Below, piece by piece: positions 1-63,276 of a stretch of 63,276 nt of DNA (the first letter of the stretch is position 1; each line of letters starts with the position of its first letter). Source of the stretch: Bacteroidaceae bacterium (GTDB taxonomy: Bacteria > Bacteroidota > Bacteroidia > Bacteroidales > Bacteroidaceae); the NCBI GenBank assembly GCA_017469925.1, contig JAFUFK010000004.1:1-63276 (forward strand). Direction: 5' to 3'. Position numbers and translations under genes: made by a program. The notes under the pieces were generated by a model. The model made no database searches, was not told where the DNA came from, and worked only from the letters and a program-made list of their open reading frames with translations.

Positions 1-894
1 GATGACATCGTTCTTGTCGTCGTGGGCAATGTTCTTGATGACCACCTTCGTGTCGGGAGCCACCTCGCGGATGCCGTCGGCAATGGCCTCGGCCATCTTG
101 CGGGTCGATTGCCACATGGTGTCATAGACAATCGTCACCTGATTCTCCTGATAGGCATCTGCCCAGGCCAGATATTTCTCCACAATCTGTGCAGGATTGT
201 CCTTCCAGATGACGCCGTGGCTGGGGCAAATCATCGACAGCGGAAGGTTCATCGAGAATATCTGCTGAATCTTCTTCGTCACCATCGGGCTGTAGAGGTT
301 AAGGATGTTGGCATAGTATTTCTCGGCCTCGTACATCAGTGCTGCCTGCTCCACGGTGTCGTTGAACAGCGACTCGGTGGCAAAGTGCTGACCGAAGCCG
401 TCGTTGGAGAAAAGGATGCCGCCGTCCTGGTCCATGTAGGTGAACATCGTGTCGGGCCAGTGCAGCATGGTGGCTTCGATAAAGGTCAATGTGGTGTCGC
501 CCAGCGAGAGTGTGTCGTCCGTCTTGACGTTGACGAAATTCCAGTCCTGATGATAATGTCCACGGATAATGGCCTCGCCCTTCTTGGTGCAGTAGATGGG
601 CGTGTCGGGAATCTCGCGCATCAGTTCGGGCAGTGCGCCGCTGTGGTCAATCTCGTTGTGCTGCATCACGATGTAGTCAATCTCCTTCAGGTCTATCTCC
701 TGCTTCAGACGGCTGACGAACTCGCGGTCGTAGGGCTGCCAGACGGTGTCGATGAGCGCCGTCTTCTGGTCGCGCACCAGATAGGAGTTATAACTGGAAC
801 CGCGGTGCGTGGAGTATTCGTCGCCGTGAAAACGTGTCAGTTCCCAGTCGACCTTGCCGACCCAACTGACCTTGGGGGTAATCTGCTTTGCCAT
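1..894 (-). CDS. Flavodiiron protein (FprA-type A-type flavoprotein), 3' end cut by window
   Basis: Flavodiiron proteins reduce O2 or NO in the cytoplasm of anaerobes with electrons from rubredoxin or flavodoxin. The first 298 residues are in the window. Residues 1 to about 250 form the metallo-beta-lactamase-like domain. All six expected diiron ligands are visible: H79, E81 and D83 in HNEIDH, H145, D165 and H226 (PSHG). A flavodoxin-like domain begins near residue 253 (VTIVYDTMWQSTRKMAEAIA) and runs off the edge. The ATG is at 892-894, only 5 bases after the enolase stop, so the gene is probably co-transcribed with flavodoxin, cupin and eno. Family call is firm; O2 versus NO preference cannot be read from sequence. 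Confidence 0.93.
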   Translation of the reverse strand, partial: MAKQITPKVSWVGKVDWELTRFHGDEYSTHRGSSYNSYLVRDQKTALIDTVWQPYDREFVSRLKQEIDLKEIDYIVMQHNEIDHSGALPELMREIPDTPIYCTKKGEAIIRGHYHQDWNFVNVKTDDTLSLGDTTLTFIEATMLHWPDTMFTYMDQDGGILFSNDGFGQHFATESLFNDTVEQAALMYEAEKYYANILNLYSPMVTKKIQQIFSMNLPLSMICPSHGVIWKDNPAQIVEKYLAWADAYQENQVTIVYDTMWQSTRKMAEAIADGIREVAPDTKVVIKNIAHDDKNDVI

Positions 895-899
895 AGTGA

Positions 900-2566
<1,667 letters not shown>

Positions 2567-2590
2567 AGTCTTTTGAGTGTTATATAGTGA

Positions 2591-3088
2591 TTATAATTCT
2601 GAACGGATGCTGTCAAGCCAGTCATCAATGCGGTTCTCACTCTTACCTTCACTCTCTGAGCTGTCAAAAGCCAAACCCACGAACTTGCCATCAATGACAG
2701 CCTCTGAATCATTATAGGTGTATGTGTCGGCAGCTACATGGCCTATGACTTTAGCACCGCTGTCTTTCACGGCATTATAGATTTCAGCCATACCACCACA
2801 GAAGGTGTCGCCATATCCGTCTGCATCGCCACAGCCAAAGATGGCAATAGTTTTGCTACTGAGATCGGCAGACTTCAGTGCTTCCACACCGTCGTACCAG
2901 TCATCCTGCAACTCGCCTGCGCCCCATGTTGAGGTTCCCAGTAGAAGATTGTCATACTCGGCCAAAGTGTCGGCACTCACAGCGGCCACATTCTTCACGT
3001 CACTTACTCCCAGTTTCTGGGCAATCTGTTCTGCAAACTCCTGACAGGTGCCAGTGGTTGAGCCGTAAACTACAATCGTCTTTCTCAT
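2591..3088 (-). CDS. Flavodoxin
   Basis: FMN-binding low-potential electron carrier of 165 aa, the long-chain flavodoxin size. The phosphate-binding loop is VYGSTTGTCQEFAEQIA near the N-terminus; LLGTSTWGAGELQDDW and FGCGDADGYGDTFCGG supply the isoalloxazine loops. The frame stays open 32 codons upstream, but MRKTIVVYGST at 3086-3088 is the normal flavodoxin beginning and was chosen. It heads a minus-strand run with cupin, enolase and the flavodiiron protein and could donate electrons to the latter (inference). It is divergent from the Crp/Fnr gene at 3262. Confidence 0.95.
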   Translation of the reverse strand: MRKTIVVYGSTTGTCQEFAEQIAQKLGVSDVKNVAAVSADTLAEYDNLLLGTSTWGAGELQDDWYDGVEALKSADLSSKTIAIFGCGDADGYGDTFCGGMAEIYNAVKDSGAKVIGHVAADTYTYNDSEAVIDGKFVGLAFDSSESEGKSENRIDDWLDSIRSEL

Positions 3089-3232
3089 TGTTTTTATCGT
3101 TTGTTTGTTTCTTGAAATGATTCTTGTCATCAACAAACCCGCAAAGACCGTGCCAGACGAAAAGTTGGAAACATTTGTGTCCACTCTGAAGAATCATGTA
3201 GGCTGAGCAGGCGATAATTTGGCAGAATTTTG

Positions 3233-3240
3233 TATCTTTG
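3233..3240 (+). promoter_or_regulatory. -7 element of the Crp/Fnr gene
   Basis: TATCTTTG fits the Bacteroidota -7 consensus TAnnTTTG and lies 21 bases before the ATG at 3262. No TTTG is found at the normal -33 spacing, so activation or weak constitutive use is possible. Confidence 0.6.
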
Positions 3241-3261
3241 CGGCAAAATTCAACTGACAAG

Positions 3262-3948
3262 ATGGAAACAAAAGTGACCAAGGCATTGTTGCTATGCCCT
3301 CTTTTCGAGGGGTTGACGGCAGACGAGATAGAACAGGCGATGTCAGCCGTCAACTATCGACTGGTACATTTCGACAAGAACGATGTCTATGTGCTGGCAG
3401 GCTTTCCTTGTCGCTATGCGGATATTATCGTGGAGGGCGAGTTGACTGCCCGTATGGTAGGCCCTTCCGGTAAGTTTGTACAGATGGCGACTCGCACCAT
3501 GGGCAACCTATTGGCACCCGCTTTTATCTTCTCGAAAGACAATAGGATGCCCGTGAGCATTGAGACCAATTCGTCCACCATCGTTCTGCGCATGTCTCCC
3601 GATGAATTACTGCAACTGATGAAGTCAGACGACCGCATCCATCTGAATTTCATTCGCCAGCTGTCGGCTGTAGGCCAGTTCCTTGCCAGGAAAGTGCGGA
3701 TGCTTACCCTCCACACCGTTCGGGAAAAGGTGGCCATCTTCCTGCTTGAAGAAGCCAAGAAGTGCGGTTCCGATAGTTTCACCCTGAAGAAATCCCGTCA
3801 GGAGATTGCTGACAGTTTTGCCATTCAGAAGTTCTCCCTGCAGCGTTGCCTTAATGAGTTGGTAGCAGAGGGAACCATCTTGTTAGATGGCAAGCATATA
3901 ATCATTATAGACAAACAGAAATTAATGTCATTGGGGGCGGTTCCCTAA
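3262..3948 (+). CDS. Crp/Fnr-family transcriptional regulator
   Basis: 228-residue regulator: cyclic-nucleotide-binding-like beta-roll (about residues 10-125), dimer helix (FIRQLSAVGQFLARKVRML), and a C-terminal winged helix with the recognition segment SRQEIADSFAIQKFSLQRCL. No N-terminal cysteine cluster of the FNR [4Fe-4S] type is present, so the signal is not oxygen sensing by an iron-sulfur cluster of that kind. An open TTG start exists at 3238, but it lies inside the -7 promoter element, so ATG 3262 was chosen. It is divergent from flavodoxin-cupin-eno-fprA and is the obvious candidate regulator of that redox run (inference). Confidence 0.9.
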   Translation: METKVTKALLLCPLFEGLTADEIEQAMSAVNYRLVHFDKNDVYVLAGFPCRYADIIVEGELTARMVGPSGKFVQMATRTMGNLLAPAFIFSKDNRMPVSIETNSSTIVLRMSPDELLQLMKSDDRIHLNFIRQLSAVGQFLARKVRMLTLHTVREKVAIFLLEEAKKCGSDSFTLKKSRQEIADSFAIQKFSLQRCLNELVAEGTILLDGKHIIIIDKQKLMSLGAVP

Positions 3949-4085
3949 TGCACATTATATCACGGCCAACCTCGAAGAAGTTGCTGGCACCTATCTCTCC
4001 CGGCAGGGAATATATCATTGTTTTCTGATAAACCGCTATAATCCACAAATATTTGACCCAAAGAACGCAACATTCCTGCGAATTA

Positions 4086-4117
4086 TTTGGTTTATAACAT
4101 AAACTTCTTTATCTTTG
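4086..4117 (+). promoter_or_regulatory. Promoter, -33 TTTG / -7 TATCTTTG
   Basis: TTTG at 4086-4089 and TATCTTTG at 4110-4117 with a 20-base spacer, a full match to the Bacteroidota primary-sigma consensus. Drives the two-gene unit starting at 4144. Confidence 0.8.
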
Positions 4118-4143
4118 CATGGTAATAATTCATCATATACGAT

Positions 4144-4797
4144 ATGGCAATGGAAGATAAGGAAAAAGAGTTGACTCCGCAGGAGTCGATAGAGGTTATG
4201 CAGCGCATGGTGCGCCAGGCAGAAGCGACGGCACACTTCACGGGACAGCCGTTCCTGACGGCCGGTGTTTGCTTCGTCGTCACGTTTCTCACGATGGCTG
4301 TGCTTTATGCGGTGTGGCCCGAACGAAACTGGACGTGGGTTTTGTTTCTGTACGTCGTCCTGCACTTCGTCTTTTGGCATCGTTCCCTGCCCAAAAAGGG
4401 CTCCCCACAGACGCTGGCCGAGCGGGTGATTGGCGAAGTGTGGAGTACAGGCGAGGGCATGATATTTGGCACCATCCTGTTTGGCTGCCTTGGTATCAAT
4501 GAGCATAACTGGCTTGTGCCGCCCATCCTCCTGCTGTTTGTGACCACCATTGTCTGCAATTCCAGTTACACCAACGATGACGAGTGGGGCTATCGCCTAT
4601 CTACCATCGGCATAATTGGTGCCTTGGGTGTCATCTTCAATGGAACGCGCTGGACGGTAATGACTTGGGGCGCTTGTCTCTATTACGCTGTGCTGTTTGC
4701 CGTCGTCCTCTTGGGCACGGGCTGGCGCTGGACGTATCTGGCCAAGCATCCCGAGAAACGGAAAACTATGGTGATAGACGTGGACGACGATGAGTGA
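4144..4797 (+). CDS. Polytopic membrane protein of unknown function
   Basis: 217 aa, not recognised as a characterised family. A charged cytoplasmic start (MEDKEKELTPQESIEVMQRM) is followed by about six hydrophobic segments, beginning TAGVCFVVTFLTMAVLYAV, WVLFLYVVLHFVFW and MIFGTILFGCLGI, and ends in an acidic tail VIDVDDDE. The last 8 bases overlap the start of a winged-helix regulator, so the two are translationally coupled. In Bacteroidales such membrane protein plus small PadR/MarR-like regulator pairs are common; the regulator may control the membrane protein (inference). Confidence 0.8.
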   Translation: MAMEDKEKELTPQESIEVMQRMVRQAEATAHFTGQPFLTAGVCFVVTFLTMAVLYAVWPERNWTWVLFLYVVLHFVFWHRSLPKKGSPQTLAERVIGEVWSTGEGMIFGTILFGCLGINEHNWLVPPILLLFVTTIVCNSSYTNDDEWGYRLSTIGIIGALGVIFNGTRWTVMTWGACLYYAVLFAVVLLGTGWRWTYLAKHPEKRKTMVIDVDDDE

Positions 4798-5095
4798 CCA
4801 GCCAAGAACATTCCAACCGCTCGACCCGTTGCTGCACGCCGAACTCCGGCTGGCCGTCGTGTCGCTGCTCATCAGCGTGGGAGAAGCCGAGTTCCCCTAT
4901 ATAAAGGAGAAGACGGGAGCCACGGCGGGCAACCTCAGCGTGCAGATAGACAAACTCTCGGCGGCGGGTTACATCGAGGTCGAAAAGACCTTCAAGGGCA
5001 AGAAGCCCTGTACCCGTTGCCGCATTACGCCCACAGGGCTGAAAGCCTTTGAGGCATACGTCGATGCACTGAAAACTTACCTTGAAGTAAAGTAA
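4790..5095 (+). CDS. Winged-helix transcriptional regulator (HTH_27 type)
   Basis: A 101-residue one-domain DNA-binding protein. LDPLLHAELRLAVVSLLISV is the first helix of the HTH_27 family; the recognition helix lies in TGATAGNLSVQIDKLSAAGY and the wing in VEKTFKGKKPCTRCRITPTG. No effector domain is present. The ATG overlaps the end of the upstream membrane-protein gene (ATGAGTGA), so both are probably made from one transcript. Target genes are not known. Confidence 0.85.
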   Translation: MSDQPRTFQPLDPLLHAELRLAVVSLLISVGEAEFPYIKEKTGATAGNLSVQIDKLSAAGYIEVEKTFKGKKPCTRCRITPTGLKAFEAYVDALKTYLEVK

Positions 5096-5112
5096 TATGA
5101 AAAGTTTTTAGT

Positions 5113-5120
5113 ACCTTTGT
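5113..5120 (+). promoter_or_regulatory. -7 element upstream of the phosphatase gene
   Basis: TACCTTTG, matching TAnnTTTG, 20 bases before the ATG at 5141. No good -33 element at the standard distance. Confidence 0.5.
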
Positions 5121-5140
5121 AACGAATAATCAGATAAACC

Positions 5141-6706
5141 ATGAAAAGACTATTTACATTGATTATGCTGTTGTGTGCCATGAGCATGCAGGCAGAGACG
5201 GCGAAGCCCCGACTGGTGGTGGGCATTATGGTGGACCAGATGCGGTGGGACTACCTGGAGCGGTACAAGGACCGTTACTGCGAGGGCGGATTCCGACGGA
5301 TGATGGACGAGGGATACAACTGTACGCGCTGCCTGATAAACTACATCCCGGCCGTGACGGCAGTGGGCCATACGTCGGTCTATACGGGTTCGGTGCCCGC
5401 CTTCCACGGCATCACGAACAACTATTTCTATGTAGATGGGAAGGGCACATCGGCCCCCTACGACGAAGATATGGCAACCGTGGGCAGCGAGACGAAGGCC
5501 GGCAAGCGGTCGCCCCACCTGATGATGGGCACGACGATGGGCGACGAACTGCGCATGGCCACAAACTTCCGTTCGAAGGTCATCGGTGTGGCCATCAAGG
5601 ACCGGGCCTCCATCCTGCCCGCCGGCCATTCGGCAAATGCCGCTTACTGGCTCGACGACACGGACGACCGTTTCATCACCAGCACATACTACATGAAGGA
5701 ACTGCCCCAGTGGGTGGTGGATTTCAACAAACACAACAAGAGCAAGGAATACATGAAGCGCGACTGGCCCGCGAAGATGATGTACCCCGAGGACACCTAC
5801 GTGCAGAGCCATCCACGCGACACGCGCATTGAGCACACCGTGGGCAAGGACATCCGCTCAACGCCCTGGGGAGCCACATTGACGCTGGACATGGCCCGTG
5901 CTGCCGTGGAGGGCGAACAACTGGGCAGCGACGAGTTCACCGACATGCTCTGCGTCAGCATCTCCTCCACCGATGCCATTGCCCACCGCGTGGGATGCAA
6001 CTCGCAGTACATCGAGGATGCCATGCTCTGGCTCGACCACGACCTGGAGGCCTTCTTCACCTTCCTCGACAAGCAGGTGGGCAAGGGACAGTGGACGGCC
6101 TTCCTGACCGCCGACCACGCCGGTAGCCACAACCTACAGTGGCGCATGGACCACAAGATACCCGCCCAGGTGTGGGAATCGACACAAGTCGTAAAGGACC
6201 TGAACCAGAAAATCGCCGATGAAATGGGCATTACGGAAAATGTCGTGAAGAACATCGCCAGTTTCAAGGTACTGCTGGATGAGGCCATTATCCGTGAGAA
6301 AGGTTTCGACCGCAATCGCGTGGCCGACATCGTCACCGGACACCTGCGCCAATTGTCGTGGGTAGAGTACGCCTACGACGTGGAGCGCATTCCCGACTAC
6401 ATCCCCGAACCCCTGCGCACGATGACACGCAACGGATACTACCCTGGCCGCACGGGGCAGATACAGATTATCCCCACGGGCGGCGTGATGGAAGCCTTCA
6501 GTTACGGAGAGGGACAGAACCTGAAAGGTGCCAGCCACATGCTCTGGGGCCCCGACGACACGCACATACCCCTCGTATTCGTGGGCTGCGGCGTGCCACA
6601 GGGCGAAGACAACCATACCGTGCACATCACCGACATCGCCGCCACCATCTGCTCGCTCCTGCATATCCAGGAGCCCAGTGCCTGCGTAGGCGAACCCATT
6701 TTCTAA
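5141..6706 (+). CDS. PafA-like alkaline phosphatase / phosphodiesterase-superfamily protein, exported
   Basis: 521-residue member of the alkaline-phosphatase superfamily with a Sec signal peptide (MKRLFTLIMLLCAMSMQA). Zn-site residues fit the PafA pattern: VDQMRWD near the N-terminus, the nucleophile Thr in PAVTAVGHTS, the KxR substrate motif VAIKDRASI, SSTDAIAHRVG, TADHAG and the last His in GASHMLWGPDD. The KxR motif separates PafA-type monoesterases from classical PhoA. It likely removes phosphate from organic phosphates in the periplasm. Followed after 7 bases by an outer-membrane-type gene. Confidence 0.9.
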   Translation: MKRLFTLIMLLCAMSMQAETAKPRLVVGIMVDQMRWDYLERYKDRYCEGGFRRMMDEGYNCTRCLINYIPAVTAVGHTSVYTGSVPAFHGITNNYFYVDGKGTSAPYDEDMATVGSETKAGKRSPHLMMGTTMGDELRMATNFRSKVIGVAIKDRASILPAGHSANAAYWLDDTDDRFITSTYYMKELPQWVVDFNKHNKSKEYMKRDWPAKMMYPEDTYVQSHPRDTRIEHTVGKDIRSTPWGATLTLDMARAAVEGEQLGSDEFTDMLCVSISSTDAIAHRVGCNSQYIEDAMLWLDHDLEAFFTFLDKQVGKGQWTAFLTADHAGSHNLQWRMDHKIPAQVWESTQVVKDLNQKIADEMGITENVVKNIASFKVLLDEAIIREKGFDRNRVADIVTGHLRQLSWVEYAYDVERIPDYIPEPLRTMTRNGYYPGRTGQIQIIPTGGVMEAFSYGEGQNLKGASHMLWGPDDTHIPLVFVGCGVPQGEDNHTVHITDIAATICSLLHIQEPSACVGEPIF

Positions 6707-6713
6707 CCCCCTT

Positions 6714-8693
6714 ATGAAGCAGTGCGCCTGCCTTCTGATACTCTGCATAGCCTTATGCGGAGGCAGGGTTTGTGCCCAATCGACATTGACCTGGCAGGAC
6801 TTTGTAGAAGAGATATCGGACGACGCGTATGCCGAGGAACAGGGTTGGACCGAGCACATGGAAGAACTGGCCGAACTGGCAGCCCATCCCCTCGACATCA
6901 ATACAGCCACTCGGGAGCAACTGAACCGGATTCCCTTCCTCTCGGAAGAGCAAATCGAAGAGATACTCGATTACATCTTTTTACATCAGGGCATGCGCTC
7001 GACGGGCGAATTAATGGCCATTTCATCGATAGATTTTACCATTCGCCGGTATCTGTCACTTTTTGTCTATGCCGACCAGTCGGTATTCCTACGACCCGAC
7101 ACTCTGAACCTGAAATCGCTCGTACGGAAAAGCAAGCACGAACTCCTGACCCGCCTCGACATTCCCCTCTATTATCGCGCAGGCTATTCCTACCCACCCG
7201 AGCGAGGGGGCTACCACGGTTCGACACTCTACAATAAGGTACGCTACCAGATGACAAGCCAGAAGCACCTCGACCTGGGGTTGTCGGCCGAGAAAGACCA
7301 GGGCGAACCCTTCCGTCACAACGGGGGTTGGGACAGCTATGGCCTGTACCTGTTGCTACGCGACATCGGCCACCTGCGCACGGCCATCGTGGGCGACTAC
7401 AAGATGGCATTCGGCGAGGGGCTGGTCGTCAATAGCGGCTTCTCGACGGGGAAGTCGAGCCTTATGAGCCATCCGAGCCAAGGGATAAAGTCGAAGCGAG
7501 GCATGGACGAAGTCAACTACTTCCGGGGAGCAGCCGCCACAGTCCGCGTGGGTCATACCGACATCTCAGCCTGGCTCTCACACCGTAGGCTCGACGCCAC
7601 GCTGAACGACGACGGAGCGGCCGTCACGCTACAGACCTCCGGACTCCACCGCACCACTACGGAACTGGACCACAAAAGGAACCTCGCCTCGACGCTTGCT
7701 GGCGGAAACCTTACGTGGCGCAACCATGGTTTCCACCTCGGTGCCACGGGCTATTTTCAGCGGTTTCATCGGGAACTTTCGCCTGGCGACGCACTCTACC
7801 GAAAGATATATCCCGAAGGGCGGAACTTCGGGGCCATGAGCCTCGACTATGGATACGCACACCCGTGGATTTCCCTGTCGGGCGAGACGGCATACAGCAC
7901 CGAGAAAGGAGGCCTGGCCACCCTGAACCGCGTGAGTTGGAAAATATCACCCCAATACACGCTGAGCGGTTCGTATCGTTTCTATTCCTACAAATACTAT
8001 TCTTTCCACGCCTCGGCACTGGCCGAAAACAGCCGCGTACAGAACGAAAGCGGAGGCATGCTGCGCCTCGATGCCAGACCATTCGACCCACTCACCCTCG
8101 TGGCCTACATCGACTTCTTCTACAACCCATGGCCCCGATACACCATGACCCACAGCAGCAGCGGGCAGGACCTGACCCTAAAGGCAGAGTACCAGCTCGG
8201 ACGCCAAAACACGCTGGGAATGCGCTACCAACTGAAACGAAAGGAGCGTAGCGACCACATGCAAGTACACAACCGCCTCCGAATCGGCTACACCCGGCAA
8301 CAGGGCACCCACTGGCGACTGCAGTCGCAACTCCACCTCCACGCGATGGACGGCAGTGGGGTAGGGTATGCCCTGTCGCAACGCGTTCGTTATCAGAAAG
8401 GAGGCGGCCAGTTGTCGGCACTATTATCCTACTTCGACACACCCGACTACGAAACCCGCATCTTCCAGTACGAACCCATGCTGAGCGAAATGTTCCGCTA
8501 CCCCTCGCTCTACGGGCGCGGCCTGCGTTTTGTGGCCGCCGCACGCTACGCCCTGTGGAAAGGGCGACTCACCCTCGAGGCCCTCTACGGCATGACCCGC
8601 TATACCGACCGCGACGAGCAAAGTAGTGGAATGCAACTCATCCACAGCCCGTGGAAAAACGACCTAAGCGTACAAATTCGCCTTAAAATTTGA
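6714..8693 (+). CDS. Exported helix-hairpin-helix protein with beta-barrel-like C-terminal region
   Basis: 659 aa. A signal peptide (MKQCACLLILCIALCGGRVCAQ) precedes a short ComEA-like helix-hairpin-helix region, LDINTATREQLNRIPFLSEEQ, repeated weakly in SEEQIEEILDYIFLHQG. The remaining about 500 residues are rich in alternating aromatic/polar strands (YYRAGYSYPPERGGY, YTLSGSYRFYSYKYYSFHA) and end in IRLKI, as expected of an outer-membrane beta-barrel. Related two-part proteins occur across Bacteroidota without assigned function. HhH suggests DNA contact, but an exported location makes DNA-uptake or structural roles only speculation. Confidence 0.8.
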   Translation: MKQCACLLILCIALCGGRVCAQSTLTWQDFVEEISDDAYAEEQGWTEHMEELAELAAHPLDINTATREQLNRIPFLSEEQIEEILDYIFLHQGMRSTGELMAISSIDFTIRRYLSLFVYADQSVFLRPDTLNLKSLVRKSKHELLTRLDIPLYYRAGYSYPPERGGYHGSTLYNKVRYQMTSQKHLDLGLSAEKDQGEPFRHNGGWDSYGLYLLLRDIGHLRTAIVGDYKMAFGEGLVVNSGFSTGKSSLMSHPSQGIKSKRGMDEVNYFRGAAATVRVGHTDISAWLSHRRLDATLNDDGAAVTLQTSGLHRTTTELDHKRNLASTLAGGNLTWRNHGFHLGATGYFQRFHRELSPGDALYRKIYPEGRNFGAMSLDYGYAHPWISLSGETAYSTEKGGLATLNRVSWKISPQYTLSGSYRFYSYKYYSFHASALAENSRVQNESGGMLRLDARPFDPLTLVAYIDFFYNPWPRYTMTHSSSGQDLTLKAEYQLGRQNTLGMRYQLKRKERSDHMQVHNRLRIGYTRQQGTHWRLQSQLHLHAMDGSGVGYALSQRVRYQKGGGQLSALLSYFDTPDYETRIFQYEPMLSEMFRYPSLYGRGLRFVAAARYALWKGRLTLEALYGMTRYTDRDEQSSGMQLIHSPWKNDLSVQIRLKI

Positions 8694-8729
8694 AGATTTC
8701 CGCATTTTGCCGTACCTTTACAACCGAAT

Positions 8730-9494
8730 ATGAGCACAATCATCTATCCGTCACCCATTTTCGGGCCTGTCAGGAGCCGAAGGTTGGGGGTCTCGTTGGG
8801 CATCAACCTGTTGCCACGGGACGGCAAGTGGTGCTCGTTCGACTGCCTCTACTGCGAGTGTGGACTGAACGAGGAACGCCGTGCCCAAGCCCCACTGCCC
8901 ACACGGCAGGAGGTGCGCGAGGCATTGGAACGCCAGTTGCAACAGATGCACAAGGAAGGGCCACGGCCCGACGTGCTGACCTTTGCCGGAAACGGCGAAC
9001 CTACGCTACACCCCCATTTCCCGGAAATCGTTGACGACGTCGCAAGGCTTCGCGACCAGTACTTCCCCGAAGCACGCATATCGGTACTCAGCAACTCGAC
9101 ACAAATCCACCGCCCCAAGGTGCGTGAAGCACTGCTGCGAACCGACAACCCCATCATGAAACTCGACACCACGGACATGGACTTCATCCGCCGTATGGAC
9201 CGCCCACAAGGCCACTACGACGTCGGGCGCATCGTGGCGCTTTTGGCCGAAATGAGTCCTCAGGTCATCATCCAGACCATGTTCCTGACGGGCCTCGGCT
9301 TCGACAATACGGGCGACAACTACGTACAGCCCTGGCTCGAAGCCCTCCGACAGATACAACCCCGGCAGGTCATGATATACACCGTCGATCGCGAGACACC
9401 CGTTCGGGGACTGGAAAAGGCCAGCCGGGAAAAACTCGATGAAATCGCGGAAAAAGTAAGGCAAGCAGGCTTCTGCTGCTCAGTCTCATACTAA
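8730..9494 (+). CDS. Radical SAM protein (COG0731-like Fe-S oxidoreductase)
   Basis: 254 aa. The N-terminal signature PSPIFGPVRSRRLGVSLGIN and the cluster motif CSFDCLYCECG (CxxxCxxC) define a radical SAM enzyme of the COG0731 type. FAGNGEPTLHP corresponds to the SAM-binding GGEP-like motif. No SPASM or other C-terminal cluster domain is present. The family is widespread but its substrate is unknown; tRNA modification has been proposed for relatives. The nearby TrkH gene follows 19 bases later on the same strand. Confidence 0.88.
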   Translation: MSTIIYPSPIFGPVRSRRLGVSLGINLLPRDGKWCSFDCLYCECGLNEERRAQAPLPTRQEVREALERQLQQMHKEGPRPDVLTFAGNGEPTLHPHFPEIVDDVARLRDQYFPEARISVLSNSTQIHRPKVREALLRTDNPIMKLDTTDMDFIRRMDRPQGHYDVGRIVALLAEMSPQVIIQTMFLTGLGFDNTGDNYVQPWLEALRQIQPRQVMIYTVDRETPVRGLEKASREKLDEIAEKVRQAGFCCSVSY

Positions 9495-9513
9495 ACTACC
9501 AGCAATACACACC

Positions 9514-11004
9514 ATGAAAAAGAGTATATTCGGCATGCTACTGATGATGGAGAGCCTGTTCATGGCCTTCAACACCCTGGTGGCACTCTACTACCATCAC
9601 AAACTGGGCGAACAGGACTGGAAAGCCTTCGCCATTACGGCAGCCATCACGTTCCTCTCGGGCTTTGTCCTCTATGCCTACGGCCACACCCGGCTGGGCC
9701 GCTCGAACCCACAACTCTCTCGCGGTGGTTCGTTCATTATCGTCGGACTCACGTGGGTCGTTTTCTCTGTTTTCGGTATGTTGCCCTTCATTCTCTATGA
9801 TGGGCTGGAGGTAGATATTGCCAGTGCCTACTTCGAGACCATGAGTGGGTTCACGACCATGGGTGCCACCATCATCCCCGACATTGAAGCGATGCCGCAT
9901 GGCATACTGCTCTGGCGCAGCCTGATGCAGTGGATGGGCGGATTGGGCATCGTGGTCTTTTCCTTTGCCATGCTGCCCGTAAGGGACATGAAGAACTCCA
10001 CTATGTTCATCGCCGAAATGTCGGGACTGACCATCAACCGGCTGCAACCCAAAATCGGTGCCACTTCGCGCCGCTTGTTGCTTATTTACGTTGTGCTCAC
10101 GCTGTTGTGCTTATTCATGTTTTGGGTGGGGCCCATGAATCTGTTCGATGCTCTTTGCTATGCCCTCTCCACTACGGCCACGGGCGGATTCGGCACCCAC
10201 ACGGCCAGCATCGGCTACTTCCATTCTGCCTACATCGAATACGTGTGTGCCGCCTTCATGCTCATCTCCAGCATAAACTTTGGTCTCTACTACTACATCT
10301 CCATTTGGCGTGTGCGAGTGTGCCTGAAGAACGAGGAGGTTAAAGGCTTTCTGCTCACCGTCGTGGGTCTGGTGGCAGTCTTTTGCTTGCTGTTTCGCTT
10401 TACGGCATTCGACGGCTCTGCGGCCATTCCGCACACTGGCGAGGAGGTGTTCAGGACGAGCCTCTTCCATGTGGCCACGATCATCAGTTCCTGTGGTTTC
10501 CAGGCCCAGTCGTTCGACTATGTGGGTTGGGGCACGGCCTTTTGGATGCCCACGGTGATGATGATGATTCTCGGCGGCTGTACGGTGAGCACTGCGGGTG
10601 GAATGAAGATGATGCGCATACTGATATACCTAAAGTACACCCTGCGCGAGTTCCGCACCCATCTTCATCCCAATTCCGTTATCGGAATCAAGTTCAACGG
10701 GCGCGTCATAGCCGACCGCTACATCCATCGCGTGATGTCCTATTTGATTATCTACGTCTTCATACTCATCGTCAGTTGCACGTTGATGACCATGTTCATG
10801 GACTTCGACCTCACCACCGCCTTTGGTGCAGTCGTGTCCAGTCTTGGAAATACGGGACCCGCGCTTGGCGAACTGGGGCCCGCCAACAACTTCGTTTCTG
10901 TCTCGGCTGCCGGCAAGTTCCTGCTGAGTTTCCTGATGCTTGTCGGCCGTCTCGAAATCTTCACGATACTCTTCCTCTTCATGCCCAAGGCATGGAAGTT
11001 GTAA
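9514..11004 (+). CDS. trkH: TrkH-family potassium uptake protein
   Basis: 496-residue inner-membrane K+ transporter. Four pore loops with the expected Thr-x-Gly patterns can be seen: GFTTMGATII, STTATGGFGTH, SSCGFQAQSFD and SSLGNTGPALG. The usual 8-10 hydrophobic helices are present. The peripheral nucleotide-binding partner TrkA is usually adjacent in Bacteroidales but is not in this window. Preceded by a radical SAM gene, followed by a 340-base non-coding region with a 22-bp repeat array. Confidence 0.95.
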   Translation: MKKSIFGMLLMMESLFMAFNTLVALYYHHKLGEQDWKAFAITAAITFLSGFVLYAYGHTRLGRSNPQLSRGGSFIIVGLTWVVFSVFGMLPFILYDGLEVDIASAYFETMSGFTTMGATIIPDIEAMPHGILLWRSLMQWMGGLGIVVFSFAMLPVRDMKNSTMFIAEMSGLTINRLQPKIGATSRRLLLIYVVLTLLCLFMFWVGPMNLFDALCYALSTTATGGFGTHTASIGYFHSAYIEYVCAAFMLISSINFGLYYYISIWRVRVCLKNEEVKGFLLTVVGLVAVFCLLFRFTAFDGSAAIPHTGEEVFRTSLFHVATIISSCGFQAQSFDYVGWGTAFWMPTVMMMILGGCTVSTAGGMKMMRILIYLKYTLREFRTHLHPNSVIGIKFNGRVIADRYIHRVMSYLIIYVFILIVSCTLMTMFMDFDLTTAFGAVVSSLGNTGPALGELGPANNFVSVSAAGKFLLSFLMLVGRLEIFTILFLFMPKAWKL

Positions 11005-11344
11005 CAAATATACCGATTCTTATTTATCGTACACGCGCTCACGCGTACGCTCGCACATGCGCGTTGGAAACCAGTGACTGGTTAAGCCGAAACCAGTCAC
11101 TGGTTTCGCCGAAAGGAGTGACTGGTTAAATTTTAACCAGTGACTGGTTGCTGGGGAAGCAGATTCTCGTCCAGGGCGGACAGATTTGCCGTTTCCGATT
11201 ATTTTCGCAAGTTACAATTCGGACCAAATTTAGTTAAAAATCGCCCCAGTCAATTTTTGACAGCAAAAAATTTGGTGGTTTTTTGTTTTATTCCGAAATT
11301 TGTCCACGAAACAACATGCAAACCTTAAACAACAAAAGCCAACT
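11005..11344. other. Non-coding region between trkH and a secreted-protein gene
   Basis: Holds an alternating GC-rich stretch near 11029-11064 (repeated ACGCG/CGCTC words), the four-unit 22-bp dyad array at 11069-11149, then AT-rich sequence running to the next start. No ORF with coding character, RNA gene or clear promoter consensus was found. Confidence 0.7.
11069..11149. repeat. Four dyad units with exact 22-bp pitch
   Basis: The 15-base odd palindrome AACCAGTSACTGGTT starts at 11069, 11091, 11113 and 11135, always 22 bases apart. Copies 1 and 4 have G in the centre, copy 2 has C, and copy 3 has two changes in its left arm. The 7-base spacers differ. This could be an operator array or small hairpins. 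Confidence 0.9.
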
Positions 11345-12172
11345 ATGAAAACATTATTACTCTTATTCGTTTTAAGTCTCCCCTCAATTGATACAAGTGC
11401 TCAGAACCCTGGCTACCATCCCTTCATAGAGGAAGGGAAAGTGTGGACGGTGGGGCGATACCCCATGGGAGACTCACATCTCACACCATCCAGTTTTTCT
11501 CAGTATTACTTCGACGGGGACACCATCATTGGTGGCCGCATTTGCAAGCGTTGGATGAAGGATGGGGAGCTCATCGCTCCCCTCTATGAGGAAGACCGCA
11601 GAGTGTACCTCTTCAGAAAGGGAGAGAGCACACCACGGCTCCTCTACTCCTTCAGCGCCCAGAAAGGAGATGAGATAGCAGCATTTTCCTTCATCGAAAG
11701 CGAGGAAACCGTTTGTCACGTTGATAGCGTTTACCTCACCGGTGTTGACGACAAACTACACGCCTATCGCCTATATGACGACATTGTTTATGACAGGTAT
11801 TGGAATAAAGTTTTTGAATCCAAGGATTATAATGAAGCAGACAGTATGGAATATAGTTCAAGGTTCAAGGAGATGTATTGCTATACCTGGATTGAGGGTG
11901 TAGGAGGTGATGTACCATTGGAAGACAACCATGTGGGAATCGAAGGTTGGTCGGGTAATGTCGAATGTTTGATTCAGGTCCGTGTCGGAGACATAATCAT
12001 TTACGAGATTCCCGACGCCAACTGGGGAGAGAACGGCATCGCAACTACGGAGTGCACGGAGAAGTCTGGGCATTCGCAGGCCGTCTACGACCTCAGCGGC
12101 CGTCGCATCGGCGACGGACAGCGGGGGCTGAAGATACAGGGAGGAAAGAAGTTCCTTGTGCCTTTGCAATAG
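11345..12172 (+). CDS. Secreted protein of unknown function with type IX-like C-terminal tail
   Basis: 275 aa. A signal peptide (MKTLLLLFVLSLPSIDTSAQ) is followed by a globular region with no recognised domain; it contains the repeated-looking strands KVWTVGRYPMG and FDGDTIIGGRICKRWM. The C-terminus VYDLSGRRIGDGQRGLKIQG resembles the short sorting tails of Prevotella and Bacteroidales type IX secretion substrates. The frame extends 15 codons upstream, but the ATG at 11345 begins the signal peptide. It has its own terminator just downstream. Function unknown. Confidence 0.82.
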   Translation: MKTLLLLFVLSLPSIDTSAQNPGYHPFIEEGKVWTVGRYPMGDSHLTPSSFSQYYFDGDTIIGGRICKRWMKDGELIAPLYEEDRRVYLFRKGESTPRLLYSFSAQKGDEIAAFSFIESEETVCHVDSVYLTGVDDKLHAYRLYDDIVYDRYWNKVFESKDYNEADSMEYSSRFKEMYCYTWIEGVGGDVPLEDNHVGIEGWSGNVECLIQVRVGDIIIYEIPDANWGENGIATTECTEKSGHSQAVYDLSGRRIGDGQRGLKIQGGKKFLVPLQ

Positions 12173-12197
12173 GAATTTCAGTCTTTACATAAAAAAC

Positions 12198-12240
12198 CAT
12201 CCGAGGCGGCTCCTACGGAAGTCGCCTCGGATGCGTTTTT
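12198..12240. terminator. Bidirectional rho-independent terminator
   Basis: Perfect 11-bp stem CATCCGAGGCG (12198-12208) with CGCCTCGGATG (12223-12233), followed by a T run on the plus strand and preceded by an A run. It can end both the secreted-protein gene and, on the minus strand, nadB. Confidence 0.9.
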
Positions 12241-12275
12241 TACTTAATTATATATTACGCGTGTAAGCCTGGGCC

Positions 12276-13865
12276 TCACTTCTGGTCGTAGGCGTGCTTG
12301 GGGTAGTCGATGGTGTAGTGCAGGCCTCGGCTCTCCTTGCGCTCGAGCGCCTGGCGGGTGATGAGGTAGCCGACGTTTATCATGTTGCGGAGCTCGCAGA
12401 TGTCCTTCGTGGGCTTCACACGCTTGAAGAGTTCCTCGGTCTCCTCGTACAACAGGTCGAGCCTGGTCCAGGCACGATGGAGGCGCAGGTCGGAGCGGAC
12501 GATGCCCACGTAGTTCGACATAATCTGGCCCACTTCGCGCATGTCTTGGGCAATGAGGACCTTCTCCTCGTTCGACATCGTGCCCTCGTCGTTCCACTCC
12601 GGCACCTGGTCGTTGAACTGGTATTCGTCGATGTGTGCGATGGAGTGCTGGGCAGCCTTGTCGGCATAGACCACGGCCTCGATGAGCGAGTTCGAGGCCA
12701 GGCGGTTGCCGCCGTGCAGTCCCGTGCACGAACATTCGCCTACGGCATAGAGGCGGCGGATGGTGGATTGGCCGTCGAGGTCAACCTTGATGCCGCCGCA
12801 CATGTAGTGGGCCGAGGGGCAGACGGGAATCATCTGCCGGGTGATATCAATGCCGATAGAGAGGCACTTGGCATAGATGTTGGGGAAGTGGTGGCGGGTC
12901 TCCTCGGGGTCTTTATGGGTAACGTCGAGGCAGACGTGGTCGATGCCGTGAATCTTCATCTCGCGGTCGATGGCGCGGGCCACGATGTCGCGTGGGGCCA
13001 GGGAGAGGCGCTTGTCGTACTTCTGCATGAACTCCTCGCCGTTGGGCAGTTTCAGTATGCCGCCGTAGCCGCGCATGGCCTCGGTGATGAGGTAGGCGGG
13101 ATGGGTCTCGGCGGGGTTGTAGAGCACCGTCGGGTGGAACTGTACGAACTCCATGTCCTTCACGATTCCCTTGGCACGATAGACCATGGCAATGCCGTCG
13201 CCCGTGGCGATGTTGGGGTTCGACGTAGTGGCATAGACGGCTCCCGTGCCGCCCGTGGCCATCAGGGTGACGCGCGAGAGGAAGGTATCCACCTTCTGCG
13301 TGTCGGGGTCCAGTATGTAGGCGCCGTAGCACTCGATGTCGGTCATGTGGCGGTTGACCTCACGGCCCAGGTGGTGCTGGGTGATGATTTCCACGGCATA
13401 GTGGTTCTCCAGGACGGTGATGCGTTTGTTCCGACGGACGGCCTCCATCAGTCCGCGCTGAATCTCGAATCCTGTGTCGTCGGCATGGTGCAGGATGCGG
13501 AACTCCGAGTGGCCTCCCTCGCGATGCAGGTCGAAGTCGCCCTTCTCGTCCTTGTCAAAGTTCACGCCCCAGCGTACCAGGTCCTTGATGCCGTCGGGGG
13601 CGTTCCTGACCACCTGCTCCACGGCCTGCGGGTCGCTGATGTAGTCGCCCGCAATCATGGTGTCCTGAATGTGCTTCTCGAAGTTGTCAAGTTCCAGGTT
13701 CGTCACCGAGGCTATGCCACCCTGTGCCTTGGCCGTGTTGGCCTCGTCGAGGGTAGTCTTGCAGACCAGGGCAATCTTGCCTTTGCCCGATTTTGCCACC
13801 TTCAGTGCATAACTCATGCCGGCCACACCGCCGCCAATAATAAGGAAATCGAATTTGCGTATCAT
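12276..13865 (-). CDS. nadB: L-aspartate oxidase
   Basis: FAD enzyme that oxidises L-aspartate to iminoaspartate, the first step of de novo NAD synthesis. 529 aa from the chosen ATG (MIRKFDFLIIGGGVAGMSYA), which starts directly on the FAD-binding fold; eight extra in-frame codons upstream were not used. Further signatures: ANTAKAQGGIASV, EGGHSEFRILHHADDTG, QFHPTVLYNP, APRDIVARAID and CGGIKVDLDGQ. The partners nadA and nadC are not nearby. Monocistronic by position, convergent with the preceding secreted-protein gene. A CAAATTTA (-7 on the minus strand) is at 13889-13896. Confidence 0.97.
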   Translation of the reverse strand: MIRKFDFLIIGGGVAGMSYALKVAKSGKGKIALVCKTTLDEANTAKAQGGIASVTNLELDNFEKHIQDTMIAGDYISDPQAVEQVVRNAPDGIKDLVRWGVNFDKDEKGDFDLHREGGHSEFRILHHADDTGFEIQRGLMEAVRRNKRITVLENHYAVEIITQHHLGREVNRHMTDIECYGAYILDPDTQKVDTFLSRVTLMATGGTGAVYATTSNPNIATGDGIAMVYRAKGIVKDMEFVQFHPTVLYNPAETHPAYLITEAMRGYGGILKLPNGEEFMQKYDKRLSLAPRDIVARAIDREMKIHGIDHVCLDVTHKDPEETRHHFPNIYAKCLSIGIDITRQMIPVCPSAHYMCGGIKVDLDGQSTIRRLYAVGECSCTGLHGGNRLASNSLIEAVVYADKAAQHSIAHIDEYQFNDQVPEWNDEGTMSNEEKVLIAQDMREVGQIMSNYVGIVRSDLRLHRAWTRLDLLYEETEELFKRVKPTKDICELRNMINVGYLITRQALERKESRGLHYTIDYPKHAYDQK

Positions 13866-13967
13866 GGTATTTGTATTTGAATTGCCCACAAATTTACATA
13901 AAAAAGGTTAATCCGTATGCGCCCATACCCAAATAATTTGTAACTTTACGCCAAAAGACATGCATCT

Positions 13968-15203
13968 ATGCGCAGATACGCCCTTCTTTTAGCCCTCTTC
14001 TCTGTGGCCCTGACGGTAAAGGCCGACGGAGTCCGATACAATTCCAACACCATCCTTCCCGACGACACCACGACATGGACGGGCCGCATGCAACGGCAAA
14101 TCGACTCGCTCGTCAACCTGCCCCTGTTCGAGACTACGCAACTGGGACTCTACGTCTATGACCTGACCGACGGGCGCGACCTCGTATGCGTCAACCACCG
14201 CCAGCGGATGCGCCCGGCCAGTTGCGAGAAGGTGGTCACCTCGGTCTCGGCCCTCCACCATCTGGGCCCCTCGTACCAGTTCCGCACCCAGATGTTCGTG
14301 ACGGGCGAGGTGCGCGACAGCGTGCTCTGGGGTGACGTCTGCTTCGTAGCCGGCATGGACCCCCTGCTGGCCCAGGGTGAGGTCTATCAGATGGCCCGTG
14401 CCCTGCGCGAGGTGGGCATCGACAGCCTGGCGGGTGTCATCACGCTCGACCTCTCCTTCAAGGACCAGGACGACCGTGGATGGGGCTGGTGCTGGGACGA
14501 CGATGTGGCTCCCCTGCGCCCCCTGCTCGTCGATAAGCACGACCGCTTTACGGCCGAACTGCTGGCCGACCTTCGCAACCTTGGCATCCGGGGGGCTTCG
14601 CTCGACCGCGTCATGCAGGGGCCCTGCCCACCGTCGGCCCGCCTGTTCTGTGAGGTCACACACACTATCGACCAGGTGCTCGACCGCATGATGAAGCGCT
14701 CCGACAACTACTACGCCGAGAGTCTCTTCTACCAACTGGCAGCCCTCAGCGGTCGCAAACGCGCCACCCGTAAGGAGGCCGTCGGCTACATCGACCAACT
14801 CATCCGCCAGGTGGGCCTCAACCCCGCCGACTACCAGATAGCCGACGGCTCGGGCCTGTCGCTCTACGACTACGTCAGTCCCGAACTGCTCGTCCGTCTG
14901 CTCCAACATGCCTGGCAGAACGAACCCATCCGCGCCCACCTATACCCCTCGCTGCCCATAGCCGGAGTCGATGGTACGCTGGAGAAGCGCATGCGCCGAA
15001 CGGCGGCCGAGGGCAACGTACACGCCAAGACGGGCACGGTCGATGGCATCGTCAGCCTTAGCGGCTACTGCACCTCGCCCGAGGGCCACGTGCTCGTCTT
15101 CAGCATCATCAACCAGGGCATCTCGCGTGCCGCACAGGGGCGCAATTTCCAGGACCGCGTCTGCGAGGCATTGTGTGGGGGGGAATTGAGAATGGACAAT
15201 TGA
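13968..15203 (+). CDS. dacB: D-alanyl-D-alanine carboxypeptidase / endopeptidase (PBP4 type)
   Basis: Periplasmic penicillin-binding protein of 411 aa that trims peptidoglycan cross-links. Signal peptide MRRYALLLALFSVALTVKA. All three active-site motifs of the S13 family are visible: S85-C-E-K88 (SxxK), SDN around residue 245 and KTG around residue 350 (HAKTGTVDG). Shorter than E. coli PBP4 (about 477 aa), mainly because the inserted domain between the first two motifs is reduced. A TAACTTTA -7-like element sits at 13941-13948. Confidence 0.92.
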   Translation: MRRYALLLALFSVALTVKADGVRYNSNTILPDDTTTWTGRMQRQIDSLVNLPLFETTQLGLYVYDLTDGRDLVCVNHRQRMRPASCEKVVTSVSALHHLGPSYQFRTQMFVTGEVRDSVLWGDVCFVAGMDPLLAQGEVYQMARALREVGIDSLAGVITLDLSFKDQDDRGWGWCWDDDVAPLRPLLVDKHDRFTAELLADLRNLGIRGASLDRVMQGPCPPSARLFCEVTHTIDQVLDRMMKRSDNYYAESLFYQLAALSGRKRATRKEAVGYIDQLIRQVGLNPADYQIADGSGLSLYDYVSPELLVRLLQHAWQNEPIRAHLYPSLPIAGVDGTLEKRMRRTAAEGNVHAKTGTVDGIVSLSGYCTSPEGHVLVFSIINQGISRAAQGRNFQDRVCEALCGGELRMDN

Positions 15204-15223
15204 TAATTGAAAATTGAAGAGAT

Positions 15224-16459
15224 ATGAACTACAAACTCATTGTACTCGACGTTGACGGCACATTGCTCAACTCGAACCGCGAACTGACAAAGCGCACGGT
15301 ACAGACCCTGCGCAGGGTACAACAAATGGGTATCAAGGTGGCACTGGCCTCGGGCCGACCCACTTACGGCATACTCCCCATCGCACGGGAGCTCGACCTG
15401 GGCGTCTATGAGGGCTACATCATCTCGTACAATGGTGCGCAGGTCATGGCGGCCAAGGACGGGCAGGTCATCTTCGAGCGTCGCATCGACCCCCAGATGG
15501 TGCCCTACCTCGAAAAGAAAGCCGCCAAGATGGGCTTCACCATGGCCTACTACGACGGCAACGAAGTGGTCTCGACCGACATCGAGAATCCCCACGTACG
15601 CGACGAGGCTGAGATGAACGGCATGACCCTGCGGCAGGACGACGTCATCTCGCTCAACATGGACGACTGGCCCGCCGAAATCATGCTCGTCAGCGACGAT
15701 GAGGAGGCACTCAGCAGTCTCGAACAGCACATGCAGCGCCACCTCAACGGCGTCATGGACACCATCCACTCCAACCCCTACTACCTCGAAATCGTCGGCT
15801 ACCAGGTGGGCAAGAGCCACGCCATGAGTGCCCTCGTGCAGAAGATGGGCATACAGATGAGCGAGGTGCTGGCCATCGGCGACGGCGAGGCCGACATCAA
15901 CATGATACAGATGGCCGGCACGGGCGTGGCCATGGCCAACGCCACCGAGGGTGTACGGCGCTGTGCCGACTTCACCACCCTCTCCTGCGACCAGGATGGT
16001 GCGGCCCTGGCCATCGAGAAGGCTATCATGGAGGAGGTGCGCATTGCCGACGTGCCCATCGATGCCATGAACGCCCAAAGCGGTTCGACACTCATGGGCA
16101 ACCTGGGCATCCAGTACACCTTCGCCAGTGCCGAGCGCGTAGAGGCTACGATGCCTGTCGATCACCGCACACGACAGCCCTTTGGCATCCTCCACGGCGG
16201 AGCTACCCTGGCCCTGGCCGAGACCGTGGCCGGACTGGGTTCGATGATAGCCTGCCAGCCCGACGAATTCGTCGTCGGCATGCAGGTCAGCGGCAACCAC
16301 GTATCCAGCGCCCACGAGGGCGACACGGTCCGTGCCGTCTGCACACCCGTCCACCTGGGCCGCTCGAGCCACGTATGGAACGTCGATGTCTTCACCTCCA
16401 CCGACAAACTCGTCTCCAGCATCCGCGTCGTCAACTCCGTCATGAAGAAACGCGGCTAA
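15224..16459 (+). CDS. Fusion of Cof-type HAD phosphatase and hotdog thioesterase (MenI/PaaI-like)
   Basis: Two full domains in one 411-residue chain. Residues 1 to about 265 are a HAD-IIB (Cof) phosphatase: VLDVDGTLLNSN (motif I), ALASGRP (II), VGKSHAM (III) and IGDGEADINM (IV; the usual Asn of GDxxND is Ala). Residues about 275-411 are a hotdog thioesterase with MNAQSGSTLMGNLGIQYTFA, DHRTRQPFGILHGGATLALA and the acidic catalytic residue of AETVAG. The latter pattern matches 1,4-dihydroxy-2-naphthoyl-CoA hydrolases of menaquinone synthesis. The reading frame is continuous with no stop or frameshift sign at the junction. Either half could be annotated alone by mistake. Confidence 0.88.
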   Translation: MNYKLIVLDVDGTLLNSNRELTKRTVQTLRRVQQMGIKVALASGRPTYGILPIARELDLGVYEGYIISYNGAQVMAAKDGQVIFERRIDPQMVPYLEKKAAKMGFTMAYYDGNEVVSTDIENPHVRDEAEMNGMTLRQDDVISLNMDDWPAEIMLVSDDEEALSSLEQHMQRHLNGVMDTIHSNPYYLEIVGYQVGKSHAMSALVQKMGIQMSEVLAIGDGEADINMIQMAGTGVAMANATEGVRRCADFTTLSCDQDGAALAIEKAIMEEVRIADVPIDAMNAQSGSTLMGNLGIQYTFASAERVEATMPVDHRTRQPFGILHGGATLALAETVAGLGSMIACQPDEFVVGMQVSGNHVSSAHEGDTVRAVCTPVHLGRSSHVWNVDVFTSTDKLVSSIRVVNSVMKKRG

Positions 16460-16507
16460 TTAAACAATTAAACCCTTAAACGATTAAACTTTTAAACGAT
16501 TAAACTT
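16460..16507. repeat. Three tandem 16-bp AT-rich units before a start codon
   Basis: Units start at 16460, 16476 and 16492: TTAAACAATTAAACCC, then two copies of TTAAACGATTAAACTT. The array ends 11 bases before the antiporter ATG at 16519 and so lies in its leader. Confidence 0.9.
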
Positions 16508-16518
16508 TTACAAAAGAA

Positions 16519-17808
16519 ATGGAACAAATTCCCGCTTGGCTGCTCATACCCTTCGTGGTACAACTGCTTTGTATCGCCATTCTGCCCCTGACACGCCTGG
16601 GTGAGTGGTGGGAGAGCAACCTCCACAAACTCTACGTTTCACTCGTCCTCGGCGGTGGTGTTGCCGCCTGGTTCTTCGTCGGCGGCCACGGTGCCGAAAT
16701 CGAGCACCAGATGCTCTACGACTACGTGCCCTTCATCCTGCTCCTGATGGCCCTCTTCACCACCACGGGCGGCATCTGCATCAAGGGCGACCTCAAGGCC
16801 ACGCCCCTAACCAACTCCTGTATCCTGGCCCTGGGCTACGTCCTGGCCTCGTTCATGGGCACGACGGGAGCCGCCATGCTCCTCATCCGCCTGCTCATCC
16901 AGACCATCAGCCAGCGCAAGTACAAGGCCCACACCATCCTCTTCTTCATCGCCATGGTGGCCAATTGCGGCGGCATACTGACGCCTTTGGGCGACCCACC
17001 ACTCTTCCTGCTCTTCCAGCGTGGAGCCCACTTCACGTGGTTTATGGGCATGTGGCCTGAGTGGCTCACCTGCGGCCTCCTGTTGCTCGCCATCTACTAC
17101 GCCATAGATACCTACTACTACCGTCGCGAGCCCGAAGAACACCTTGCTGCGGACCACGCCGAGCAGGTGCGCGTCACGGCCACGGGTCTCATCAACATTC
17201 TCTGGCTCCTGTGCGTCGTACTGAGCACGATGTTTATCAACAAGACCTACATCCCACAGATGGGTGCCGAGGATGCCCCTTGGTACCTCCGCCTCCTGCG
17301 CGAGTGGGTGTTCATACTCATCATCCTTCTGTCCGTCCTTACCACTAAGCGTAAGGTGCGCCAGGCTAACGACTTCTTTTGGACGCCCATCCTCGAGGTA
17401 GCTTGCGTCTTCGTCGGCATCTTCGCCACAATGACGCCCGCCCTTATGTTCCTGCGCCAGCACCCTCTGCCCGTCACCGAGCCTTGGGAGTTCGTCTATG
17501 CCACGGGAGCCCTGTCGGCCTTCCTCGACAACGCCCCCACGGCCATGGTATTCCACGCCACCGCCACCTCGTTGCCCATCGAGGGCGTAGCCGTAGCCGG
17601 TGTGAGCGAGATCTACCTCCGTGCCATCTCCATGGGTGCCGTCTTCTTCGGAGCCCTCACCTACATTGGCAACGGCCCCAACTTCATGGTCAAGAGCATT
17701 GCCGAGCAGAGCGGCATCCGTATGCCCTCCTTCTTCGGCTACATGCTCAAGTTCTCGCTCATCATCCTCCTGCCCGTTTACATCTTGGTGCAGTTGATAT
17801 TCCTGTAA
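16519..17808 (+). CDS. Sodium:proton antiporter / citrate-transporter-like membrane protein
   Basis: 429 aa with 11-12 hydrophobic segments, of the ion-transporter superfamily. Conserved stretches include FTTTGGICIKGDLKATPLTN, FMGTTGAAMLLIR and NCGGILTPLGDPPLFLLFQ in the first half and LSAFLDNAPTAMVFHATA and YIGNGPNFMVKSIAEQSGI in the second, giving the two inverted-repeat halves with re-entrant loops. The NAPT and GNGPN motifs are typical of NhaD-like and related antiporters. Likely ion or carboxylate exchange across the inner membrane; the substrate is not proven. Followed by a strong terminator. Confidence 0.85.
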   Translation: MEQIPAWLLIPFVVQLLCIAILPLTRLGEWWESNLHKLYVSLVLGGGVAAWFFVGGHGAEIEHQMLYDYVPFILLLMALFTTTGGICIKGDLKATPLTNSCILALGYVLASFMGTTGAAMLLIRLLIQTISQRKYKAHTILFFIAMVANCGGILTPLGDPPLFLLFQRGAHFTWFMGMWPEWLTCGLLLLAIYYAIDTYYYRREPEEHLAADHAEQVRVTATGLINILWLLCVVLSTMFINKTYIPQMGAEDAPWYLRLLREWVFILIILLSVLTTKRKVRQANDFFWTPILEVACVFVGIFATMTPALMFLRQHPLPVTEPWEFVYATGALSAFLDNAPTAMVFHATATSLPIEGVAVAGVSEIYLRAISMGAVFFGALTYIGNGPNFMVKSIAEQSGIRMPSFFGYMLKFSLIILLPVYILVQLIFL

Positions 17809-17818
17809 AACAAAACGT

Positions 17819-17854
17819 AACGCCCTGTTCCTCACATGAGAAACAGGGCGTTTT
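17819..17854. terminator. Bidirectional rho-independent terminator
   Basis: Stem AACGCCCTGTT (17819-17829) and AACAGGGCGTT (17842-17852), then T run; the mirror side ends in an A-rich stretch. It separates the convergent antiporter and phosphotransferase genes. Confidence 0.92.
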
Positions 17855-17873
17855 ACTAAGGTCTGGTAAGATT

Positions 17874-18974
17874 CTAATTCAGACACTGCTGGATGAAGGC
17901 CTGCATCTGCGGATAGTGGGCCTCGACGCTCTTGAGGAGGTGGAACTGGTTGTTGGCACGCACGAAGTTGTGGTCGGCGTACTGGCACTTCCAGTACTTG
18001 TCGCCCGAGAGGTAGTCCCAGAGGAAGCGCACGCACTGCATGTAGGGGAAGAGGGCTGTGGCGTAGGGAAGGTTCTCAATCTCGACAGGAAGCAGAAATG
18101 AGCGGGCACTGGAGAGATAACCCTCGGTGAAGGCCTGGAAGATGTCCATACGGAAGCGTACGGCCTGCATGTCGGAGCAGTCTTCGGCGACCTCGTTGGC
18201 TGCGGTGCGCAGGAAGTCGCCGTAGTCGGAGAAGATGAAGTTGGGCATCACGGTATCGAGGTCGATGACGCAGAGCACCTGACCCTCCTGGTTAAACATC
18301 ATGTTGTTGACCTTCGTGTCGCAATGGCACACACGCTTGGGCAGGGTACCCTCGCGTCCCATGCGCTCGGCCTTGGTCATATCTTCGGCACGAGCTTCGA
18401 TTTCACGCAAAAGGGCCTGCACACGGGGCTCCGAGACGCGCCCTACGGGGTCCTGAGCTACAACCTCGCGCAACTGCTGGAGGCGGAACTCCATATTGTG
18501 GAAGTCCTTGATGGTCTCGCCCAACTGGACGGGGATGTCGGCCAACATGGCTTGGAAGCGGCCGAAGGCACGACCAGCGTCGCGACTCGAGTCGGCATCG
18601 ACGGCCTGCTTAGTGATGGCATTGGGGATGAAGACCATCAGACGCCAATACTGTCCGTCCTGGACGATGTATAATTTATCACCTTCCCGGGCGGGAATAA
18701 AGCGCAGGACCTTGCGCTCGATGTCGTCCTCGCCGGCGGCCAGAAGTTTCTGACGGATGTGGTCGGTGACGGCCTGAATGTTGCGCATGACCATATCTAC
18801 GTCGGGGAAGACGTTGTGGTTGACACGCTGCAAGACGTAGTCGGGCTCAGTGGCCTCGGCGGTGACTACCTTGTAAGTGTCGTTGATGAGACCTTCGCCC
18901 AGAGGACGGATTTCGCTGACAGTGCCGCTTACCTGGAAGCGGGCAACGATGGCTTGAAGTTCAGAATCTTTCAT
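17874..18974 (-). CDS. Phosphotransferase, N-acetylhexosamine 1-kinase-like (APH fold)
   Basis: 366 aa with an aminoglycoside-phosphotransferase/kinase fold. The nucleotide loop is LGEGLINDTYKV; the catalytic segment is CHCDTKVNNMMFN (in place of HxDxxxxN) followed by VIDLDTVMPN, the metal-binding acid. These match the NahK group that phosphorylates GlcNAc/GalNAc at C1. Last gene of a minus-strand run headed by aroQ, 40 bases after the radical SAM maturase and close to a GH20 hexosaminidase, which would supply free hexosamine. Kinase specificity is inferred from family and neighbours. Confidence 0.82.
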   Translation of the reverse strand: MKDSELQAIVARFQVSGTVSEIRPLGEGLINDTYKVVTAEATEPDYVLQRVNHNVFPDVDMVMRNIQAVTDHIRQKLLAAGEDDIERKVLRFIPAREGDKLYIVQDGQYWRLMVFIPNAITKQAVDADSSRDAGRAFGRFQAMLADIPVQLGETIKDFHNMEFRLQQLREVVAQDPVGRVSEPRVQALLREIEARAEDMTKAERMGREGTLPKRVCHCDTKVNNMMFNQEGQVLCVIDLDTVMPNFIFSDYGDFLRTAANEVAEDCSDMQAVRFRMDIFQAFTEGYLSSARSFLLPVEIENLPYATALFPYMQCVRFLWDYLSGDKYWKCQYADHNFVRANNQFHLLKSVEAHYPQMQAFIQQCLN

Positions 18975-19014
18975 AGTTATAGGGGGTTTAGGGTTTTATA
19001 GAGCGGGATAGGGG

Positions 19015-20142
19015 TTATAGGTTTTTTTGGATTTTTTGTTTCATGTTGTCCATCCAGGGGGCAACGTGCTGGAAGAACATGCGGTATCCCTCGCAGAGAT
19101 AGTTACGGCCGTCGGAACGGATGCAGTTCTTAGGACACTCGCCGTTGCAGGCAAAAAGCCACTCGCACTGGCGACACTCATCAGTAAGGCCCTCCTGCTT
19201 CATGCGGCCGAAGCGGGTCTGCTCGGGGCCATACATCATATCGACAAGCGAACGTTCACGAATGTTGCCCAATTTGTATTGCGGAAAGACGAAGTGGTCA
19301 CAGGAATATACGTCGCCGTTCCACTCCATGACGGCCGCATGACCGCAGGAGTGGGCCATCGTGCAGACGCCTGGCACCACGCCACACCAGTTGGCCAACG
19401 TGGCATCGAAAATCTGGACGAACGTCTCACCGACATCGCCAAGGCGAAGCCACTCGTCGAAGAGTTGGCAGAGGAAACGGCCCCACTGCAGGGGACGAAC
19501 ACTCTCGGGTGTCATCTGGCCATCCGACGTACGCTCGACGATGGGGGTAAACTGGAGATAGCGGCACTGAAGGTCGTTGCGAAAGAAGTGGTAGAAACCC
19601 AAGGGGTCGTCGCCATTGAGGTCGTTGACGACGGCCATGGCATTCCACTCGACCTGGAAGCGGTTGAGCATGTCAATGCCGTGGCGCACCTTGGCCCAGG
19701 TGGGTTTGCCCATACGGGTACGGCGATAGTGGTCGTGGACCTCCTGGGGGCCGTCGATGCTGACACCTACAAGCCACCCTTCGTCATGGAGGAAGCGGGC
19801 CCACTCTTCGGTGACGAGGGTGCCATTGGTCTGTATGGAATTGGAGATATGCTTGCCACCGGCGTGCTTGCGCTGGAGCTCGACAGCGCGCCGATAGAAG
19901 GAAAGGGGCCGCATGAAGGTCTCACCACCGTGCCATGTGAAGAGCACCTCGTCGGTGGTCTGGGCACCAATGTATTCCTGAATGAAGTACTCGAGCAGGT
20001 CCTCGCTCAGAATGTGGCGCGGCTCGTTGGCATAGAGCAACTTCTTGTCGAGGTAGTAGCAATAGCGACAAGCCAGATTGCAATGGGCACCGACAGGCTT
20101 CAGCATCACATAGAGCGGACGAGCGAAGGGGGAGAGGGTCAT
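19015..20142 (-). CDS. Anaerobic sulfatase-maturating-type radical SAM/SPASM enzyme
   Basis: 375 aa. The radical SAM triad is CNLACRYCYYLDK, the SAM motif FTWHGGETFMRP. The C-terminal SPASM part has CTMAHSCGHAAVMEWNGDVYS (broken here: Cys at the start and centre), SCDHFVFPQYKLGNI, CRQCEWLFACNGECPKNC and a last Cys in YLCEGYRMFF, the set expected for two auxiliary [4Fe-4S] clusters. Such enzymes convert a Cys or Ser of sulfatases to formylglycine. No sulfatase gene is in this window, so its client must lie elsewhere. It is 6 bases downstream of the GH20 gene. Confidence 0.9.
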   Translation of the reverse strand: MTLSPFARPLYVMLKPVGAHCNLACRYCYYLDKKLLYANEPRHILSEDLLEYFIQEYIGAQTTDEVLFTWHGGETFMRPLSFYRRAVELQRKHAGGKHISNSIQTNGTLVTEEWARFLHDEGWLVGVSIDGPQEVHDHYRRTRMGKPTWAKVRHGIDMLNRFQVEWNAMAVVNDLNGDDPLGFYHFFRNDLQCRYLQFTPIVERTSDGQMTPESVRPLQWGRFLCQLFDEWLRLGDVGETFVQIFDATLANWCGVVPGVCTMAHSCGHAAVMEWNGDVYSCDHFVFPQYKLGNIRERSLVDMMYGPEQTRFGRMKQEGLTDECRQCEWLFACNGECPKNCIRSDGRNYLCEGYRMFFQHVAPWMDNMKQKIQKNL

Positions 20143-20148
20143 AGGGGG

Positions 20149-21792
20149 TTACTTAAAAATATGTTTGCCGTAGCGATAGCCGCCGAGGTCGAGCATCTCG
20201 CGGTCGAGCGACATGCGGCGACGGAAGTCGGAAAAATCTTTCAGCGACTGCTGCGTCCAACCTGCCTCTGCCACAGCCATCAGGCGAGGTAGGGCCAGGT
20301 ACTCGAGATACTCGGGCGTGGCCACCCACTCGCACCAGAATGTAGCCTGCACGCCCACATACCACTGGCAGAGCGACTCGGGGAGGTCCTGGGGCACGGG
20401 GACGTAGTTGTAGGTGCGCTCCACCGTGTCGTCGCCCTTACCAGCACCTTCGGGCTCGCCTGGGTCATCGCTTTGGCGGCGATTGATATAGTAACTGCCC
20501 GTGGCGGAGTGGATTTCGGTAACGACCGTCTCAAGGCCATTGTCAGCGGCCATACGGGCAGCCTTCTGACAGGGATACCACGAGAAAATGAGTGGATTGT
20601 GTTTCTTGACGCGGGCCAGGTCGCTCCCCTTGGCCGTGATGCTCTCGTTCCAGAGCAGGGTGCGCTTGCCGTGACTGGCCAGATGGTCGCTCATTTGTTC
20701 GGTGAAGCGGCTCTGAAGGGCACGAAAACCCTCCATTCCTTCTTCGGCAACGAGCTGTTGACATTGGGCATTGTGCTCCCACATCTCCGTGGGACATTCG
20801 TCGCCACCGAGGTGGAAGTAGGGACCGGGAAAGATTTCACAAAGTTCGTCGAGTATGTCCTTGACAAACTGGATGGCACGCGGATTGGCCACGTTCAACA
20901 CGTCGCGACTGACACCGCCCGTGGTCCACACCTCAACGGGGTGGTTGGGGTCGCAACCAAACTCGGGATAGGCAGCCAATGCAGCCACGAAGTGTCCGGG
21001 CATATCGACCTCGGGAATGACGGTGATGTGGCGCTGGGCACAGTACTCGACGATGTCCTGCATCTCCTGACGTGTGTAGAAGTAGGGACCATAGGGCTGG
21101 TTGGTCCAGTAGGTGCCACGCTCGAAGTCGGTGATGCGACAGTTGGGGGCCGTGGCACCAATGGTGGTCAGGCGGGGATAACGACGAATCTCGGCTCGCC
21201 AACCCTGGTCGTCGGTCAGGTGCCAGTGGAAGTAGTTCATCTTATAGGCGGCCATTAGGTCGATCATGCGCTTCAACTCCTTGACAGAGAAGAAGTGGCG
21301 ACTGACGTCGAGCATGAAACCACGATAGCGGAAACGGGGCTCGTCCTGAATATCGACGCAGGGCAAGGTATAGGTGCGACGAGGGTCGAAACGACGGGCC
21401 ATGACGTTGGCGGGAAGCATCTTCTTGAGCGACTGGAAGGCATAGAAGAAACCAGCCGCAGTGGTGGCCTCGACGAGTATGCCGTCCGGCTGGATGCGGA
21501 GGCGGTAACCCTCGGGATTGCAATCGGTAACGTGCTGCATACGCACGAGTCCCTCGCGCCTTCCCAAGGCTTGGGCCCCAAGGCCCGTAGCGGCATTAAG
21601 GTCGCTCACAAAACGTGCCGCCTCACGACTGAGGCTGTCGGGCAGGGCATCATAGGCCACGACAAGACCGGGGATGAGCCGGCACTGCCCCTCGCCCTGC
21701 TGCATAAACTTGGGGCGCGGAGTAAGGTTCTGGGCCATAAATATCGAGGCCTGAAAACCAACAAACATCAAAAAAAGAAGTCGCCTTATCAT
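20149..21792 (-). CDS. Beta-N-acetylhexosaminidase, GH20
   Basis: 547 aa, exported (signal peptide MIRRLLFLMFVGFQASIFMA). An N-terminal GH20b-like domain (residues about 20-150) precedes the barrel, which begins at YRGFMLDVSRHFFSVKELKR. The catalytic Asp-Glu pair is in YFHLGGDECPTEMW; MNYFHWHLTDDQGWR and IPEVDMPGHF are further family signatures. It releases terminal GlcNAc or GalNAc from glycans in the periplasm or at the surface. It sits 12 bases after a LolC/E-type gene and 6 before the maturase, so all are probably co-transcribed. Confidence 0.95.
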   Translation of the reverse strand: MIRRLLFLMFVGFQASIFMAQNLTPRPKFMQQGEGQCRLIPGLVVAYDALPDSLSREAARFVSDLNAATGLGAQALGRREGLVRMQHVTDCNPEGYRLRIQPDGILVEATTAAGFFYAFQSLKKMLPANVMARRFDPRRTYTLPCVDIQDEPRFRYRGFMLDVSRHFFSVKELKRMIDLMAAYKMNYFHWHLTDDQGWRAEIRRYPRLTTIGATAPNCRITDFERGTYWTNQPYGPYFYTRQEMQDIVEYCAQRHITVIPEVDMPGHFVAALAAYPEFGCDPNHPVEVWTTGGVSRDVLNVANPRAIQFVKDILDELCEIFPGPYFHLGGDECPTEMWEHNAQCQQLVAEEGMEGFRALQSRFTEQMSDHLASHGKRTLLWNESITAKGSDLARVKKHNPLIFSWYPCQKAARMAADNGLETVVTEIHSATGSYYINRRQSDDPGEPEGAGKGDDTVERTYNYVPVPQDLPESLCQWYVGVQATFWCEWVATPEYLEYLALPRLMAVAEAGWTQQSLKDFSDFRRRMSLDREMLDLGGYRYGKHIFK

Positions 21793-21804
21793 AATGCTAA
21801 ACTT

Positions 21805-23031
21805 TCAGTTTCTCAACATTCTCCTTACAGGATACCAAACGACAAGGGCGCTGACCAGCAGTACGGTCAGGAAGATGAGTACCAGGTCCCACACCTTGAC
21901 GACCACGGGATAGGCCTCGATGATGAACGAGCCCTCGCTTTGTCCCATCGAAATGAAGCCGTAGCGCTGCTGTAACCAGCAGAGAAAGACACCACCGGCA
22001 ATGCCCAGCAAGGCACCAAGCAGGCTTATCATATTGCCCTCGAAGATGAAGATACAACGCACGTCGGCAGGTGTGGCTCCGAGATTGCGCAGAGTGTCGA
22101 TGTCCTTCTGCTTGTCAATCATGAGCATCGACAATGAGCCCACGATGTTGAAACTGGCCACAAGGAGTATGAACGTAAGGAAGAGGTAAGCAATGAGTTT
22201 CTCTATCTTCATGATGCGGAAGACATCCTCCTGCTGTTCGTAGCGGTCGCTGACGACAAACTCCGGACCCAACTGGCGGGCAATGTCACGCTTGGCCCTG
22301 CGCAGGTTGGTGCCGGGCTGGAGGCGGAGTTCGACTTGTGAGATGCGTCCCGACTGATCGAAGAGGTGCTGGGCAAAACGGAGGGAGGTAAGGAGGTAAC
22401 TGGTGTCATACTTAGCCTGCTTGACCTGGAAGACGTAACCCGTGCTCATGAGTTCGTCGCTCGTGAAACTGCTCAACGGATTGCCCATGTTGACACGCTC
22501 GCCACGCTTCGGGGCATAAACCTGGAGGGGTGGGTCGAAGTCGGGCCGCAGGGCCAGCTGCAGGGCCAACTGGATGCCGGGGATTCCATACTCGAGCACA
22601 TCGGCCCGCAGGACAGGTCTCTCGTCGGTTTCGGGATAAAGCAGTCGGCCAAGGTTCATCTGCTCGGCAAAGTTATCGGCCATGCCCTTGATGGTTACGA
22701 CCACCTGTTTGCCACCACGCACAACCAAGGCCTGATCCTCGAGGCAATCGGTAGCCACAAGGACGTCGGACCGCTTGCGCAGGGCCACAAGTCGGGCATC
22801 TTTGGCCGCAATGGTTCGTCCCTCGCTGAGGGTGACCTTCAACTGTGGGTCAAAGTCTGTGAAGAGGTCGGCCACGAGGCCTTGAAAGCCATTGAAAACA
22901 CTGAGCGTACACACCATGGCCAACGTGGCGATGGCCACACCGCAGGCCGAAATGCCTGAGATGATGTTGATGGCATGGTGGCTCTTCCGCGAGAAGAGGT
23001 AACGCCAAGCGATGAAGGCTTTATAGTTCAT
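21805..23031 (-). CDS. LolC/LolE-type ABC transporter permease (FtsX/MacB family)
   Basis: 408 aa inner-membrane protein: helix at residues about 20-45 (INIISGISACGVAIATLAMV), a long periplasmic MacB-like domain, and three C-terminal helices (YLFLTFILLVASFNIVGSL, MISLLGALLGIAGGVFLCW, LVLIFLTVLLVSALVVW). This layout matches lipoprotein-releasing permeases. The ATP-binding partner LolD is not adjacent. The start codon overlaps the rbfA stop by one base (TAATG), so translation is coupled. Role: moving lipoproteins toward the outer membrane (family inference). Confidence 0.9.
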   Translation of the reverse strand: MNYKAFIAWRYLFSRKSHHAINIISGISACGVAIATLAMVCTLSVFNGFQGLVADLFTDFDPQLKVTLSEGRTIAAKDARLVALRKRSDVLVATDCLEDQALVVRGGKQVVVTIKGMADNFAEQMNLGRLLYPETDERPVLRADVLEYGIPGIQLALQLALRPDFDPPLQVYAPKRGERVNMGNPLSSFTSDELMSTGYVFQVKQAKYDTSYLLTSLRFAQHLFDQSGRISQVELRLQPGTNLRRAKRDIARQLGPEFVVSDRYEQQEDVFRIMKIEKLIAYLFLTFILLVASFNIVGSLSMLMIDKQKDIDTLRNLGATPADVRCIFIFEGNMISLLGALLGIAGGVFLCWLQQRYGFISMGQSEGSFIIEAYPVVVKVWDLVLIFLTVLLVSALVVWYPVRRMLRN

Positions 23032-23363
23032 TACTTTAAAAGTTCGTCGATGTGCTCGGCATAGTCGAGCGAGTCATCGACAAAGAACTTGAGTTCGGGG
23101 ATGATGCGCAACTGATGACGCATGCGAGTGCCCAGGTCGAAGCGAAGTTGGCGCTGGTTGGCCGTGATATTGCCCACAATCTCCTCGGCGCGCTCGCTGG
23201 GGAACACACTGAGATAGACGCGACAGACACTCATATCGGGACTGATGCGGCACTGGCTCACCGTGACGATGACACCACGCATCAGACGTGTCTGGGCAAC
23301 GAAGATTTCGCTCAGTTCCTTCTGTATCAGGCGGGCAACCTTATTTTGTCTTGTACTGTCCAT
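23031..23363 (-). CDS. rbfA: Ribosome-binding factor A
   Basis: 110 aa KH-like protein that binds the small-subunit pre-rRNA and helps late 30S maturation. RQNKVARLIQKELSEIF at the N-terminus, VTVSQCRISPDMSVCRVYLS in the core, and RIIPELKFFVDDSLDYAEHI at the C-terminus are the family hallmarks. Four bases separate it from the upstream methyltransferase; its stop overlaps the next start. Confidence 0.96.
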   Translation of the reverse strand: MDSTRQNKVARLIQKELSEIFVAQTRLMRGVIVTVSQCRISPDMSVCRVYLSVFPSERAEEIVGNITANQRQLRFDLGTRMRHQLRIIPELKFFVDDSLDYAEHIDELLK

Positions 23364-23367
23364 AATT

Positions 23368-24003
23368 TCACTTTTTCCTTATTAATGTTAATCCGTCGCG
23401 GACGGGAACGATGACTTTCTCGACGCGCTGGTCGTGGGCTAGGAGGTCGTTGAAATGCTTAATGCCCAAGGTCTGGAGGTCGCTCTCGCGAGTGTCGGTC
23501 TCCACGACGTGGCCGTACCAGAGCGTATTATCGACCAAGATGAAACCACCCTCGCGCATTCGGGGTAAGAGCATTTCGTAGAACTCGGTGTAGTGGCGCT
23601 TGTCGGCATCGACGAAAGCCATATCAATATTACGAAGGTCCATCTCGGGGATGAGTTGAAGGGCGTCGCCGATGTGGAACTGGATGCGGTCGCTGTAGCC
23701 GGAGCCTTCTATCCAGGGACGGGTGAAATCCTCCTGTTCGTCATAGACCTCGAAGGTGTGGAGGATGGCCCCCTCGTCGAGTCCCTCAGCAATGCAAAGG
23801 GCCGAATAACCGCTGAAGGTGCCCAGCTCGACGGCCAGGTGAGGCCGTATCATGCGGGTGAGCATCTTAAGCAAGCGACCCTGAACGTGACCACTTGCCA
23901 TTTGTCCGTACGACAAGCGCAACTGCGTGTCGCGATACAGACGGTGCAGATAGTCACCCTCGGGGTCGATGTGCTGACGGATGTATTCGTCGAGGTTATC
24001 CAA
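23368..24003 (-). CDS. SAM-dependent O-methyltransferase (YrrM/caffeoyl-CoA type)
   Basis: Class I methyltransferase with AVELGTFSGYSALCIAEGL (SAM site), MAFVDADKRHYTEFYE (metal/SAM acid) and GGFILVDNTLWYGHVV. The open frame extends to 24102, but the conserved part begins LDNLDEYIRQHIDPEGD and no ATG precedes it. The best start is TTG at 24001-24003, overlapping the aroQ stop as TTGGATAA, giving 211 aa. Upstream codons would read through the 3' end of aroQ in another frame and are not conserved in character. Substrate unknown; some relatives modify tRNA U34. Confidence 0.85.
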   Translation of the reverse strand: MDNLDEYIRQHIDPEGDYLHRLYRDTQLRLSYGQMASGHVQGRLLKMLTRMIRPHLAVELGTFSGYSALCIAEGLDEGAILHTFEVYDEQEDFTRPWIEGSGYSDRIQFHIGDALQLIPEMDLRNIDMAFVDADKRHYTEFYEMLLPRMREGGFILVDNTLWYGHVVETDTRESDLQTLGIKHFNDLLAHDQRVEKVIVPVRDGLTLIRKK

Positions 24004-24418
24004 GGAATCCCTCCAGTGCCAGACGATAGGAATCGAGGCCAAAGCCAACCACCACACCCTTGCATGCTGGAGAAATCCGACTCGTATGGCGGAATTCCTC
24101 ACGGGTATAGACGTTAGAGATGTGGACCTCTATGACGGGCGTGCTGATGGCCTTAATCGCATCGTATATGGCATAGCTCGTGTGGGTGTAGGCACCAGCA
24201 TCGAGGATAATACCGTCGAACTTGCCGAAGCCTGCCTCATGCAGTTTGTCGATGAGGGCACCTTCCATGTTGCTCTGGAAATAGTCGATGCGCTCACCAG
24301 GATAGCGCTCACGCAACTTTTCGAGGTATCCCTTGAAGTCGTGCACACCGTAGATTTCTGTCTCCCGCTTCCCCAGCAAATTGAGGTTCGGGCCGTTCAT
24401 GATGAGGATTCTTTTCAT
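23996..24418 (-). CDS. aroQ: 3-dehydroquinate dehydratase, type II
   Basis: 140 aa, third step of the shikimate pathway (3-dehydroquinate to 3-dehydroshikimate). Characteristic start MKRILIMNGPNLNLLGKRE with the catalytic Tyr in ETEIYG, then FQSNMEGALIDKLHE, LDAGAYTHTSYAI and VEVHISNVYTREEFRH. The frame is open 33 codons upstream, but the family begins at this ATG. First gene of the minus-strand operon and directly behind a well-formed promoter. Confidence 0.97.
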   Translation of the reverse strand: MKRILIMNGPNLNLLGKRETEIYGVHDFKGYLEKLRERYPGERIDYFQSNMEGALIDKLHEAGFGKFDGIILDAGAYTHTSYAIYDAIKAISTPVIEVHISNVYTREEFRHTSRISPACKGVVVGFGLDSYRLALEGFLG

Positions 24419-24442
24419 AGTATTTGAAAGTTTAGATGCAAA

Positions 24443-24473
24443 CAAAGATAGTACAAAGCAATTGAAACACAAA
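24443..24473 (-). promoter_or_regulatory. Promoter of the aroQ operon
   Basis: On the minus strand, TTTG at 24473-24470 and TATCTTTG at 24450-24443, spacer 19 bases. It fits the Bacteroidota consensus and lies 24 bases before the aroQ ATG. Confidence 0.82.
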
Positions 24474-24503
24474 AATTTTTCTCTTTTTTTTGGTTTAACT
24501 GCC

Positions 24504-26783
24504 TCACTTGATAACAATAATGCGGCTGACTACGGCCTTCTTGCCGTCCTGAGTGTTGGCTACGACATGATAGACACCACTGGAGACGCGGCGACCATGT
24601 TTATCGTGTCCGTTCCAGGTCAGGGTACCGCCGTTCGACACTCCGTTCCATACGAGCTGACCCGTCGAAGAGAGAATCTTCACCTCACCGTCCATCGTCA
24701 GTCCGCGGATGGCAATGGGGCCTGTATAGTCGGGCCGCACGGGGTTGGGATAAGCTACAACGTCGCCGCCACGCAACTCCTCTTCGGCTTCGGTGGCATC
24801 GCTTACGTAGGAGCAGAGCCCTTGGTCGGTACCTATCATGACGAGGCCTGTGGCAGGATGGATGGCCAGGCACTGAATATTGTTGCTGAGCAGGGGAGAG
24901 TCGTCAGACTCGAAGTGCTGGAGGAGTTCCTGCCCGTCGGCACTGACGAGATAGAGTCCGTTGCTGCTGGTACCCACCCACTTGCGGTTGGCCCCATCGA
25001 CGGCAATGCACGTAATGGCCACACCCGAGAGCAGGTAGTCGGCCAGGCCGCTGCCGTCGTTACGGGCAATCTTTATCTGTTCGAACTGGAAGTTGCTGTC
25101 GAAAAACTCGGTGGGGTCGTTGATGACGAAGAGACCTGCATCGCAACCACACCAGACGCGACCATCCATGTCCTCTGCCATGCAGAAGAATCGGTCGGGG
25201 CTGTACGAGGTGCCGTCCTGGTTGATGATGGTCGAGCGCAACTGGTGCTTGTCGTCGCGCACAGTGTTCAGGGTACCGTTGGTATGGAAACCAAAGAAGC
25301 CACGCCCTTCAACACGACGGCTGACGAGGAACTTCACGCCCGAGGTGGTAAACAGGTAGTCGTCGAGAATCGAGGTGCCCTTTATCTCATCGTAATAGAG
25401 CGAGAGCCAGCGGCCGGAGGGTTGCAGGATGCGCACGATGGTGTCGGTCTCCTGGTTAGCCATCCAGAGGTTGCCCTCGTCGTCGTATTGCAGGCTGGCA
25501 CAGCCCACATAGTTCAGTCCGTAGTTATTGATTTGCTGCAAGGGACTGTTGTCGCTATTGTAGAGGCCGACGAACTTTCCATCGCGGTACTCATAGAGTC
25601 CCGTACGATAGTTGCTGGCATAGTGGTGCGAGGGGTCGTTGGGGTCTTGTACCACGTTGGTCGTGTTCCAGCAGTGCAGTGCGGGGTATTGTTCGGCAGG
25701 CGTCTGCTCGTCGAAGTTGGTCCACACTCCGTCCTCGTAGTACATGGCCGTAGCAGGGTTGTAGATGGCATAGGGTGTATTGATGCCCCCCGCCACGAGC
25801 AGGCGGTCGTCGACGTACTGCATGCGATAGAAGAGGTCGCGCACGGGGCTGTTGGGACGGATGGAGCCCACCGATTCGGCGAAAGTATCGCCACTGAGTC
25901 GATATCCCTTCAGTCCGTCGAGTCCCTCGCTGACCCAATAGGTGTTGCCGCCATACGAGACAGACTGCCACGTAGCGGTCTCCTGCTCAACGACTTGCTG
26001 ACCCGATGCCGTCTGCACATAGACCTTCGAGGCCGTCATGTATATCAGTTGGTCGCCGCTCGTCGTCAGGTAGGTCACCCCGTCGAGGAGGCTTACCATC
26101 CTCGTTCCTTCGAGGCGATAGAGGCTCGTGCCGCGCAGGACATATACCTCGTTGTTAAACACCAGTATGCGATTGAAGTATCGGCTCCAAGTCGAAGCCT
26201 TCTCCCAGTTCGTAAGCAGGTGCAGGTCGGCCGTGCCAGAACGATAGATGCCCTCGTCAGTAGCAATGAGTATGGTGCCGTCCTTTGCCGTCAGCGCCTC
26301 CACCTCGACGCCCAGCCGATAGGTATCGCGGATGACGCCTTCCTGCATATCGACCGTGAAGAATCCAAATCCCGTGCCCACGTAAGCCATCGTGCCATCG
26401 ATGGAGAGGCAGTTGACGGTGCGGTTGTTGAGCGTGCTCTCCTTCAGGCTCGAGAGATTCTGCACGTTGTCGTCGAGGTCGAGCAAGTCGATGTTGCCAT
26501 TGTCGTAAATGAGTATCAGACGCTTGGCGGCAGCACTATAGTCGATATACTGGATATGGATGTCGTTGAGGTCGTTCATGCTGTCGTAGGTGCGCACCGA
26601 CGTGTCGTCGGCATCGTAGCAGAGCAGATGACCGCTGGCAACGCCATATACACGATGTCCGACGGCCACATTCTGCGTAGCCACACCAAACGAGGGATAG
26701 ACCTGCCACTCACCGATTTGCTGAGCCGAAGCACTCAGGCCCAGCAGCATCGCGAACAGGAAGAAAAGTTTTTTCTTTCTCAT
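24504..26783 (-). CDS. porZ: PorZ-like type IX secretion system beta-propeller protein
   Basis: 759 aa with signal peptide MRKKKLFFLFAMLLGLSASA. Most of the chain is a run of beta-propeller blades of the two-component-regulator-propeller kind (short repeats such as DLHLLTNWEKASTWSRYFN, GNLWMANQETDTIVRIL, IAVDGANRKWVGTSSNGLYL). The C-terminal about 80 residues (VVAYPNPVRPDYTGPIAI... GVYHVVAN... VVSRIIVIK) form a type IX sorting domain. Length and layout match PorZ, an outer-membrane surface component that helps attach cargo to A-LPS. The start overlaps the rdgB stop by 4 bases. PorU, PorV and PorQ are not in this window. Confidence 0.82.
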   Translation of the reverse strand: MRKKKLFFLFAMLLGLSASAQQIGEWQVYPSFGVATQNVAVGHRVYGVASGHLLCYDADDTSVRTYDSMNDLNDIHIQYIDYSAAAKRLILIYDNGNIDLLDLDDNVQNLSSLKESTLNNRTVNCLSIDGTMAYVGTGFGFFTVDMQEGVIRDTYRLGVEVEALTAKDGTILIATDEGIYRSGTADLHLLTNWEKASTWSRYFNRILVFNNEVYVLRGTSLYRLEGTRMVSLLDGVTYLTTSGDQLIYMTASKVYVQTASGQQVVEQETATWQSVSYGGNTYWVSEGLDGLKGYRLSGDTFAESVGSIRPNSPVRDLFYRMQYVDDRLLVAGGINTPYAIYNPATAMYYEDGVWTNFDEQTPAEQYPALHCWNTTNVVQDPNDPSHHYASNYRTGLYEYRDGKFVGLYNSDNSPLQQINNYGLNYVGCASLQYDDEGNLWMANQETDTIVRILQPSGRWLSLYYDEIKGTSILDDYLFTTSGVKFLVSRRVEGRGFFGFHTNGTLNTVRDDKHQLRSTIINQDGTSYSPDRFFCMAEDMDGRVWCGCDAGLFVINDPTEFFDSNFQFEQIKIARNDGSGLADYLLSGVAITCIAVDGANRKWVGTSSNGLYLVSADGQELLQHFESDDSPLLSNNIQCLAIHPATGLVMIGTDQGLCSYVSDATEAEEELRGGDVVAYPNPVRPDYTGPIAIRGLTMDGEVKILSSTGQLVWNGVSNGGTLTWNGHDKHGRRVSSGVYHVVANTQDGKKAVVSRIIVIK

Positions 26784-27391
26784 AATGTATCTTTTTCGTA
26801 ACCCGAGGTCAGGAACTCTGCTAACTTCTGCGTAGCCCTGCCGCGGTGGCTGATGCGGTTTTTCTCTTCGGGCCCCATCTGGGCAAAGCTCAATCCCGTC
26901 TCGACGGGGGCAAAGATGGGGTCGTAGCCAAAGCCGTCGGTACCCATCTTCTCATGCAGTATTTCCCCCTCGACAATACCTTCGAACAGCCTTTCCTCGC
27001 CATTCTTTATCAGGGCAATAGCCGTACGGAAGCGGGCCCGGCGTGTCGTGGCGTCCTTCAGTTTGTCGAGCAGACAGCGGATGTTGGCTTCGGCGTCGTG
27101 GCTTTCGCCATATCCGTTCATGGCTCCGAAGCGGGCGGTGTAGATGCCTGGCGCACCGTCGAGGGCATCCACCTCGAGTCCCGTGTCGTCGGCAAAGCAG
27201 TCCATGCCGTAATGTTCGGCGATGTAGCGCGCCTTCTGCAAGGCATTCCCCTCGAGCGTGTCGGACGTCTCGGGAATGTCCTCGTGGCAACCGATGTTGC
27301 TCAGTCCGAGCACCTCGAAGCGTCCGTCCAGTATCTGTCGGATTTCGCGCAACTTGTGCTCGTTGTTCGTAGCCATTATTATCTGTGTCAT
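26780..27391 (-). CDS. rdgB: Non-canonical purine NTP pyrophosphatase (RdgB/HAM1)
   Basis: 203 aa. Removes ITP, dITP and XTP from nucleotide pools. IIMATNNEHKLREIRQIL is the nucleotide-binding start, CFADDTGLEVDALDGAPGIY and YTARFGA follow, and GFGYDPIFAPVETGLSFAQM and ISHRGRATQKL complete the family set. Two in-frame ATGs exist (MTQII and MATNN); the first overlaps the YitT stop by 4 bases and was kept. Translationally coupled on both sides. Confidence 0.96.
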   Translation of the reverse strand: MTQIIMATNNEHKLREIRQILDGRFEVLGLSNIGCHEDIPETSDTLEGNALQKARYIAEHYGMDCFADDTGLEVDALDGAPGIYTARFGAMNGYGESHDAEANIRCLLDKLKDATTRRARFRTAIALIKNGEERLFEGIVEGEILHEKMGTDGFGYDPIFAPVETGLSFAQMGPEEKNRISHRGRATQKLAEFLTSGYEKDTL

Positions 27392-28308
27392 CCTTTTTTT
27401 ATTTTGTCGAATCCTTCGCCAAAGACACCCTCCACGTTGCTCATCGTCACGAAGGCCCGCGGATCGATGATGCGAATGAGTTGGAAGATGAGCCGGCTCT
27501 CTTGCTTACGGGCCATGATGAGGAGCACGTTGCGATGTTCCTTGCTGTACCAGCCTTCGCCGTGCAGGACGGTCACGCCGCGGTCCACCTTATCGTTGAT
27601 GGCCTGGGCTATCTCGGCATACTTCTCGGAGATGATGGTGAACTGCACGCTCTGTCGGGCACCGTTGACCACGTAATCGACCACATTGATGCTCAGGAAC
27701 AGGGCCAGGTAGCAGGTGACCAGCGTCTCCAGGTCGTGATAGATAAACCACGACGTGCTGACGATGAAGATGTCGATGCTCAGCATGATGCGTCCGAGCG
27801 ACATGTTGCGGTATTTGTTTATCGTGAGCACGATGATGTCCGTGCCGCCCGTCGAGCCACCGGCCAAGAATACGATGGCCAGTCCCAGTCCCTCCAGCAT
27901 ACCGCCGATGACGGCTGCCATGAAGCGCTGGTCGCCGATGATGCGTATCAGTTGTTCCTGTCCGTCGGGACCGATTTCGGTCAGGTAGTTCTCCTGGATG
28001 AATTCAATCATGAACGACGCGGCTATGGTGGCAATCAGCGTGCGCAGGCAGAAGCGCCACCCCAGCGAGTAGAGTCCCAGGAGCAGCAGTCCGGTGTTGA
28101 TGATGAAGTACGACCAGCCGGCATGGAAGCCCGTCATGTAATAGATGAAGGCCGAGATACCGCTCACGCCGCCCGTCAGCAGTTGATAGGGCAGCATGAA
28201 ACAGGTGAACGCAAGGGCAAAAATCGTCAGTCCCAGCGCTATCTTCAGGTAGGTGAAGACGATTTCCCTTATGATAATACTCTTTTTGTTGCTTTCTGTG
28301 TTTTCCAT
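27388..28308 (-). CDS. YitT family membrane protein (DUF161/DUF2179), copy 1
   Basis: 306 aa. Four to five N-terminal helices carry the family motifs (TGGVSGISAFIYYMTGF, GGSTGGTDIIVLTINKYRNM) and the C-terminal cytoplasmic DUF2179 domain includes HGEGWYSKEHRNVLLIMARK and IDPRAFVTMSNVEGVFGEGF. Function is unestablished. A second, clearly paralogous gene lies 21 bases upstream, indicating tandem duplication. It overlaps rdgB by 4 bases. Confidence 0.92.
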   Translation of the reverse strand: MENTESNKKSIIIREIVFTYLKIALGLTIFALAFTCFMLPYQLLTGGVSGISAFIYYMTGFHAGWSYFIINTGLLLLGLYSLGWRFCLRTLIATIAASFMIEFIQENYLTEIGPDGQEQLIRIIGDQRFMAAVIGGMLEGLGLAIVFLAGGSTGGTDIIVLTINKYRNMSLGRIMLSIDIFIVSTSWFIYHDLETLVTCYLALFLSINVVDYVVNGARQSVQFTIISEKYAEIAQAINDKVDRGVTVLHGEGWYSKEHRNVLLIMARKQESRLIFQLIRIIDPRAFVTMSNVEGVFGEGFDKIKKG

Positions 28309-28329
28309 TTTTGTCTTTCTCCTCCGACG

Positions 28330-29226
28330 TTATTTTATTCGGTTGAAGCCCAGTCCATAGACGCCCTCCACGCGGCTCGTCGAGACGAAGGCCGCCGGGT
28401 CCACCTCCTGTATGAGTCGCAGGACGTTGATGTGCTCGTGGCGATGCACCATCAGTATCATCACGTTCATCGGGGCATGGCTGTAGCAACCCTCACCGTT
28501 CAGTTGGGTCATCGTGTGCCCTGTATGTTCGCGGATGACGCGGCTCAGCAGCTCACCCTTCTGGGTCATGATGATGAGTTGCACATCCTGCTTGGCCGAG
28601 TTGATAATCATGTCGGCGGCATAGGTGTAAACGAACAGCGTGACGTAGCCGAACACCACCATGCGCCAGTCGTGGAAGATGAACCAACAGGAGCCGATGA
28701 CCAAGAGGTCGAGGTACAGGAGTACGCGGCCGAACGAGATGGGCTTGTACTTATTCACGATGGCGGCCACGATGTCCCAGCCACCCGTGACACCTCCCGA
28801 GAGGAAGCACAGTCCGACGCCCAGTCCGTTGATGAGGGCTCCCAGCACGCAGGCCATCGTCGATTCGCCCGGACCCAGTATCTGGATGAGCTGGCCGTCG
28901 GCACCCGTCATCAGGCGCTGGCCTATCTCCAGGAAGAAGGCCATCGAGACTACGGCATAGCCCGTCTTCAGCGTAAACTTCCACCCCAGTTGCCACAGGG
29001 CAAACGAGAGCAGGATGCCGTTACCGATCAGCACGGCCAGACTCATGGGGAAACCCGTGGCATAGTACAGGATGGAGCACACGCCGACCCATCCGCCCGT
29101 CGGGATGTGATAGGGCAGCAGGAAGACGGTCCACCCGGCCATGTACAGGGCCATACCGAAATTAAGATACAGGAAGTCTTTCGAGAACTCCCATGCCCTG
29201 CGCAGGGCTTTGTTAGGCTTTGGCAT
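28330..29226 (-). CDS. YitT family membrane protein (DUF161/DUF2179), copy 2
   Basis: 298 aa paralogue of the next gene downstream: same helices, PTGGWVGVCSILYYATGF and SGGVTGGWDIVAAIVNKYK, and the same C-terminal domain with LNGEGCYSHAPMNVMILMVH and DPAAFVSTSRVEGVYGLGF. The key glycine motifs of copy 1 are kept, so neither looks decayed. The stop of leuS is 1 base away, so leuS, both YitT genes, rdgB and porZ form a tight run. Confidence 0.92.
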   Translation of the reverse strand: MPKPNKALRRAWEFSKDFLYLNFGMALYMAGWTVFLLPYHIPTGGWVGVCSILYYATGFPMSLAVLIGNGILLSFALWQLGWKFTLKTGYAVVSMAFFLEIGQRLMTGADGQLIQILGPGESTMACVLGALINGLGVGLCFLSGGVTGGWDIVAAIVNKYKPISFGRVLLYLDLLVIGSCWFIFHDWRMVVFGYVTLFVYTYAADMIINSAKQDVQLIIMTQKGELLSRVIREHTGHTMTQLNGEGCYSHAPMNVMILMVHRHEHINVLRLIQEVDPAAFVSTSRVEGVYGLGFNRIK

Positions 29227-29227
29227 A

Positions 29228-32038
29228 TCAGGCAGGTTTAATTACGATGTTGATAATGCGACCGGGCACGACGATGGTCTTCACCACCTGCTGCCCTTCG
29301 AGGTACTTCTGCGACTCGGGTGCGGCCAGTGCGGCGCGCTCCACCTCGTCCTTCTGCATGTCGGCGGGCAACTCCAGCGTGAAGCGCACCTTGCCGTTGA
29401 ACTGCACGGGCATCTTCAGGGTCGATTCCACGAGGAAACGCTCGTCGAACTGCGGCCACGGGGCATCGCACACGGACCCCCTGTCCCCCTTTTGGGGGAA
29501 CTTTTGGCCCAGGGCCTCCCACAGTTCTTCGGCGATGTGGGGACAGAATGGGGCTATCAGGGCCACCATCGGCTCCAGTATCTTGCGGCTGCGGCAATGC
29601 TGCTGACCCAGTTCGTTCGTAGCCACCATGAAGGCCGACACCGACGTGTTGTAGCTGAACTCCTCGATGTCCGCACTCACCTTCTTGATGAGCGTATGCA
29701 GCGACTTCAGGTTCTCACCCGTCGGGTCGCTGTCATCGACCTGCAGGTCGCCCTCCTTGCTCCAGAACAGGTTCCAGAACTTGCGCAGGAAGCGGTGGCA
29801 GCCGTCGATGCCGTTCGTGTCCCAGGGCTTCGACTGCTCCACGGGACCCAGGAACATCTCGTACAGGCGCAGCGTGTCGGCGCCGAAGTCCTCCACGATG
29901 TTGTCGGGGTTGACGACGTTGAACATCGATTTCGACATCTTCTCGATGGCCCAGCCGCAGACGTACTTGCCATCCTCCAGCACGAACTCTGCCGTCTCGT
30001 ACTCGGGTCGCCAGGCCTTGAAAGCCTCGATGTCCAAGACGTCGTTCTTCACGATGTTCACATCCACGTGGATGGGCGTCGTCTCGTACTGGTCCTTCAG
30101 GCCCAGGCTGACGAAGGTATTCGTGTCCTTGATGCGATAGACGAAGTTCGAGCGGCCCTGTATCATGCCCTGGTTGATGAGTTTCTGGAAGGGCTCTTCC
30201 TGGCAACTTACGCCCAGGTCGTAGAGGAACTTGTTCCAGAATCGGCTGTAGATGAGATGGCCCGTGGCATGCTCCGAACCGCCAACGTAGAGATCGACGT
30301 TCTGCCAGTACTCGTCGGCTTCGCGGCCCACCAGTGCCTTCGGGTTGTGGGGGTCCATGTAGCGCAGGTAGTAAGCCGAACTGCCGGCAAAGCCCGGCAT
30401 CGTGTAGAGTTCGATGGGGAAGACGGTCTCCTCGTCGATGAGCGCCTTATCCACCACCTTGCGGTTCACCTCGTCCCAGGCCCAAATCTGGGCGTTGCCC
30501 AAGGGAGGTTCGCCCGTGGCCGTAGGCAGGAAGTTCTCTACCTGCGGCAGTTCCAGCGGCAGGCACTCTTCGGGAATCATCGTCGGGATGCCCCGCTTGT
30601 AATAGACGGGGAAGGGCTCGCCCCAGTAGCGCTGGCGGCTGAAGATGGCGTCGCGCAGTCGGTAGTTGACCTTCACGCGGCCCAGCCCCTTCTCGCTGAC
30701 GTAGCGCTTCGTGGCCTCGATGGCCTCCTTCACGGTCAGGCCGTTCAGTACGAGACCCGAGCCAGACGGCTGTCGTGGCGAGTTGATGACGATACCCTCC
30801 TTGGCATCGTAGCTCTCCTCCGAGACGTCGGCACCCTCTATCAGGGGGATGATGGGCAGTCCGAAGTGGCGGGCAAAGGCATAGTCGCGCGAGTCGTGGG
30901 CAGGCACGGCCATGATGGCGCCCGTGCCGTATCCGGCCAGTACGTAGTCGCTAATCCAGATGGGCACGTCCTCGCCCGTCAGGGGGTTCACAGCATACGA
31001 ACCGGAGAAGACGCCCGTCACGCGCTTATCGATCATGCGCTCGCGCTCGGTGCGGGCCTTCACCTGCTGAAGGTAAGCCTCCACCTCGGCCTTCTGGCCC
31101 TCGGTGGTCACGCGCTCCACCAGTTCGCTTTCGGGAGCCAGCACCATGAAGGTGACGCCAAACATCGTGTCGGCCCGGGTGGTAAATATCGTAAATTCAT
31201 CGGATTTTCCGGAAATCCTGAACCTCACCTCGGCACCCTCCGAGCGGCCAATCCAGTTGCGCTGGGTCTCCTTGATGCTCTCGCTCCACTGGATGGTGTC
31301 GAGTCCGTCGAGCAGGCGCTGGCTGTAGGCACTCACTCTGAGACACCACTGGCGCATCTTCTTCTGCTCCACGGGGTAGCCGCCGCGCACGCTGACGCCA
31401 TCGACCACCTCGTCGTTGGCCAGCACCGTGCCCAACTGGGGACACCAGTTGACCATCGTCTCGCCCAGGTATGCAATGCGGTACTGCATGAGCAGGTCGC
31501 TCTGCTCCCGTTCGTCGGAAGGCCACCGACCTTCGGCTTTCAGTCGCTCTATCAGTTTCGCGATGGGCTGTGCCTTCTGGAGTTCCTCGTCGAAGTAGGA
31601 GTTGAACATCTGCTGGAAGGCCCACTGCGTCCAGTGGTAGTAGTCGGGCGTGCAGGTACGCACCTCGCGGCTCCAGTCGAACGAGAATCCTATCTTGTCC
31701 AGCTGCTCACGATAGCGGTCGATGTTCTGGAAGGTAGTCTTCTCGGGGTGCTGACCCGTCTGTATGGCATACTGTTCGGCGGGCAGTCCGTAGGAGTCGT
31801 AGCCCATGGGGTTGAGTACGTTGAAGCCCTGCTGGCGCTTGAAGCGGGCATAGATGTCGCTGGCGATGTAGCCGAGCGGATGGCCCACATGGAGTCCGGC
31901 ACCCGAGGGGTAGGGGAACATGTTGAGGACATAGAACTTCTGCTTCGTCTCGTCCTCGCGGACGCGATACGTCTCGTCGGCCACCCAGCGTTGGTGCCAC
32001 TTCTTTTCGATTTCTCTGAAATTGTATTCTTTAGCCAT
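29228..32038 (-). CDS. leuS: Leucyl-tRNA synthetase
   Basis: 936 aa class I synthetase. The HIGH motif appears as [12 protein letters not shown] near residue 45 and KMSKS as [15 protein letters not shown] near residue 697; the editing (CP1) domain contains [14 protein letters not shown]. Near residues 846-855 the anticodon-binding part reads [19 protein letters not shown], where KFPQKGDR looks like an extra piece encoded by a GC-rich palindrome (see separate entry). First gene of the leuS-yitT-yitT-rdgB-porZ run; a -7 element is at 32077-32084. Confidence 0.97.
29474..29501. repeat. GC-rich REP-like palindrome inside leuS
   Basis: Plus strand GGACCCCCTGTCCCCC, then TTTTGGGGGAAC; hairpin CCCCC/GGGGG with a preceding CCCCCTGT arm. 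It closely resembles the intergenic copy at 41896-41923 and is in frame in leuS, adding about eight residues. Confidence 0.7.
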
Positions 32039-32076
32039 TTTCTCTATATATACCTATATATATTATAATTCGACGG

Positions 32077-32084
32077 CAAAGATA
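32077..32084 (-). promoter_or_regulatory. -7 element of the leuS operon
   Basis: TATCTTTG on the minus strand, about 40 bases before the leuS ATG. No standard -33 TTTG was seen. Confidence 0.6.
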
Positions 32085-32095
32085 CAATTTAATTT

Positions 32096-32338
32096 TCAAT
32101 TTCGCACAGGTTCGCCCAGGAATTCGTAGATTATCTTCACCTGCATCGGTGTGAAGTCGTGCTGACAGTCGCGGTAGCTGGCGGCCGTCAGGCGGTCGTA
32201 GAGTTGGCGGTCGGACTTTATCCAGCGCATCAGCCGGCGCCGAGCCACGTCGGGCGATACGCTCTCGGGGAAGAAGAGCAAGGCCAGTTGGGCCTTGCCG
32301 CATCCATTGATTACAGATTTAGGGGGGAGTTGTTGCAT
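32096..32338 (-). CDS. Small DUF4248-like protein
   Basis: 80 aa. ELLFFPESVSPDVARRRLMR-like core (here LALLFFPESVSPDVARRRL followed by MRWIKSDRQLYDRL) and a final FTPMQVKIIYEFLGEP match the DUF4248 family, small helical proteins of Bacteroidales often near HU-like and smalltalk genes. Function unknown; the helical, basic composition would suit DNA or protein binding. It follows the 47-residue gene on the same strand, 81 bases downstream. The gene's own stop is 57 bases from leuS. Confidence 0.75.
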   Translation of the reverse strand: MQQLPPKSVINGCGKAQLALLFFPESVSPDVARRRLMRWIKSDRQLYDRLTAASYRDCQHDFTPMQVKIIYEFLGEPVRN

Positions 32339-32419
32339 CGTGGCTTTGATGATTAAGGGAATTTAGGACTTCTTCTGCCAGTCTGTGGTGGGGCGGGGGC
32401 GGGGGCCTCCGCCCGCGGG

Positions 32420-32563
32420 TCAGGCAATGGCCATGGCGGCCAGCACCACCATGCAGGCCAGGCTGACGCCTGCAAATTCCATCAGTTCGTTCATGCGTTC
32501 TGCCATTTCGGTCTGCTCGTGCATCACGCGGTTATTGGTCATGAGTCGGATAAGCTTTTCCAT
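32420..32563 (-). CDS. 47-residue small membrane protein
   Basis: Short ORF MEKLIRLMTNNRVMHEQTEM, then AERMNELMEFAGVSLACMVV and LAAMAIA, stop TGA at 32420-32422. The N-terminal half is an amphipathic charged helix; the C-terminal half is one hydrophobic transmembrane segment, ending almost at the membrane. It lies between the S24 repressor and the DUF4248 gene on the same strand with an AT-rich leader before ATG 32561-32563. No known family was recognised. Its position suggests the three genes act together, but that is inference. Confidence 0.65.
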   Translation of the reverse strand: MEKLIRLMTNNRVMHEQTEMAERMNELMEFAGVSLACMVVLAAMAIA

Positions 32564-32626
32564 AGTGATTGGGGGTTTAGGGTTAGTTTTTCAGGGGGGG
32601 GATAGGGAGTGATAGGGTAGGGCGAC

Positions 32627-33268
32627 TTAGAACTCTCGGATCAGCACCACGGCCTTATAGACGGCGGAAATCTGCTCTTTCAGAATCTGGAAGGGGTCGT
32701 ACGAGGGGTTGTCGCTGTAGAGGGTCAGATAGGGGTCGGCACCGTTGACGCCCTTGATGCGCTTCAGCATGCGCTCGTTGTCGCGGGTGAAGATGAGGTA
32801 GATGTCGTTGGGACGTATGCGCGCCATGCTGTCGAGGCGGCGGATGCCCACGATGTCGCCCGACTGGATGGTGGGGTCCATCGAGTTGCCCACGACGGGG
32901 AAGTAGGCATCGACCTCGATGCCGGGTATCATGATGCGCTCGGTCGATACGTCCTCGTCGCCCATCTCCAGTTGGCCGGCACTGGCCGGCATGCGGCTGT
33001 AGTAGGGCTGGCCGACGAAGGCGGCGGGCGTCTCGTCGTAGTACGACTCCTGGTAGCCGCGGCGGGGGTACTCCTCCTTGCCGGTGAGCCAGTCGAACGA
33101 CACCTCGGGCAGTGCGCGGCATATCTTGGCCATGCCGCCCTCGGGGATTTGGTTCTGCGCCATCCAGTTGGCGATGGTGGGCTGCGTCGTGCCGATGAGC
33201 GAGGCAAATTCGCGCTGCGTGCCGCCGAATTCGCGAATCAGGGTCTTCAGTTTTTCTCTTGCGTCCAT
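32627..33268 (-). CDS. LexA/CI-like repressor: HTH plus S24 peptidase domain
   Basis: 213 aa from ATG 33268. Residues 1-55 are an XRE-type helix-turn-helix (TQREFASLIGTTQPTIANWM). Residues about 120-213 are a S24 self-cleavage domain: VVGNSMDPTIQSGDIVGIRR has the nucleophile Ser129, and ERMLKRIKGV has the general base Lys169. The scissile Ala-Gly pair A97-G98 (PASAGQLE) is present, so RecA-type autocleavage is possible. Such proteins are phage repressors or SOS-like regulators; no phage genes are nearby. Its promoter region has a direct repeat fitting autoregulation. Confidence 0.9.
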   Translation of the reverse strand: MDAREKLKTLIREFGGTQREFASLIGTTQPTIANWMAQNQIPEGGMAKICRALPEVSFDWLTGKEEYPRRGYQESYYDETPAAFVGQPYYSRMPASAGQLEMGDEDVSTERIMIPGIEVDAYFPVVGNSMDPTIQSGDIVGIRRLDSMARIRPNDIYLIFTRDNERMLKRIKGVNGADPYLTLYSDNPSYDPFQILKEQISAVYKAVVLIREF

Positions 33269-33301
33269 CACTTTTTTGATACGTTTATTTGTTTTCTGAT
33301 G

Positions 33302-33341
33302 CAAAGTTATCAAATATTTTATTACCCACCAAATATTTTAT
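33302..33341 (-). promoter_or_regulatory. Repressor promoter with operator-like direct repeat
   Basis: Minus-strand -33 TTTG at 33333-33330 and -7 TAACTTTG at 33309-33302, spacer 20. The plus-strand word CAAATATTTTAT occurs at 33311-33322 and 33330-33341, 19 bases apart, one copy in the spacer and one over the -33. Binding there would block the promoter, fitting autorepression. Confidence 0.75.
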
Positions 33342-33458
33342 CAATTATTTTATATTTTTATCGAAAATTTATTGTTTCGCCTTATATTATATAAAAGGAA
33401 CGGGCGGGCGCGCGTAAGGACATAGAAATGCCTATGCTAATTCCTGGCCCCGGGGAAC

Positions 33459-33480
33459 CTTCTCCCTAATGGGAGAGGAG
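33459..33480. repeat. REP-like palindrome
   Basis: CTTCTCCCTAATGGGAGAGG: short inverted arms TCTCCC and GGGAGA around TAAT, resembling in build the GC-rich palindromes elsewhere in the window. Confidence 0.45.
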
Positions 33481-33545
33481 CGTAGATGTGGCAGTTTGTC
33501 AAGAATTTTCAAGACCCTTTTTAAGAATACCTAAACCCTATCGCT

Positions 33546-33635
33546 GCATCATTACGTCCTTACACGTGCAACAATAGTAAAGATGCAGCTGTAACTTCCT
33601 GGTCTTACACGTGTATCTTTAGTAAAGATGCAAAC
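33546..33635. repeat. Alternating units with 45-base period (about 2 x 22.5)
   Basis: CTTACACGTG occurs at 33559 and 33604, and TAGTAAAGATGCA at 33576 and 33621, both 45 bases apart. Subunits begin with G[CT]A[AT]C-like words at intervals of 22 and 23, so the period can be read as alternating half-units. No ORF is implied. Confidence 0.7.
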
Positions 33636-33847
33636 CTATCTTCCTGACCCATAACGAAAATTTCCGTTCCTTTCTGATAAACAGTGCGTTACACATGGTT
33701 TGGGGCATACCCCCTGGCCGGGCTCTCCTCCTTGGATTAATTCCTTTGAAGATGTAAATATTTTTCTTCACCTTTTTCACCTAACCTCCCTATAGCGTGG
33801 GAAGGTTGTGCAAACCGAGAGTAGAGCCAAACTTCGCTAAAAACAGA

Positions 33848-33886
33848 TGAGGATGTGGCTCAAAATAGACACATCCTCACTTCGGT
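33848..33886 (-). terminator. Terminator of the leucine-rich-repeat gene
   Basis: Perfect 10-bp stem TGAGGATGTG (33848-33857) and CACATCCTCA (33870-33879). Read on the minus strand it follows the LRR gene stop and is followed by TCTGTTTTTAG. Confidence 0.8.
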
Positions 33887-33900
33887 AGCAAGCTAAAAGT

Positions 33901-35274
33901 TTATTTTACAACTATCTTTTTGCCGTTCTTGACATAAATGCCTTGTTTTTTAGGCATTACCTTATGTCCCATCAGGTCATAGTATGGGCCGTCATCGTCC
34001 TTGGCGGTAGCAAGGGCCGTACTGATTCCTGTTATTTGATCATCCTCTAATATCTCTTTGAAGATATTCCAGCCGTCAGCTGCTTCATAACTCGCCTTGC
34101 AACCAGGCTGGACATGAAGAGTGGCAGTGCAGACAGGATACTGCTCCCCATTCTCATCCGCCTCATAGCGCATGGCAAATGTCCCCTGGTCTATTGTTTG
34201 TGGCGTTGTAGAGTAAGCATAGACATCCGTCAGACTATTACAGCCAGAGAATGCCGAACGTTGTATTTCTGATATTTTTTCGCCCAAGACAACTGTCTTT
34301 AAATCGCTGCAATTCATAAATGCACTTTCTCCTATTATAATGGATTGCTGAGAAGATGGAGCGTACCTTTTCGCATAAGAAGGCGCAGCAGACGATGGTT
34401 GGACTCCGATAGTAACAGATGCTAAGGCTGAGTATGCAAACGCATATTCCCCTATAAATGTCAATGTCGAAGGCAAGGATATTGAAGTCAGCTTGCTATC
34501 TTCAAAGCATCCGTCAAGTATTACCTCAATACCTTCAGGAATAACCGTATCCGCTTTTGCCGCAGGGAAATACAGCAATGTCTTCATGTCTTTTGTGACA
34601 AGAATTCCATCAACATCAGCGTAGGTTTCATTGGCCTCATCTACCTTTACCTCTGCCAATAACTCACAGCCATTAAAGATGTTCGCATAAAGATCATCCT
34701 CCTCTATCAAATCGCCATATTCATCAATCCTGTCCTCGTTTCCAAGGAATGCCACGTTTTTAGGTAAAAAAATAGTTGTGAGTTTCGTCTGCTCAAATGC
34801 CTGTTCACCTATGCGGACAAGTGATTGGGGCAATACGATTGTAGATATTGGACACTGAGCAAAAACTTCTTCACCGATGAATGTAAGTCCTTCGGGAAGT
34901 GTCACGGATGTCAATTCCTCGCACCCGAAAAATGCTTTCTCGTCTATTCGCGTGATGCCAGATGGTACTACTACAGATGAAATCTTGTTCTCACGAAAAG
35001 CCTCTTCTCCTACAGCGATAACGGTATAGTCATCCAGAATGGAAGGGATTAAAATAGCGCCTGTAGTATTTTCATCAATGGCAGGTATTCCATTCGTATC
35101 TCCCCATGAATCCACCTCTACGCCACCGACATAACAGGTTTTGTTGACTTCGCTTATTATGGTATAGGTCCATTCTAATCCATCCACGGTCTGCTTCCTG
35201 ACATCCCCATCGGATGCTGAAGCTAAGCCGCAATAAATTGAGGCCATAAAAATAAAATACAGTTTTTTCATCAT
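33901..35274 (-). CDS. BspA-like leucine-rich-repeat surface protein
   Basis: 457 aa. Signal peptide MMKKLYFIFMASIYCGLASA, then about a dozen LRR_5 repeats of roughly 23 residues built on patterns such as ITRIDEKAFFGCEELTSVTL, FIGEEVFAQCPISTIVLPQS and IGESAFMNCSDLKTVVLGEK. The C-terminus YYDLMGHKVMPKKQGIYVKN is a Prevotella-type sorting tail. Such proteins are secreted adhesin-like molecules. Codon use appears less GC-rich than in its neighbours, a possible sign of later acquisition. Two adjacent ATGs exist; the first (35272-35274) was used. Confidence 0.9.
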   Translation of the reverse strand: MMKKLYFIFMASIYCGLASASDGDVRKQTVDGLEWTYTIISEVNKTCYVGGVEVDSWGDTNGIPAIDENTTGAILIPSILDDYTVIAVGEEAFRENKISSVVVPSGITRIDEKAFFGCEELTSVTLPEGLTFIGEEVFAQCPISTIVLPQSLVRIGEQAFEQTKLTTIFLPKNVAFLGNEDRIDEYGDLIEEDDLYANIFNGCELLAEVKVDEANETYADVDGILVTKDMKTLLYFPAAKADTVIPEGIEVILDGCFEDSKLTSISLPSTLTFIGEYAFAYSALASVTIGVQPSSAAPSYAKRYAPSSQQSIIIGESAFMNCSDLKTVVLGEKISEIQRSAFSGCNSLTDVYAYSTTPQTIDQGTFAMRYEADENGEQYPVCTATLHVQPGCKASYEAADGWNIFKEILEDDQITGISTALATAKDDDGPYYDLMGHKVMPKKQGIYVKNGKKIVVK

Positions 35275-35380
35275 TACTTTAATCTTGATATACAAAGTTT
35301 GCGGGGCAAATTTACACATTTTCACTCAATTACAAGCACTTTCCACCTTAAAAAGTAAAAAAGTAGGGAGGAATCGTACC

Positions 35381-35410
35381 AAATCCGGTCAAATCCGGTC
35401 AAATCCGGTC
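35381..35410. repeat. Three perfect 10-bp direct repeats
   Basis: AAATCCGGTC three times in a row (35381, 35391, 35401). The array ends 21 bases before the -7 of the HU-like gene, so it overlaps the place of the missing -33 element. A 10-bp pitch puts all copies on one face of DNA. Confidence 0.92.
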
Positions 35411-35431
35411 AACCGTATGGCGCACTTGTCG

Positions 35432-35439
35432 TAACTTTG
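35432..35439 (+). promoter_or_regulatory. -7 element of the HU-like gene
   Basis: TAACTTTG, 96 bases before the chosen start. No TTTG at the -33 distance; the 10-bp repeats occupy that region. Confidence 0.6.
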
Positions 35440-35535
35440 CATCGTGATTCAGAAATGAACACATCGTCAGAGGCCAATGACACCAGAGAACAAAAACAAA
35501 AAAGTATTAATCATCTAAAAAAACGAAAACGAATT

Positions 35536-36069
35536 ATGATCGACTACAGTTTGGGTTTGCGCAGCAGCAACCCTGGAGAAGAAAACAGTGAGAAGAAAGT
35601 GTATGCCTTTGCCCAGGCACGCGAAGTACTAACCCTGAAGGCGCTGGCACGCCACATCAGCAGCCACGGCTCGCCCTTCACCCGCGACATCACCACCGGC
35701 GTATTGCTGAAGGCCGTCGATTGCATCCGAGAGGAACTGCTGGAGGGTAAGAAGGTGCAGCTGGGCGACCTGGGAGCCTTCTACCTGACGCTGAGCAGCG
35801 AGGGTGCGGAGGACGCCGAGAAGTTCAACCCCGCCGTGAACATCACCCGAGTGAACGTGCGCTGGGAACAGGGTGAGGAGTTTGGCAACCTCATCAGCGA
35901 AGCCACCTTCAACCTCGTAGAGACCCGCAAGGAGCAACGTGAGGCCCGCAAGCAACTGAAGGCTGCCCTGAACGAAGAGATGGGCCAGACCAACAGTGGC
36001 GACGACAACGGCGGCGGCTCCTCGCAAGACGGCTCGGGCACCGGCGACCCCGGAGATGTGACTCCGTAA
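35536..36069 (+). CDS. HU-like DNA-binding protein with acidic Gly/Ser-rich tail
   Basis: 177 aa from ATG 35536, chosen because MIDYSLGLRSSNPG is the usual beginning of this Bacteroidales HU-like group and an A-rich leader precedes it; an earlier in-frame ATG is at 35455. The HU fold covers residues about 20-125 (ALARHISSHGSPFTRDITT, LLEGKKVQLGDLGAFYLTLS). The last about 30 residues are a low-complexity Gly/Ser/Asp tail. HU-like proteins bend DNA. Immediately followed by the smalltalk gene. Confidence 0.88.
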   Translation: MIDYSLGLRSSNPGEENSEKKVYAFAQAREVLTLKALARHISSHGSPFTRDITTGVLLKAVDCIREELLEGKKVQLGDLGAFYLTLSSEGAEDAEKFNPAVNITRVNVRWEQGEEFGNLISEATFNLVETRKEQREARKQLKAALNEEMGQTNSGDDNGGGSSQDGSGTGDPGDVTP

Positions 36070-36102
36070 CTTTAAAATCGTTGAACTTAACTAAATCCCA
36101 TT

Positions 36103-36207
36103 ATGAAAAAGTCATCAAAGAAAAAGTTGGGCCAGTTCCTGTTGCAGCTCCTCTCTGCACTGGTGGCAGCACTGACGGCCGGTACCTCGGTTAGCTCGTG
36201 CATGTAA
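36103..36207 (+). CDS. Smalltalk protein
   Basis: 34-residue peptide beginning MKKSSKKKLGQFLLQLLSAL and ending VAALTAGTSVSSCM, stop TAA. A lysine-rich start, one hydrophobic segment and the terminal SSC-like end are the known features of the smalltalk family, tiny proteins usually encoded after an HU-like gene in Bacteroidales. Function unknown; the Cys may be acylated or exposed. A terminator follows. Confidence 0.82.
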   Translation: MKKSSKKKLGQFLLQLLSALVAALTAGTSVSSCM

Positions 36208-36232
36208 AAAGAAGAAGAAACGTAAACTGGCG

Positions 36233-36271
36233 ACCCCTCCCCCCTTCGATAGAAGTGCGGGAGGGGTTTTT
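36233..36271 (+). terminator. Terminator after the smalltalk gene
   Basis: Stem ACCCCTCCC (36233-36241) and GGGAGGGGT (36259-36267), followed by TTTT. Confidence 0.85.
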
Positions 36272-36281
36272 GGTGCCAAAG

Positions 36282-36313
36282 TTTGGTGGAGAACGGAAAA
36301 AGTGGTATTTTTG
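36282..36313 (+). promoter_or_regulatory. Promoter of the lipoprotein-miaB unit
   Basis: TTTG at 36282-36285, TATTTTTG at 36306-36313, spacer 20 bases; full consensus match, 28 bases before the first ATG. Confidence 0.8.
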
Positions 36314-36341
36314 CAGGCAGAGAACCATATAAACCCGAAAA

Positions 36342-36803
36342 ATGATGAAGAAATATACGTTCTTCCGCTGGAGTTGTGCCCTTGCGACGTTGCTCTTGGG
36401 CATGACCCTGCCGACTGCGTGTGGCGACGACGACCCGCCATCGCCACCCACCGAAGTGGCACGCATCGCGTACTACGTAAAGGGTGTCGTGACCGACCTG
36501 GAGGGACAACCCCTACAGGGCATCGACATGAAGGTGATGGAGGACTTCCAGAACCAATTCGGCTACCAACTGCTCAGTTCGCCCGTACAAACGAACGAGG
36601 CAGGGGAATACCAGACGGAAGTAGTGAACGACGCCACCATCCACGACGGACTGGTGCTCGTGGCCGAAGACCCTAAGGGCATCTACCTGCCCGACACCCT
36701 GGACCTGACCGGACTGCAGAGGGTGCAGGTGAACATTGGCGACGACTTCCGCGACCAGGGTCGCTGGGAACTGACGGGTAACGTACGACTGCGCACGAAA
36801 TGA
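36342..36803 (+). CDS. Putative lipoprotein of the radical-SAM-associated type
   Basis: 153 aa. Lipoprotein signal peptide ending LGMTLPTAC, with GDDDPP directly after the Cys, an acidic stretch like Bacteroidota surface-export signals. The mature part is one Ig-like/peptidase-associated domain: VKGVVTDLEGQPLQGIDMKV, TNEAGEYQTEVVNDATIHD. Similar proteins are annotated as radical-SAM-associated lipoproteins in Bacteroides. Here the radical SAM neighbour is miaB, whose ATG overlaps the stop (ATGA), so the neighbour is probably coincidental rather than a partner. Confidence 0.75.
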   Translation: MMKKYTFFRWSCALATLLLGMTLPTACGDDDPPSPPTEVARIAYYVKGVVTDLEGQPLQGIDMKVMEDFQNQFGYQLLSSPVQTNEAGEYQTEVVNDATIHDGLVLVAEDPKGIYLPDTLDLTGLQRVQVNIGDDFRDQGRWELTGNVRLRTK

Positions 36804-38155
36804 AGAAACTCCTGATAGAGACCTACGGATGCCAGATGAATGTCGCTGACAGCGAGGTCGTGGCTTCGGTCATGGGTATGGCCGGCTACGAGGTCTGCCA
36901 GACGGCTGACGAGGCCGACGCGGTGTTCCTGAACACCTGTTCGGTGCGCGACAATGCCGAGCAGAAGATTCTCTCGCGACTGGAATACTATCGGTCGCTG
37001 CGCCGCCGGGGGCGTCGCCTCATCCTGGGCGTGCTGGGCTGCATGGCCGAGCGCGTCAAGGAGTCGCTGCTGACGGAACACGACGTCGATCTGGTGGCAG
37101 GGCCCGACAGCTACATGTCGCTGCCCGACCTCGTCGCACAGGTGGAACTGGGACACAAGGCCATCGACGTAGAACTATCGACGACGGAGACCTACCGCGA
37201 CGTGGTGCCGCAGCGCATTTGTGGGCCGCACATCGGCGGCTTTGTCTCCATCATGCGCGGCTGCAACAACTTCTGCCACTACTGCATCGTGCCCTACACC
37301 CGTGGACGTGAGCGCAGTCGCGACGTAGAGAGTATCCTGCGCGAGGTGCGCGACCTGCGCGACCGCGGCTACAAGGAAGTCACCCTGCTGGGGCAGAATG
37401 TGAACTCGTATCATGGAGAATATGGGGCTGATGGGCTTAATGGACCCATAATGCCCAGCAATCCCATTGACTTCCCCGACTTGCTCCGCCTGGTGGCCCG
37501 CGAAGTGCCCGAAATGCGCGTGCGATTCACCACGAGCCACCCGAAGGATATGTCGGACGAGACACTTCGCGTCATTGCCGAGGAGCCGAACGTGTGCCGC
37601 CACATCCACCTGCCCGTACAGAGTGGTTCGGACGAGGTGCTGCGGCGCATGAACCGCCGATATACCCGCGAGTGGTACCTGGAGCGCGTCAGGGCCATAC
37701 GTCGCATCGTGCCCGACTGCGGACTCTCGACCGACATCTTTGCCGGATACTGCGGCGAGACGGAGGAGGACCACCAACTGTCGCTCTCGCTGATGCGCGA
37801 GTGCCAGTACGACTCGGCCTTCATGTTCAAATACTCCGAGCGACCCGGCACCTACGCCAGCAAGCATCTGGCGGACGACGTCCCCGAAGACGTGAAGATA
37901 CGCCGACTGAACGAACTCATCGCCTTGCAGAACCAACTCTCGGCCGAAAGCAACCAGCGCTGTATCGGACACGAGTTCGAGGTACTGCTGGAGGGCGTCA
38001 GCAAGCGTTCGCGCGAACAACTCTATGGCCGCACGGAACAGAACAAGGTGGTCATCATCGACCGCGCGGGGCACCACATCGGCGACACCGTCAGCGTACG
38101 CATCACCGAAGCCTCCAGCGCCACCCTGAAAGGAGTGGAAAAATTGAAAGATTGA
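36800..38155 (+). CDS. miaB: tRNA-i6A37 methylthiotransferase
   Basis: 451 aa radical SAM enzyme adding a methylthio group to i6A37 of tRNAs. N-terminal UPF0004 domain with the three cluster cysteines (IETYGCQMNVADSEV, FLNTCSVRDNAEQK, LGVLGCMAER), radical SAM triad CNNFCHYCIVPYTRGRERSR, and a C-terminal TRAM domain (RCIGHEFEVLLEGVSKRS). Length is normal. The last codons (EKLKD) run into an AT-rich linker repeat before ftsX. Confidence 0.97.
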   Translation: MKKLLIETYGCQMNVADSEVVASVMGMAGYEVCQTADEADAVFLNTCSVRDNAEQKILSRLEYYRSLRRRGRRLILGVLGCMAERVKESLLTEHDVDLVAGPDSYMSLPDLVAQVELGHKAIDVELSTTETYRDVVPQRICGPHIGGFVSIMRGCNNFCHYCIVPYTRGRERSRDVESILREVRDLRDRGYKEVTLLGQNVNSYHGEYGADGLNGPIMPSNPIDFPDLLRLVAREVPEMRVRFTTSHPKDMSDETLRVIAEEPNVCRHIHLPVQSGSDEVLRRMNRRYTREWYLERVRAIRRIVPDCGLSTDIFAGYCGETEEDHQLSLSLMRECQYDSAFMFKYSERPGTYASKHLADDVPEDVKIRRLNELIALQNQLSAESNQRCIGHEFEVLLEGVSKRSREQLYGRTEQNKVVIIDRAGHHIGDTVSVRITEASSATLKGVEKLKD

Positions 38156-38189
38156 AAAATCGTAAATTGTCAAATCGTAAATTATAAAG

Positions 38190-39059
38190 ATGCCCAGAAA
38201 AAGAAAGAAAATCTCGTTGCGATGGCAAGCACTGACAAGCACCATCAGCACCACCTTTGTGCTCATACTGATGGGACTGGTCATCATCTGCGCCCTGACG
38301 GCTCACCGACTTGGCGAAAGCGTGCGCCAGAGCCTTACCGTAACGGTCATGTTCAGCGACGACGCCACAGAGCAGAACGCCCTGGACTACAAGAAACGAC
38401 TGGAACAACGCCAGTGGGTGAAAGACGTCACCTACATCAGCCGCGACCAGGCGCTGAAGGAACAAACCGAGGCCATGGGCACCGACCCGACAGAGTTCCT
38501 CGGCGAGAACCCCTTTACCCCGTCGCTCGAACTGCACCTGGAGGCCGCCTATGCCTGCACCGACAGCCTGCTGTGGATTAGCAAGCGCATCAAGACCAAC
38601 GAACTGGTGACCGACGTCATCTACCAGAAGGAACTGGTGGAAAACCTGAACCGCAACCTGCACAAGGTGACCTACATCCTGCTGGGACTGGCCATACTGC
38701 TGTTGCTGGTAACACTGGTGCTCATCAACAACACCGTCCGGCTGAGCGTCTATTCGCGCCGCTTCGTCATCCATACCATGCGACTCGTCGGCGCCTCGTG
38801 GGGCTTCATCCGAAGGCCCTTCATGATACGTTCGCTGTGGATAGGCCTGACGTCAGGCATCCTGGCCGACATCGTGCTGCTGGGCGGAGTGCGTGCCCTG
38901 TGGAACTACGACCATTCGGTGGCCGAATACATCACGCTGGAGAACCTGGGCATCACCGCCCTGGCCGTGCTCGTGTGCGGACTGTTGCTGACGCTCGTGT
39001 GCACCTTCATCAGCGTCAGTCACTACCTGGGCATGCGCGAAGGAGAAATGTATGAATAG
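38190..39059 (+). CDS. ftsX: Cell-division protein FtsX
   Basis: 289 aa inner-membrane ABC-type permease that with FtsE controls peptidoglycan hydrolases at division. A first helix (TISTTFVLILMGLVIICALT), an extracellular loop region to about 160, then three helices (ILLGLAILLLLVTLVLI, LTSGILADIVLLGGV, LAVLVCGLLLTLVCTFI). FtsE is not adjacent. It starts the conserved ftsX-DUF3098-uppP-truB-queA order of Bacteroidota. Confidence 0.92.
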   Translation: MPRKRKKISLRWQALTSTISTTFVLILMGLVIICALTAHRLGESVRQSLTVTVMFSDDATEQNALDYKKRLEQRQWVKDVTYISRDQALKEQTEAMGTDPTEFLGENPFTPSLELHLEAAYACTDSLLWISKRIKTNELVTDVIYQKELVENLNRNLHKVTYILLGLAILLLLVTLVLINNTVRLSVYSRRFVIHTMRLVGASWGFIRRPFMIRSLWIGLTSGILADIVLLGGVRALWNYDHSVAEYITLENLGITALAVLVCGLLLTLVCTFISVSHYLGMREGEMYE

Positions 39060-39079
39060 ATAATTAAGAATTAAAAGAT

Positions 39080-39307
39080 ATGGACAAAAGAGACTTCGCC
39101 TTCGGGCGCATGAATTACATCCTGTTGGCCATCGGCATGGTCATCATCATCCTGGGCTTCGTACTGATGTCGGGCTCGGGCAGTAGTGAAACGGCCTTCG
39201 ACCCCGACATTTTCAGCGCCCGCCGCATCAAGTTGGCACCCGCCGTATGCTTCTTTGGGTTCATCTTCATGGTTCTCGGTATTCTGTATAAACCCAAAGA
39301 GAAATGA
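39080..39307 (+). CDS. DUF3098 membrane protein
   Basis: 75 aa with two hydrophobic helices ([18 protein letters not shown] and [18 protein letters not shown]) separated by a short loop with [18 protein letters not shown], the usual signature. It always lies between ftsX and uppP in Bacteroidota. The function is unknown. The stop overlaps the uppP start by 4 bases (ATGA). Confidence 0.9.
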
Positions 39308-40107
39308 GCGAACTGCAAGCCTTCATCCTCGGTCTCATACAGGGACTGACGGAGTACCTGCCCGTCTCGAGTAGCGGACACCTGACCATCGCGTCGCACT
39401 TCTTCGGCATCGACGGCGAGCAGAACCTGACGTTCACCGTGGCCGTACACGTGGCCACCGTGCTATCGACGCTCGTCATCCTGTGGAAGGAAATCGTGTG
39501 GATTCTGAAGGGTCTGTTCCGCTGGGACGGCCAACTGAACAGCGAACAGCGCTACGCACTGGCCATCGTGGTGTCGATGATTCCCGTAGGCATCGTGGGC
39601 GTGTTCTTCAAGGACTATGTCGAAGAGATTTTCGGTTCGGGCCTGTTCGTCGTAGGTTGTTGCTTGGTGGTGACGGCCGCCCTGCTCATCTTCAGTTACT
39701 ATGCGCGTCCCCGTCAGAAGGAGGAGATTTCGCTCTGGGACGGCTTCGTCATCGGTCTGGCACAAGCCATCGCCGTCCTGCCGGGACTGAGTCGCTCGGG
39801 TTCGACTATCGCCACCGGCCTCTTGCTGGGCAATAAGAAGGAACGTCTGGCAGAGTTCTCGTTCCTGATGGTCATTCCGCCCATACTCGGCGAGGCTCTG
39901 CTCGACGTACTGAAGGCCATGAAGCACGGCACCGAAGCTGCTACGGCCGGCATCAGCACGACTGCACTCGCCGTTGGCTTCCTGACAGCTTTCGTCAGTG
40001 GATGCCTGGCCTGCAAGTGGATGATAAACATCGTTCGGCGTGGCAAATTGGTCTATTTCGGCATCTACTGTGCCATCGTAGGCGTGCTGCTTATTTTGTT
40101 TAGTTAA
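39304..40107 (+). CDS. uppP: Undecaprenyl-diphosphatase
   Basis: 267 aa integral membrane phosphatase that recycles the C55 lipid carrier of cell-wall synthesis. Catalytic motifs are [15 protein letters not shown] near the N-terminus and [17 protein letters not shown] in the middle, with eight hydrophobic segments. Usual length. Sits between DUF3098 (overlap) and truB (6 bases). Confidence 0.96.
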
Positions 40108-40113
40108 GGAGAT

Positions 40114-40812
40114 ATGGATTTCCAAGAGGGCGAGATATTGTATTTCGACAAACCGCTCAGGTGGACGTCGTTCAACCTGGTGGCAAAGGTGCGCTGGACG
40201 CTGTGCCAACACCTCGGCGTGAAGAAGCTGAAGGTGGGCCATGCCGGCACGCTCGACCCCCTGGCTACGGGTGTGCTCATCGTCTGCACGGGACGTGCGA
40301 CGAAGCGCATCGACGAACTGCAAGCGGGCACGAAAGAGTATGTGGCCACCCTGCAACTGGGCGCTACCACACCCTGTTTCGACCTCGAGAAACCCATCGA
40401 CCAAACCTATCCTACCGACCACATCACGCTGGAACTCGTCCAACAGGTACTGCCACGGTTCCGGGGGCGCATCGAACAGGTGCCTCCCGCCTTCTCGGCC
40501 TGCAAGGTCGATGGTCATCGGGCCTATAAGCTGGCTCGCAAGGGCGAAGATGTGCCCCTGAAGCCCAAGGTGTTGGTCATCGACGAACTGGAACTCCAGC
40601 ACTTCGACCCCCAGCTGATGCAACTGACCCTGCGCATCGTATGCAGCAAAGGTACCTACATCCGTGCCTTGGCCCGCGACATCGGACAGGCACTCGAGAG
40701 CGGTGCCCACCTCATCAGTCTGCGCCGAACGCGTGTGGGCGACGTCGGCGTGGATCAGTGCATGCAGATAGACGACTTCGAGCCCTGGCTGGAAGAGAAA
40801 TTGAGAAATTAA
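40114..40812 (+). CDS. truB: tRNA pseudouridine-55 synthase
   Basis: 232 aa. Catalytic Asp in GHAGTLDPLATGVL, preceded by DKPLRWTSFNLVAKVR, then YVATLQLGATTPCFD and CSKGTYIRALARDIGQ. Shorter than E. coli TruB (314 aa) because the C-terminal PUA part is reduced, common in Bacteroidota. The last codons (EEKLRN) are encoded by a start of the AT-rich linker before queA. Confidence 0.96.
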   Translation: MDFQEGEILYFDKPLRWTSFNLVAKVRWTLCQHLGVKKLKVGHAGTLDPLATGVLIVCTGRATKRIDELQAGTKEYVATLQLGATTPCFDLEKPIDQTYPTDHITLELVQQVLPRFRGRIEQVPPAFSACKVDGHRAYKLARKGEDVPLKPKVLVIDELELQHFDPQLMQLTLRIVCSKGTYIRALARDIGQALESGAHLISLRRTRVGDVGVDQCMQIDDFEPWLEEKLRN

Positions 40813-40827
40813 GAAAAAGAGAAATAT

Positions 40828-41892
40828 ATGAAGCTTTCACAATTCAACTACAAGTTACCAGAAGAGCGCATCGCGCAGTATCCAACCCCCTATCGCGACG
40901 ACTGCCGACTAATGGTCATCCACACCAAGAGTGGCATCATCGAACATCGCGAACAGTTCAGCGATATCCTGGAATACTTCGATGAAAAGGACGTTTTTGT
41001 GTTCAATGACACAAAGGTGTTCCCCGCCCGACTGTATGGTAACAAGGAAAAGACGGGAGCCAAAATCGAGGTCTTCCTGTTGCGCGAACTCAACGAGCGC
41101 TTCCGCCTTTGGGACGTGCTGGTTGACCCTGCCCGCAAGATTCGTATCGGCAACAAACTCTACTTTGGCGAGGACGACTCGATGGTGGCCGAGGTCATCG
41201 ACAACACCACCAGCCGTGGCCGCACGCTGCGCTTCCTCTACGACGGCGACCACGAGGAGTTCAAGCAGGCCCTCTTTGCCCTGGGCGAGGCTCCACTGCC
41301 CAAGGAGATGATACACCGCCCGGCCGAACCCGACGACATGGAGAACTTCCAGTGCATCTTTGCCCAGAACGAAGGTGCCGTAACGGCTCCCAGCGCCGGC
41401 CTGCACTTCTCGCGCCAGCTGATGAAGCGCATGGAAATCAAGGGCATCGACTTCGCCTACGTCACCATGCACTGCGGACTGGGCAACTTCCGTGAAATCG
41501 ACGTCGAAGACCTGACGAAGCACAAGATGGACAGCGAAGAGATGAACGTCAACCTCAAAGCCTGCAACACCATCAACGACTGCAAGGCCAATGGCCACAA
41601 AGTGTGCGCCGTAGGCACCACCGTACAGCGTGTGCTCGAGACTGCCGTCTCTGCCGACGGACGGTTGAAGGAGTTCGAAGGCTGGACCAATCGCTTCATC
41701 TTCCCTCCCTACGACTTCCAACTGGCCGATGCCATGGTGGCCAACTTCTACCTGCCAGAGAGCACGATGCTCATGCTCACCTGTGCCTTTGGCGGCTACG
41801 AGCGCATCATGAAAGCCTACAAGGAGGCCCTCTCCGACAAGCGCTACCGCTTCGGCGTCTATGGCGATGCCATGCTGGTTATTAATGACTAA
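40828..41892 (+). CDS. queA: S-adenosylmethionine:tRNA ribosyltransferase-isomerase
   Basis: 354 aa. Makes epoxyqueuosine in tRNA from preQ1 and SAM. The family start [19 protein letters not shown], the central [16 protein letters not shown], and [13 protein letters not shown] and [20 protein letters not shown] are present. Usual length. A REP-like element and folK follow. Confidence 0.96.
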
Positions 41893-41895
41893 GAA

Positions 41896-41923
41896 GCCCC
41901 CCGTCCCCTTTAGGGGGAGAAAC
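41896..41923. repeat. GC-rich REP-like palindrome before folK
   Basis: GCCCCCCGTCCCCTTT, then AGGGGGAGAAAC: hairpin of CCCCT/AGGGG around TT. It nearly repeats the element in leuS and lies between queA and the GTG start of folK. Confidence 0.75.
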
Positions 41924-41925
41924 AA

Positions 41926-42342
41926 GTGGAACACCGACTCTACATAGGACTGGGCAGCAACCTGGGCGACCGCAAATCCAACATCGCAAAGGCCTTGGAA
42001 CTTGTCGATGCCCTGGTGGGTAGGGTAGAGCGCGTGTCGTCGATGATCGAGACCGAGCCTTGGGGATTCGCTTCGGCCAACAAGTTCCTCAATGCCGCCG
42101 CCCTTGTCGTCACCGAACTCTCGCCCCGCGAATGTCTGCTTCGTACCCAGCGCATCGAACGCATGCTGGGTCGCACCCGAAAGAGCACCAACGGACAGTA
42201 TCACGACCGTCCCATCGACATCGACCTCTTGATGTACGACGACCTTATGGTCAAGACAAAAACACTCACGCTCCCCCATCCGCGGATAGAGGAGCGTGAG
42301 TTCGTACGTCGTCCCTTACAAGAAATTATGGTTCAATCGTAG
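41926..42342 (+). CDS. folK: 2-amino-4-hydroxy-6-hydroxymethyldihydropteridine pyrophosphokinase
   Basis: 138 aa enzyme of folate synthesis. LYIGLGSNLGDRKSNIA at the start, EPWGFASANKFLNAAALV, and the catalytic DRPIDIDLLMYDD near the C-terminus. GTG start (41926) directly behind the REP-like element; no in-frame ATG gives the full conserved beginning. Its end overlaps the convergent mutarotase gene by 10 bases. Confidence 0.95.
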   Translation: MEHRLYIGLGSNLGDRKSNIAKALELVDALVGRVERVSSMIETEPWGFASANKFLNAAALVVTELSPRECLLRTQRIERMLGRTRKSTNGQYHDRPIDIDLLMYDDLMVKTKTLTLPHPRIEEREFVRRPLQEIMVQS

Positions 42343-42713
42343 AGGTAGAAGATGCGGTCCATCATCTGCCACTTCTCGTCGCTGGTAGCGTCGGCCCGGC
42401 ACTGCTGGAACATGGCCATGTACTCCTCCCACTCCTGCTGGCGGGGCAGTGTGGCCAATCGGGCCATAGCCGAGTCCCAGTCGAAGTCGAGCGGTGTATC
42501 CACGACCATGACGATGCGTGTCCCCAGCAGATAGACCTCCATCTCCAGGATGCCCACCTCGCGGATGCCGTCACGAATCTCCTTCCAAGCATGTTCCTCG
42601 GAGTGGCGGCGACAGTATTCGGCCACCAGTTGAGGGTCGTCCTTCAGGTCCATCGTCTGCACGTAGCGCTTCACGGCCACCTTGTGCTCCTTTTGTCTAT
42701 ATCCTTCTGTCAT
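42333..42713 (-). CDS. L-rhamnose mutarotase-family protein of the fucose cluster
   Basis: 126 aa. The RhaM/YiiL ferredoxin-like fold is shown by RYVQTMDLKDDPQLVAEYCR, RHSEEHAWKEIRDGIREVGI and EVYLLGTRIVMVVDT, with the conserved Tyr/His/Trp positions of the family. In the Bacteroides fucose operon the equivalent gene (fucX) has the same type. It probably interconverts anomers of fucose before isomerisation; rhamnose cannot be excluded. ATG 42711 overlaps the fucP stop by 4 bases. Confidence 0.85.
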   Translation of the reverse strand: MTEGYRQKEHKVAVKRYVQTMDLKDDPQLVAEYCRRHSEEHAWKEIRDGIREVGILEMEVYLLGTRIVMVVDTPLDFDWDSAMARLATLPRQQEWEEYMAMFQQCRADATSDEKWQMMDRIFYLYD

Positions 42714-43999
42714 AGCGTTTTCCGATAAGTTCTGAATCCGTAAATAGTAATTATCACAAAGCAGATAAGCGGCAGGACGAACGATGCGTTGACGGCCGGC
42801 AGCCACCAGACACGTCCCAGGTCGATAATCATGCCCTGAAGGGGAGGCATCAGCGCACCACCCACGATAGCCATCACGAGGAAGGCGGCACCGAGGGTGG
42901 AATCTACACCCGACACATTCTCAAGTGCAATGCCGTAGATGGTGGGGAACATGAGCGACATGAAGAAGCTGACGGCCACGAGACAATACAACCCCGGCAT
43001 GCCCACAATGAGGATGGCCCCCAACGTACACAAGCCTGCTCCGATGCCAAAGATGGCCAGCAAGAGGCGCGTGTTGACGAACTTCATCAGGAAGGTGCTG
43101 ATAAACCGGCTGCTCAGGAACATGACCATCGCCACGATATTGTAGCGTTGGGCTGTGGCCTTGTTGATGCCAAGGTTGTCGGCATACTGTATGATGAAGG
43201 TCCAGACCATAATCTGTGCCGCCACATAGAACACCTGTGCCACTACGCCCTCGCGGTAGATACTGTTCTGCCAAAGGCGGCGCAGCGTGCCCTTGTGCGA
43301 AGCCGAGTCGTCGCCCTGCACCGTATTGGGCATCTTGGTCAGGGCAATGACGACAAACATCACCAGCACCACCAGCCCTATGGCCACATACGGGTCGCGG
43401 ATGATGGCCAGGTCGTGGACACGGATGTCGGCCTTCTCAGCCTCGGAAAGGGTGTTGAAGATAATCTGCCCTGCCACATCGCGACGGTCGGATATGAGTT
43501 GTGGCAACACGACGAACGAAGCCACGGCCATGCCACAGAGCGACCCCATCGGGTTGAAGGCCTGTGCCAGGTTGAGCCGGCGCGTCGAGGTGTCCTTCGA
43601 CCCCAACGAAAGGATGAAGGGGTTGGCCGTCGTCTCAAGGAAGGCCAGTCCGAAGGTCAGGATGTAGAGCGACAGGCAGAAGAACGTAAACTCCTGGAAA
43701 GCCGCCGCGGGAATGAAGAGGAAGGCCCCCAGCGCATAGAGTCCCAGCCCCAGCAGGATGCCCCACTTGTAACTATAGCGACGGATAAAGAGTGCCGCAG
43801 GCACGGCCATCGTGGCATAGCCTCCGTAGAAAGCAAACTGCACCATCGAGGCCTTGGCGGCAGAGAGTTCCATGACGGTCTGGAAGGCGGCCACCATGGG
43901 GTTCGTGATGTCGTTGGCAAAGCCCCACAGGGCAAAGAGCGACGTAATGAGAACGAACGTGAACAGATAGCGACGTTCGACGAGTTTGCTCTTTTCCAT
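42710..43999 (-). CDS. fucP: L-fucose permease
   Basis: 429 aa, 12 hydrophobic helices, major facilitator superfamily. FALWGFANDITNPMVAAFQT with the conserved Asn/Asp and FQEFTFFCLSLYILTFGLA-type helices match the fucose:H+ symporter. FLETTANPFILSLG in helix 4 is another family motif. It follows fucI by 6 bases and overlaps the mutarotase. Confidence 0.93.
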   Translation of the reverse strand: MEKSKLVERRYLFTFVLITSLFALWGFANDITNPMVAAFQTVMELSAAKASMVQFAFYGGYATMAVPAALFIRRYSYKWGILLGLGLYALGAFLFIPAAAFQEFTFFCLSLYILTFGLAFLETTANPFILSLGSKDTSTRRLNLAQAFNPMGSLCGMAVASFVVLPQLISDRRDVAGQIIFNTLSEAEKADIRVHDLAIIRDPYVAIGLVVLVMFVVIALTKMPNTVQGDDSASHKGTLRRLWQNSIYREGVVAQVFYVAAQIMVWTFIIQYADNLGINKATAQRYNIVAMVMFLSSRFISTFLMKFVNTRLLLAIFGIGAGLCTLGAILIVGMPGLYCLVAVSFFMSLMFPTIYGIALENVSGVDSTLGAAFLVMAIVGGALMPPLQGMIIDLGRVWWLPAVNASFVLPLICFVIITIYGFRTYRKTL

Positions 44000-44005
44000 A
44001 CCGCT

Positions 44006-45826
44006 TTATTTATACATAGGCCCAAAGTTCTGGCAAGCACGGTAGTCGGCGCCCTCCTTGTCCATGCCGAATGCGTTCCAGGCCGAGGGACGGAAGATGT
44101 CCTTGTCCTCTACGTTGTGCATGCAGACGGGGATGCGCAGGATGGAGCACAGCGTCAGCACGTCGGCACCGATGTGGCCGTAAGCGATGGCACCGTGGTT
44201 GGCTCCCCACGAATTCATCACCGAATAAACGTCCTTGAAGTTGTCCTTCTTCGGGTCCAGCCGGGGCACGAACCACGTCGTAGGCCAGGTGGGGTCGGTA
44301 CGGCGGTCGAGGATGTGGTGGACTTCCGGGTCAAGTTCCACCGTCCACCCCTCTGCCAGTTGCAGTACGGGACCCAGTCCGGCCACCATGTTCAGGCGCA
44401 TCATCGTCATGGGCATTCCGGCGCGGCTCACGAAGTGGGCCGAATAGCCACCGCCACGGAAGTAGTCGCGGTCGGCAGGCATCCAGTTCGTGGCTTTCAG
44501 ACAGGCCTCCACGTCTCGCTCGGTCAGTTCCCAATGGGGTTTCATGGTGGGCCGCCCCTCCGTGTCGGTCATGGCACCCGTGGCATCAAGCGTCGTGGCA
44601 CCCGAGTTGATGAGGTGGATGAAACCTCCTGCAGCAACGCCTTCGGGACGCTTGCCGGCCACACGCTCCACGGCCTCGGGGCTCCAGTAGGTGCGGATGT
44701 CCGAGAACATCACGCCGCGGTTGGTCAGCAGGTGGCCGAAGAGCATCGTCATGCCGTTGAGGAAGTCGTTTTCGGTAGCCAGAATCTTTGCCTCACGCGG
44801 ACCGTTCCAGTCGAACGAGGTGCACATCAGCGACTCGGGGAAGTCGAAGTTCGGCTTGTAGTCGGTCCACTGGCGCTGTCCCTGCACACCGGCGGCGATG
44901 GCGTTGTGGCCCAGGGCCTCCTCCTTGTAACCCATCTCCAGCAGGCGTGGGTTGCCCTCCATCAGGTCGCGGATAATCATCATCGTCTTGACGGTGAACT
45001 CCCAGTCCTGGTCCTTCTCCTCACGATTTTTGCCCTTGCCCTTGCCGTTGAAGGTGGTCATGGGCGTGCCGGGGAAGAGGGGCCGGTCTTCGTTATAGTC
45101 GTGGCCTTCCTGCGGTTTGCAGTATTTATCCACCCACTGCATGGCCTTCCCGAGTTCGTCCTTGTCGAGGATGCCGAAATCTACGCGACGCAGAATCTCT
45201 ACCAGCGACACGTACTCCGTGCGCATACCCAGGTAGTGCTGCAAGAAGTCGGCATCGACGATGCTGCCCGCGATGCCCATGCACGTATTGCCCAGCGAGA
45301 GGTACGACTTGCCGCGCATCGTGGCCACGGCCTGTGCGGCACGGGCAAAGCGCAGAATCTTTTCGGCCACGTCCTGGGGGATGGTATTGTCGTCGAGGTC
45401 CTGCACGTCGTGGCCATAGATGCCAAAGGCGGGCAGACCCTTCTGGGCATGGGCTGCCAGTACGGCCGCCAGATAGACGGCTCCGGGGCGCTCCGTACCG
45501 TTGAAGCCCCAGACGGCCTTGGGGTAGTAGGGGTTCATGTCCATGGTCTCGGAGCCATAGCACCAGCAGGAGGTGACGGTGATGGTCGAGCCCACACCCT
45601 CGCGCTCGAACTTCTCGGCACACCGGGCACTCTCGGCCACACGGCCGATGGTACCGTCGGCGACGACACACTCTACGGGACTTCCGTCGCCGTTCCTAAG
45701 GTTACTCGTGATGAGGTCGGCCACTGCATGGGCCAGGGCCATAGTCTTTTCTTCCAGACTCTCGCGCACGCCACCCTGACGTCCGTCGATGGTGGGGCGG
45801 ATTCCAATTTTGGGATAGTTCTTCAT
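44006..45826 (-). CDS. fucI: L-fucose isomerase
   Basis: 606 aa, converts L-fucose to L-fuculose. Start [20 protein letters not shown] is the family start (16 extra codons upstream not used). Mn-site residues lie around [31 protein letters not shown], and the C-terminal part [20 protein letters not shown]. The promoter -7 is at 45872-45879. The kinase fucK, aldolase fucA and regulator fucR are not in the window, so the pathway is incomplete here. Confidence 0.96.
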
Positions 45827-45871
45827 AGTCTCTGTTTTTAGGTTTGTGTGTGTTTCTGGTAAACGACACTG

Positions 45872-45879
45872 CAAAGATA
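45872..45879 (-). promoter_or_regulatory. -7 element of the fuc cluster
   Basis: TATCTTTG on the minus strand, 45 bases before fucI. No clear -33. Confidence 0.65.
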
Positions 45880-45964
45880 GTGAAAACCTCTTGTAGAACG
45901 AAAAATATATGCTTAAAAAACTAACACGTTTGCTTCACGATGCCATTGCCGCGACCCTACGTCG

Positions 45965-46071
45965 GCACGTAAAGTTAACCTGCGCGTGTAAGTTAAGTTT
46001 ATCGAGGCCCCTCAGTTAAGTTAACAAAAAGGCCTCAGTTAAGTTTACATGAAGGCCTCAGTTAAGTTAAC
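45965..46071. repeat. Five units with exact 23-bp pitch
   Basis: The core CTCAGTTAAGTTWAC starts at 46011, 46034 and 46057; degenerate copies at 45988 (GTAAGTTAAGTTTAT) and 45965 keep the same 23-base spacing. Perfect copies include the odd dyad GTTAAGTTAAC. Lies between the fucI and metK promoters. Confidence 0.9.
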
Positions 46072-46114
46072 CTACAAAAGCAGGGTCGGAAAGTCGCTGA
46101 AAAATGGAAATATA

Positions 46115-46146
46115 TTTGCTTATTCGCATTCTATGTATTAATTTTG
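46115..46146 (+). promoter_or_regulatory. metK promoter
   Basis: TTTG at 46115-46118 and TAATTTTG at 46139-46146, spacer 20. It predicts a leader of about 150 bases before metK. Confidence 0.8.
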
Positions 46147-46161
46147 CACCCGAAAACGACA

Positions 46162-46215
46162 TGTGGATAGATTTGGGCTGCTTGCAACCACACTAAAAAA
46201 TGCTAAAACGACGAC
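46162..46215 (+). ncRNA. Possible SAM-II-like riboswitch in the metK leader
   Basis: In the predicted metK leader, TGTGG (46162-46166) can pair with CCACA (46188-46192). The enclosed GATTTGGGCTGCTTGCAA and the following TAAAAAATGCTAAAACG resemble the SAM-II aptamer order GATTT..TTGCAa, P1, then AAA..GCTAAA. The pseudoknot P2 of SAM-II could not be drawn convincingly by hand, so this is a weak call; Infernal with the SAM-II model would decide. Confidence 0.3.
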
Positions 46216-46286
46216 CTGCGCGTCACTGCATTCTCTCCTCCCCTTGCTACACAGCCTTATTCGCACCACATAATTATGAAATTATG

Positions 46287-46313
46287 AATTGTGAATTGTG
46301 AATTATGAATTAC
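46287..46313 (+). repeat. AATTRTG heptad linker over the metK start
   Basis: AATTGTG AATTGTG AATTATG AATTAC; the last ATG is the metK start (46305). The same 27 bases occur at 50344-50370 before yidD. Confidence 0.9.
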
Positions 46314-47567
46314 CTGTTTACTTCCGAGTCCGTCTCTGAGGGACATCCCGACAAGGTGGCCGACCAGATATCGGACGCCGTACTGGACAAACTGCTGGCC
46401 TTCGACCCCGAGTCGAAAGTGGCCTGCGAAACGCTCGTAACCACCGGACAGGTCGTACTGGCCGGCGAGGTGAAGTCGCGAGCCTACGTCGATCTGCAGC
46501 GCATTGCCCGCGAGGTCATCAACCGCATCGGCTATACGAAGAGCGAATACATGTTCGAGGGCAACTCGTGCGGAGTCTTCTCTGCCATCCACGAACAGAG
46601 CGACGACATCAACCGCGGCGTCGATCGCCAGGACCGCATGGACCAGGGCGCCGGCGACCAGGGCATGATGTTCGGCTACGCCACCAACGAGACCGAGAAC
46701 TACATGCCACTGGCCCTCGACCTTGCCCACCGACTGGTGCGCACGCTGGCCGACATCCGGCGCGAGGGCCAGGTGATGACCTACCTGCGCCCCGACTCGA
46801 AGAGCCAGGTGACCATCGAATACACCGAGCAGAACGAACCCGTGCGCATCGACACCATCGTCGTCTCTACCCAGCACGACGAGTTCGACACCGACGAGCG
46901 CATGCTCCAGCGCATCAAGGACGACGTGATACATATCCTTATCCCGCGCGTGAAGGAAGGCATACACAACAAGAAGGTCCAAGCCCTGTTCGACGGACTG
47001 ACGGAGGACAACTTCAAGGTCAACCCCACCGGCAAGTTCGTCATCGGTGGCCCCCACGGCGACACGGGCCTGACGGGCCGCAAGATTATCGTCGATACCT
47101 ACGGCGGTAAGGGAGCCCACGGCGGCGGAGCCTTCTCCGGCAAGGACCCCTCGAAGGTCGATCGCTCGGCCGCTTACGCCGCACGCCACATCGCCAAGAA
47201 CATGGTGGCCGCCGGCGTGGCCGACGAGATGCTGGTACAAATCTCCTATGCCATCGGCGTGGCCAAGCCCGTGAGCGTCTTCGTCGATACCTACGGCCGC
47301 AGCCATGTCAGACAGAGCGACGCCGAGATAGCCCAGAAGATTTCGGAACTCTTCGACCTCCGTCCCTATGCCATCGAACAGCGGCTGAAGTTGCGCAACC
47401 CCATCTACGAAGAGACGGCCGCCTACGGCCACATGGGTCGCGAGCCGCGCGTCGTACAGAAGACCTACTACTCGCTCTACCACGAGACGAAGACCGTGGA
47501 GGTAGAACTCTTCACCTGGGAGAAACTCGACTATGTCGAACGCATCAGAGAAGCCTTTGCCCTATGA
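46305..47567 (+). CDS. metK: S-adenosylmethionine synthetase
   Basis: 420 aa. Makes SAM from methionine and [23 protein letters not shown] at the start, [35 protein letters not shown] and [17 protein letters not shown] are the ATP/metal motifs. Slightly longer than E. coli MetK (384). The ATG is the last unit of an AT-rich heptad repeat. The stop overlaps the LOG gene by 4 bases. Confidence 0.97.
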
Positions 47568-48151
47568 ACGACATCCATTCCGTAGCCATCTACTGTGCGT
47601 CGAGCACAAAGATTAAACCCATCTACTACGAAGTAGCGAGCCAGTTGGGCCGTGGACTGGCCGAGCGGAGCGTAACCCTCATCAACGGAGCAGGCAACAT
47701 GGGACTGATGCAGGCCTCGTCGGACGCCGCCCTCGCGGTGGGCGGACGGGTCGTCGGTGTCATTCCCGAGTTCATGATTAAGCAGAACTGGCACCACACG
47801 GGCCTCTCGGAACTCGTCGTCACACCCGACATGGAGAGCCGCAAACTGCGCATCAACGAGATGAGCGACGCCGCCATCGTCCTCCCCGGCGGATGCGGCA
47901 CCCTCGACGAACTTTTCGAAATCGTCACCCTCAAGCAACTCGGACTCTACCTGAAGCCCATCATCATCCTGAACGTCGATGGCTACTACGACCTGCTCCT
48001 GCAACACCTCGAGCGGTCGATGCAGGAGAACTTCATGCGTCACGAGCATCGAGACATCTGGCGCGTAGCCCGTACGGCCCAGGAGGCCATCGACCTGGTC
48101 TTCACCACACCCCTCATCGACGAGAGTATCCGTCGCTTCGCAAAGATTTAA
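47564..48151 (+). CDS. LOG-family protein (nucleotide 5'-monophosphate phosphoribohydrolase)
   Basis: 195 aa. The motif [15 protein letters not shown] is the PGGxGTxxE signature, with [18 protein letters not shown] and [14 protein letters not shown] as the other conserved parts. LOG proteins release base from nucleoside monophosphates (cytokinin-activating in plants). In bacteria the role is unclear. Start overlaps metK (ATGA). Confidence 0.9.
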
Positions 48152-48175
48152 TTCGTACCAAGAAGACCCGGGGAG

Positions 48176-49240
48176 ATGCTACAATCGGATTCACTACAGA
48201 TTATGCCCGACAGCGCTACGGCACACGTTGCCGTGGCCGACTCCCTGCCCCACACCTCTCAGGGTGGCGACTCGGTAGGCTACCACGGCTTCAGCGTCTG
48301 GCGCATTGCCCAGCAACTGGCGCAACGGGGCGAATACACCCCCCAGCAACTCGACTCCGCCGTACAGGCTAACCTGCCCGTGCGCGAGAAGGTTCGCAGC
48401 ACCCGCCCCGACACCCTCTCCCTGCCCGGCCTGCCCGGTCGCAAACCCTACGAAGCACTGGAACAGATGGGGCGACTCGACGACGGATTCTTCAAGGACA
48501 GTCCCATGTACCATCCCGAACTGCCCTACCGCAGCCAGGGAGAGAGCGCCGTGCCCCTGCCCTACATGCTCTGGCGCGACGACTGGGTGACGGGTAGCCT
48601 GCTACTCTGCCTCGTCATCCTCGTGCTGACCATCAACAAGGTACGCCAGCAACTGCGCCAGCAGACCAAGGACTTCTTCTTCTCCCCCAAGGAGAGCAAG
48701 GGCCTATTCGCCGTCGAGACCAGCATCGAGAGCCGTGCCCGCCTGTTCATGACCTTCCAGCTCTGCCTGCTCGGCGGTGTCATGATGTTCGCCTATTCGC
48801 AGTACGAACTCGACTTCTTCCTCGGCCAACTCTCGCCCCGCTGGCTCCTCAGCATCTATGTGCTCAGCTTCATCGTCTTCTTCATCCTGAAGAAAGCCAT
48901 GAGTGCCTTCGTCAACTGGATATTTTTTCCGAAATCTCAACAAAAAATTTGGAACGACAACTATTCCTACCTCATTTCGGTCGAATCAATTCTCTTTTTT
49001 CCGCTCGCCCTGACGTTCGTTTATTTCCGACTTCCTTTCGAAAAAGCGGCGCTGATTTTCCTTTTTATCCTCCTTATTATTAAAATTCTACTGGCATTTA
49101 AGACCTATAAAATCTTTTTTTCAAAAAGTTATGGTCTTTTCCATCTTTTTGCGTACCTTTGCGCTCTGGAAATCATGCCTTTACTTGCGCTCTGGAAGTT
49201 ATTGGCGATGGTGACAGAAAGTTTGATAGTAAAATATTAG
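48176..49240 (+). CDS. DUF4271 membrane protein
   Basis: 354 aa. N-terminal ~130 residues are soluble and Pro-rich; the rest has seven or so hydrophobic helices (LLLCLVILVLTINKV, LSIYVLSFIVFFILKK, IFLFILLIIKILLAF and others), typical of DUF4271. Coding composition becomes clearly AT-richer from about 48930 to 49200. It precedes hemD by 9 bases, the usual Bacteroidota order. Function unknown. Confidence 0.88.
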   Translation: MLQSDSLQIMPDSATAHVAVADSLPHTSQGGDSVGYHGFSVWRIAQQLAQRGEYTPQQLDSAVQANLPVREKVRSTRPDTLSLPGLPGRKPYEALEQMGRLDDGFFKDSPMYHPELPYRSQGESAVPLPYMLWRDDWVTGSLLLCLVILVLTINKVRQQLRQQTKDFFFSPKESKGLFAVETSIESRARLFMTFQLCLLGGVMMFAYSQYELDFFLGQLSPRWLLSIYVLSFIVFFILKKAMSAFVNWIFFPKSQQKIWNDNYSYLISVESILFFPLALTFVYFRLPFEKAALIFLFILLIIKILLAFKTYKIFFSKSYGLFHLFAYLCALEIMPLLALWKLLAMVTESLIVKY

Positions 49241-49249
49241 GACAAAATC

Positions 49250-49993
49250 ATGATAAAGAAGATATTGGTTTCTCAGCCAAAACCCTCCTCCGACAAGTCG
49301 CCTTACTTCGACATCGAGAGGAAACATGGTGTGGAAATCGTTTTTCGCCCCTTCATCAAGGTAGAAAGCCTTACTCCCAAAGAATTTCGCGCACAGAAGA
49401 TCGACATTCTCAGCCACACGGCAGTCATCTTCACCTCGCGCCATGCTATCGACCACTTCTTCCAACTCTGTAAGGAGATGCGCGTCGCCATCCCCGAAGA
49501 CATGAAGTACTTCTGCATCACCGAGACGGTGGCCCTCTATATCCAGAAATACGTCCAGTATCGCAAGCGCAAGGTGTTCTTCGGCTCCACCGGCAAGATC
49601 GACGACCTCGTGCCCCAGATGGTGAAGCACAAGAACGAACGCTACTTCATCCCCCAGAGCGACGTCCACAGCGACGAAATCCACAACCTGCTCGAGAGCA
49701 AGAAGTTGCAGTTCACCCAGGGCGTCATGTACCGCACCGTCAGCAACGACTTCACGGCCGACGAACCCTTCGACTACGATATGCTCATCTTCTTCAGCCC
49801 CTCCGGCATCAATGCCCTGCTGAAGAACTTCCCCAACTTCGAACAGGGCGACATTGCCATCGGCACCTTCGGCGTCAACACCGCCAAGGCCGCTAAGGAA
49901 GCCGGACTGACCGTCCAACTCGAAGCTCCCACCCCACAGTACGCCAGCATCACCTCGGCCCTGGCCGACTATGTGAAACGCGTAAATGCCTAA
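49250..49993 (+). CDS. hemD: Uroporphyrinogen-III synthase
   Basis: 247 aa, cyclises hydroxymethylbilane in tetrapyrrole synthesis. Typical low-similarity two-domain HemD: ILVSQPKPSSDKSPYFDIER at the start, HTAVIFTSRHAIDHFFQLC, VMYRTVSNDFTADEPFDYDM, FFSPSGINALLKNFPNF and IGTFGVNTAKAAKEAGL. Other heme genes are not adjacent. Its end overlaps rnpA by 8 bases. Confidence 0.9.
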   Translation: MIKKILVSQPKPSSDKSPYFDIERKHGVEIVFRPFIKVESLTPKEFRAQKIDILSHTAVIFTSRHAIDHFFQLCKEMRVAIPEDMKYFCITETVALYIQKYVQYRKRKVFFGSTGKIDDLVPQMVKHKNERYFIPQSDVHSDEIHNLLESKKLQFTQGVMYRTVSNDFTADEPFDYDMLIFFSPSGINALLKNFPNFEQGDIAIGTFGVNTAKAAKEAGLTVQLEAPTPQYASITSALADYVKRVNA

Positions 49994-50351
49994 TCCCTAC
50001 GTCTTTCGCAAGGCCGAGCGACTATGTAGCAGAAAACGCATTGAAGCACTATTCGCAGGAGGTAGCCGTTCTCTCTCGGCCTATCCCCTGCGTGCTGTTT
50101 TTAGGAAAGCAGACGGCGGCCAGTTGCTCATCTCCGTCTCCAAGCGCCACTTCAAACATGCCGTCGATCGCAATCGCGTGAAGCGCCTCATCCGCGAAGC
50201 CTATCGCCTCAACAAACACCTGCTCACCAACCAGTTCGGCCCGGGCCGTCTCGACCTTGCCCTCATCTGGATGAGCGATGAAATGGCCGATTTCTCCACC
50301 ATCGAGGACCGCGTAAGGAATCTCTTGCAACGAATCGGAGAGCAATTGTGA
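49986..50351 (+). CDS. rnpA: Ribonuclease P protein component
   Basis: 121 aa basic protein that assists RNase P RNA in tRNA 5' processing. FRKAERLCSRKRIEALFAGG at the start, then VSKRHFKHAVDRNRVKRLI and REAYRLNKH carrying the RNR motif. The stop codon lies inside the same heptad linker that holds the yidD start. The rpmH-rnpA link of many bacteria is absent here. Confidence 0.95.
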   Translation: MPNPYVFRKAERLCSRKRIEALFAGGSRSLSAYPLRAVFRKADGGQLLISVSKRHFKHAVDRNRVKRLIREAYRLNKHLLTNQFGPGRLDLALIWMSDEMADFSTIEDRVRNLLQRIGEQL

Positions 50352-50370
50352 ATTGTGAATTATGAATTAC
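50344..50370 (+). repeat. AATTRTG heptad linker over the rnpA stop and yidD start
   Basis: Same 27 bases as at 46287-46313. It contains the rnpA stop TGA (50349-50351) and the yidD ATG (50362). Confidence 0.9.
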
Positions 50371-50580
50371 ATTAGCAAACTGCTCATCGCGCCCATCCGC
50401 TTCTACCAGCGCTTCATCTCTCCGCTGACGCCCCCCTCGTGCCGCTTCACCCCCACGTGTAGCCAGTACGCCATCGAGGCCCTCCAAAAGCACGGCCCCC
50501 TGCGCGGTCTCTACCTCGCCATCCGTCGCATCCTCCGTTGCCATCCCTGGGGCGGCAGCGGCTACGACCCAGTACCATGA
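50362..50580 (+). CDS. yidD: Membrane protein insertion efficiency factor YidD
   Basis: 72 aa. The Cys-rich motif [20 protein letters not shown] and [12 protein letters not shown] are the family hallmarks. Peripheral inner-membrane protein thought to help YidC. It ends in ATGA shared with the tatD start. Confidence 0.95.
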
Positions 50581-51164
50581 CTTATATCGATTTTCATGCC
50601 CATCACCCGAGCCTTGCAGGCGAGCGCGTCGTCCAGGACGGTGTGGACACCTGTGGACGCCACCCCTGGCACCTCACCCCTCTTACCTCTCACCCCTCAC
50701 CTCTCACCTGCCCACAGGGGGTCTTGGCCATAGGAGAAAGCGGACTCGACAAAGCCTGCGATACACCCTACGACCTCCAACTCAAGGTGTTTCGCGAGGA
50801 AGTCGAACGCAGCGAACAGTTCCGCCTTCCCCTCTTCCTCCACTGCGTGCGCGCCATCGACGACGTGCTGCGCATCCGCCGCGAACTCCATGCCCGCCAA
50901 CCTTGGATTTGGCACGGCTACCGTGGCAATGCTCAGCAGTTGGAACAACTCCTTAAATTAGGGGCCTTCTACTTTAGTTTCGGCATCCGCTACAACCGTC
51001 AGGCCCTGCTTGCCTGTCCGCCCGACCGCCTGCTCCTGGAGACCGATGATGACACCACCACCCCCATTGCCGACCACTATGCCCAAGTGGCTCGCCTGAG
51101 AAACACCCCCCTCGACGAACTCGTCCGACAGATGCACACCAACTTCCAGACCCTGTTTGGATAG
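50577..51164 (+). CDS. TatD-family hydrolase
   Basis: 195 aa metal-dependent hydrolase. Metal ligands: YIDFHAHH (HxH), [11 protein letters not shown] (Glu), [13 protein letters not shown] (His) and LLLETDDD (Asp). Shorter than typical TatD (about 260). The stretch [15 protein letters not shown] at residues about 30-45 is encoded by a C/T-rich tandem word array and replaces the variable loop. Putative DNase or unknown hydrolase. Start overlaps yidD. Confidence 0.85.
50671..50709. repeat. C/T-rich CTCACC-type word array inside tatD
   Basis: Words CTCACCCC, TCTTACCT, CTCACCCC, TCACCT, CTCACCT follow each other in frame, encoding [12 protein letters not shown]. Confidence 0.75.
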
Positions 51165-51226
51165 TTTCTTTGCCCTGATAGTTACGATTTTGTAAGTAAA
51201 TGGGGACGATTTCCATTTTTTTGTAT

Positions 51227-51234
51227 TACTTTTG
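51227..51234 (+). promoter_or_regulatory. -7 element before the peptidase C1 gene
   Basis: TACTTTTG, 22 bases before ATG 51257; no clear -33. Confidence 0.5.
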
Positions 51235-51256
51235 TGCTAAATACTTAATACGGACT

Positions 51257-52651
51257 ATGAGAAAATTATTGTTTTTAGCCATTTTCTGCTGTGCATCGGC
51301 CGTGGCTCAGCAGACGATTACCCCCGAAGTGTTAACACAACTGGAGCAGACCGCCACCCCGACAGGGGCAGAACGGGCATTGCAGAACGCCATCCAGTCG
51401 AACTCCATCAACAAGATGGCGCTTGTGCCTGGCAACCAGCAGGCGCTGGATACATGGTTCTCGGTGGAGGTGCAGAACTCGGGCATCTCGAATCAGGAGA
51501 GTTCGGGCCGTTGCTGGCTCTTTACGGGCACGAATGTGCTCCGCCAGCGGGCCATGAAGAACCTGGGCATCGAGGGCTTCATGTTCAGCCACGTCTATCT
51601 CTTCTTCTACGACCAACTGGAGAAGTCGAACCTCTTCCTGCAAGGCATCATCGACACCCGACGGGAGGACATCGACTCGCAGCAGGTGCAGTGGCTCATG
51701 CAGAACCCCATCTCGGACGGCGGTACCTATACGGGTGTGGCCGACCTGGTGATGAAGTACGGACTAGTGCCGAAGGACGTCATGCAGGAGACCTACGTGT
51801 CGAACTCCACCAGCGAGTTCAACGGCCACCTGAAGCGTAAACTGCGCGAGATTGCCATCAACCTGCGCGAACGTAGCGAGGCCGGACAGAGCGTGAAGCA
51901 ACTGGAGGCCTACAAGGTGGAGCAGCTGAAGACCATCTACAAGATGCTCACCCTGGCCTACGGCGAACCCGTGAAGGAGTTTACCTGGGCACCACGCGAC
52001 AAGAAGGGCAAACTTATTGGAGAACCGAAACGATATACCCCGCTCTCGTTCTACAAGGAGGTGTGCCAGCCCGAGGAAGACCTGAACGCCGACTACGTGA
52101 TGCTGATGAACGACCCCAGCCGACCCTTCAACAAGGTATATGAAATAGATATGGACCGCCACATGTACGACGGTCACAACTGGCTCTACCTGAACCTCGA
52201 CATCGACGACCTGGCCCCCCTGGCCATTGCCTCGCTGCGGGACAGCGTGCCCATGTACTTCTCGTGTGACGTGGGCAAGCAACTGAACCGCCAGAATGGA
52301 CTGCTCGACATCCGCAACTACGACTACAACGACCTCCTGGGCACCCAGTTTGGCATGACAAAGAAGCAGCGCATACAGACGCGCGACTCCGGCTCGAGCC
52401 ACGCCATGACCCTCGTGGCCGTTGACCTCGACCAAGAGGGCAAGCCCACAAAGTGGAAGGTGGAGAACTCCTGGGGCCCGACGTATGGCTATAGCGGTCA
52501 TCTGATTATGACCGACGAGTGGTTCCGCGAGTACATGTTCCGCGTGGTCGTGAACCGCAAGTACATCCCTGCCGACATGCTCCCCCTGCTGAAGCAGAAA
52601 CCCACCAAGTTGCCCGCCTGGGACCCGATGTTCCAACAAGAAGAGAATTAA
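51257..52651 (+). CDS. Exported aminopeptidase C / bleomycin-hydrolase-type C1 peptidase
   Basis: 464 aa. Signal peptide MRKLLFLAIFCCASAVAQ before a C1B papain-like enzyme. Catalytic Cys in ESSGRCWLFTGTNVLR, His in SGSSHAMTLVAVD and Asn in WKVENSWGPTYGY are all present. Usual PepC enzymes are cytoplasmic; the signal peptide makes this an exported form, as in several Bacteroidales. It would act on periplasmic peptides. The 19-codon longer frame upstream was not used because ATG 51257 begins the signal peptide. Confidence 0.88.
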   Translation: MRKLLFLAIFCCASAVAQQTITPEVLTQLEQTATPTGAERALQNAIQSNSINKMALVPGNQQALDTWFSVEVQNSGISNQESSGRCWLFTGTNVLRQRAMKNLGIEGFMFSHVYLFFYDQLEKSNLFLQGIIDTRREDIDSQQVQWLMQNPISDGGTYTGVADLVMKYGLVPKDVMQETYVSNSTSEFNGHLKRKLREIAINLRERSEAGQSVKQLEAYKVEQLKTIYKMLTLAYGEPVKEFTWAPRDKKGKLIGEPKRYTPLSFYKEVCQPEEDLNADYVMLMNDPSRPFNKVYEIDMDRHMYDGHNWLYLNLDIDDLAPLAIASLRDSVPMYFSCDVGKQLNRQNGLLDIRNYDYNDLLGTQFGMTKKQRIQTRDSGSSHAMTLVAVDLDQEGKPTKWKVENSWGPTYGYSGHLIMTDEWFREYMFRVVVNRKYIPADMLPLLKQKPTKLPAWDPMFQQEEN

Positions 52652-52687
52652 GAATTAAGAAAGAAGAATTAAGAATTGATAGGTATT

Positions 52688-53596
52688 ATGGATAAGAGAA
52701 TTCGCGTAGCCATCGTTGGTTATGGCAACATTGGGCGATACGCCCTACAGGCAGCCGCAGAGGCTGCCGACATAGAAGTGGCCGGCATCGTACGCCGACA
52801 GGGTATGAAGGACTGCCCACAGGAACTGATGGGCTACAAGGTAGTGACCGAGGACATGGTCGAGGAACTGGGCCACGTAGATGTGGCCATCCTGGCCACC
52901 CCCACCCGCAGCGTCGAGGAGTACGCCAAGCGATTCCTGGCCCGAGGCATCAATACGGTCGATTCGTTCGACATCCACGGACAGATTGTTGACCTGCGCC
53001 GTTCGCTCGACAAGGTAGCCAAGGAACATGGAGCCGTCAGCATCATCTCCGCCGGATGGGACCCCGGAAGCGACAGCATCGTGCGCACCCTGATGGAAAG
53101 CCTCGCCCCACGAGGAATCACCTACACCAATTTCGGTCCGGGCCGTTCGATGGGTCACAGTGTCTGTGTGCGTTCGAAGGCTGGCGTCCGCGATGCCCTC
53201 TCGATGACCATTCCCGTTGGCCAGGGCATACACCGCCGCATGGTCTATGTGGAACTGGAGCCGGGTGCTGACCTGGAGGAGGTGACCCGCGCCATCAAGG
53301 CCGACCCCTACTTCGCCTCCGACGAGACCCACGTCTTCCAGGTCGAGAGCGTAGATGCACTGAACGACGTCGGCCACGGCGTGAACCTCGTCCGCAAGGG
53401 TGTCAGCGGACAGACCCACAACCAAATCTTCGAGTTCAACATGAAGATTAACAACCCCGCCCTGACGGCTCAGGTACTCGTCAACGTAGCCCGTGCCTCC
53501 ATGCGTCAGCAGCCCGGTTGCTACACGATGATAGAACTGCCCGTCATCGACATGCTCCCCGGCAATCGCGAGGACATCATCCGACACTTGGTGTGA
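52688..53596 (+). CDS. ddh: meso-Diaminopimelate D-dehydrogenase
   Basis: 302 aa. NADPH enzyme giving meso-DAP in one step from tetrahydrodipicolinate. Rossmann start RVAIVGYGNIGRYALQAA, then AILATPTRSVEEYAKRFL, ISAGWDPGSDSIVR and TNFGPGRSMGHSVCVRSKAG are diagnostic. ATG 52688 was chosen over one 12 bases upstream. An AT-rich AAGAATTA linker precedes it. Confidence 0.95.
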   Translation: MDKRIRVAIVGYGNIGRYALQAAAEAADIEVAGIVRRQGMKDCPQELMGYKVVTEDMVEELGHVDVAILATPTRSVEEYAKRFLARGINTVDSFDIHGQIVDLRRSLDKVAKEHGAVSIISAGWDPGSDSIVRTLMESLAPRGITYTNFGPGRSMGHSVCVRSKAGVRDALSMTIPVGQGIHRRMVYVELEPGADLEEVTRAIKADPYFASDETHVFQVESVDALNDVGHGVNLVRKGVSGQTHNQIFEFNMKINNPALTAQVLVNVARASMRQQPGCYTMIELPVIDMLPGNREDIIRHLV

Positions 53597-53627
53597 TGGA
53601 AAGATTGAAAAATTAAGAAATGAAAAG

Positions 53628-54122
53628 ATGGAAGTAATCCAGAGTTTCACCATCGACCACACCCGACTGAAGCCGGGCATCTACGTATCGCGCGAGGACC
53701 GTGGCTTCACCACCTTCGACCTCCGCATCACCGAGCCCAACCAGGAGCCTGCCGTGGCACCCGCCGCCATGCACAGTCTGGAGCACCTGATGGCCACGTG
53801 GTTTCGCAACTCGGAAGCCAAGGAAGATGTCGTGTACGTAGGTCCCATGGGCTGCCTTACGGGCATGTACGTCATCATGACGGGCACGTACACCGTAGAG
53901 GACATGCGCCGGCTGACCATCCGCTGCCTCGAGTGGATACTCACGCAGGCAGAGGTGCCCGCCACCCGTCCCGAGGCCTGTGGCAACTACCTGCTCCACG
54001 ACCTGCCCATGTGCCAGTGGGAGAGCCGCCGCTACCTCCATCGCCTCAGGCACGATTTCCACTCGGAATACACCAAACTGCAGATTACGCTGGCCGACGG
54101 ACGCGTCTTTGCCGATGCCTAA
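53628..54122 (+). CDS. luxS: S-ribosylhomocysteine lyase
   Basis: 164 aa. Cleaves S-ribosylhomocysteine to homocysteine and DPD, the AI-2 precursor. Zn site H49-SLE-H53 and C118 (PEACGNYLLHD), catalytic Cys75 in VGPMGCLTGMY. The partner nucleosidase (Pfs/MtnN) is not here. It is preceded by an AT-rich linker and followed closely by a DUF3667 gene. Confidence 0.97.
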   Translation: MEVIQSFTIDHTRLKPGIYVSREDRGFTTFDLRITEPNQEPAVAPAAMHSLEHLMATWFRNSEAKEDVVYVGPMGCLTGMYVIMTGTYTVEDMRRLTIRCLEWILTQAEVPATRPEACGNYLLHDLPMCQWESRRYLHRLRHDFHSEYTKLQITLADGRVFADA

Positions 54123-54147
54123 AGTACAAGAAGTGAAAAGTGAAGGC

Positions 54148-55047
54148 ATGCTTATGAGACTAAAGAATGCGCTACGGCGACTGGACGCTATGCAGCAACG
54201 CGCCGACTACAACGTAACAAGGAGCGAGGAACGGCACACCTGTCCGCACTGCCAGAATAAGTACGCCGGTCACTATTGCCCGCAATGCGGACTGGGATGT
54301 GACAGCAGTCGATTCACGGCAAAGACCATCATGCGCAAAATGCTGGACGTGATAGGCTTCGAAGAAGATGGTCAGCACAGCCTCCTGCGCACCCTGCGCG
54401 ACCTCCTTTGGCGCCCGGGCTACATGATTCGCGACTACCTGGGCGGACACAGCCCCGCCTACTTCCAGCCCTTCAAACTCCTGCTTCTGCTGGTTCTCAT
54501 CTTCACGCTGCTCATTCACATGCTGGGCATCGAAGGCAGCACTGAGAGTTTCACCGAATCCATGAAGAAGGTCGCCGAACTCCAAGAGAGCGAAGCAGAG
54601 GTAGAGCGTATGGCAGCACCCCTCATCGCCTTAGCCGCCAAGGTGATACGGTGGTTCAGCGAAAACATGGCATACAGCATCATCCTCCAGAATATATTCA
54701 TCGTCACCGCCATCTGGAAGGTCTATCGGCGGCGCGCCCCTTACACGTGGTCCGAGACCTTCGTGGCACAGATGTACATCTGCTGCCAGTTCATGCTGCT
54801 CACCATCGCCGAGGTGCTCCTATTGCGTCGGTATTCGGCTGACGGCCTGTATCCATATCTCGTGAACGACTGGGTCGTTACCTTCGTCCTACTCTACGAC
54901 TTCTTCCAACTCTACGGCGAACGACGCTTCTGGCCCGCCCTGTGGCGACTCATCAAGGTAGATTTGTGGCTCATTCTCCAGTACGCCCTGCTCATACTTA
55001 TCGCCATCGCGCTGTTGGTCGTCTATCTTGCCATCCGCACTATGTAA
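54148..55047 (+). CDS. DUF3667 membrane protein with zinc ribbon
   Basis: 299 aa. A double-CxxC zinc ribbon (HTCPHCQNKYAGHYCPQCGL) at residues about 30-50, an amphipathic region, then five hydrophobic helices (LLLLLVLIFTLLIHML, YSIILQNIFIVTAIW and others). Start uncertain: ATG 54115 overlapping luxS, 54148 (chosen) or 54154. Function unknown. Lies 6 bases before the regulator gene. Confidence 0.82.
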   Translation: MLMRLKNALRRLDAMQQRADYNVTRSEERHTCPHCQNKYAGHYCPQCGLGCDSSRFTAKTIMRKMLDVIGFEEDGQHSLLRTLRDLLWRPGYMIRDYLGGHSPAYFQPFKLLLLLVLIFTLLIHMLGIEGSTESFTESMKKVAELQESEAEVERMAAPLIALAAKVIRWFSENMAYSIILQNIFIVTAIWKVYRRRAPYTWSETFVAQMYICCQFMLLTIAEVLLLRRYSADGLYPYLVNDWVVTFVLLYDFFQLYGERRFWPALWRLIKVDLWLILQYALLILIAIALLVVYLAIRTM

Positions 55048-55053
55048 CGGGAC

Positions 55054-56634
55054 ATGAAAGCATCGGCATACCTTATATTATTATGTATCGTACTGTCGGC
55101 CTGCACGGGCGGACAGACATCGAAGCCTCTCACCTCACGAAAGAAGCAGCCTTCCGACACGCTCTACACGAAGCAGAAGGCGATGGAAGTCTATGGCTAT
55201 CAGCCCCTGCGCGCCTTGCAGATAATCGACTCTGCCATCATCGTGGGCAATGTCAGTCCCGTCTGGAGCGACTTTCTCCGGGCACGCATCTACAGCCAAT
55301 CGGTAGCGGACGGCGGGCAGATAGACTCCTTGCTGGGCGGCCCCGACAAGGTGCGGTTCGATTCGGCTCACGTCATCGGCGAACGCCTCTTGCGCCACGA
55401 TTCCGTGAAGACCAGTCTTGGCTTTCAGCAAGATGTGCTGGAGATACTGGTTTACACGGCCCGACAGCAGCAGGACACTGCCCGCTGGCTCCGTTGGTCG
55501 CAGGAGTTGGTGGAGGTGTGCCACGCACAGGGAGCCGAGACCGAGGCCCTGCGCACCGAGGCCGAAGTAGGAAACATTCTCTGCTACATGGGCCATCGCG
55601 AACAGGGGCTGGCACGATTAGACAGCGTGATAGCCCTGCTGGACAATGCGGAAAACCGCCATTTCAACGAACTTGATGCCACCATTATCGCCCTGAAACG
55701 GAAAATCAACGTACTCAGCGACGAAGGCCACTACGTCGAGACACTGCCACTGGCACGCCGTATCATCGACCGCCTCGACGACTACGAGCAGCATCCCGAC
55801 GACTATCACGACAGCACCTACCGTGAGCCCGCGGACTCTGCGGCCAGGGCGGACTACATCCAGTTCTACCGCACCCAGGCACAGAGTTTCATCACCGCAG
55901 CATACGCCTTGCTGAGCGAACACGCCAACATGAGCGAGGCCTACGAACTGATAGAGCGCAGCGTGCGCGAGGCTACAGCCCGTGAGCACGTTGCCCGTTA
56001 CCATGCCCTGGAACAACAGATACTGCGTGACCAGGCCGAAAGCCGCAGTCGCATGATGACGTTCTTCGCCACGGCCTCTGCCCTGGGTCTGCTGCTCATC
56101 CTCTTCCTTGCAGCCCTGCTTTTCTACCAGAACCGGAAGATTCGTAAGAAGAACCGCGTGCTGGTGAGGATGATAGAGGAGACTCTCCCCCTGTCCCTCC
56201 CTGTGAGGGAGGGGAGCAATCACCATTCAGAGTGCGAAAGTTCCCAAAAGATAAAAGAAAGCACTCCCCTCCCTCGCAGGGAGGGGGCGGGGGAGAGTCT
56301 GTCGCTCTTTAATCAAATCGACACTGCCATCCGCACCGAGCGGCTCTACGCCAATGCTGAGATTCAGCGGAAGGACATCTGCGACCGCTTCGGCATTCGT
56401 CGCGATGTGCTCAACCTGTTACTCACCGACCACGCCGGCGGCCAGTCGTTCCCGGCCTACATCAACAACATACGTCTCTCCGAGGCTTGCCGGCTGCTGA
56501 GCACGGAGCCCGAAAAGACCGTCAACGCCATTGCTGAGAAAGTCGGCCTTTCGCCCCGCAACCTCCGCCGCCTCTTCGTCGACCAGTACGGCATGACACC
56601 CACCGAGTATCGCCAAGGGCTGCAAACCATTTAA
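55054..56634 (+). CDS. Membrane-anchored AraC-type regulator with TPR-like sensor region
   Basis: 526 aa. A lipoprotein-like N-terminus (LILLCIVLSACTGGQ) is followed by about 290 residues of helical TPR-like repeats, one transmembrane helix near 335-360 (FFATASALGLLLILFLAALLF), a linker, and a C-terminal AraC HTH (residues about 440-526: INNIRLSEACRLLSTEP, NAIAEKVGLSPRNLRRLF). The linker at residues about 376-415 (PLSLPVREGSNHH..ESTPLPRREG) is encoded by two inverted GC-rich palindromes. Signal unknown. Confidence 0.85.
   Translation: MKASAYLILLCIVLSACTGGQTSKPLTSRKKQPSDTLYTKQKAMEVYGYQPLRALQIIDSAIIVGNVSPVWSDFLRARIYSQSVADGGQIDSLLGGPDKVRFDSAHVIGERLLRHDSVKTSLGFQQDVLEILVYTARQQQDTARWLRWSQELVEVCHAQGAETEALRTEAEVGNILCYMGHREQGLARLDSVIALLDNAENRHFNELDATIIALKRKINVLSDEGHYVETLPLARRIIDRLDDYEQHPDDYHDSTYREPADSAARADYIQFYRTQAQSFITAAYALLSEHANMSEAYELIERSVREATAREHVARYHALEQQILRDQAESRSRMMTFFATASALGLLLILFLAALLFYQNRKIRKKNRVLVRMIEETLPLSLPVREGSNHHSECESSQKIKESTPLPRREGAGESLSLFNQIDTAIRTERLYANAEIQRKDICDRFGIRRDVLNLLLTDHAGGQSFPAYINNIRLSEACRLLSTEPEKTVNAIAEKVGLSPRNLRRLFVDQYGMTPTEYRQGLQTI
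56181..56299. repeat. Inverted pair of GC-rich REP-like palindromes, in frame
   Basis: Element 1 (56181-56219) has stem CCCTCCCT/AGGGAGGG around GTG; element 2 (56261-56299) has CCCCTCCCT/AGGGAGGGG around CGC and is inverted. The shared outer arms are GACTCTCCCCC and GGGGGAGAGTC. Both stay in frame in the AraC-type gene. Confidence 0.88.
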
Positions 56635-56649
56635 ATTGCATAAAGATGT

Positions 56650-56733
56650 CCAAGGTTATGAACGTGCGTTCCAAGGTTTGGTACGTGCGTTCATAAGTTT
56701 GGAACGCACATTCCAAACTTATAACCGGATTAG
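56650..56733. repeat. Four units with 21-bp pitch
   Basis: Units start at 56650, 56671, 56692 and 56713. Typical content CCAAGG then AACGTGCGTT; units 1 and 3 have dyads GAACGTGCGTTC and GGAACGCACATTCC. The last unit is degenerate. Confidence 0.8.
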
Positions 56734-56843
56734 GCATCGCGGTCTTAAGATTTATGCACCGTAGCCTTTCCGTTTTTGCATCGTAGTCTTTTCGCTTTTG
56801 CTTCGTAGAGCCAGACAGAATGCATTGTCTATTGCAGTGGAAT
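56734..56843. repeat. Five units with 22-bp pitch
   Basis: Units start with GCATCG, GCACCG, GCATCG, GCTTCG and GCATTG at 56734, 56756, 56778, 56800 and 56822. Similarity falls off after the first 12 bases in units 4-5. Starts exactly where the 21-bp array ends. Confidence 0.75.
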
Positions 56844-56867
56844 CCTACGGGGTTTTCCCGTCTTCGG

Positions 56868-56903
56868 GTATGTCAATTTGGTACAAACGCCAAATTGACA
56901 TAC
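56868..56903. promoter_or_regulatory. Perfect 14-bp inverted repeat upstream of preA
   Basis: GTATGTCAATTTGG (56868-56881) and CCAAATTGACATAC (56890-56903), 8-base loop, then CTCTTTTT. It may be an operator just upstream of the promoter, or a terminator for upstream reads. Confidence 0.8.
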
Positions 56904-56935
56904 CTCTTTTTATATATACGCGCGAGGTTTTTGCC

Positions 56936-56943
56936 TACCTTTG
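56936..56943 (+). promoter_or_regulatory. -7 element of preA
   Basis: TACCTTTG, 43 bases before ATG 56987; no -33 TTTG at the standard spacing. Confidence 0.55.
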
Positions 56944-56986
56944 CCATGCCATAACGGCAATTTTATCGGATAAAGACCCCAAAACT

Positions 56987-58459
56987 ATGGAAAAGATGTT
57001 GCATTTAGAAGAAGAGGCTGCACGCTGTCTGCTTTGTCAGGATGCGCCATGCAGTCAGGCATGTAAAAGTGGCGACCCCGCGCGAGCCATCCGCGCCATC
57101 CGCTTCGGAAACGGACATTTGGCGGGCCGATGGGTGGCCGAGTGTACCGACGAGGATCTGGAGGCGGCAGAAAGAGCCTGCATCCATTATGACAGACCGA
57201 TACGAATCAAGGAGATGCTAAGGCAGACCCACCCCCTGCCCCTCCCTGTGAGGGAGGGGAGTATTCTTTCAATTGACTTCTGCGGCATACGTTGTGAGAA
57301 TCCGTTCTTCCTGGCTTCATCGGCGGTGTGTACGAACTACGAAATGGTGGCTCGCGCCTTCGATGCCGGTTGGGCGGGCGTGTTCTACAAGACCATCTGC
57401 TTGCAGGAGATACGCGAGGTGTCGCCCCGTTTCGATGCTTGCCAGCAGGAAGGCTCGGCAGACTTCTACGCCTTCCGCAACATGGAGCAACTGAGCGAGA
57501 ACCCCGTAGATGTGGACTTCGGCATCCTGCGGCGATTGAAGCAGAACTATCCCACGAAGGTGGTCGTGGCCAGCATCATGGGGCAGACTGAGGAACAATG
57601 GATAGAACTGGCAAAAAAGGCCGAGGAGGCGGGCGTGGATGCCGTGGAACTGAACTTCTCGTGTCCGCAGATGCGACTGGCGGGCATGGGGAGCGACGTT
57701 GGGCAGAACCCCGAACTGGTGCTCTTCTATACCGCCTACGTAAAGCGCAACGTCTCCATTCCCGTCATCCCCAAGATGACACCCAACATCACGCAAATCA
57801 ACCAGCCCGCCACGGCCTCCTACTTCGCCGGTGCCGATGCCATCTCGGCCATCAACACCATCAAGAGCGTCACGATGGGCGACCGTGCCGAGGTCAGCGG
57901 ACGGAAGGCCGTTTCGGGCCTGTCGGGTCGTGCAGTCAAGCCCATCGCCCTGCGCCACATCTTGGAGATGGCGCAGAATCCCATCTTCAATGGTGCACAC
58001 GGCAAGAAGGTAGAATTGAGCGGTATCGGTGGCATCGAGACGTGGCGCGATGCCCTGGAGTTCATTCAGTTGGGTTGCCGAAACGTACAGGTGTGTACCG
58101 CCGTGATGCAGTACGGCTACCGCATCATCGACGACCTCGTCCTGGGCCTGCAAAATTACCTTGCGGAGCGTGGCCTGTCCTCACTTGATGCCCTTGTCGG
58201 TGAGGAGGTGCCGAACTTCGTCACTCCCACCGACCTCGACCGCGATACGATGATTTATCCGAAGATTGACCGCGACCGCTGCATCGGCTGTGGCCGCTGC
58301 TACGTGTCCTGCATGGATGGCGGTCATCAGGCCATCGCCTTCGACACGGTCACCCGTCAGCCTCGCATCGTCGGCACCAAGTGTGTCGGCTGCCACCTTT
58401 GCCGTCTGGTCTGCCCCACGGGCGCCATCGGCATGACAAGACGAATCAATAAAAGATAG
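56987..58459 (+). CDS. PreA-like dihydropyrimidine dehydrogenase subunit with N-terminal Fe-S domain
   Basis: 490 aa from ATG 56987. Residues 1-80 carry CLLCQDAPCSQACKSGDPAR, a cluster motif as in the N-terminal parts of Dpd and GltD. Residues about 90-400 form a dihydroorotate-dehydrogenase-like FMN barrel (CGIRCENPFFLASSAVCTNY, VELNFSCPQMR, AISAINTIKS). The C-terminus has two ferredoxin clusters, CIGCGRCYVSCMDGG and CVGCHLCRLVCPTGAIG. It would reduce uracil/thymine or a related substrate. PreT, the usual NAD-binding partner, is absent. Residues about 80-93 are REP-encoded. Confidence 0.85.
   Translation: MEKMLHLEEEAARCLLCQDAPCSQACKSGDPARAIRAIRFGNGHLAGRWVAECTDEDLEAAERACIHYDRPIRIKEMLRQTHPLPLPVREGSILSIDFCGIRCENPFFLASSAVCTNYEMVARAFDAGWAGVFYKTICLQEIREVSPRFDACQQEGSADFYAFRNMEQLSENPVDVDFGILRRLKQNYPTKVVVASIMGQTEEQWIELAKKAEEAGVDAVELNFSCPQMRLAGMGSDVGQNPELVLFYTAYVKRNVSIPVIPKMTPNITQINQPATASYFAGADAISAINTIKSVTMGDRAEVSGRKAVSGLSGRAVKPIALRHILEMAQNPIFNGAHGKKVELSGIGGIETWRDALEFIQLGCRNVQVCTAVMQYGYRIIDDLVLGLQNYLAERGLSSLDALVGEEVPNFVTPTDLDRDTMIYPKIDRDRCIGCGRCYVSCMDGGHQAIAFDTVTRQPRIVGTKCVGCHLCRLVCPTGAIGMTRRINKR
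57226..57265. repeat. GC-rich REP-like palindrome in preA, in frame
   Basis: Stem CCCCTCCCT (57239-57247) and AGGGAGGGG (57251-57259) around GTG, preceded by ACCCCCTGC. It encodes HPLPLPVREGSI, nearly the same peptide as in the AraC-type regulator (PLSLPVREGSN). Confidence 0.88.
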
Positions 58460-58463
58460 AGCA

Positions 58464-59054
58464 ATGAGACAGATTTCAAGACTATGGCTGCTCGCCGCCA
58501 TCCTCTGCATCTGCGGCACGGGTGCGTTGGCACAGACTAACCTCGCCGGACGCACGTACTACAACGCCAACATCATGGCAGAGGAAATGAACAAACTCAC
58601 CAAGGATGCTGATAAGGAGATGGCAAAAGCCAAGGCAGAGGCCATTGCCAAGTTCGAGAAGGAGAAGGGATGCAAGCCCAACGAGACGGAGATGGCTGAG
58701 ATAGATAAGAAAATGGAGGAGGCTCGCCAAATGTTGGAGGCCATAAGGAATGGTATGAGCACAAAGATTACTTTAGAGTTTCGGACGGAGAAGGATGCCG
58801 TGATGAAGGCTGACATGAAAATCAGCGACGAAGCCCTGAAGGCCGCTGGCATCGGATGGGCAAAGCGCAAACTGATGAAGGCTGCGCTGGCTGTTGCACC
58901 TTCATCGACAAAGGCTACCTACACGGTCAAGGATAACCTCGTCATCATGAAAGAGGACAACGAATTGGACACGTTGCGCCTGAGCGACGACGGCAAATAT
59001 CTCTACGGCAAGTTCGACAAGACGACTAATTTCAAACTGACAAGAACAAAATAA
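58464..59054 (+). CDS. Exported protein of unknown function (MLAAIL signal-peptide group)
   Basis: 196 aa. Signal peptide MRQISRLWLLAAILCICGTG then ALAQ. The mature part begins with a strongly charged helix rich in Lys/Glu (EMAKAKAEAIAKFEKEKG), then beta-strands (TKITLEFRTEKDAVMKADMK, TYTVKDNLVIMKEDNELDT). No family was recognised. It follows preA by 4 bases. First member of a row of exported proteins with homologous signal peptides. Confidence 0.72.
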   Translation: MRQISRLWLLAAILCICGTGALAQTNLAGRTYYNANIMAEEMNKLTKDADKEMAKAKAEAIAKFEKEKGCKPNETEMAEIDKKMEEARQMLEAIRNGMSTKITLEFRTEKDAVMKADMKISDEALKAAGIGWAKRKLMKAALAVAPSSTKATYTVKDNLVIMKEDNELDTLRLSDDGKYLYGKFDKTTNFKLTRTK

Positions 59055-59066
59055 TTAGTTTATCCG

Positions 59067-60116
59067 ATGATAAAGAAACTATGGGTGATGACTGCTATCC
59101 TTGCGATTGTATGCAGCGCATGTGTCATAACCTATTGCAGCCGCGACGACAATCTGTCGGGGCAGACGGCTGAGTACATACCGAAGGCACCCGACTACAG
59201 CGACCCGACGATGTGGGTGACGGAGGACGGTGATGCGCAAGGCGCGGGTGCCGACGTGTTCTACGTCGTATCGACATGGGAGGAGGACTGGACGACAGAA
59301 CGCTCGGCGACGGAGGAGACGCTTGGCTCGTCCAAGAAACCGGACGGACGAAGTCCTACGCTTGGCTCGTCCAAGAATGGCACGGTAAGTCACTACGCCG
59401 ACGTCTGGAACCCTACCCACCGCGAACACATGGCCACGGAGATGCGTGGTGTGGCAGCGTATATGTCGCCCGGCAACCGCTTCTTCGCTCCTTACTATCG
59501 CCACACGACGATTGATGCCTGGGTGACGCAGAACGAGGACACCATCCGGCGGCGCACACGTCTGGCGATGGCTGACGTCTGCAAGGCCTTCGACTATTTC
59601 CAACAGCATCGCGACCAAACGCGTCCTCTCGTCATCGCGGGCTTCAGCCAGGGCGGCATGGCAGTGGTGGAACTGCTGAAGCATGTCAGCGACGAAACCT
59701 ACAGTCAGTTGGCTGCGGCATACGTCCTTGGCTATAAGGTCACTGAAGCCGACATGGCCGAGTGCAGCCACATCAGCCCTGCTCAGGGTGAGGCGGACAC
59801 GGGCGTTACCGTCTGCTACAACACGGTGAAGGACGTGAAGTACGTCAAGCCCATCATCGCCGCATCTGACATCTGCATCAATCCCGTGAACTGGCGCACC
59901 GATGCCACTCCCGCCACCCTGCACGACACCATCACCATCACCGTCTCACCCGAATACCATGTCCTCGTGGCCACTGGCTACAGCGCCTCGGAATATCCGC
60001 CATACAAAGACCTTATCAACGTGGGCGACATCCATAGCTGTGAGCCGTGGCTCTACAGCGAGTGCCTAGCCAAGAACATCGCCGTCAGGGTCGCTGCATG
60101 GAGAAAGAATAATTAA
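59067..60116 (+). CDS. DUF3089 alpha/beta-hydrolase-like exported protein
   Basis: 349 aa with N-terminal MIKKLWVMTAILAIVCSAC, a signal peptide with a lipoprotein-like end. The fold shows IAGFSQGGMAVVELLKHV (GxSxG nucleophile) and YKDLINVGDIHSCEPWLY, typical of DUF3089. A 39-base tandem duplication encodes two copies of TLGSSK around residues 86-103. Substrate unknown. Confidence 0.8.
   Translation: MIKKLWVMTAILAIVCSACVITYCSRDDNLSGQTAEYIPKAPDYSDPTMWVTEDGDAQGAGADVFYVVSTWEEDWTTERSATEETLGSSKKPDGRSPTLGSSKNGTVSHYADVWNPTHREHMATEMRGVAAYMSPGNRFFAPYYRHTTIDAWVTQNEDTIRRRTRLAMADVCKAFDYFQQHRDQTRPLVIAGFSQGGMAVVELLKHVSDETYSQLAAAYVLGYKVTEADMAECSHISPAQGEADTGVTVCYNTVKDVKYVKPIIAASDICINPVNWRTDATPATLHDTITITVSPEYHVLVATGYSASEYPPYKDLINVGDIHSCEPWLYSECLAKNIAVRVAAWRKNN
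59319..59377. repeat. 20-base repeat duplicated at 39-base pitch in the DUF3089 gene
   Basis: ACGCTTGGCTCGTCCAAGAA at 59319-59338 and 59358-59377; 39 bases (13 codons) apart. The core CTTGGCTCGTCCAAG is an imperfect palindrome (CTTGG/CCAAG). Confidence 0.92.
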
Positions 60117-60128
60117 AGCAAGAAATAT

Positions 60129-60860
60129 ATGAACAAGAAATTCATTTGGATGCTTGCTGCCATCCTGACCATCTGCACCATCACAACCAGTTGTGGCCGC
60201 AACCGTCACGCTGACTGGCAACACTCTAGGGAACAGCGGACAGCAGAAATTAGAATCAAAGAGCCGGAACCCGCCTTCGAAGGCATCTATCTGGATGAGA
60301 ACAACTCGCCGAATCTGATCATCGAGCGGAAGGATACCGCCGGCATGTATCGGCTGGAAATCGGTATCTTCCGACTGACCACACTGAGCGACGCTGTGGG
60401 CAAGGCGGACGGCGAGAGGCTGGAGTTCACAGCCACCGACGCGGCGGGCAACCCCATCAGCGGCAACATCACCCTGCGCGGCGCCACCGCCACTGTCACC
60501 TTCACGCGCTCCACCTGGGCTCTCATCGAGACAGGCGCCCAGTTCCAGTACGTGCGGCAGAATGCTTTGCAGAGCAAGATAACGGCAGAGATGGCATACC
60601 AGGGAGTGAGTAACTATTGCCATAGTGCATATGACTGGAGTGCAGCGGAAGATAATCCCGACATCATGGGGCTGGAGATGGGCGAAGAGACCGATTCTGC
60701 CTATCATGTAGTGTTCCGCAGTTACACGGGTGCGTTGGTGAACTTCTATGTTGACAAAGCAAATGGTACGACACGAATGATAGAATATGTCCCTGCTCTT
60801 CATGTCGAGGAAGAGGCCGGAACAATGAATCTGTTTAATTACTTAGATAAAAATGAATAA
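60129..60860 (+). CDS. Putative lipoprotein of unknown function
   Basis: 243 aa. Signal peptide MNKKFIWMLAAILTICTITT with Cys at SCGRN, so a lipoprotein. The mature part has two halves: beta-rich segment (EGIYLDENNSPNLIIERK) and a C-terminal WSAAEDNPDIMGLEMGEETD stretch followed by FYVDKANGTTRMIEYVPALH. No family recognised. Its stop overlaps the 26-codon ORF. Confidence 0.7.
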   Translation: MNKKFIWMLAAILTICTITTSCGRNRHADWQHSREQRTAEIRIKEPEPAFEGIYLDENNSPNLIIERKDTAGMYRLEIGIFRLTTLSDAVGKADGERLEFTATDAAGNPISGNITLRGATATVTFTRSTWALIETGAQFQYVRQNALQSKITAEMAYQGVSNYCHSAYDWSAAEDNPDIMGLEMGEETDSAYHVVFRSYTGALVNFYVDKANGTTRMIEYVPALHVEEEAGTMNLFNYLDKNE

Positions 60861-60933
60861 GAAAAGATTGTTGATGCTCGCCATTGTCATTGTAGTAATC
60901 TGCGGACTGGAGAGTATATTTGCAGTCGTCTAA
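60853..60933 (+). CDS. 26-residue orphan signal-peptide-like ORF
   Basis: MNKKRLLMLAIVIVVICGLE then SIFAVV, stop TAA. Similar at DNA level to the signal peptides of its neighbours, but with no mature domain. Overlaps the end of the preceding gene by 8 bases and ends 12 bases before the next. It may be a small membrane peptide or a decayed relic. Confidence 0.5.
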   Translation: MNKKRLLMLAIVIVVICGLESIFAVV

Positions 60934-60945
60934 CAGATATAGAAG

Positions 60946-62103
60946 ATGAAACAGACAAAACTTTGGATGCTCGCCGGCATCCTAACCGTCAGCGGCCTCG
61001 GCGCGAGTGCCAACGACGGCGTGTACTATGTGAACGGCAATCATCTGGTTCCAGTGCAGGAAACGGACATTGCACTGGCCCGTGAAGTGCTGACCATTGG
61101 CCTCGGTGACGACGGCTTCGCCAGCGTGGACGTGCAGTACGAACTCTTCAACCGAGGCACGGCAAAGACGGTGGTGATGGGCTTCGAGGCCAGCGCCCCC
61201 TACAACGACACCGTGGCGTTCAGTCCGCAGGGCATACACCCCTATATCGCCGACTTCACGGTGTGCATGAACGGCGAGGAACTGACCTACATGAACGCCG
61301 TGGTGAAGGCGGAGCACGGCGTGAACTGCGACTTCCGGCCCCTCAGCCTGAAAGAGTGGAAAGCCTACGGCGAGGTGAAGATGAAGGACGGCGATGAACT
61401 GCCCCACAACGCGCTGCTCTACTCGGCGCAGCGTGACAGCCTGACACCGTTTGCCTACGCCTACTACTTCGTGGCCCGCTTCCAGCCGGGGCGGAACACC
61501 GTCCACCACACCTATCGCTACCGCATGAGTTACGGCATAGGGCGCACCTTTGAGGTGCCCTACTGGCTCAAGCCCGCCATGCGCTGGGCCAACCGCCAGA
61601 TAGACGACTTCACCCTGCGCATCAAGGCCTGCGACACGGCCAAGCACTTCTTTCTGGCCGACTCGCTTTTCAGCGCCTCAGCCTTCGCCGTGACCGAGGG
61701 CAGCGGCAAGATGCGGCAGGTGAAGGAATGGGATGTAAGGTGTACGGAATTCACGCTCCGCAACGGCACCGTGGAGTGGCACGCCCAGAACTTCAAGCCC
61801 CGTGCCGACATGACCATCCAGTCGGCCGAGCGCATCAACTACGACCACTTCGTGCTGGGTACGTTCTACGACCGCAGCGACGCCTACCAGCCCGGCAGTT
61901 ACATGCTGGAGATTGACAAGATAGCCGGCCGTGAGCGCATTCTCGAGAACCTGCCATACGCCCATCGCGGCTACGTCTTCAAGGACAGGAAACTGCGGAA
62001 GTATTTCAGCCAGTTCTGGTGGTACATGCCCGATGCCGACTATCAGCCATCCACTGCCGACTTCACGCCAAGGGAGCAGAAACTCGTCACAGAACATCGA
62101 TAA
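60946..62103 (+). CDS. Exported DUF4424-like protein with C-terminal YARHG domain
   Basis: 385 aa. Signal peptide MKQTKLWMLAGILTVSGLGA then SANDG. Residues about 25-300 resemble DUF4424 (ANDGVYYVNGN.., VQYELFNRGTAKTVVMGFEA). The last about 75 residues (NLPYAHRGYVFKDRKLRKYF) are a YARHG domain, a small extracellular domain often at protein ends. Function unknown, probably periplasmic or surface. Confidence 0.75.
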   Translation: MKQTKLWMLAGILTVSGLGASANDGVYYVNGNHLVPVQETDIALAREVLTIGLGDDGFASVDVQYELFNRGTAKTVVMGFEASAPYNDTVAFSPQGIHPYIADFTVCMNGEELTYMNAVVKAEHGVNCDFRPLSLKEWKAYGEVKMKDGDELPHNALLYSAQRDSLTPFAYAYYFVARFQPGRNTVHHTYRYRMSYGIGRTFEVPYWLKPAMRWANRQIDDFTLRIKACDTAKHFFLADSLFSASAFAVTEGSGKMRQVKEWDVRCTEFTLRNGTVEWHAQNFKPRADMTIQSAERINYDHFVLGTFYDRSDAYQPGSYMLEIDKIAGRERILENLPYAHRGYVFKDRKLRKYFSQFWWYMPDADYQPSTADFTPREQKLVTEHR

Positions 62104-62112
62104 AATAGACAT

Positions 62113-63276
62113 ATGAAGAAATCAAAACTATGGATGCTCGCCGCCATCCTCGTAATCTGCGGCGCAAGCGTATGCCGGGCGCAGCAGGGAGCCGAGTCGG
62201 CGATGGTCTGTCCGCAGGCGGAATGGTCGCGGGCGGGCGACATCCTGATGCACACTCCCGGACAGGAACTGTTCAACGGCGTCATCCATCCCTCAGCGGG
62301 GCTGTTTGAGGATTATTTCGACGTGGACAAGGCCGCCGAGGAGCATCGCGGCTACATCGAGATGCTGCGGAAGAACGGCATCCGCGTACACACCGTGGCA
62401 GACATCCTGTCCGAGGTGGGCATCGACAGTCTGCGCAGGCTCGCCGCCGACGTGCTGACGTATGACATCAGCAGCATCCCCGACGAGAGCGCCGACGAGA
62501 CGGAGGCATACCGACAGGACATCCTCGCGAAGATGAGCCGCAACGACCTCATACGCTGCATCCTGCTGCAGCCCACGGTGAAACTCTCGCGCACCGACAC
62601 GAACACGGGCTACGAGGCGCAGTACCTCCAGAACCCGCTGATGAACCTCTACTTCACCCGCGACCAGAGCATCACCACGCCGCGCGGCCACGTCATCTGT
62701 CGGATGAACTCCAGCCAGCGCTCCCCCGAGACCAACATCATCGCGCTCTGCTACGAGCACCTCGGCCTGAAGCCCATCCTCCGCATCGAGGGCGACGGAC
62801 GGCTGGAGGGCGGCGACTATATTCCGGCTGGAAACGTCTCGCTCATCGGCTGCGGCATGCGCACCAACGACGAGGGCATCCGCCAGTTGATGGAGGCCGA
62901 CGCCTTCGGCCACGACACCATCGTCGTGGTCCGCGACCACAAACTTTGGCAGATGCAGATGCACCTCGACACCCATTTTAACATCATCGACCGCGACCTC
63001 TGCACCATGGTGCGCAGCCGCTACGAGGCGCAGCCCGGACAGCCCGAATACAACACCTGCGACATCTGGACCCGCAAGCCCGGCACGCCCGACTATTCCC
63101 TCTGGCGGCAAGACGTACCCTTCGTGGAGTACATCAAGAGCCGCGGCTTCGAGATTATCCCCATCGACTACGACGACGAGATGCACTACGCCAACAACTT
63201 CCTGACCATCGCCCCGCGCCACATCATGGCCGTCGGCGGTCAGAGCGAGGCCCTGCAGCAGCGCTTCCGCGAGGCC
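62113..63276 (+). CDS. Arginine deiminase with signal peptide, 3' end cut by window
   Basis: 388 codons in the window. After a signal peptide (MKKSKLWMLAAILVICGASV, then CRAQ) the chain is a canonical arginine deiminase: HTPGQELFNGVIHPSAGLFE, YFTRDQSITTPRGHV, EGGDYIPAGNVSL, MHLDTHFNIIDRDLC and NFLTIAPRHIMAVGG. The catalytic Cys lies beyond the edge. Known bacterial ArcA is cytoplasmic, so an exported form would make citrulline and ammonia outside the cytoplasm. No arcB or arcC is visible. Confidence 0.88.
   Translation, partial: MKKSKLWMLAAILVICGASVCRAQQGAESAMVCPQAEWSRAGDILMHTPGQELFNGVIHPSAGLFEDYFDVDKAAEEHRGYIEMLRKNGIRVHTVADILSEVGIDSLRRLAADVLTYDISSIPDESADETEAYRQDILAKMSRNDLIRCILLQPTVKLSRTDTNTGYEAQYLQNPLMNLYFTRDQSITTPRGHVICRMNSSQRSPETNIIALCYEHLGLKPILRIEGDGRLEGGDYIPAGNVSLIGCGMRTNDEGIRQLMEADAFGHDTIVVVRDHKLWQMQMHLDTHFNIIDRDLCTMVRSRYEAQPGQPEYNTCDIWTRKPGTPDYSLWRQDVPFVEYIKSRGFEIIPIDYDDEMHYANNFLTIAPRHIMAVGGQSEALQQRFREA

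Follow-up and report, generated by a model that had tools for sequence, protein, structure and literature searches.

The closest named element to the arrays analysed here is BrickBuilt of Porphyromonas. BrickBuilt of P. gingivalis (PMC4596501) exists in 19 dispersed, strictly intergenic copies whose 23-nt tandem units contain both conserved and variable positions; the unit number differs between strains and reaches 22.8, the copies have IS5-like terminal repeats and they form a single sequence family. Prevotella intermedia has PINSR, an intergenic repeat of 188 bp in 177 copies, which PMC4755523 presents as lineage-specific, devoid of terminal inverted repeats and of unknown function. REPs are palindromes of 20-40 bp that bear a GTAG or CGTC tag, their RAYT is a Y1 transposase, and the partners of a REP dimer lie mostly 20-100 bp apart, without one fixed pitch (PMC3733652); the same paper gives CRISPR repeats a size of 24-48 bp with regular spacers. 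Heptamer repeats are a common form of periodic intergenic DNA in the SPADE survey (PMC6344855).

The window, i.e. the whole stretch of 63,276 nucleotides analysed, contains five intergenic arrays with a pitch of about 21-23 bp. They had been proposed by the first-pass annotation, and all five were recovered by TRF outside the called genes:

11067..11149, no strand assigned: array A, TRF unit of 22 bp x 3.8
33559..33646, no strand assigned: array D, TRF unit of 45 bp x 2.0, which corresponds to a pitch of 22.5 bp
45956..46071, no strand assigned: array B, TRF 46010-46071 with a unit of 23 bp x 2.7, the wider extent taken from the lag-23 match
56649..56720, no strand assigned: array C, TRF 56649-56706 with a unit of 21 bp x 2.8, the extent taken from the dyad analysis
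56751..56808, no strand assigned: array E, TRF unit of 22 bp x 2.6, unit TTTTTGCATCGTAGCCTTTCCG

Array A consists of four units of the palindrome AACCAGT-S-ACTGGTT at a pitch of 22 bp, the third being degenerate, with local dyad centres at 11076, 11087, 11098, 11109, 11131 and 11142. Array B has five units with a GTTA-N3-TAAC-type core at a pitch of 23 bp and by the lag-23 match begins at about 45956, i.e. before the TRF limit of 46010; it is flanked by the genes for fucose isomerase (- strand) and metK (+ strand), and a SAM-II riboswitch lies downstream of it. Fucose- or galactose-related genes adjoin three GTTA arrays (this one and those at loci L051 and L035), too few to count. Array C, directly past an AraC-type gene, has about three units at a pitch of 21 bp, in which CCAAASTTTGG dyads alternate with AACGTACGTT-like ones. 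The dyads of array D have cores resembling TGCATCTTTACTAAAGATGCA and TACACGTGTA, with local centres at 33585.5, 33588.5 and 33622 and another at 33660.5, slightly past the array end. The dyad significance test covered arrays A, B, C and E, with array D outside it, and three of the four were significant (A, p=0.005; B, p=0.010; C, p=0.015). Array E showed no significant dyad (p=0.81).

A scan of the kind suggested by the first-pass annotation gave a strong excess at lags 22-23 relative to shuffled DNA, and this excess recurs in other species. The scan covered the window and a further 800 kb of the same genome (together 863 kb, ~30% of the genome; 295 intergenic regions, 68,073 bases), where intergenic tandem repeats of 15-60 bp are almost confined to lags 22 and 23 and their doubles. 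Strong self-matches were present in 21 intergenic regions at lag 22, in 10 at lag 23 and in three each at lags 21 and 24, and again in 14 at lag 44 and seven at lag 46; each lag from 25 to 43 had one region or none. At lag 14, 13 regions matched. These are heptamer repeats, a separate known class that accounts for lag 14 and for some of lag 21 and was filtered away, short-unit repeats having been removed ahead of the wider lag counts. Three dinucleotide shuffles of the intergenic DNA gave no match at any lag from 12 to 60, and length-matched gene-internal segments gave none at lags 22 and 23 and one each at 21 and 24. Together with the removal of short-unit repeats, these controls exclude chance and low complexity as the source of the excess. 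A separate count at lag 22 gave 20 intergenic and 2 gene-internal matches, intergenic DNA making up 68 of the 863 kb; the counts vary slightly between scans of this genome because genes were called by two simple home-made callers.

The same pitch recurred in four further species of the genus, with samples of 154-200 kb per relative, and was thinner in other Bacteroidales, the named loci being sorted into Bacteroidales or not by their record titles; in an E. coli control of 100 kb the arrays were not found. In the genus genome G011 the raw matches were equally numerous between and inside genes (4 each at lag 22, 3 each at lag 23), with intergenic DNA comprising 19 of 200 kb. The arrays have a median of 3.9 units. 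Searching a viral collection with two pattern families produced one and zero contigs with a match, which argues against a phage origin.

Palindromy accompanies the pitch in most arrays of the genus. Significant dyads were observed in 53 of 81 arrays across five species of the genus and in 11 of 23 arrays of other Bacteroidales; the dyad was not significant in the other 28 genus arrays, only 1/8 being significant in G016 and 2/6 in G011, and several long blocks are non-palindromic (L035:6123-6285 and the first halves of L029 and L045). Among the cores, which were read by eye, two families keep an exact pitch. All 28 intergenic pairs of exact GTTAN3TAAC cores at most 120 bp apart lie at multiples of 23, and all 30 such pairs of TGCCAN4TGGCA cores lie at multiples of 22, in counts made without any pitch requirement; of 55 shuffled palindromic cores used as a control, none had a pair at 21-23. 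With one mismatch allowed, the off-pitch pairs numbered 10 of 64 for GTTA and 1 of 37 for TGCCA, and 8 of the 10 GTTA cases were exactly 5 off a multiple. Published values put the helical repeat in vivo at 10.95-11.60 bp per turn (PMC1762422) or at 11 (PMC8501960); by the former values two turns measure 21.9-23.2 bp, which matches the pitch of the arrays. In one genus genome (G051) arms of several kinds hold one phase inside an array. Blocks with different cores joined in phase also looked striking by eye at L047, L038, L029 and L045; a per-block centre test of such joining was only suggestive for weakly palindromic blocks, and we place no weight on it.

The TGCCA family indicates which part of the unit is constrained. 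Across its 13 arrays and 51 units in this genome, the 12 core columns agree between neighbouring units in 92-100% of cases, with a single exception at 74%; agreement is 24-55% in the four middle spacer columns and 50-58% in the outer two. The core constancy is partly built in for G045 and for 7 of the 13 arrays of this genome, because these were found with a pattern that requires the core. Spacers resemble each other no more between neighbouring units than between different arrays; in the four central columns, neighbours show a somewhat higher likeness in this genome and not in G045. This gives little support to the earlier idea that a replication or repair process copies DNA in steps of 21-23 bp. 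Unit number in this family is specific to the species: 12 of the 13 loci in this genome have four units, 6 of 8 in a relative have three, and an array kept at the orthologous intergenic site of two species has 4 units in one and 3 in the other.

A structural or mutational origin would be another explanation of the same geometry. Hairpins or cruciforms would be extruded from the palindromes, with template switching keeping the palindromy and amplifying the sequence in steps of ~22 bases, which is consistent with the recurrence of palindromy in different sequences and with the several kinds of arm sharing one phase within an array of G051. However, 9 of the 51 TGCCA units carry a single-base change in the 10 fixed core positions, and there is not one compensated pair; loop-free full palindromes such as AACCATGGTT make poor hairpins; and a constant spacer length alongside drifting spacer sequence would not be expected of such a process. 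We regard this explanation as quite unlikely.

The first-pass annotation had taken the arrays to be specific to their loci, which proved wrong, since further copies of four of the five are present in the genome. Counting the window copy, array A is present in about 17 places, array B in 5 (more by pattern search), array C in 11 and array D in 4 (with copies at C3 and C16 and a 22-base match at C6), and a search of the genome with array E gave no separate match. Array A gave a single 34-base match in 60 other genomes of the genus. The three-in-a-row pattern of array B (at most 2 mismatches) has 60 matches in its own genome, 2 in G045, 2 in G032 and none in the remaining 58 genus genomes, and array C is present at least in G014, G027 and G037 among the matches listed. 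In the metK region of relatives the matches contain the riboswitch without array B, the two flanking genes falling in separate matches. Among the genomes, which are one per species, we sought empty, array-free sites and found none close enough in sequence.

Such dispersal could be that of selfish miniature elements of the BrickBuilt kind, which would carry a minisatellite, change by slippage or recombination, move by a transposase acting in trans, and have a pitch and dyad without function for the host. Array A is near-identical and dispersed, and among the 11 of its ~17 copies that were aligned, a left segment of ~60 bases beyond the array is present in 6 and a right segment of ~65 bases in 6; array C shares a left segment of ~60 bases in 3 of 8 copies. 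The TGCCA arrays C20:213639 and C12:42503 are alike in the array and unlike in their flanks, and unit number varies between species. BrickBuilt itself is a 23-nt intergenic minisatellite in which only 11 of 19 copies have pieces of the leader as well as the tail (PMC4596501). Since flanking segments, a trait of transposable elements, accompany part of the copies of arrays A and C, this explanation remains a strong rival. Still, slippage does not explain why unrelated sequences are allowed a single pitch, TGCCA spacers resemble each other no more within an array than between arrays, no flank is common between TGCCA arrays, and all 11 aligned copies of array A agree only in the array and ~10-20 bases on one side. 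Nor do the arrays have BrickBuilt-type ends above chance: IS5-type terminal repeats (four 12-mers, at most 2 mismatches, within 200 bp of the array) accompany 3 of 31 arrays and 4 of 31 random stretches, and inverted repeats 20-45 bp beyond the arrays are not in excess. We consider the selfish explanation a real possibility, though less likely than not.

The placement of the arrays takes no account of promoters. Arrays occur in 35 of 169 intergenic regions between tandem genes, 17 of 78 between divergent and 18 of 66 between convergent genes (p=0.55; rows at lags 42, 44 and 46 left out as doubles), so that the enrichment upstream of genes to be expected of promoter-linked operator arrays is missing. 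This is evidence against plain promoter regulation. The notion of a family of phased regulatory arrays is partly supported, as the pitch rule extends across unrelated sequences; the expected non-random placement is absent with respect to promoter layout and present in that the arrays are far rarer inside genes per base. The proteins flanking the TGCCA arrays and a few others (39, of which 24 have a Pfam match) have no functional theme, in a survey that left out 2 of 12 flanks in one set, several in another and one TGTCA array entirely; a regulon is therefore disfavoured. Hairpin arrays acting in untranslated transcripts as stabilisers, sponges or terminators would be compatible with the short stems that many units could form. 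Against them, no gene orientation is preferred and convergent and divergent gaps both hold arrays, the orientation of the centres is independent of the gene strand in G051 and G012 (by eye), and the sole Rfam match of the window at gathering threshold is the SAM-II riboswitch, outside the arrays. It is very unlikely that the arrays act in this way.

Our tentative reading, to which we give a little less than even chances, is that the arrays are mobile, helically phased clusters of putative sites for dimeric DNA-binding proteins. Each unit, a palindrome of ~10-16 bp in the families read, would be recognised by one dimer. A repeat every 21-23 bp would amount to two helix turns in the negatively supercoiled DNA of the living cell, so that a row of 3-5 dimers could occupy the same face of the DNA and cooperate in binding. 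Core and exact pitch are particular to each family, and so presumably is the protein. Selection would maintain core and pitch and let the spacers drift. Within a genome the arrays would move as discrete blocks ~40-120 bp long, with turnover from one species to the next. Because the neighbouring genes can have any orientation and, where examined, any function, our guess is that a bound array could be a nucleoid-organising or gene-insulating block. The binding-site reading carries a burden, as the many different cores of one genome would demand many different proteins; the arrays and long blocks lacking palindromy and the flanking segments of arrays A and C also count against it. If it is right, much of the tandemly repeated DNA between the genes of Bacteroidales would follow one spacing rule, this rule would point to a set of unknown DNA-binding proteins at work in the intergenic space, and the spacing would preserve, as a natural record, the helical repeat that DNA has in these cells.

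A broader version, which we consider unlikely though worth stating, is that the arrays represent a Bacteroidales-wide class of mobile intergenic DNA defined by geometry: 3-5 palindromic sites exactly two in vivo turns apart, with cores rewritten between families and species and read by fast-diversifying, filament-forming putative proteins.

How do the arrays compare with the known systems? They are not CRISPR arrays, as the whole unit measures 21-23 bp, and the heptamer repeats that also occur here (lag 14) have a unit of seven bases. With REPs and BIMEs they share dispersed extragenic palindromes that are frequently clustered, but the distance between REP partners is variable and the pitch here is fixed. 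RAYT-driven REPs are further disfavoured since a search of this genome (86% complete) for Y1_Tnp gave nothing over the Pfam cut-off and one match below it. In the order sample, 54 of 78 genomes have a match over the cut-off. Plasmid replication iterons likewise place their protein sites about two helical turns apart, but as direct repeats at origins of replication, and the arrays are palindromes scattered between chromosomal genes. Compared by description, PINSR is likewise intergenic, amplified, lineage-specific and without terminal inverted repeats, and differs in its repeat length of 188 bp. A literature search for a 22-23 bp intergenic rule, with subscription journals mostly outside its reach, brought the BrickBuilt, PINSR and REP papers as the nearest. 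BrickBuilt resembles the arrays in being a dispersed intergenic element of Bacteroidales with tandem units of ~23 nt. As for its leader and tail, the picture here is mixed, with flanking segments in part of the copies of arrays A and C and none in common between TGCCA arrays. The difference is that here many unrelated families, among them a TGCCA family without any common flank, have in common a pitch, palindromy and a small number of units.

All five arrays of the window, which lie in four intergenic regions, were recovered by TRF. The source genome is a 2.87 Mb draft, 86% complete, in which the window is an entire contig, and the genes flanking the arrays were predicted with a simple codon-usage caller. 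The best species-genome match of the metK gene in the window has 80% protein identity (best segment) and comes from an uncultured Bacteroides sp. MAG, followed by Bacteroidaceae and Bacteroides MAGs, which places the genome in Bacteroidales and probably in Bacteroidaceae. The features concerned are:

11067..11149, array A, pitch 22 bp
33559..33646, array D, pitch 22.5 bp
35380-35412, 10-bp tandem repeat CAAATCCGGT x 3.3, then a stretch ending GGCGCACTTGTCGTAACTTTGCA
45956..46071, array B, pitch 23 bp
46157-46216 (+), SAM-II riboswitch upstream of metK (Rfam RF01726, 54.2 bits)
46272-46312, heptamer tandem repeat AATTATG (TRF)
50344-50368, heptamer tandem repeat AATTGTG (TRF)
52644-52677, heptamer tandem repeat AGAATTA (TRF)
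56649..56720, array C, pitch 21 bp
56751..56808, array E, pitch 22 bp
57223-57263 (and 56169-56216), C+G-rich stem-loop CCCCTCCCTGTGAGGGAGGGG, about 40 bp, within a dihydroorotate-dehydrogenase-like gene

The excess of this spacing extends well beyond the window. We scanned the window plus 800 kb from two other contigs (~30% of the genome) for strong ungapped self-matches in 295 intergenic regions of 60-800 bp: 21 regions matched themselves at an offset (lag) of 22, 10 at 23, three each at 21 and 24, and 0 or 1 at each lag from 25 to 43, while the doubled lags 44 and 46 gave 14 and 7. Three rounds of dinucleotide shuffling yielded no self-match at any lag, and length-matched gene-internal segments none at lags 22 and 23; the genome-wide excess that the first-pass annotation had proposed to look for is thus present. 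When all ORF-covered DNA, seven to thirteen times larger than the intergenic DNA, was taken for comparison in five genomes, lag 22 occurred 20 times in intergenic against 2 times in gene-internal DNA of the own genome, 14 against 1 in G012, 19 against 2 in G051, 9 against 0 in G016 and 4 against 4 in G011. The same annotation would have abandoned its reading had the arrays been random relative to promoters and equally common inside genes. The first part agrees with our data, as arrays occupy intergenic gaps (120-900 bp) regardless of orientation (tandem 35/169, divergent 17/78, convergent 18/66, p=0.55), but the second does not, given the own-genome figures for lag 22. With short-unit repeats removed and the doubles 42, 44 and 46 left out, intergenic self-matches at lags 15-60 fall at 21-23 in 79/97 cases within the genus (five species). 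The fraction is 10/14 across nineteen more Bacteroidales genomes, of which one belongs to the same family and one yielded no intergenic DNA, 11/21 across 36 named loci that are Bacteroidales by title, and 2/10 across 44 loci assigned to other Bacteroidota. The density at lag 22 varies among genus samples, being rich in G012 (14) and G051 (18) and poorer in G011 (4) and G016 (6); 100 kb of E. coli K-12 contained no such arrays.

In many of these arrays the unit consists of a palindromic core and a spacer; the median array length is 3.9 units. Among the cores are GTTA-N3-TAAC and TGTCA-N7-TGACA at pitch 23, and TGCCA-N4-TGGCA, AAGATAGTTATCTT, AAGACGCGCGTCTT, AACCATGGTT and AACCAGTSACTGGTT at pitch 22. 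A column-permutation test found a significant dyad in 53/81 arrays of the own genome and four genus relatives (own 26/31, G012 11/16, G051 13/20, G011 2/6, G016 1/8); beyond the genus the figures were 7/12 in named Bacteroidales loci, 4/11 in the further genomes and 0/3 in other Bacteroidota. The pitch is exact even where spacing was not preset: all 28 intergenic pairs of exact GTTAN3TAAC cores within 120 bp lie at multiples of 23, and all 30 of TGCCAN4TGGCA at multiples of 22. With one mismatch allowed, 54/64 GTTA and 36/37 TGCCA pairs remain on pitch; eight of the 10 off-pitch GTTA pairs miss a multiple by exactly 5, the displacement expected from a spurious extra match, and two deviate otherwise. 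Among shuffled palindromic cores, 0/55 have a pair at 21-23. An unplanned result came from CAAT-N3-ATTG, the reversed control for three GTTA units in a row at pitch 23: it has 17 matches in G004, 4 in G027 and 3 in G025, so these relatives may carry arrays of another palindromic core at the same pitch.

The arrays had been described as locus-specific, which is wrong: A, B, C and D each match other places in the own genome. Counting the window copy, array A has about 17 places, C has 11, D has 4 (one a 22-base match) and B has 5 by BLAST and 60 matches for its three-in-a-row pattern; the search with array E returned no separate match. Outside the own genome, array A gave a single 34-base match among 60 other genus genomes, the GTTA three-in-a-row pattern is present in the own genome, G045 and G032 among 61 genomes, and array C occurs in at least G014, G027 and G037 among the matches listed. 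Arrays A and C resemble ordinary small elements more than the TGCCA arrays do, with flanking segments common to part of their copies: for A, a left segment in 6/11 aligned copies and a right segment in 6/11, the remaining copies sharing the array plus 10-20 bases only; for C, a left segment in 3/8. A near copy of the 35380-35412 repeat comes after an array A copy at locus L003. The SAM-II riboswitch region has matches in many genus relatives, whereas the adjacent array B has none such. Among the matches listed, many genus genomes also match the heptamer repeat at 46272-46312, which fits a known intergenic heptamer class, and the CCCCTCCCTGTGAGGGAGGGG stem-loop (mostly 90-100% identity).

The TGCCA family was searched as two adjacent units 22 bp apart with at most one mismatch. 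Such pairs occur in 6/61 genus genomes, of which the own genome has 39 matches, G045 has 14 and each of the rest has 1 to 5, and the reversed pattern gave 0 matches in the 61. Twelve of 13 own-genome arrays read have 4 units and one has 3, and six of the 13 were found by lag scan, independently of the core; in G045 six of eight have 3 units and two have 2. Variation is concentrated in the spacer, the core columns being almost constant. By hand averaging of per-column values, adjacent units resemble each other in the spacer no more than same-rank units across arrays do (mean 0.42 for both); in the four central columns adjacent units are the more alike in the own genome (0.61 against 0.48) but not in G045 (0.45 against 0.52). 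At one orthologous intergenic site the two species carry 4 and 3 units, and the three aligned units, counted by hand, differ at 0/36 core and 11/24 other positions, counts that depend on the detection of both arrays through their core; another shared gene neighbourhood has arrays of 4 and 2 units. The best sign that an array may move as a block is the own-genome pair C20:213639 and C12:42503, since the match spans the array and stops at its edges. The sole TGCCA contig matched in the viral collection, IMGVR_UViG_3300049733_000175, has four palindromes of this type (L328:421-511): three (454, 476, 498) are spaced 22 bp apart, preceded at 33 bp by a less perfect fourth.

Pfam matches were obtained for 24/39 flanking proteins, including ketopantoate hydroxymethyltransferase, dTDP-sugar epimerase, YgbB, UvrA, Hsp90, MFS transporters, sugar enzymes and a protein resembling threonyl-tRNA synthetase; no functional theme was seen among the 39. 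Three GTTA-type arrays, too few to judge, adjoin fucose/galactose genes (window 45827-46304, L051:17505-17754, L035:1632-2054), namely fucose isomerase, fucose pyrophosphorylase/kinase and galactokinase-like genes.

Excerpts of two studies on lac repressor looping give an in vivo helical repeat of 11 bp per turn (PMC8501960) and, from three fits, of 10.95 to 11.60 (PMC1762422), so that two turns correspond to 21.9 to 23.2 bp. The observed pitches are close to this range, with array C (21) slightly below. Palindromic cores, exact two-turn spacing and free spacers are what binding of dimers to one helix face would require. We consider it possible, at somewhat under an even chance, that the arrays are sites where dimers would sit side by side on one DNA face, one per core; the binding protein, its cooperativity and the effect of the array are inferred parts of this proposal.

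The closest named element is BrickBuilt of P. gingivalis, described in the excerpted report (PMC4596501) as 23-nt intergenic minisatellite units with a leader, a tail and IS5-like terminal repeats. Tandem intergenic units of ~23 nt occur here too. IS5-like terminal repeats showed no excess within 200 bp of the arrays (3/31, against 4/31 random stretches), and flanking segments that may correspond to a leader or tail accompany part of the A and C copies and are absent from TGCCA arrays. REP/RAYT elements differ by their Y1 transposase, for which the own genome (86% complete) has no match over the Pfam cut-off, and PINSR of Prevotella intermedia could be a relative. By these comparisons the arrays belong among dispersed intergenic repeats, a known kind; as far as our literature searches show, what is new is that unrelated sequence families obey one strict geometry.
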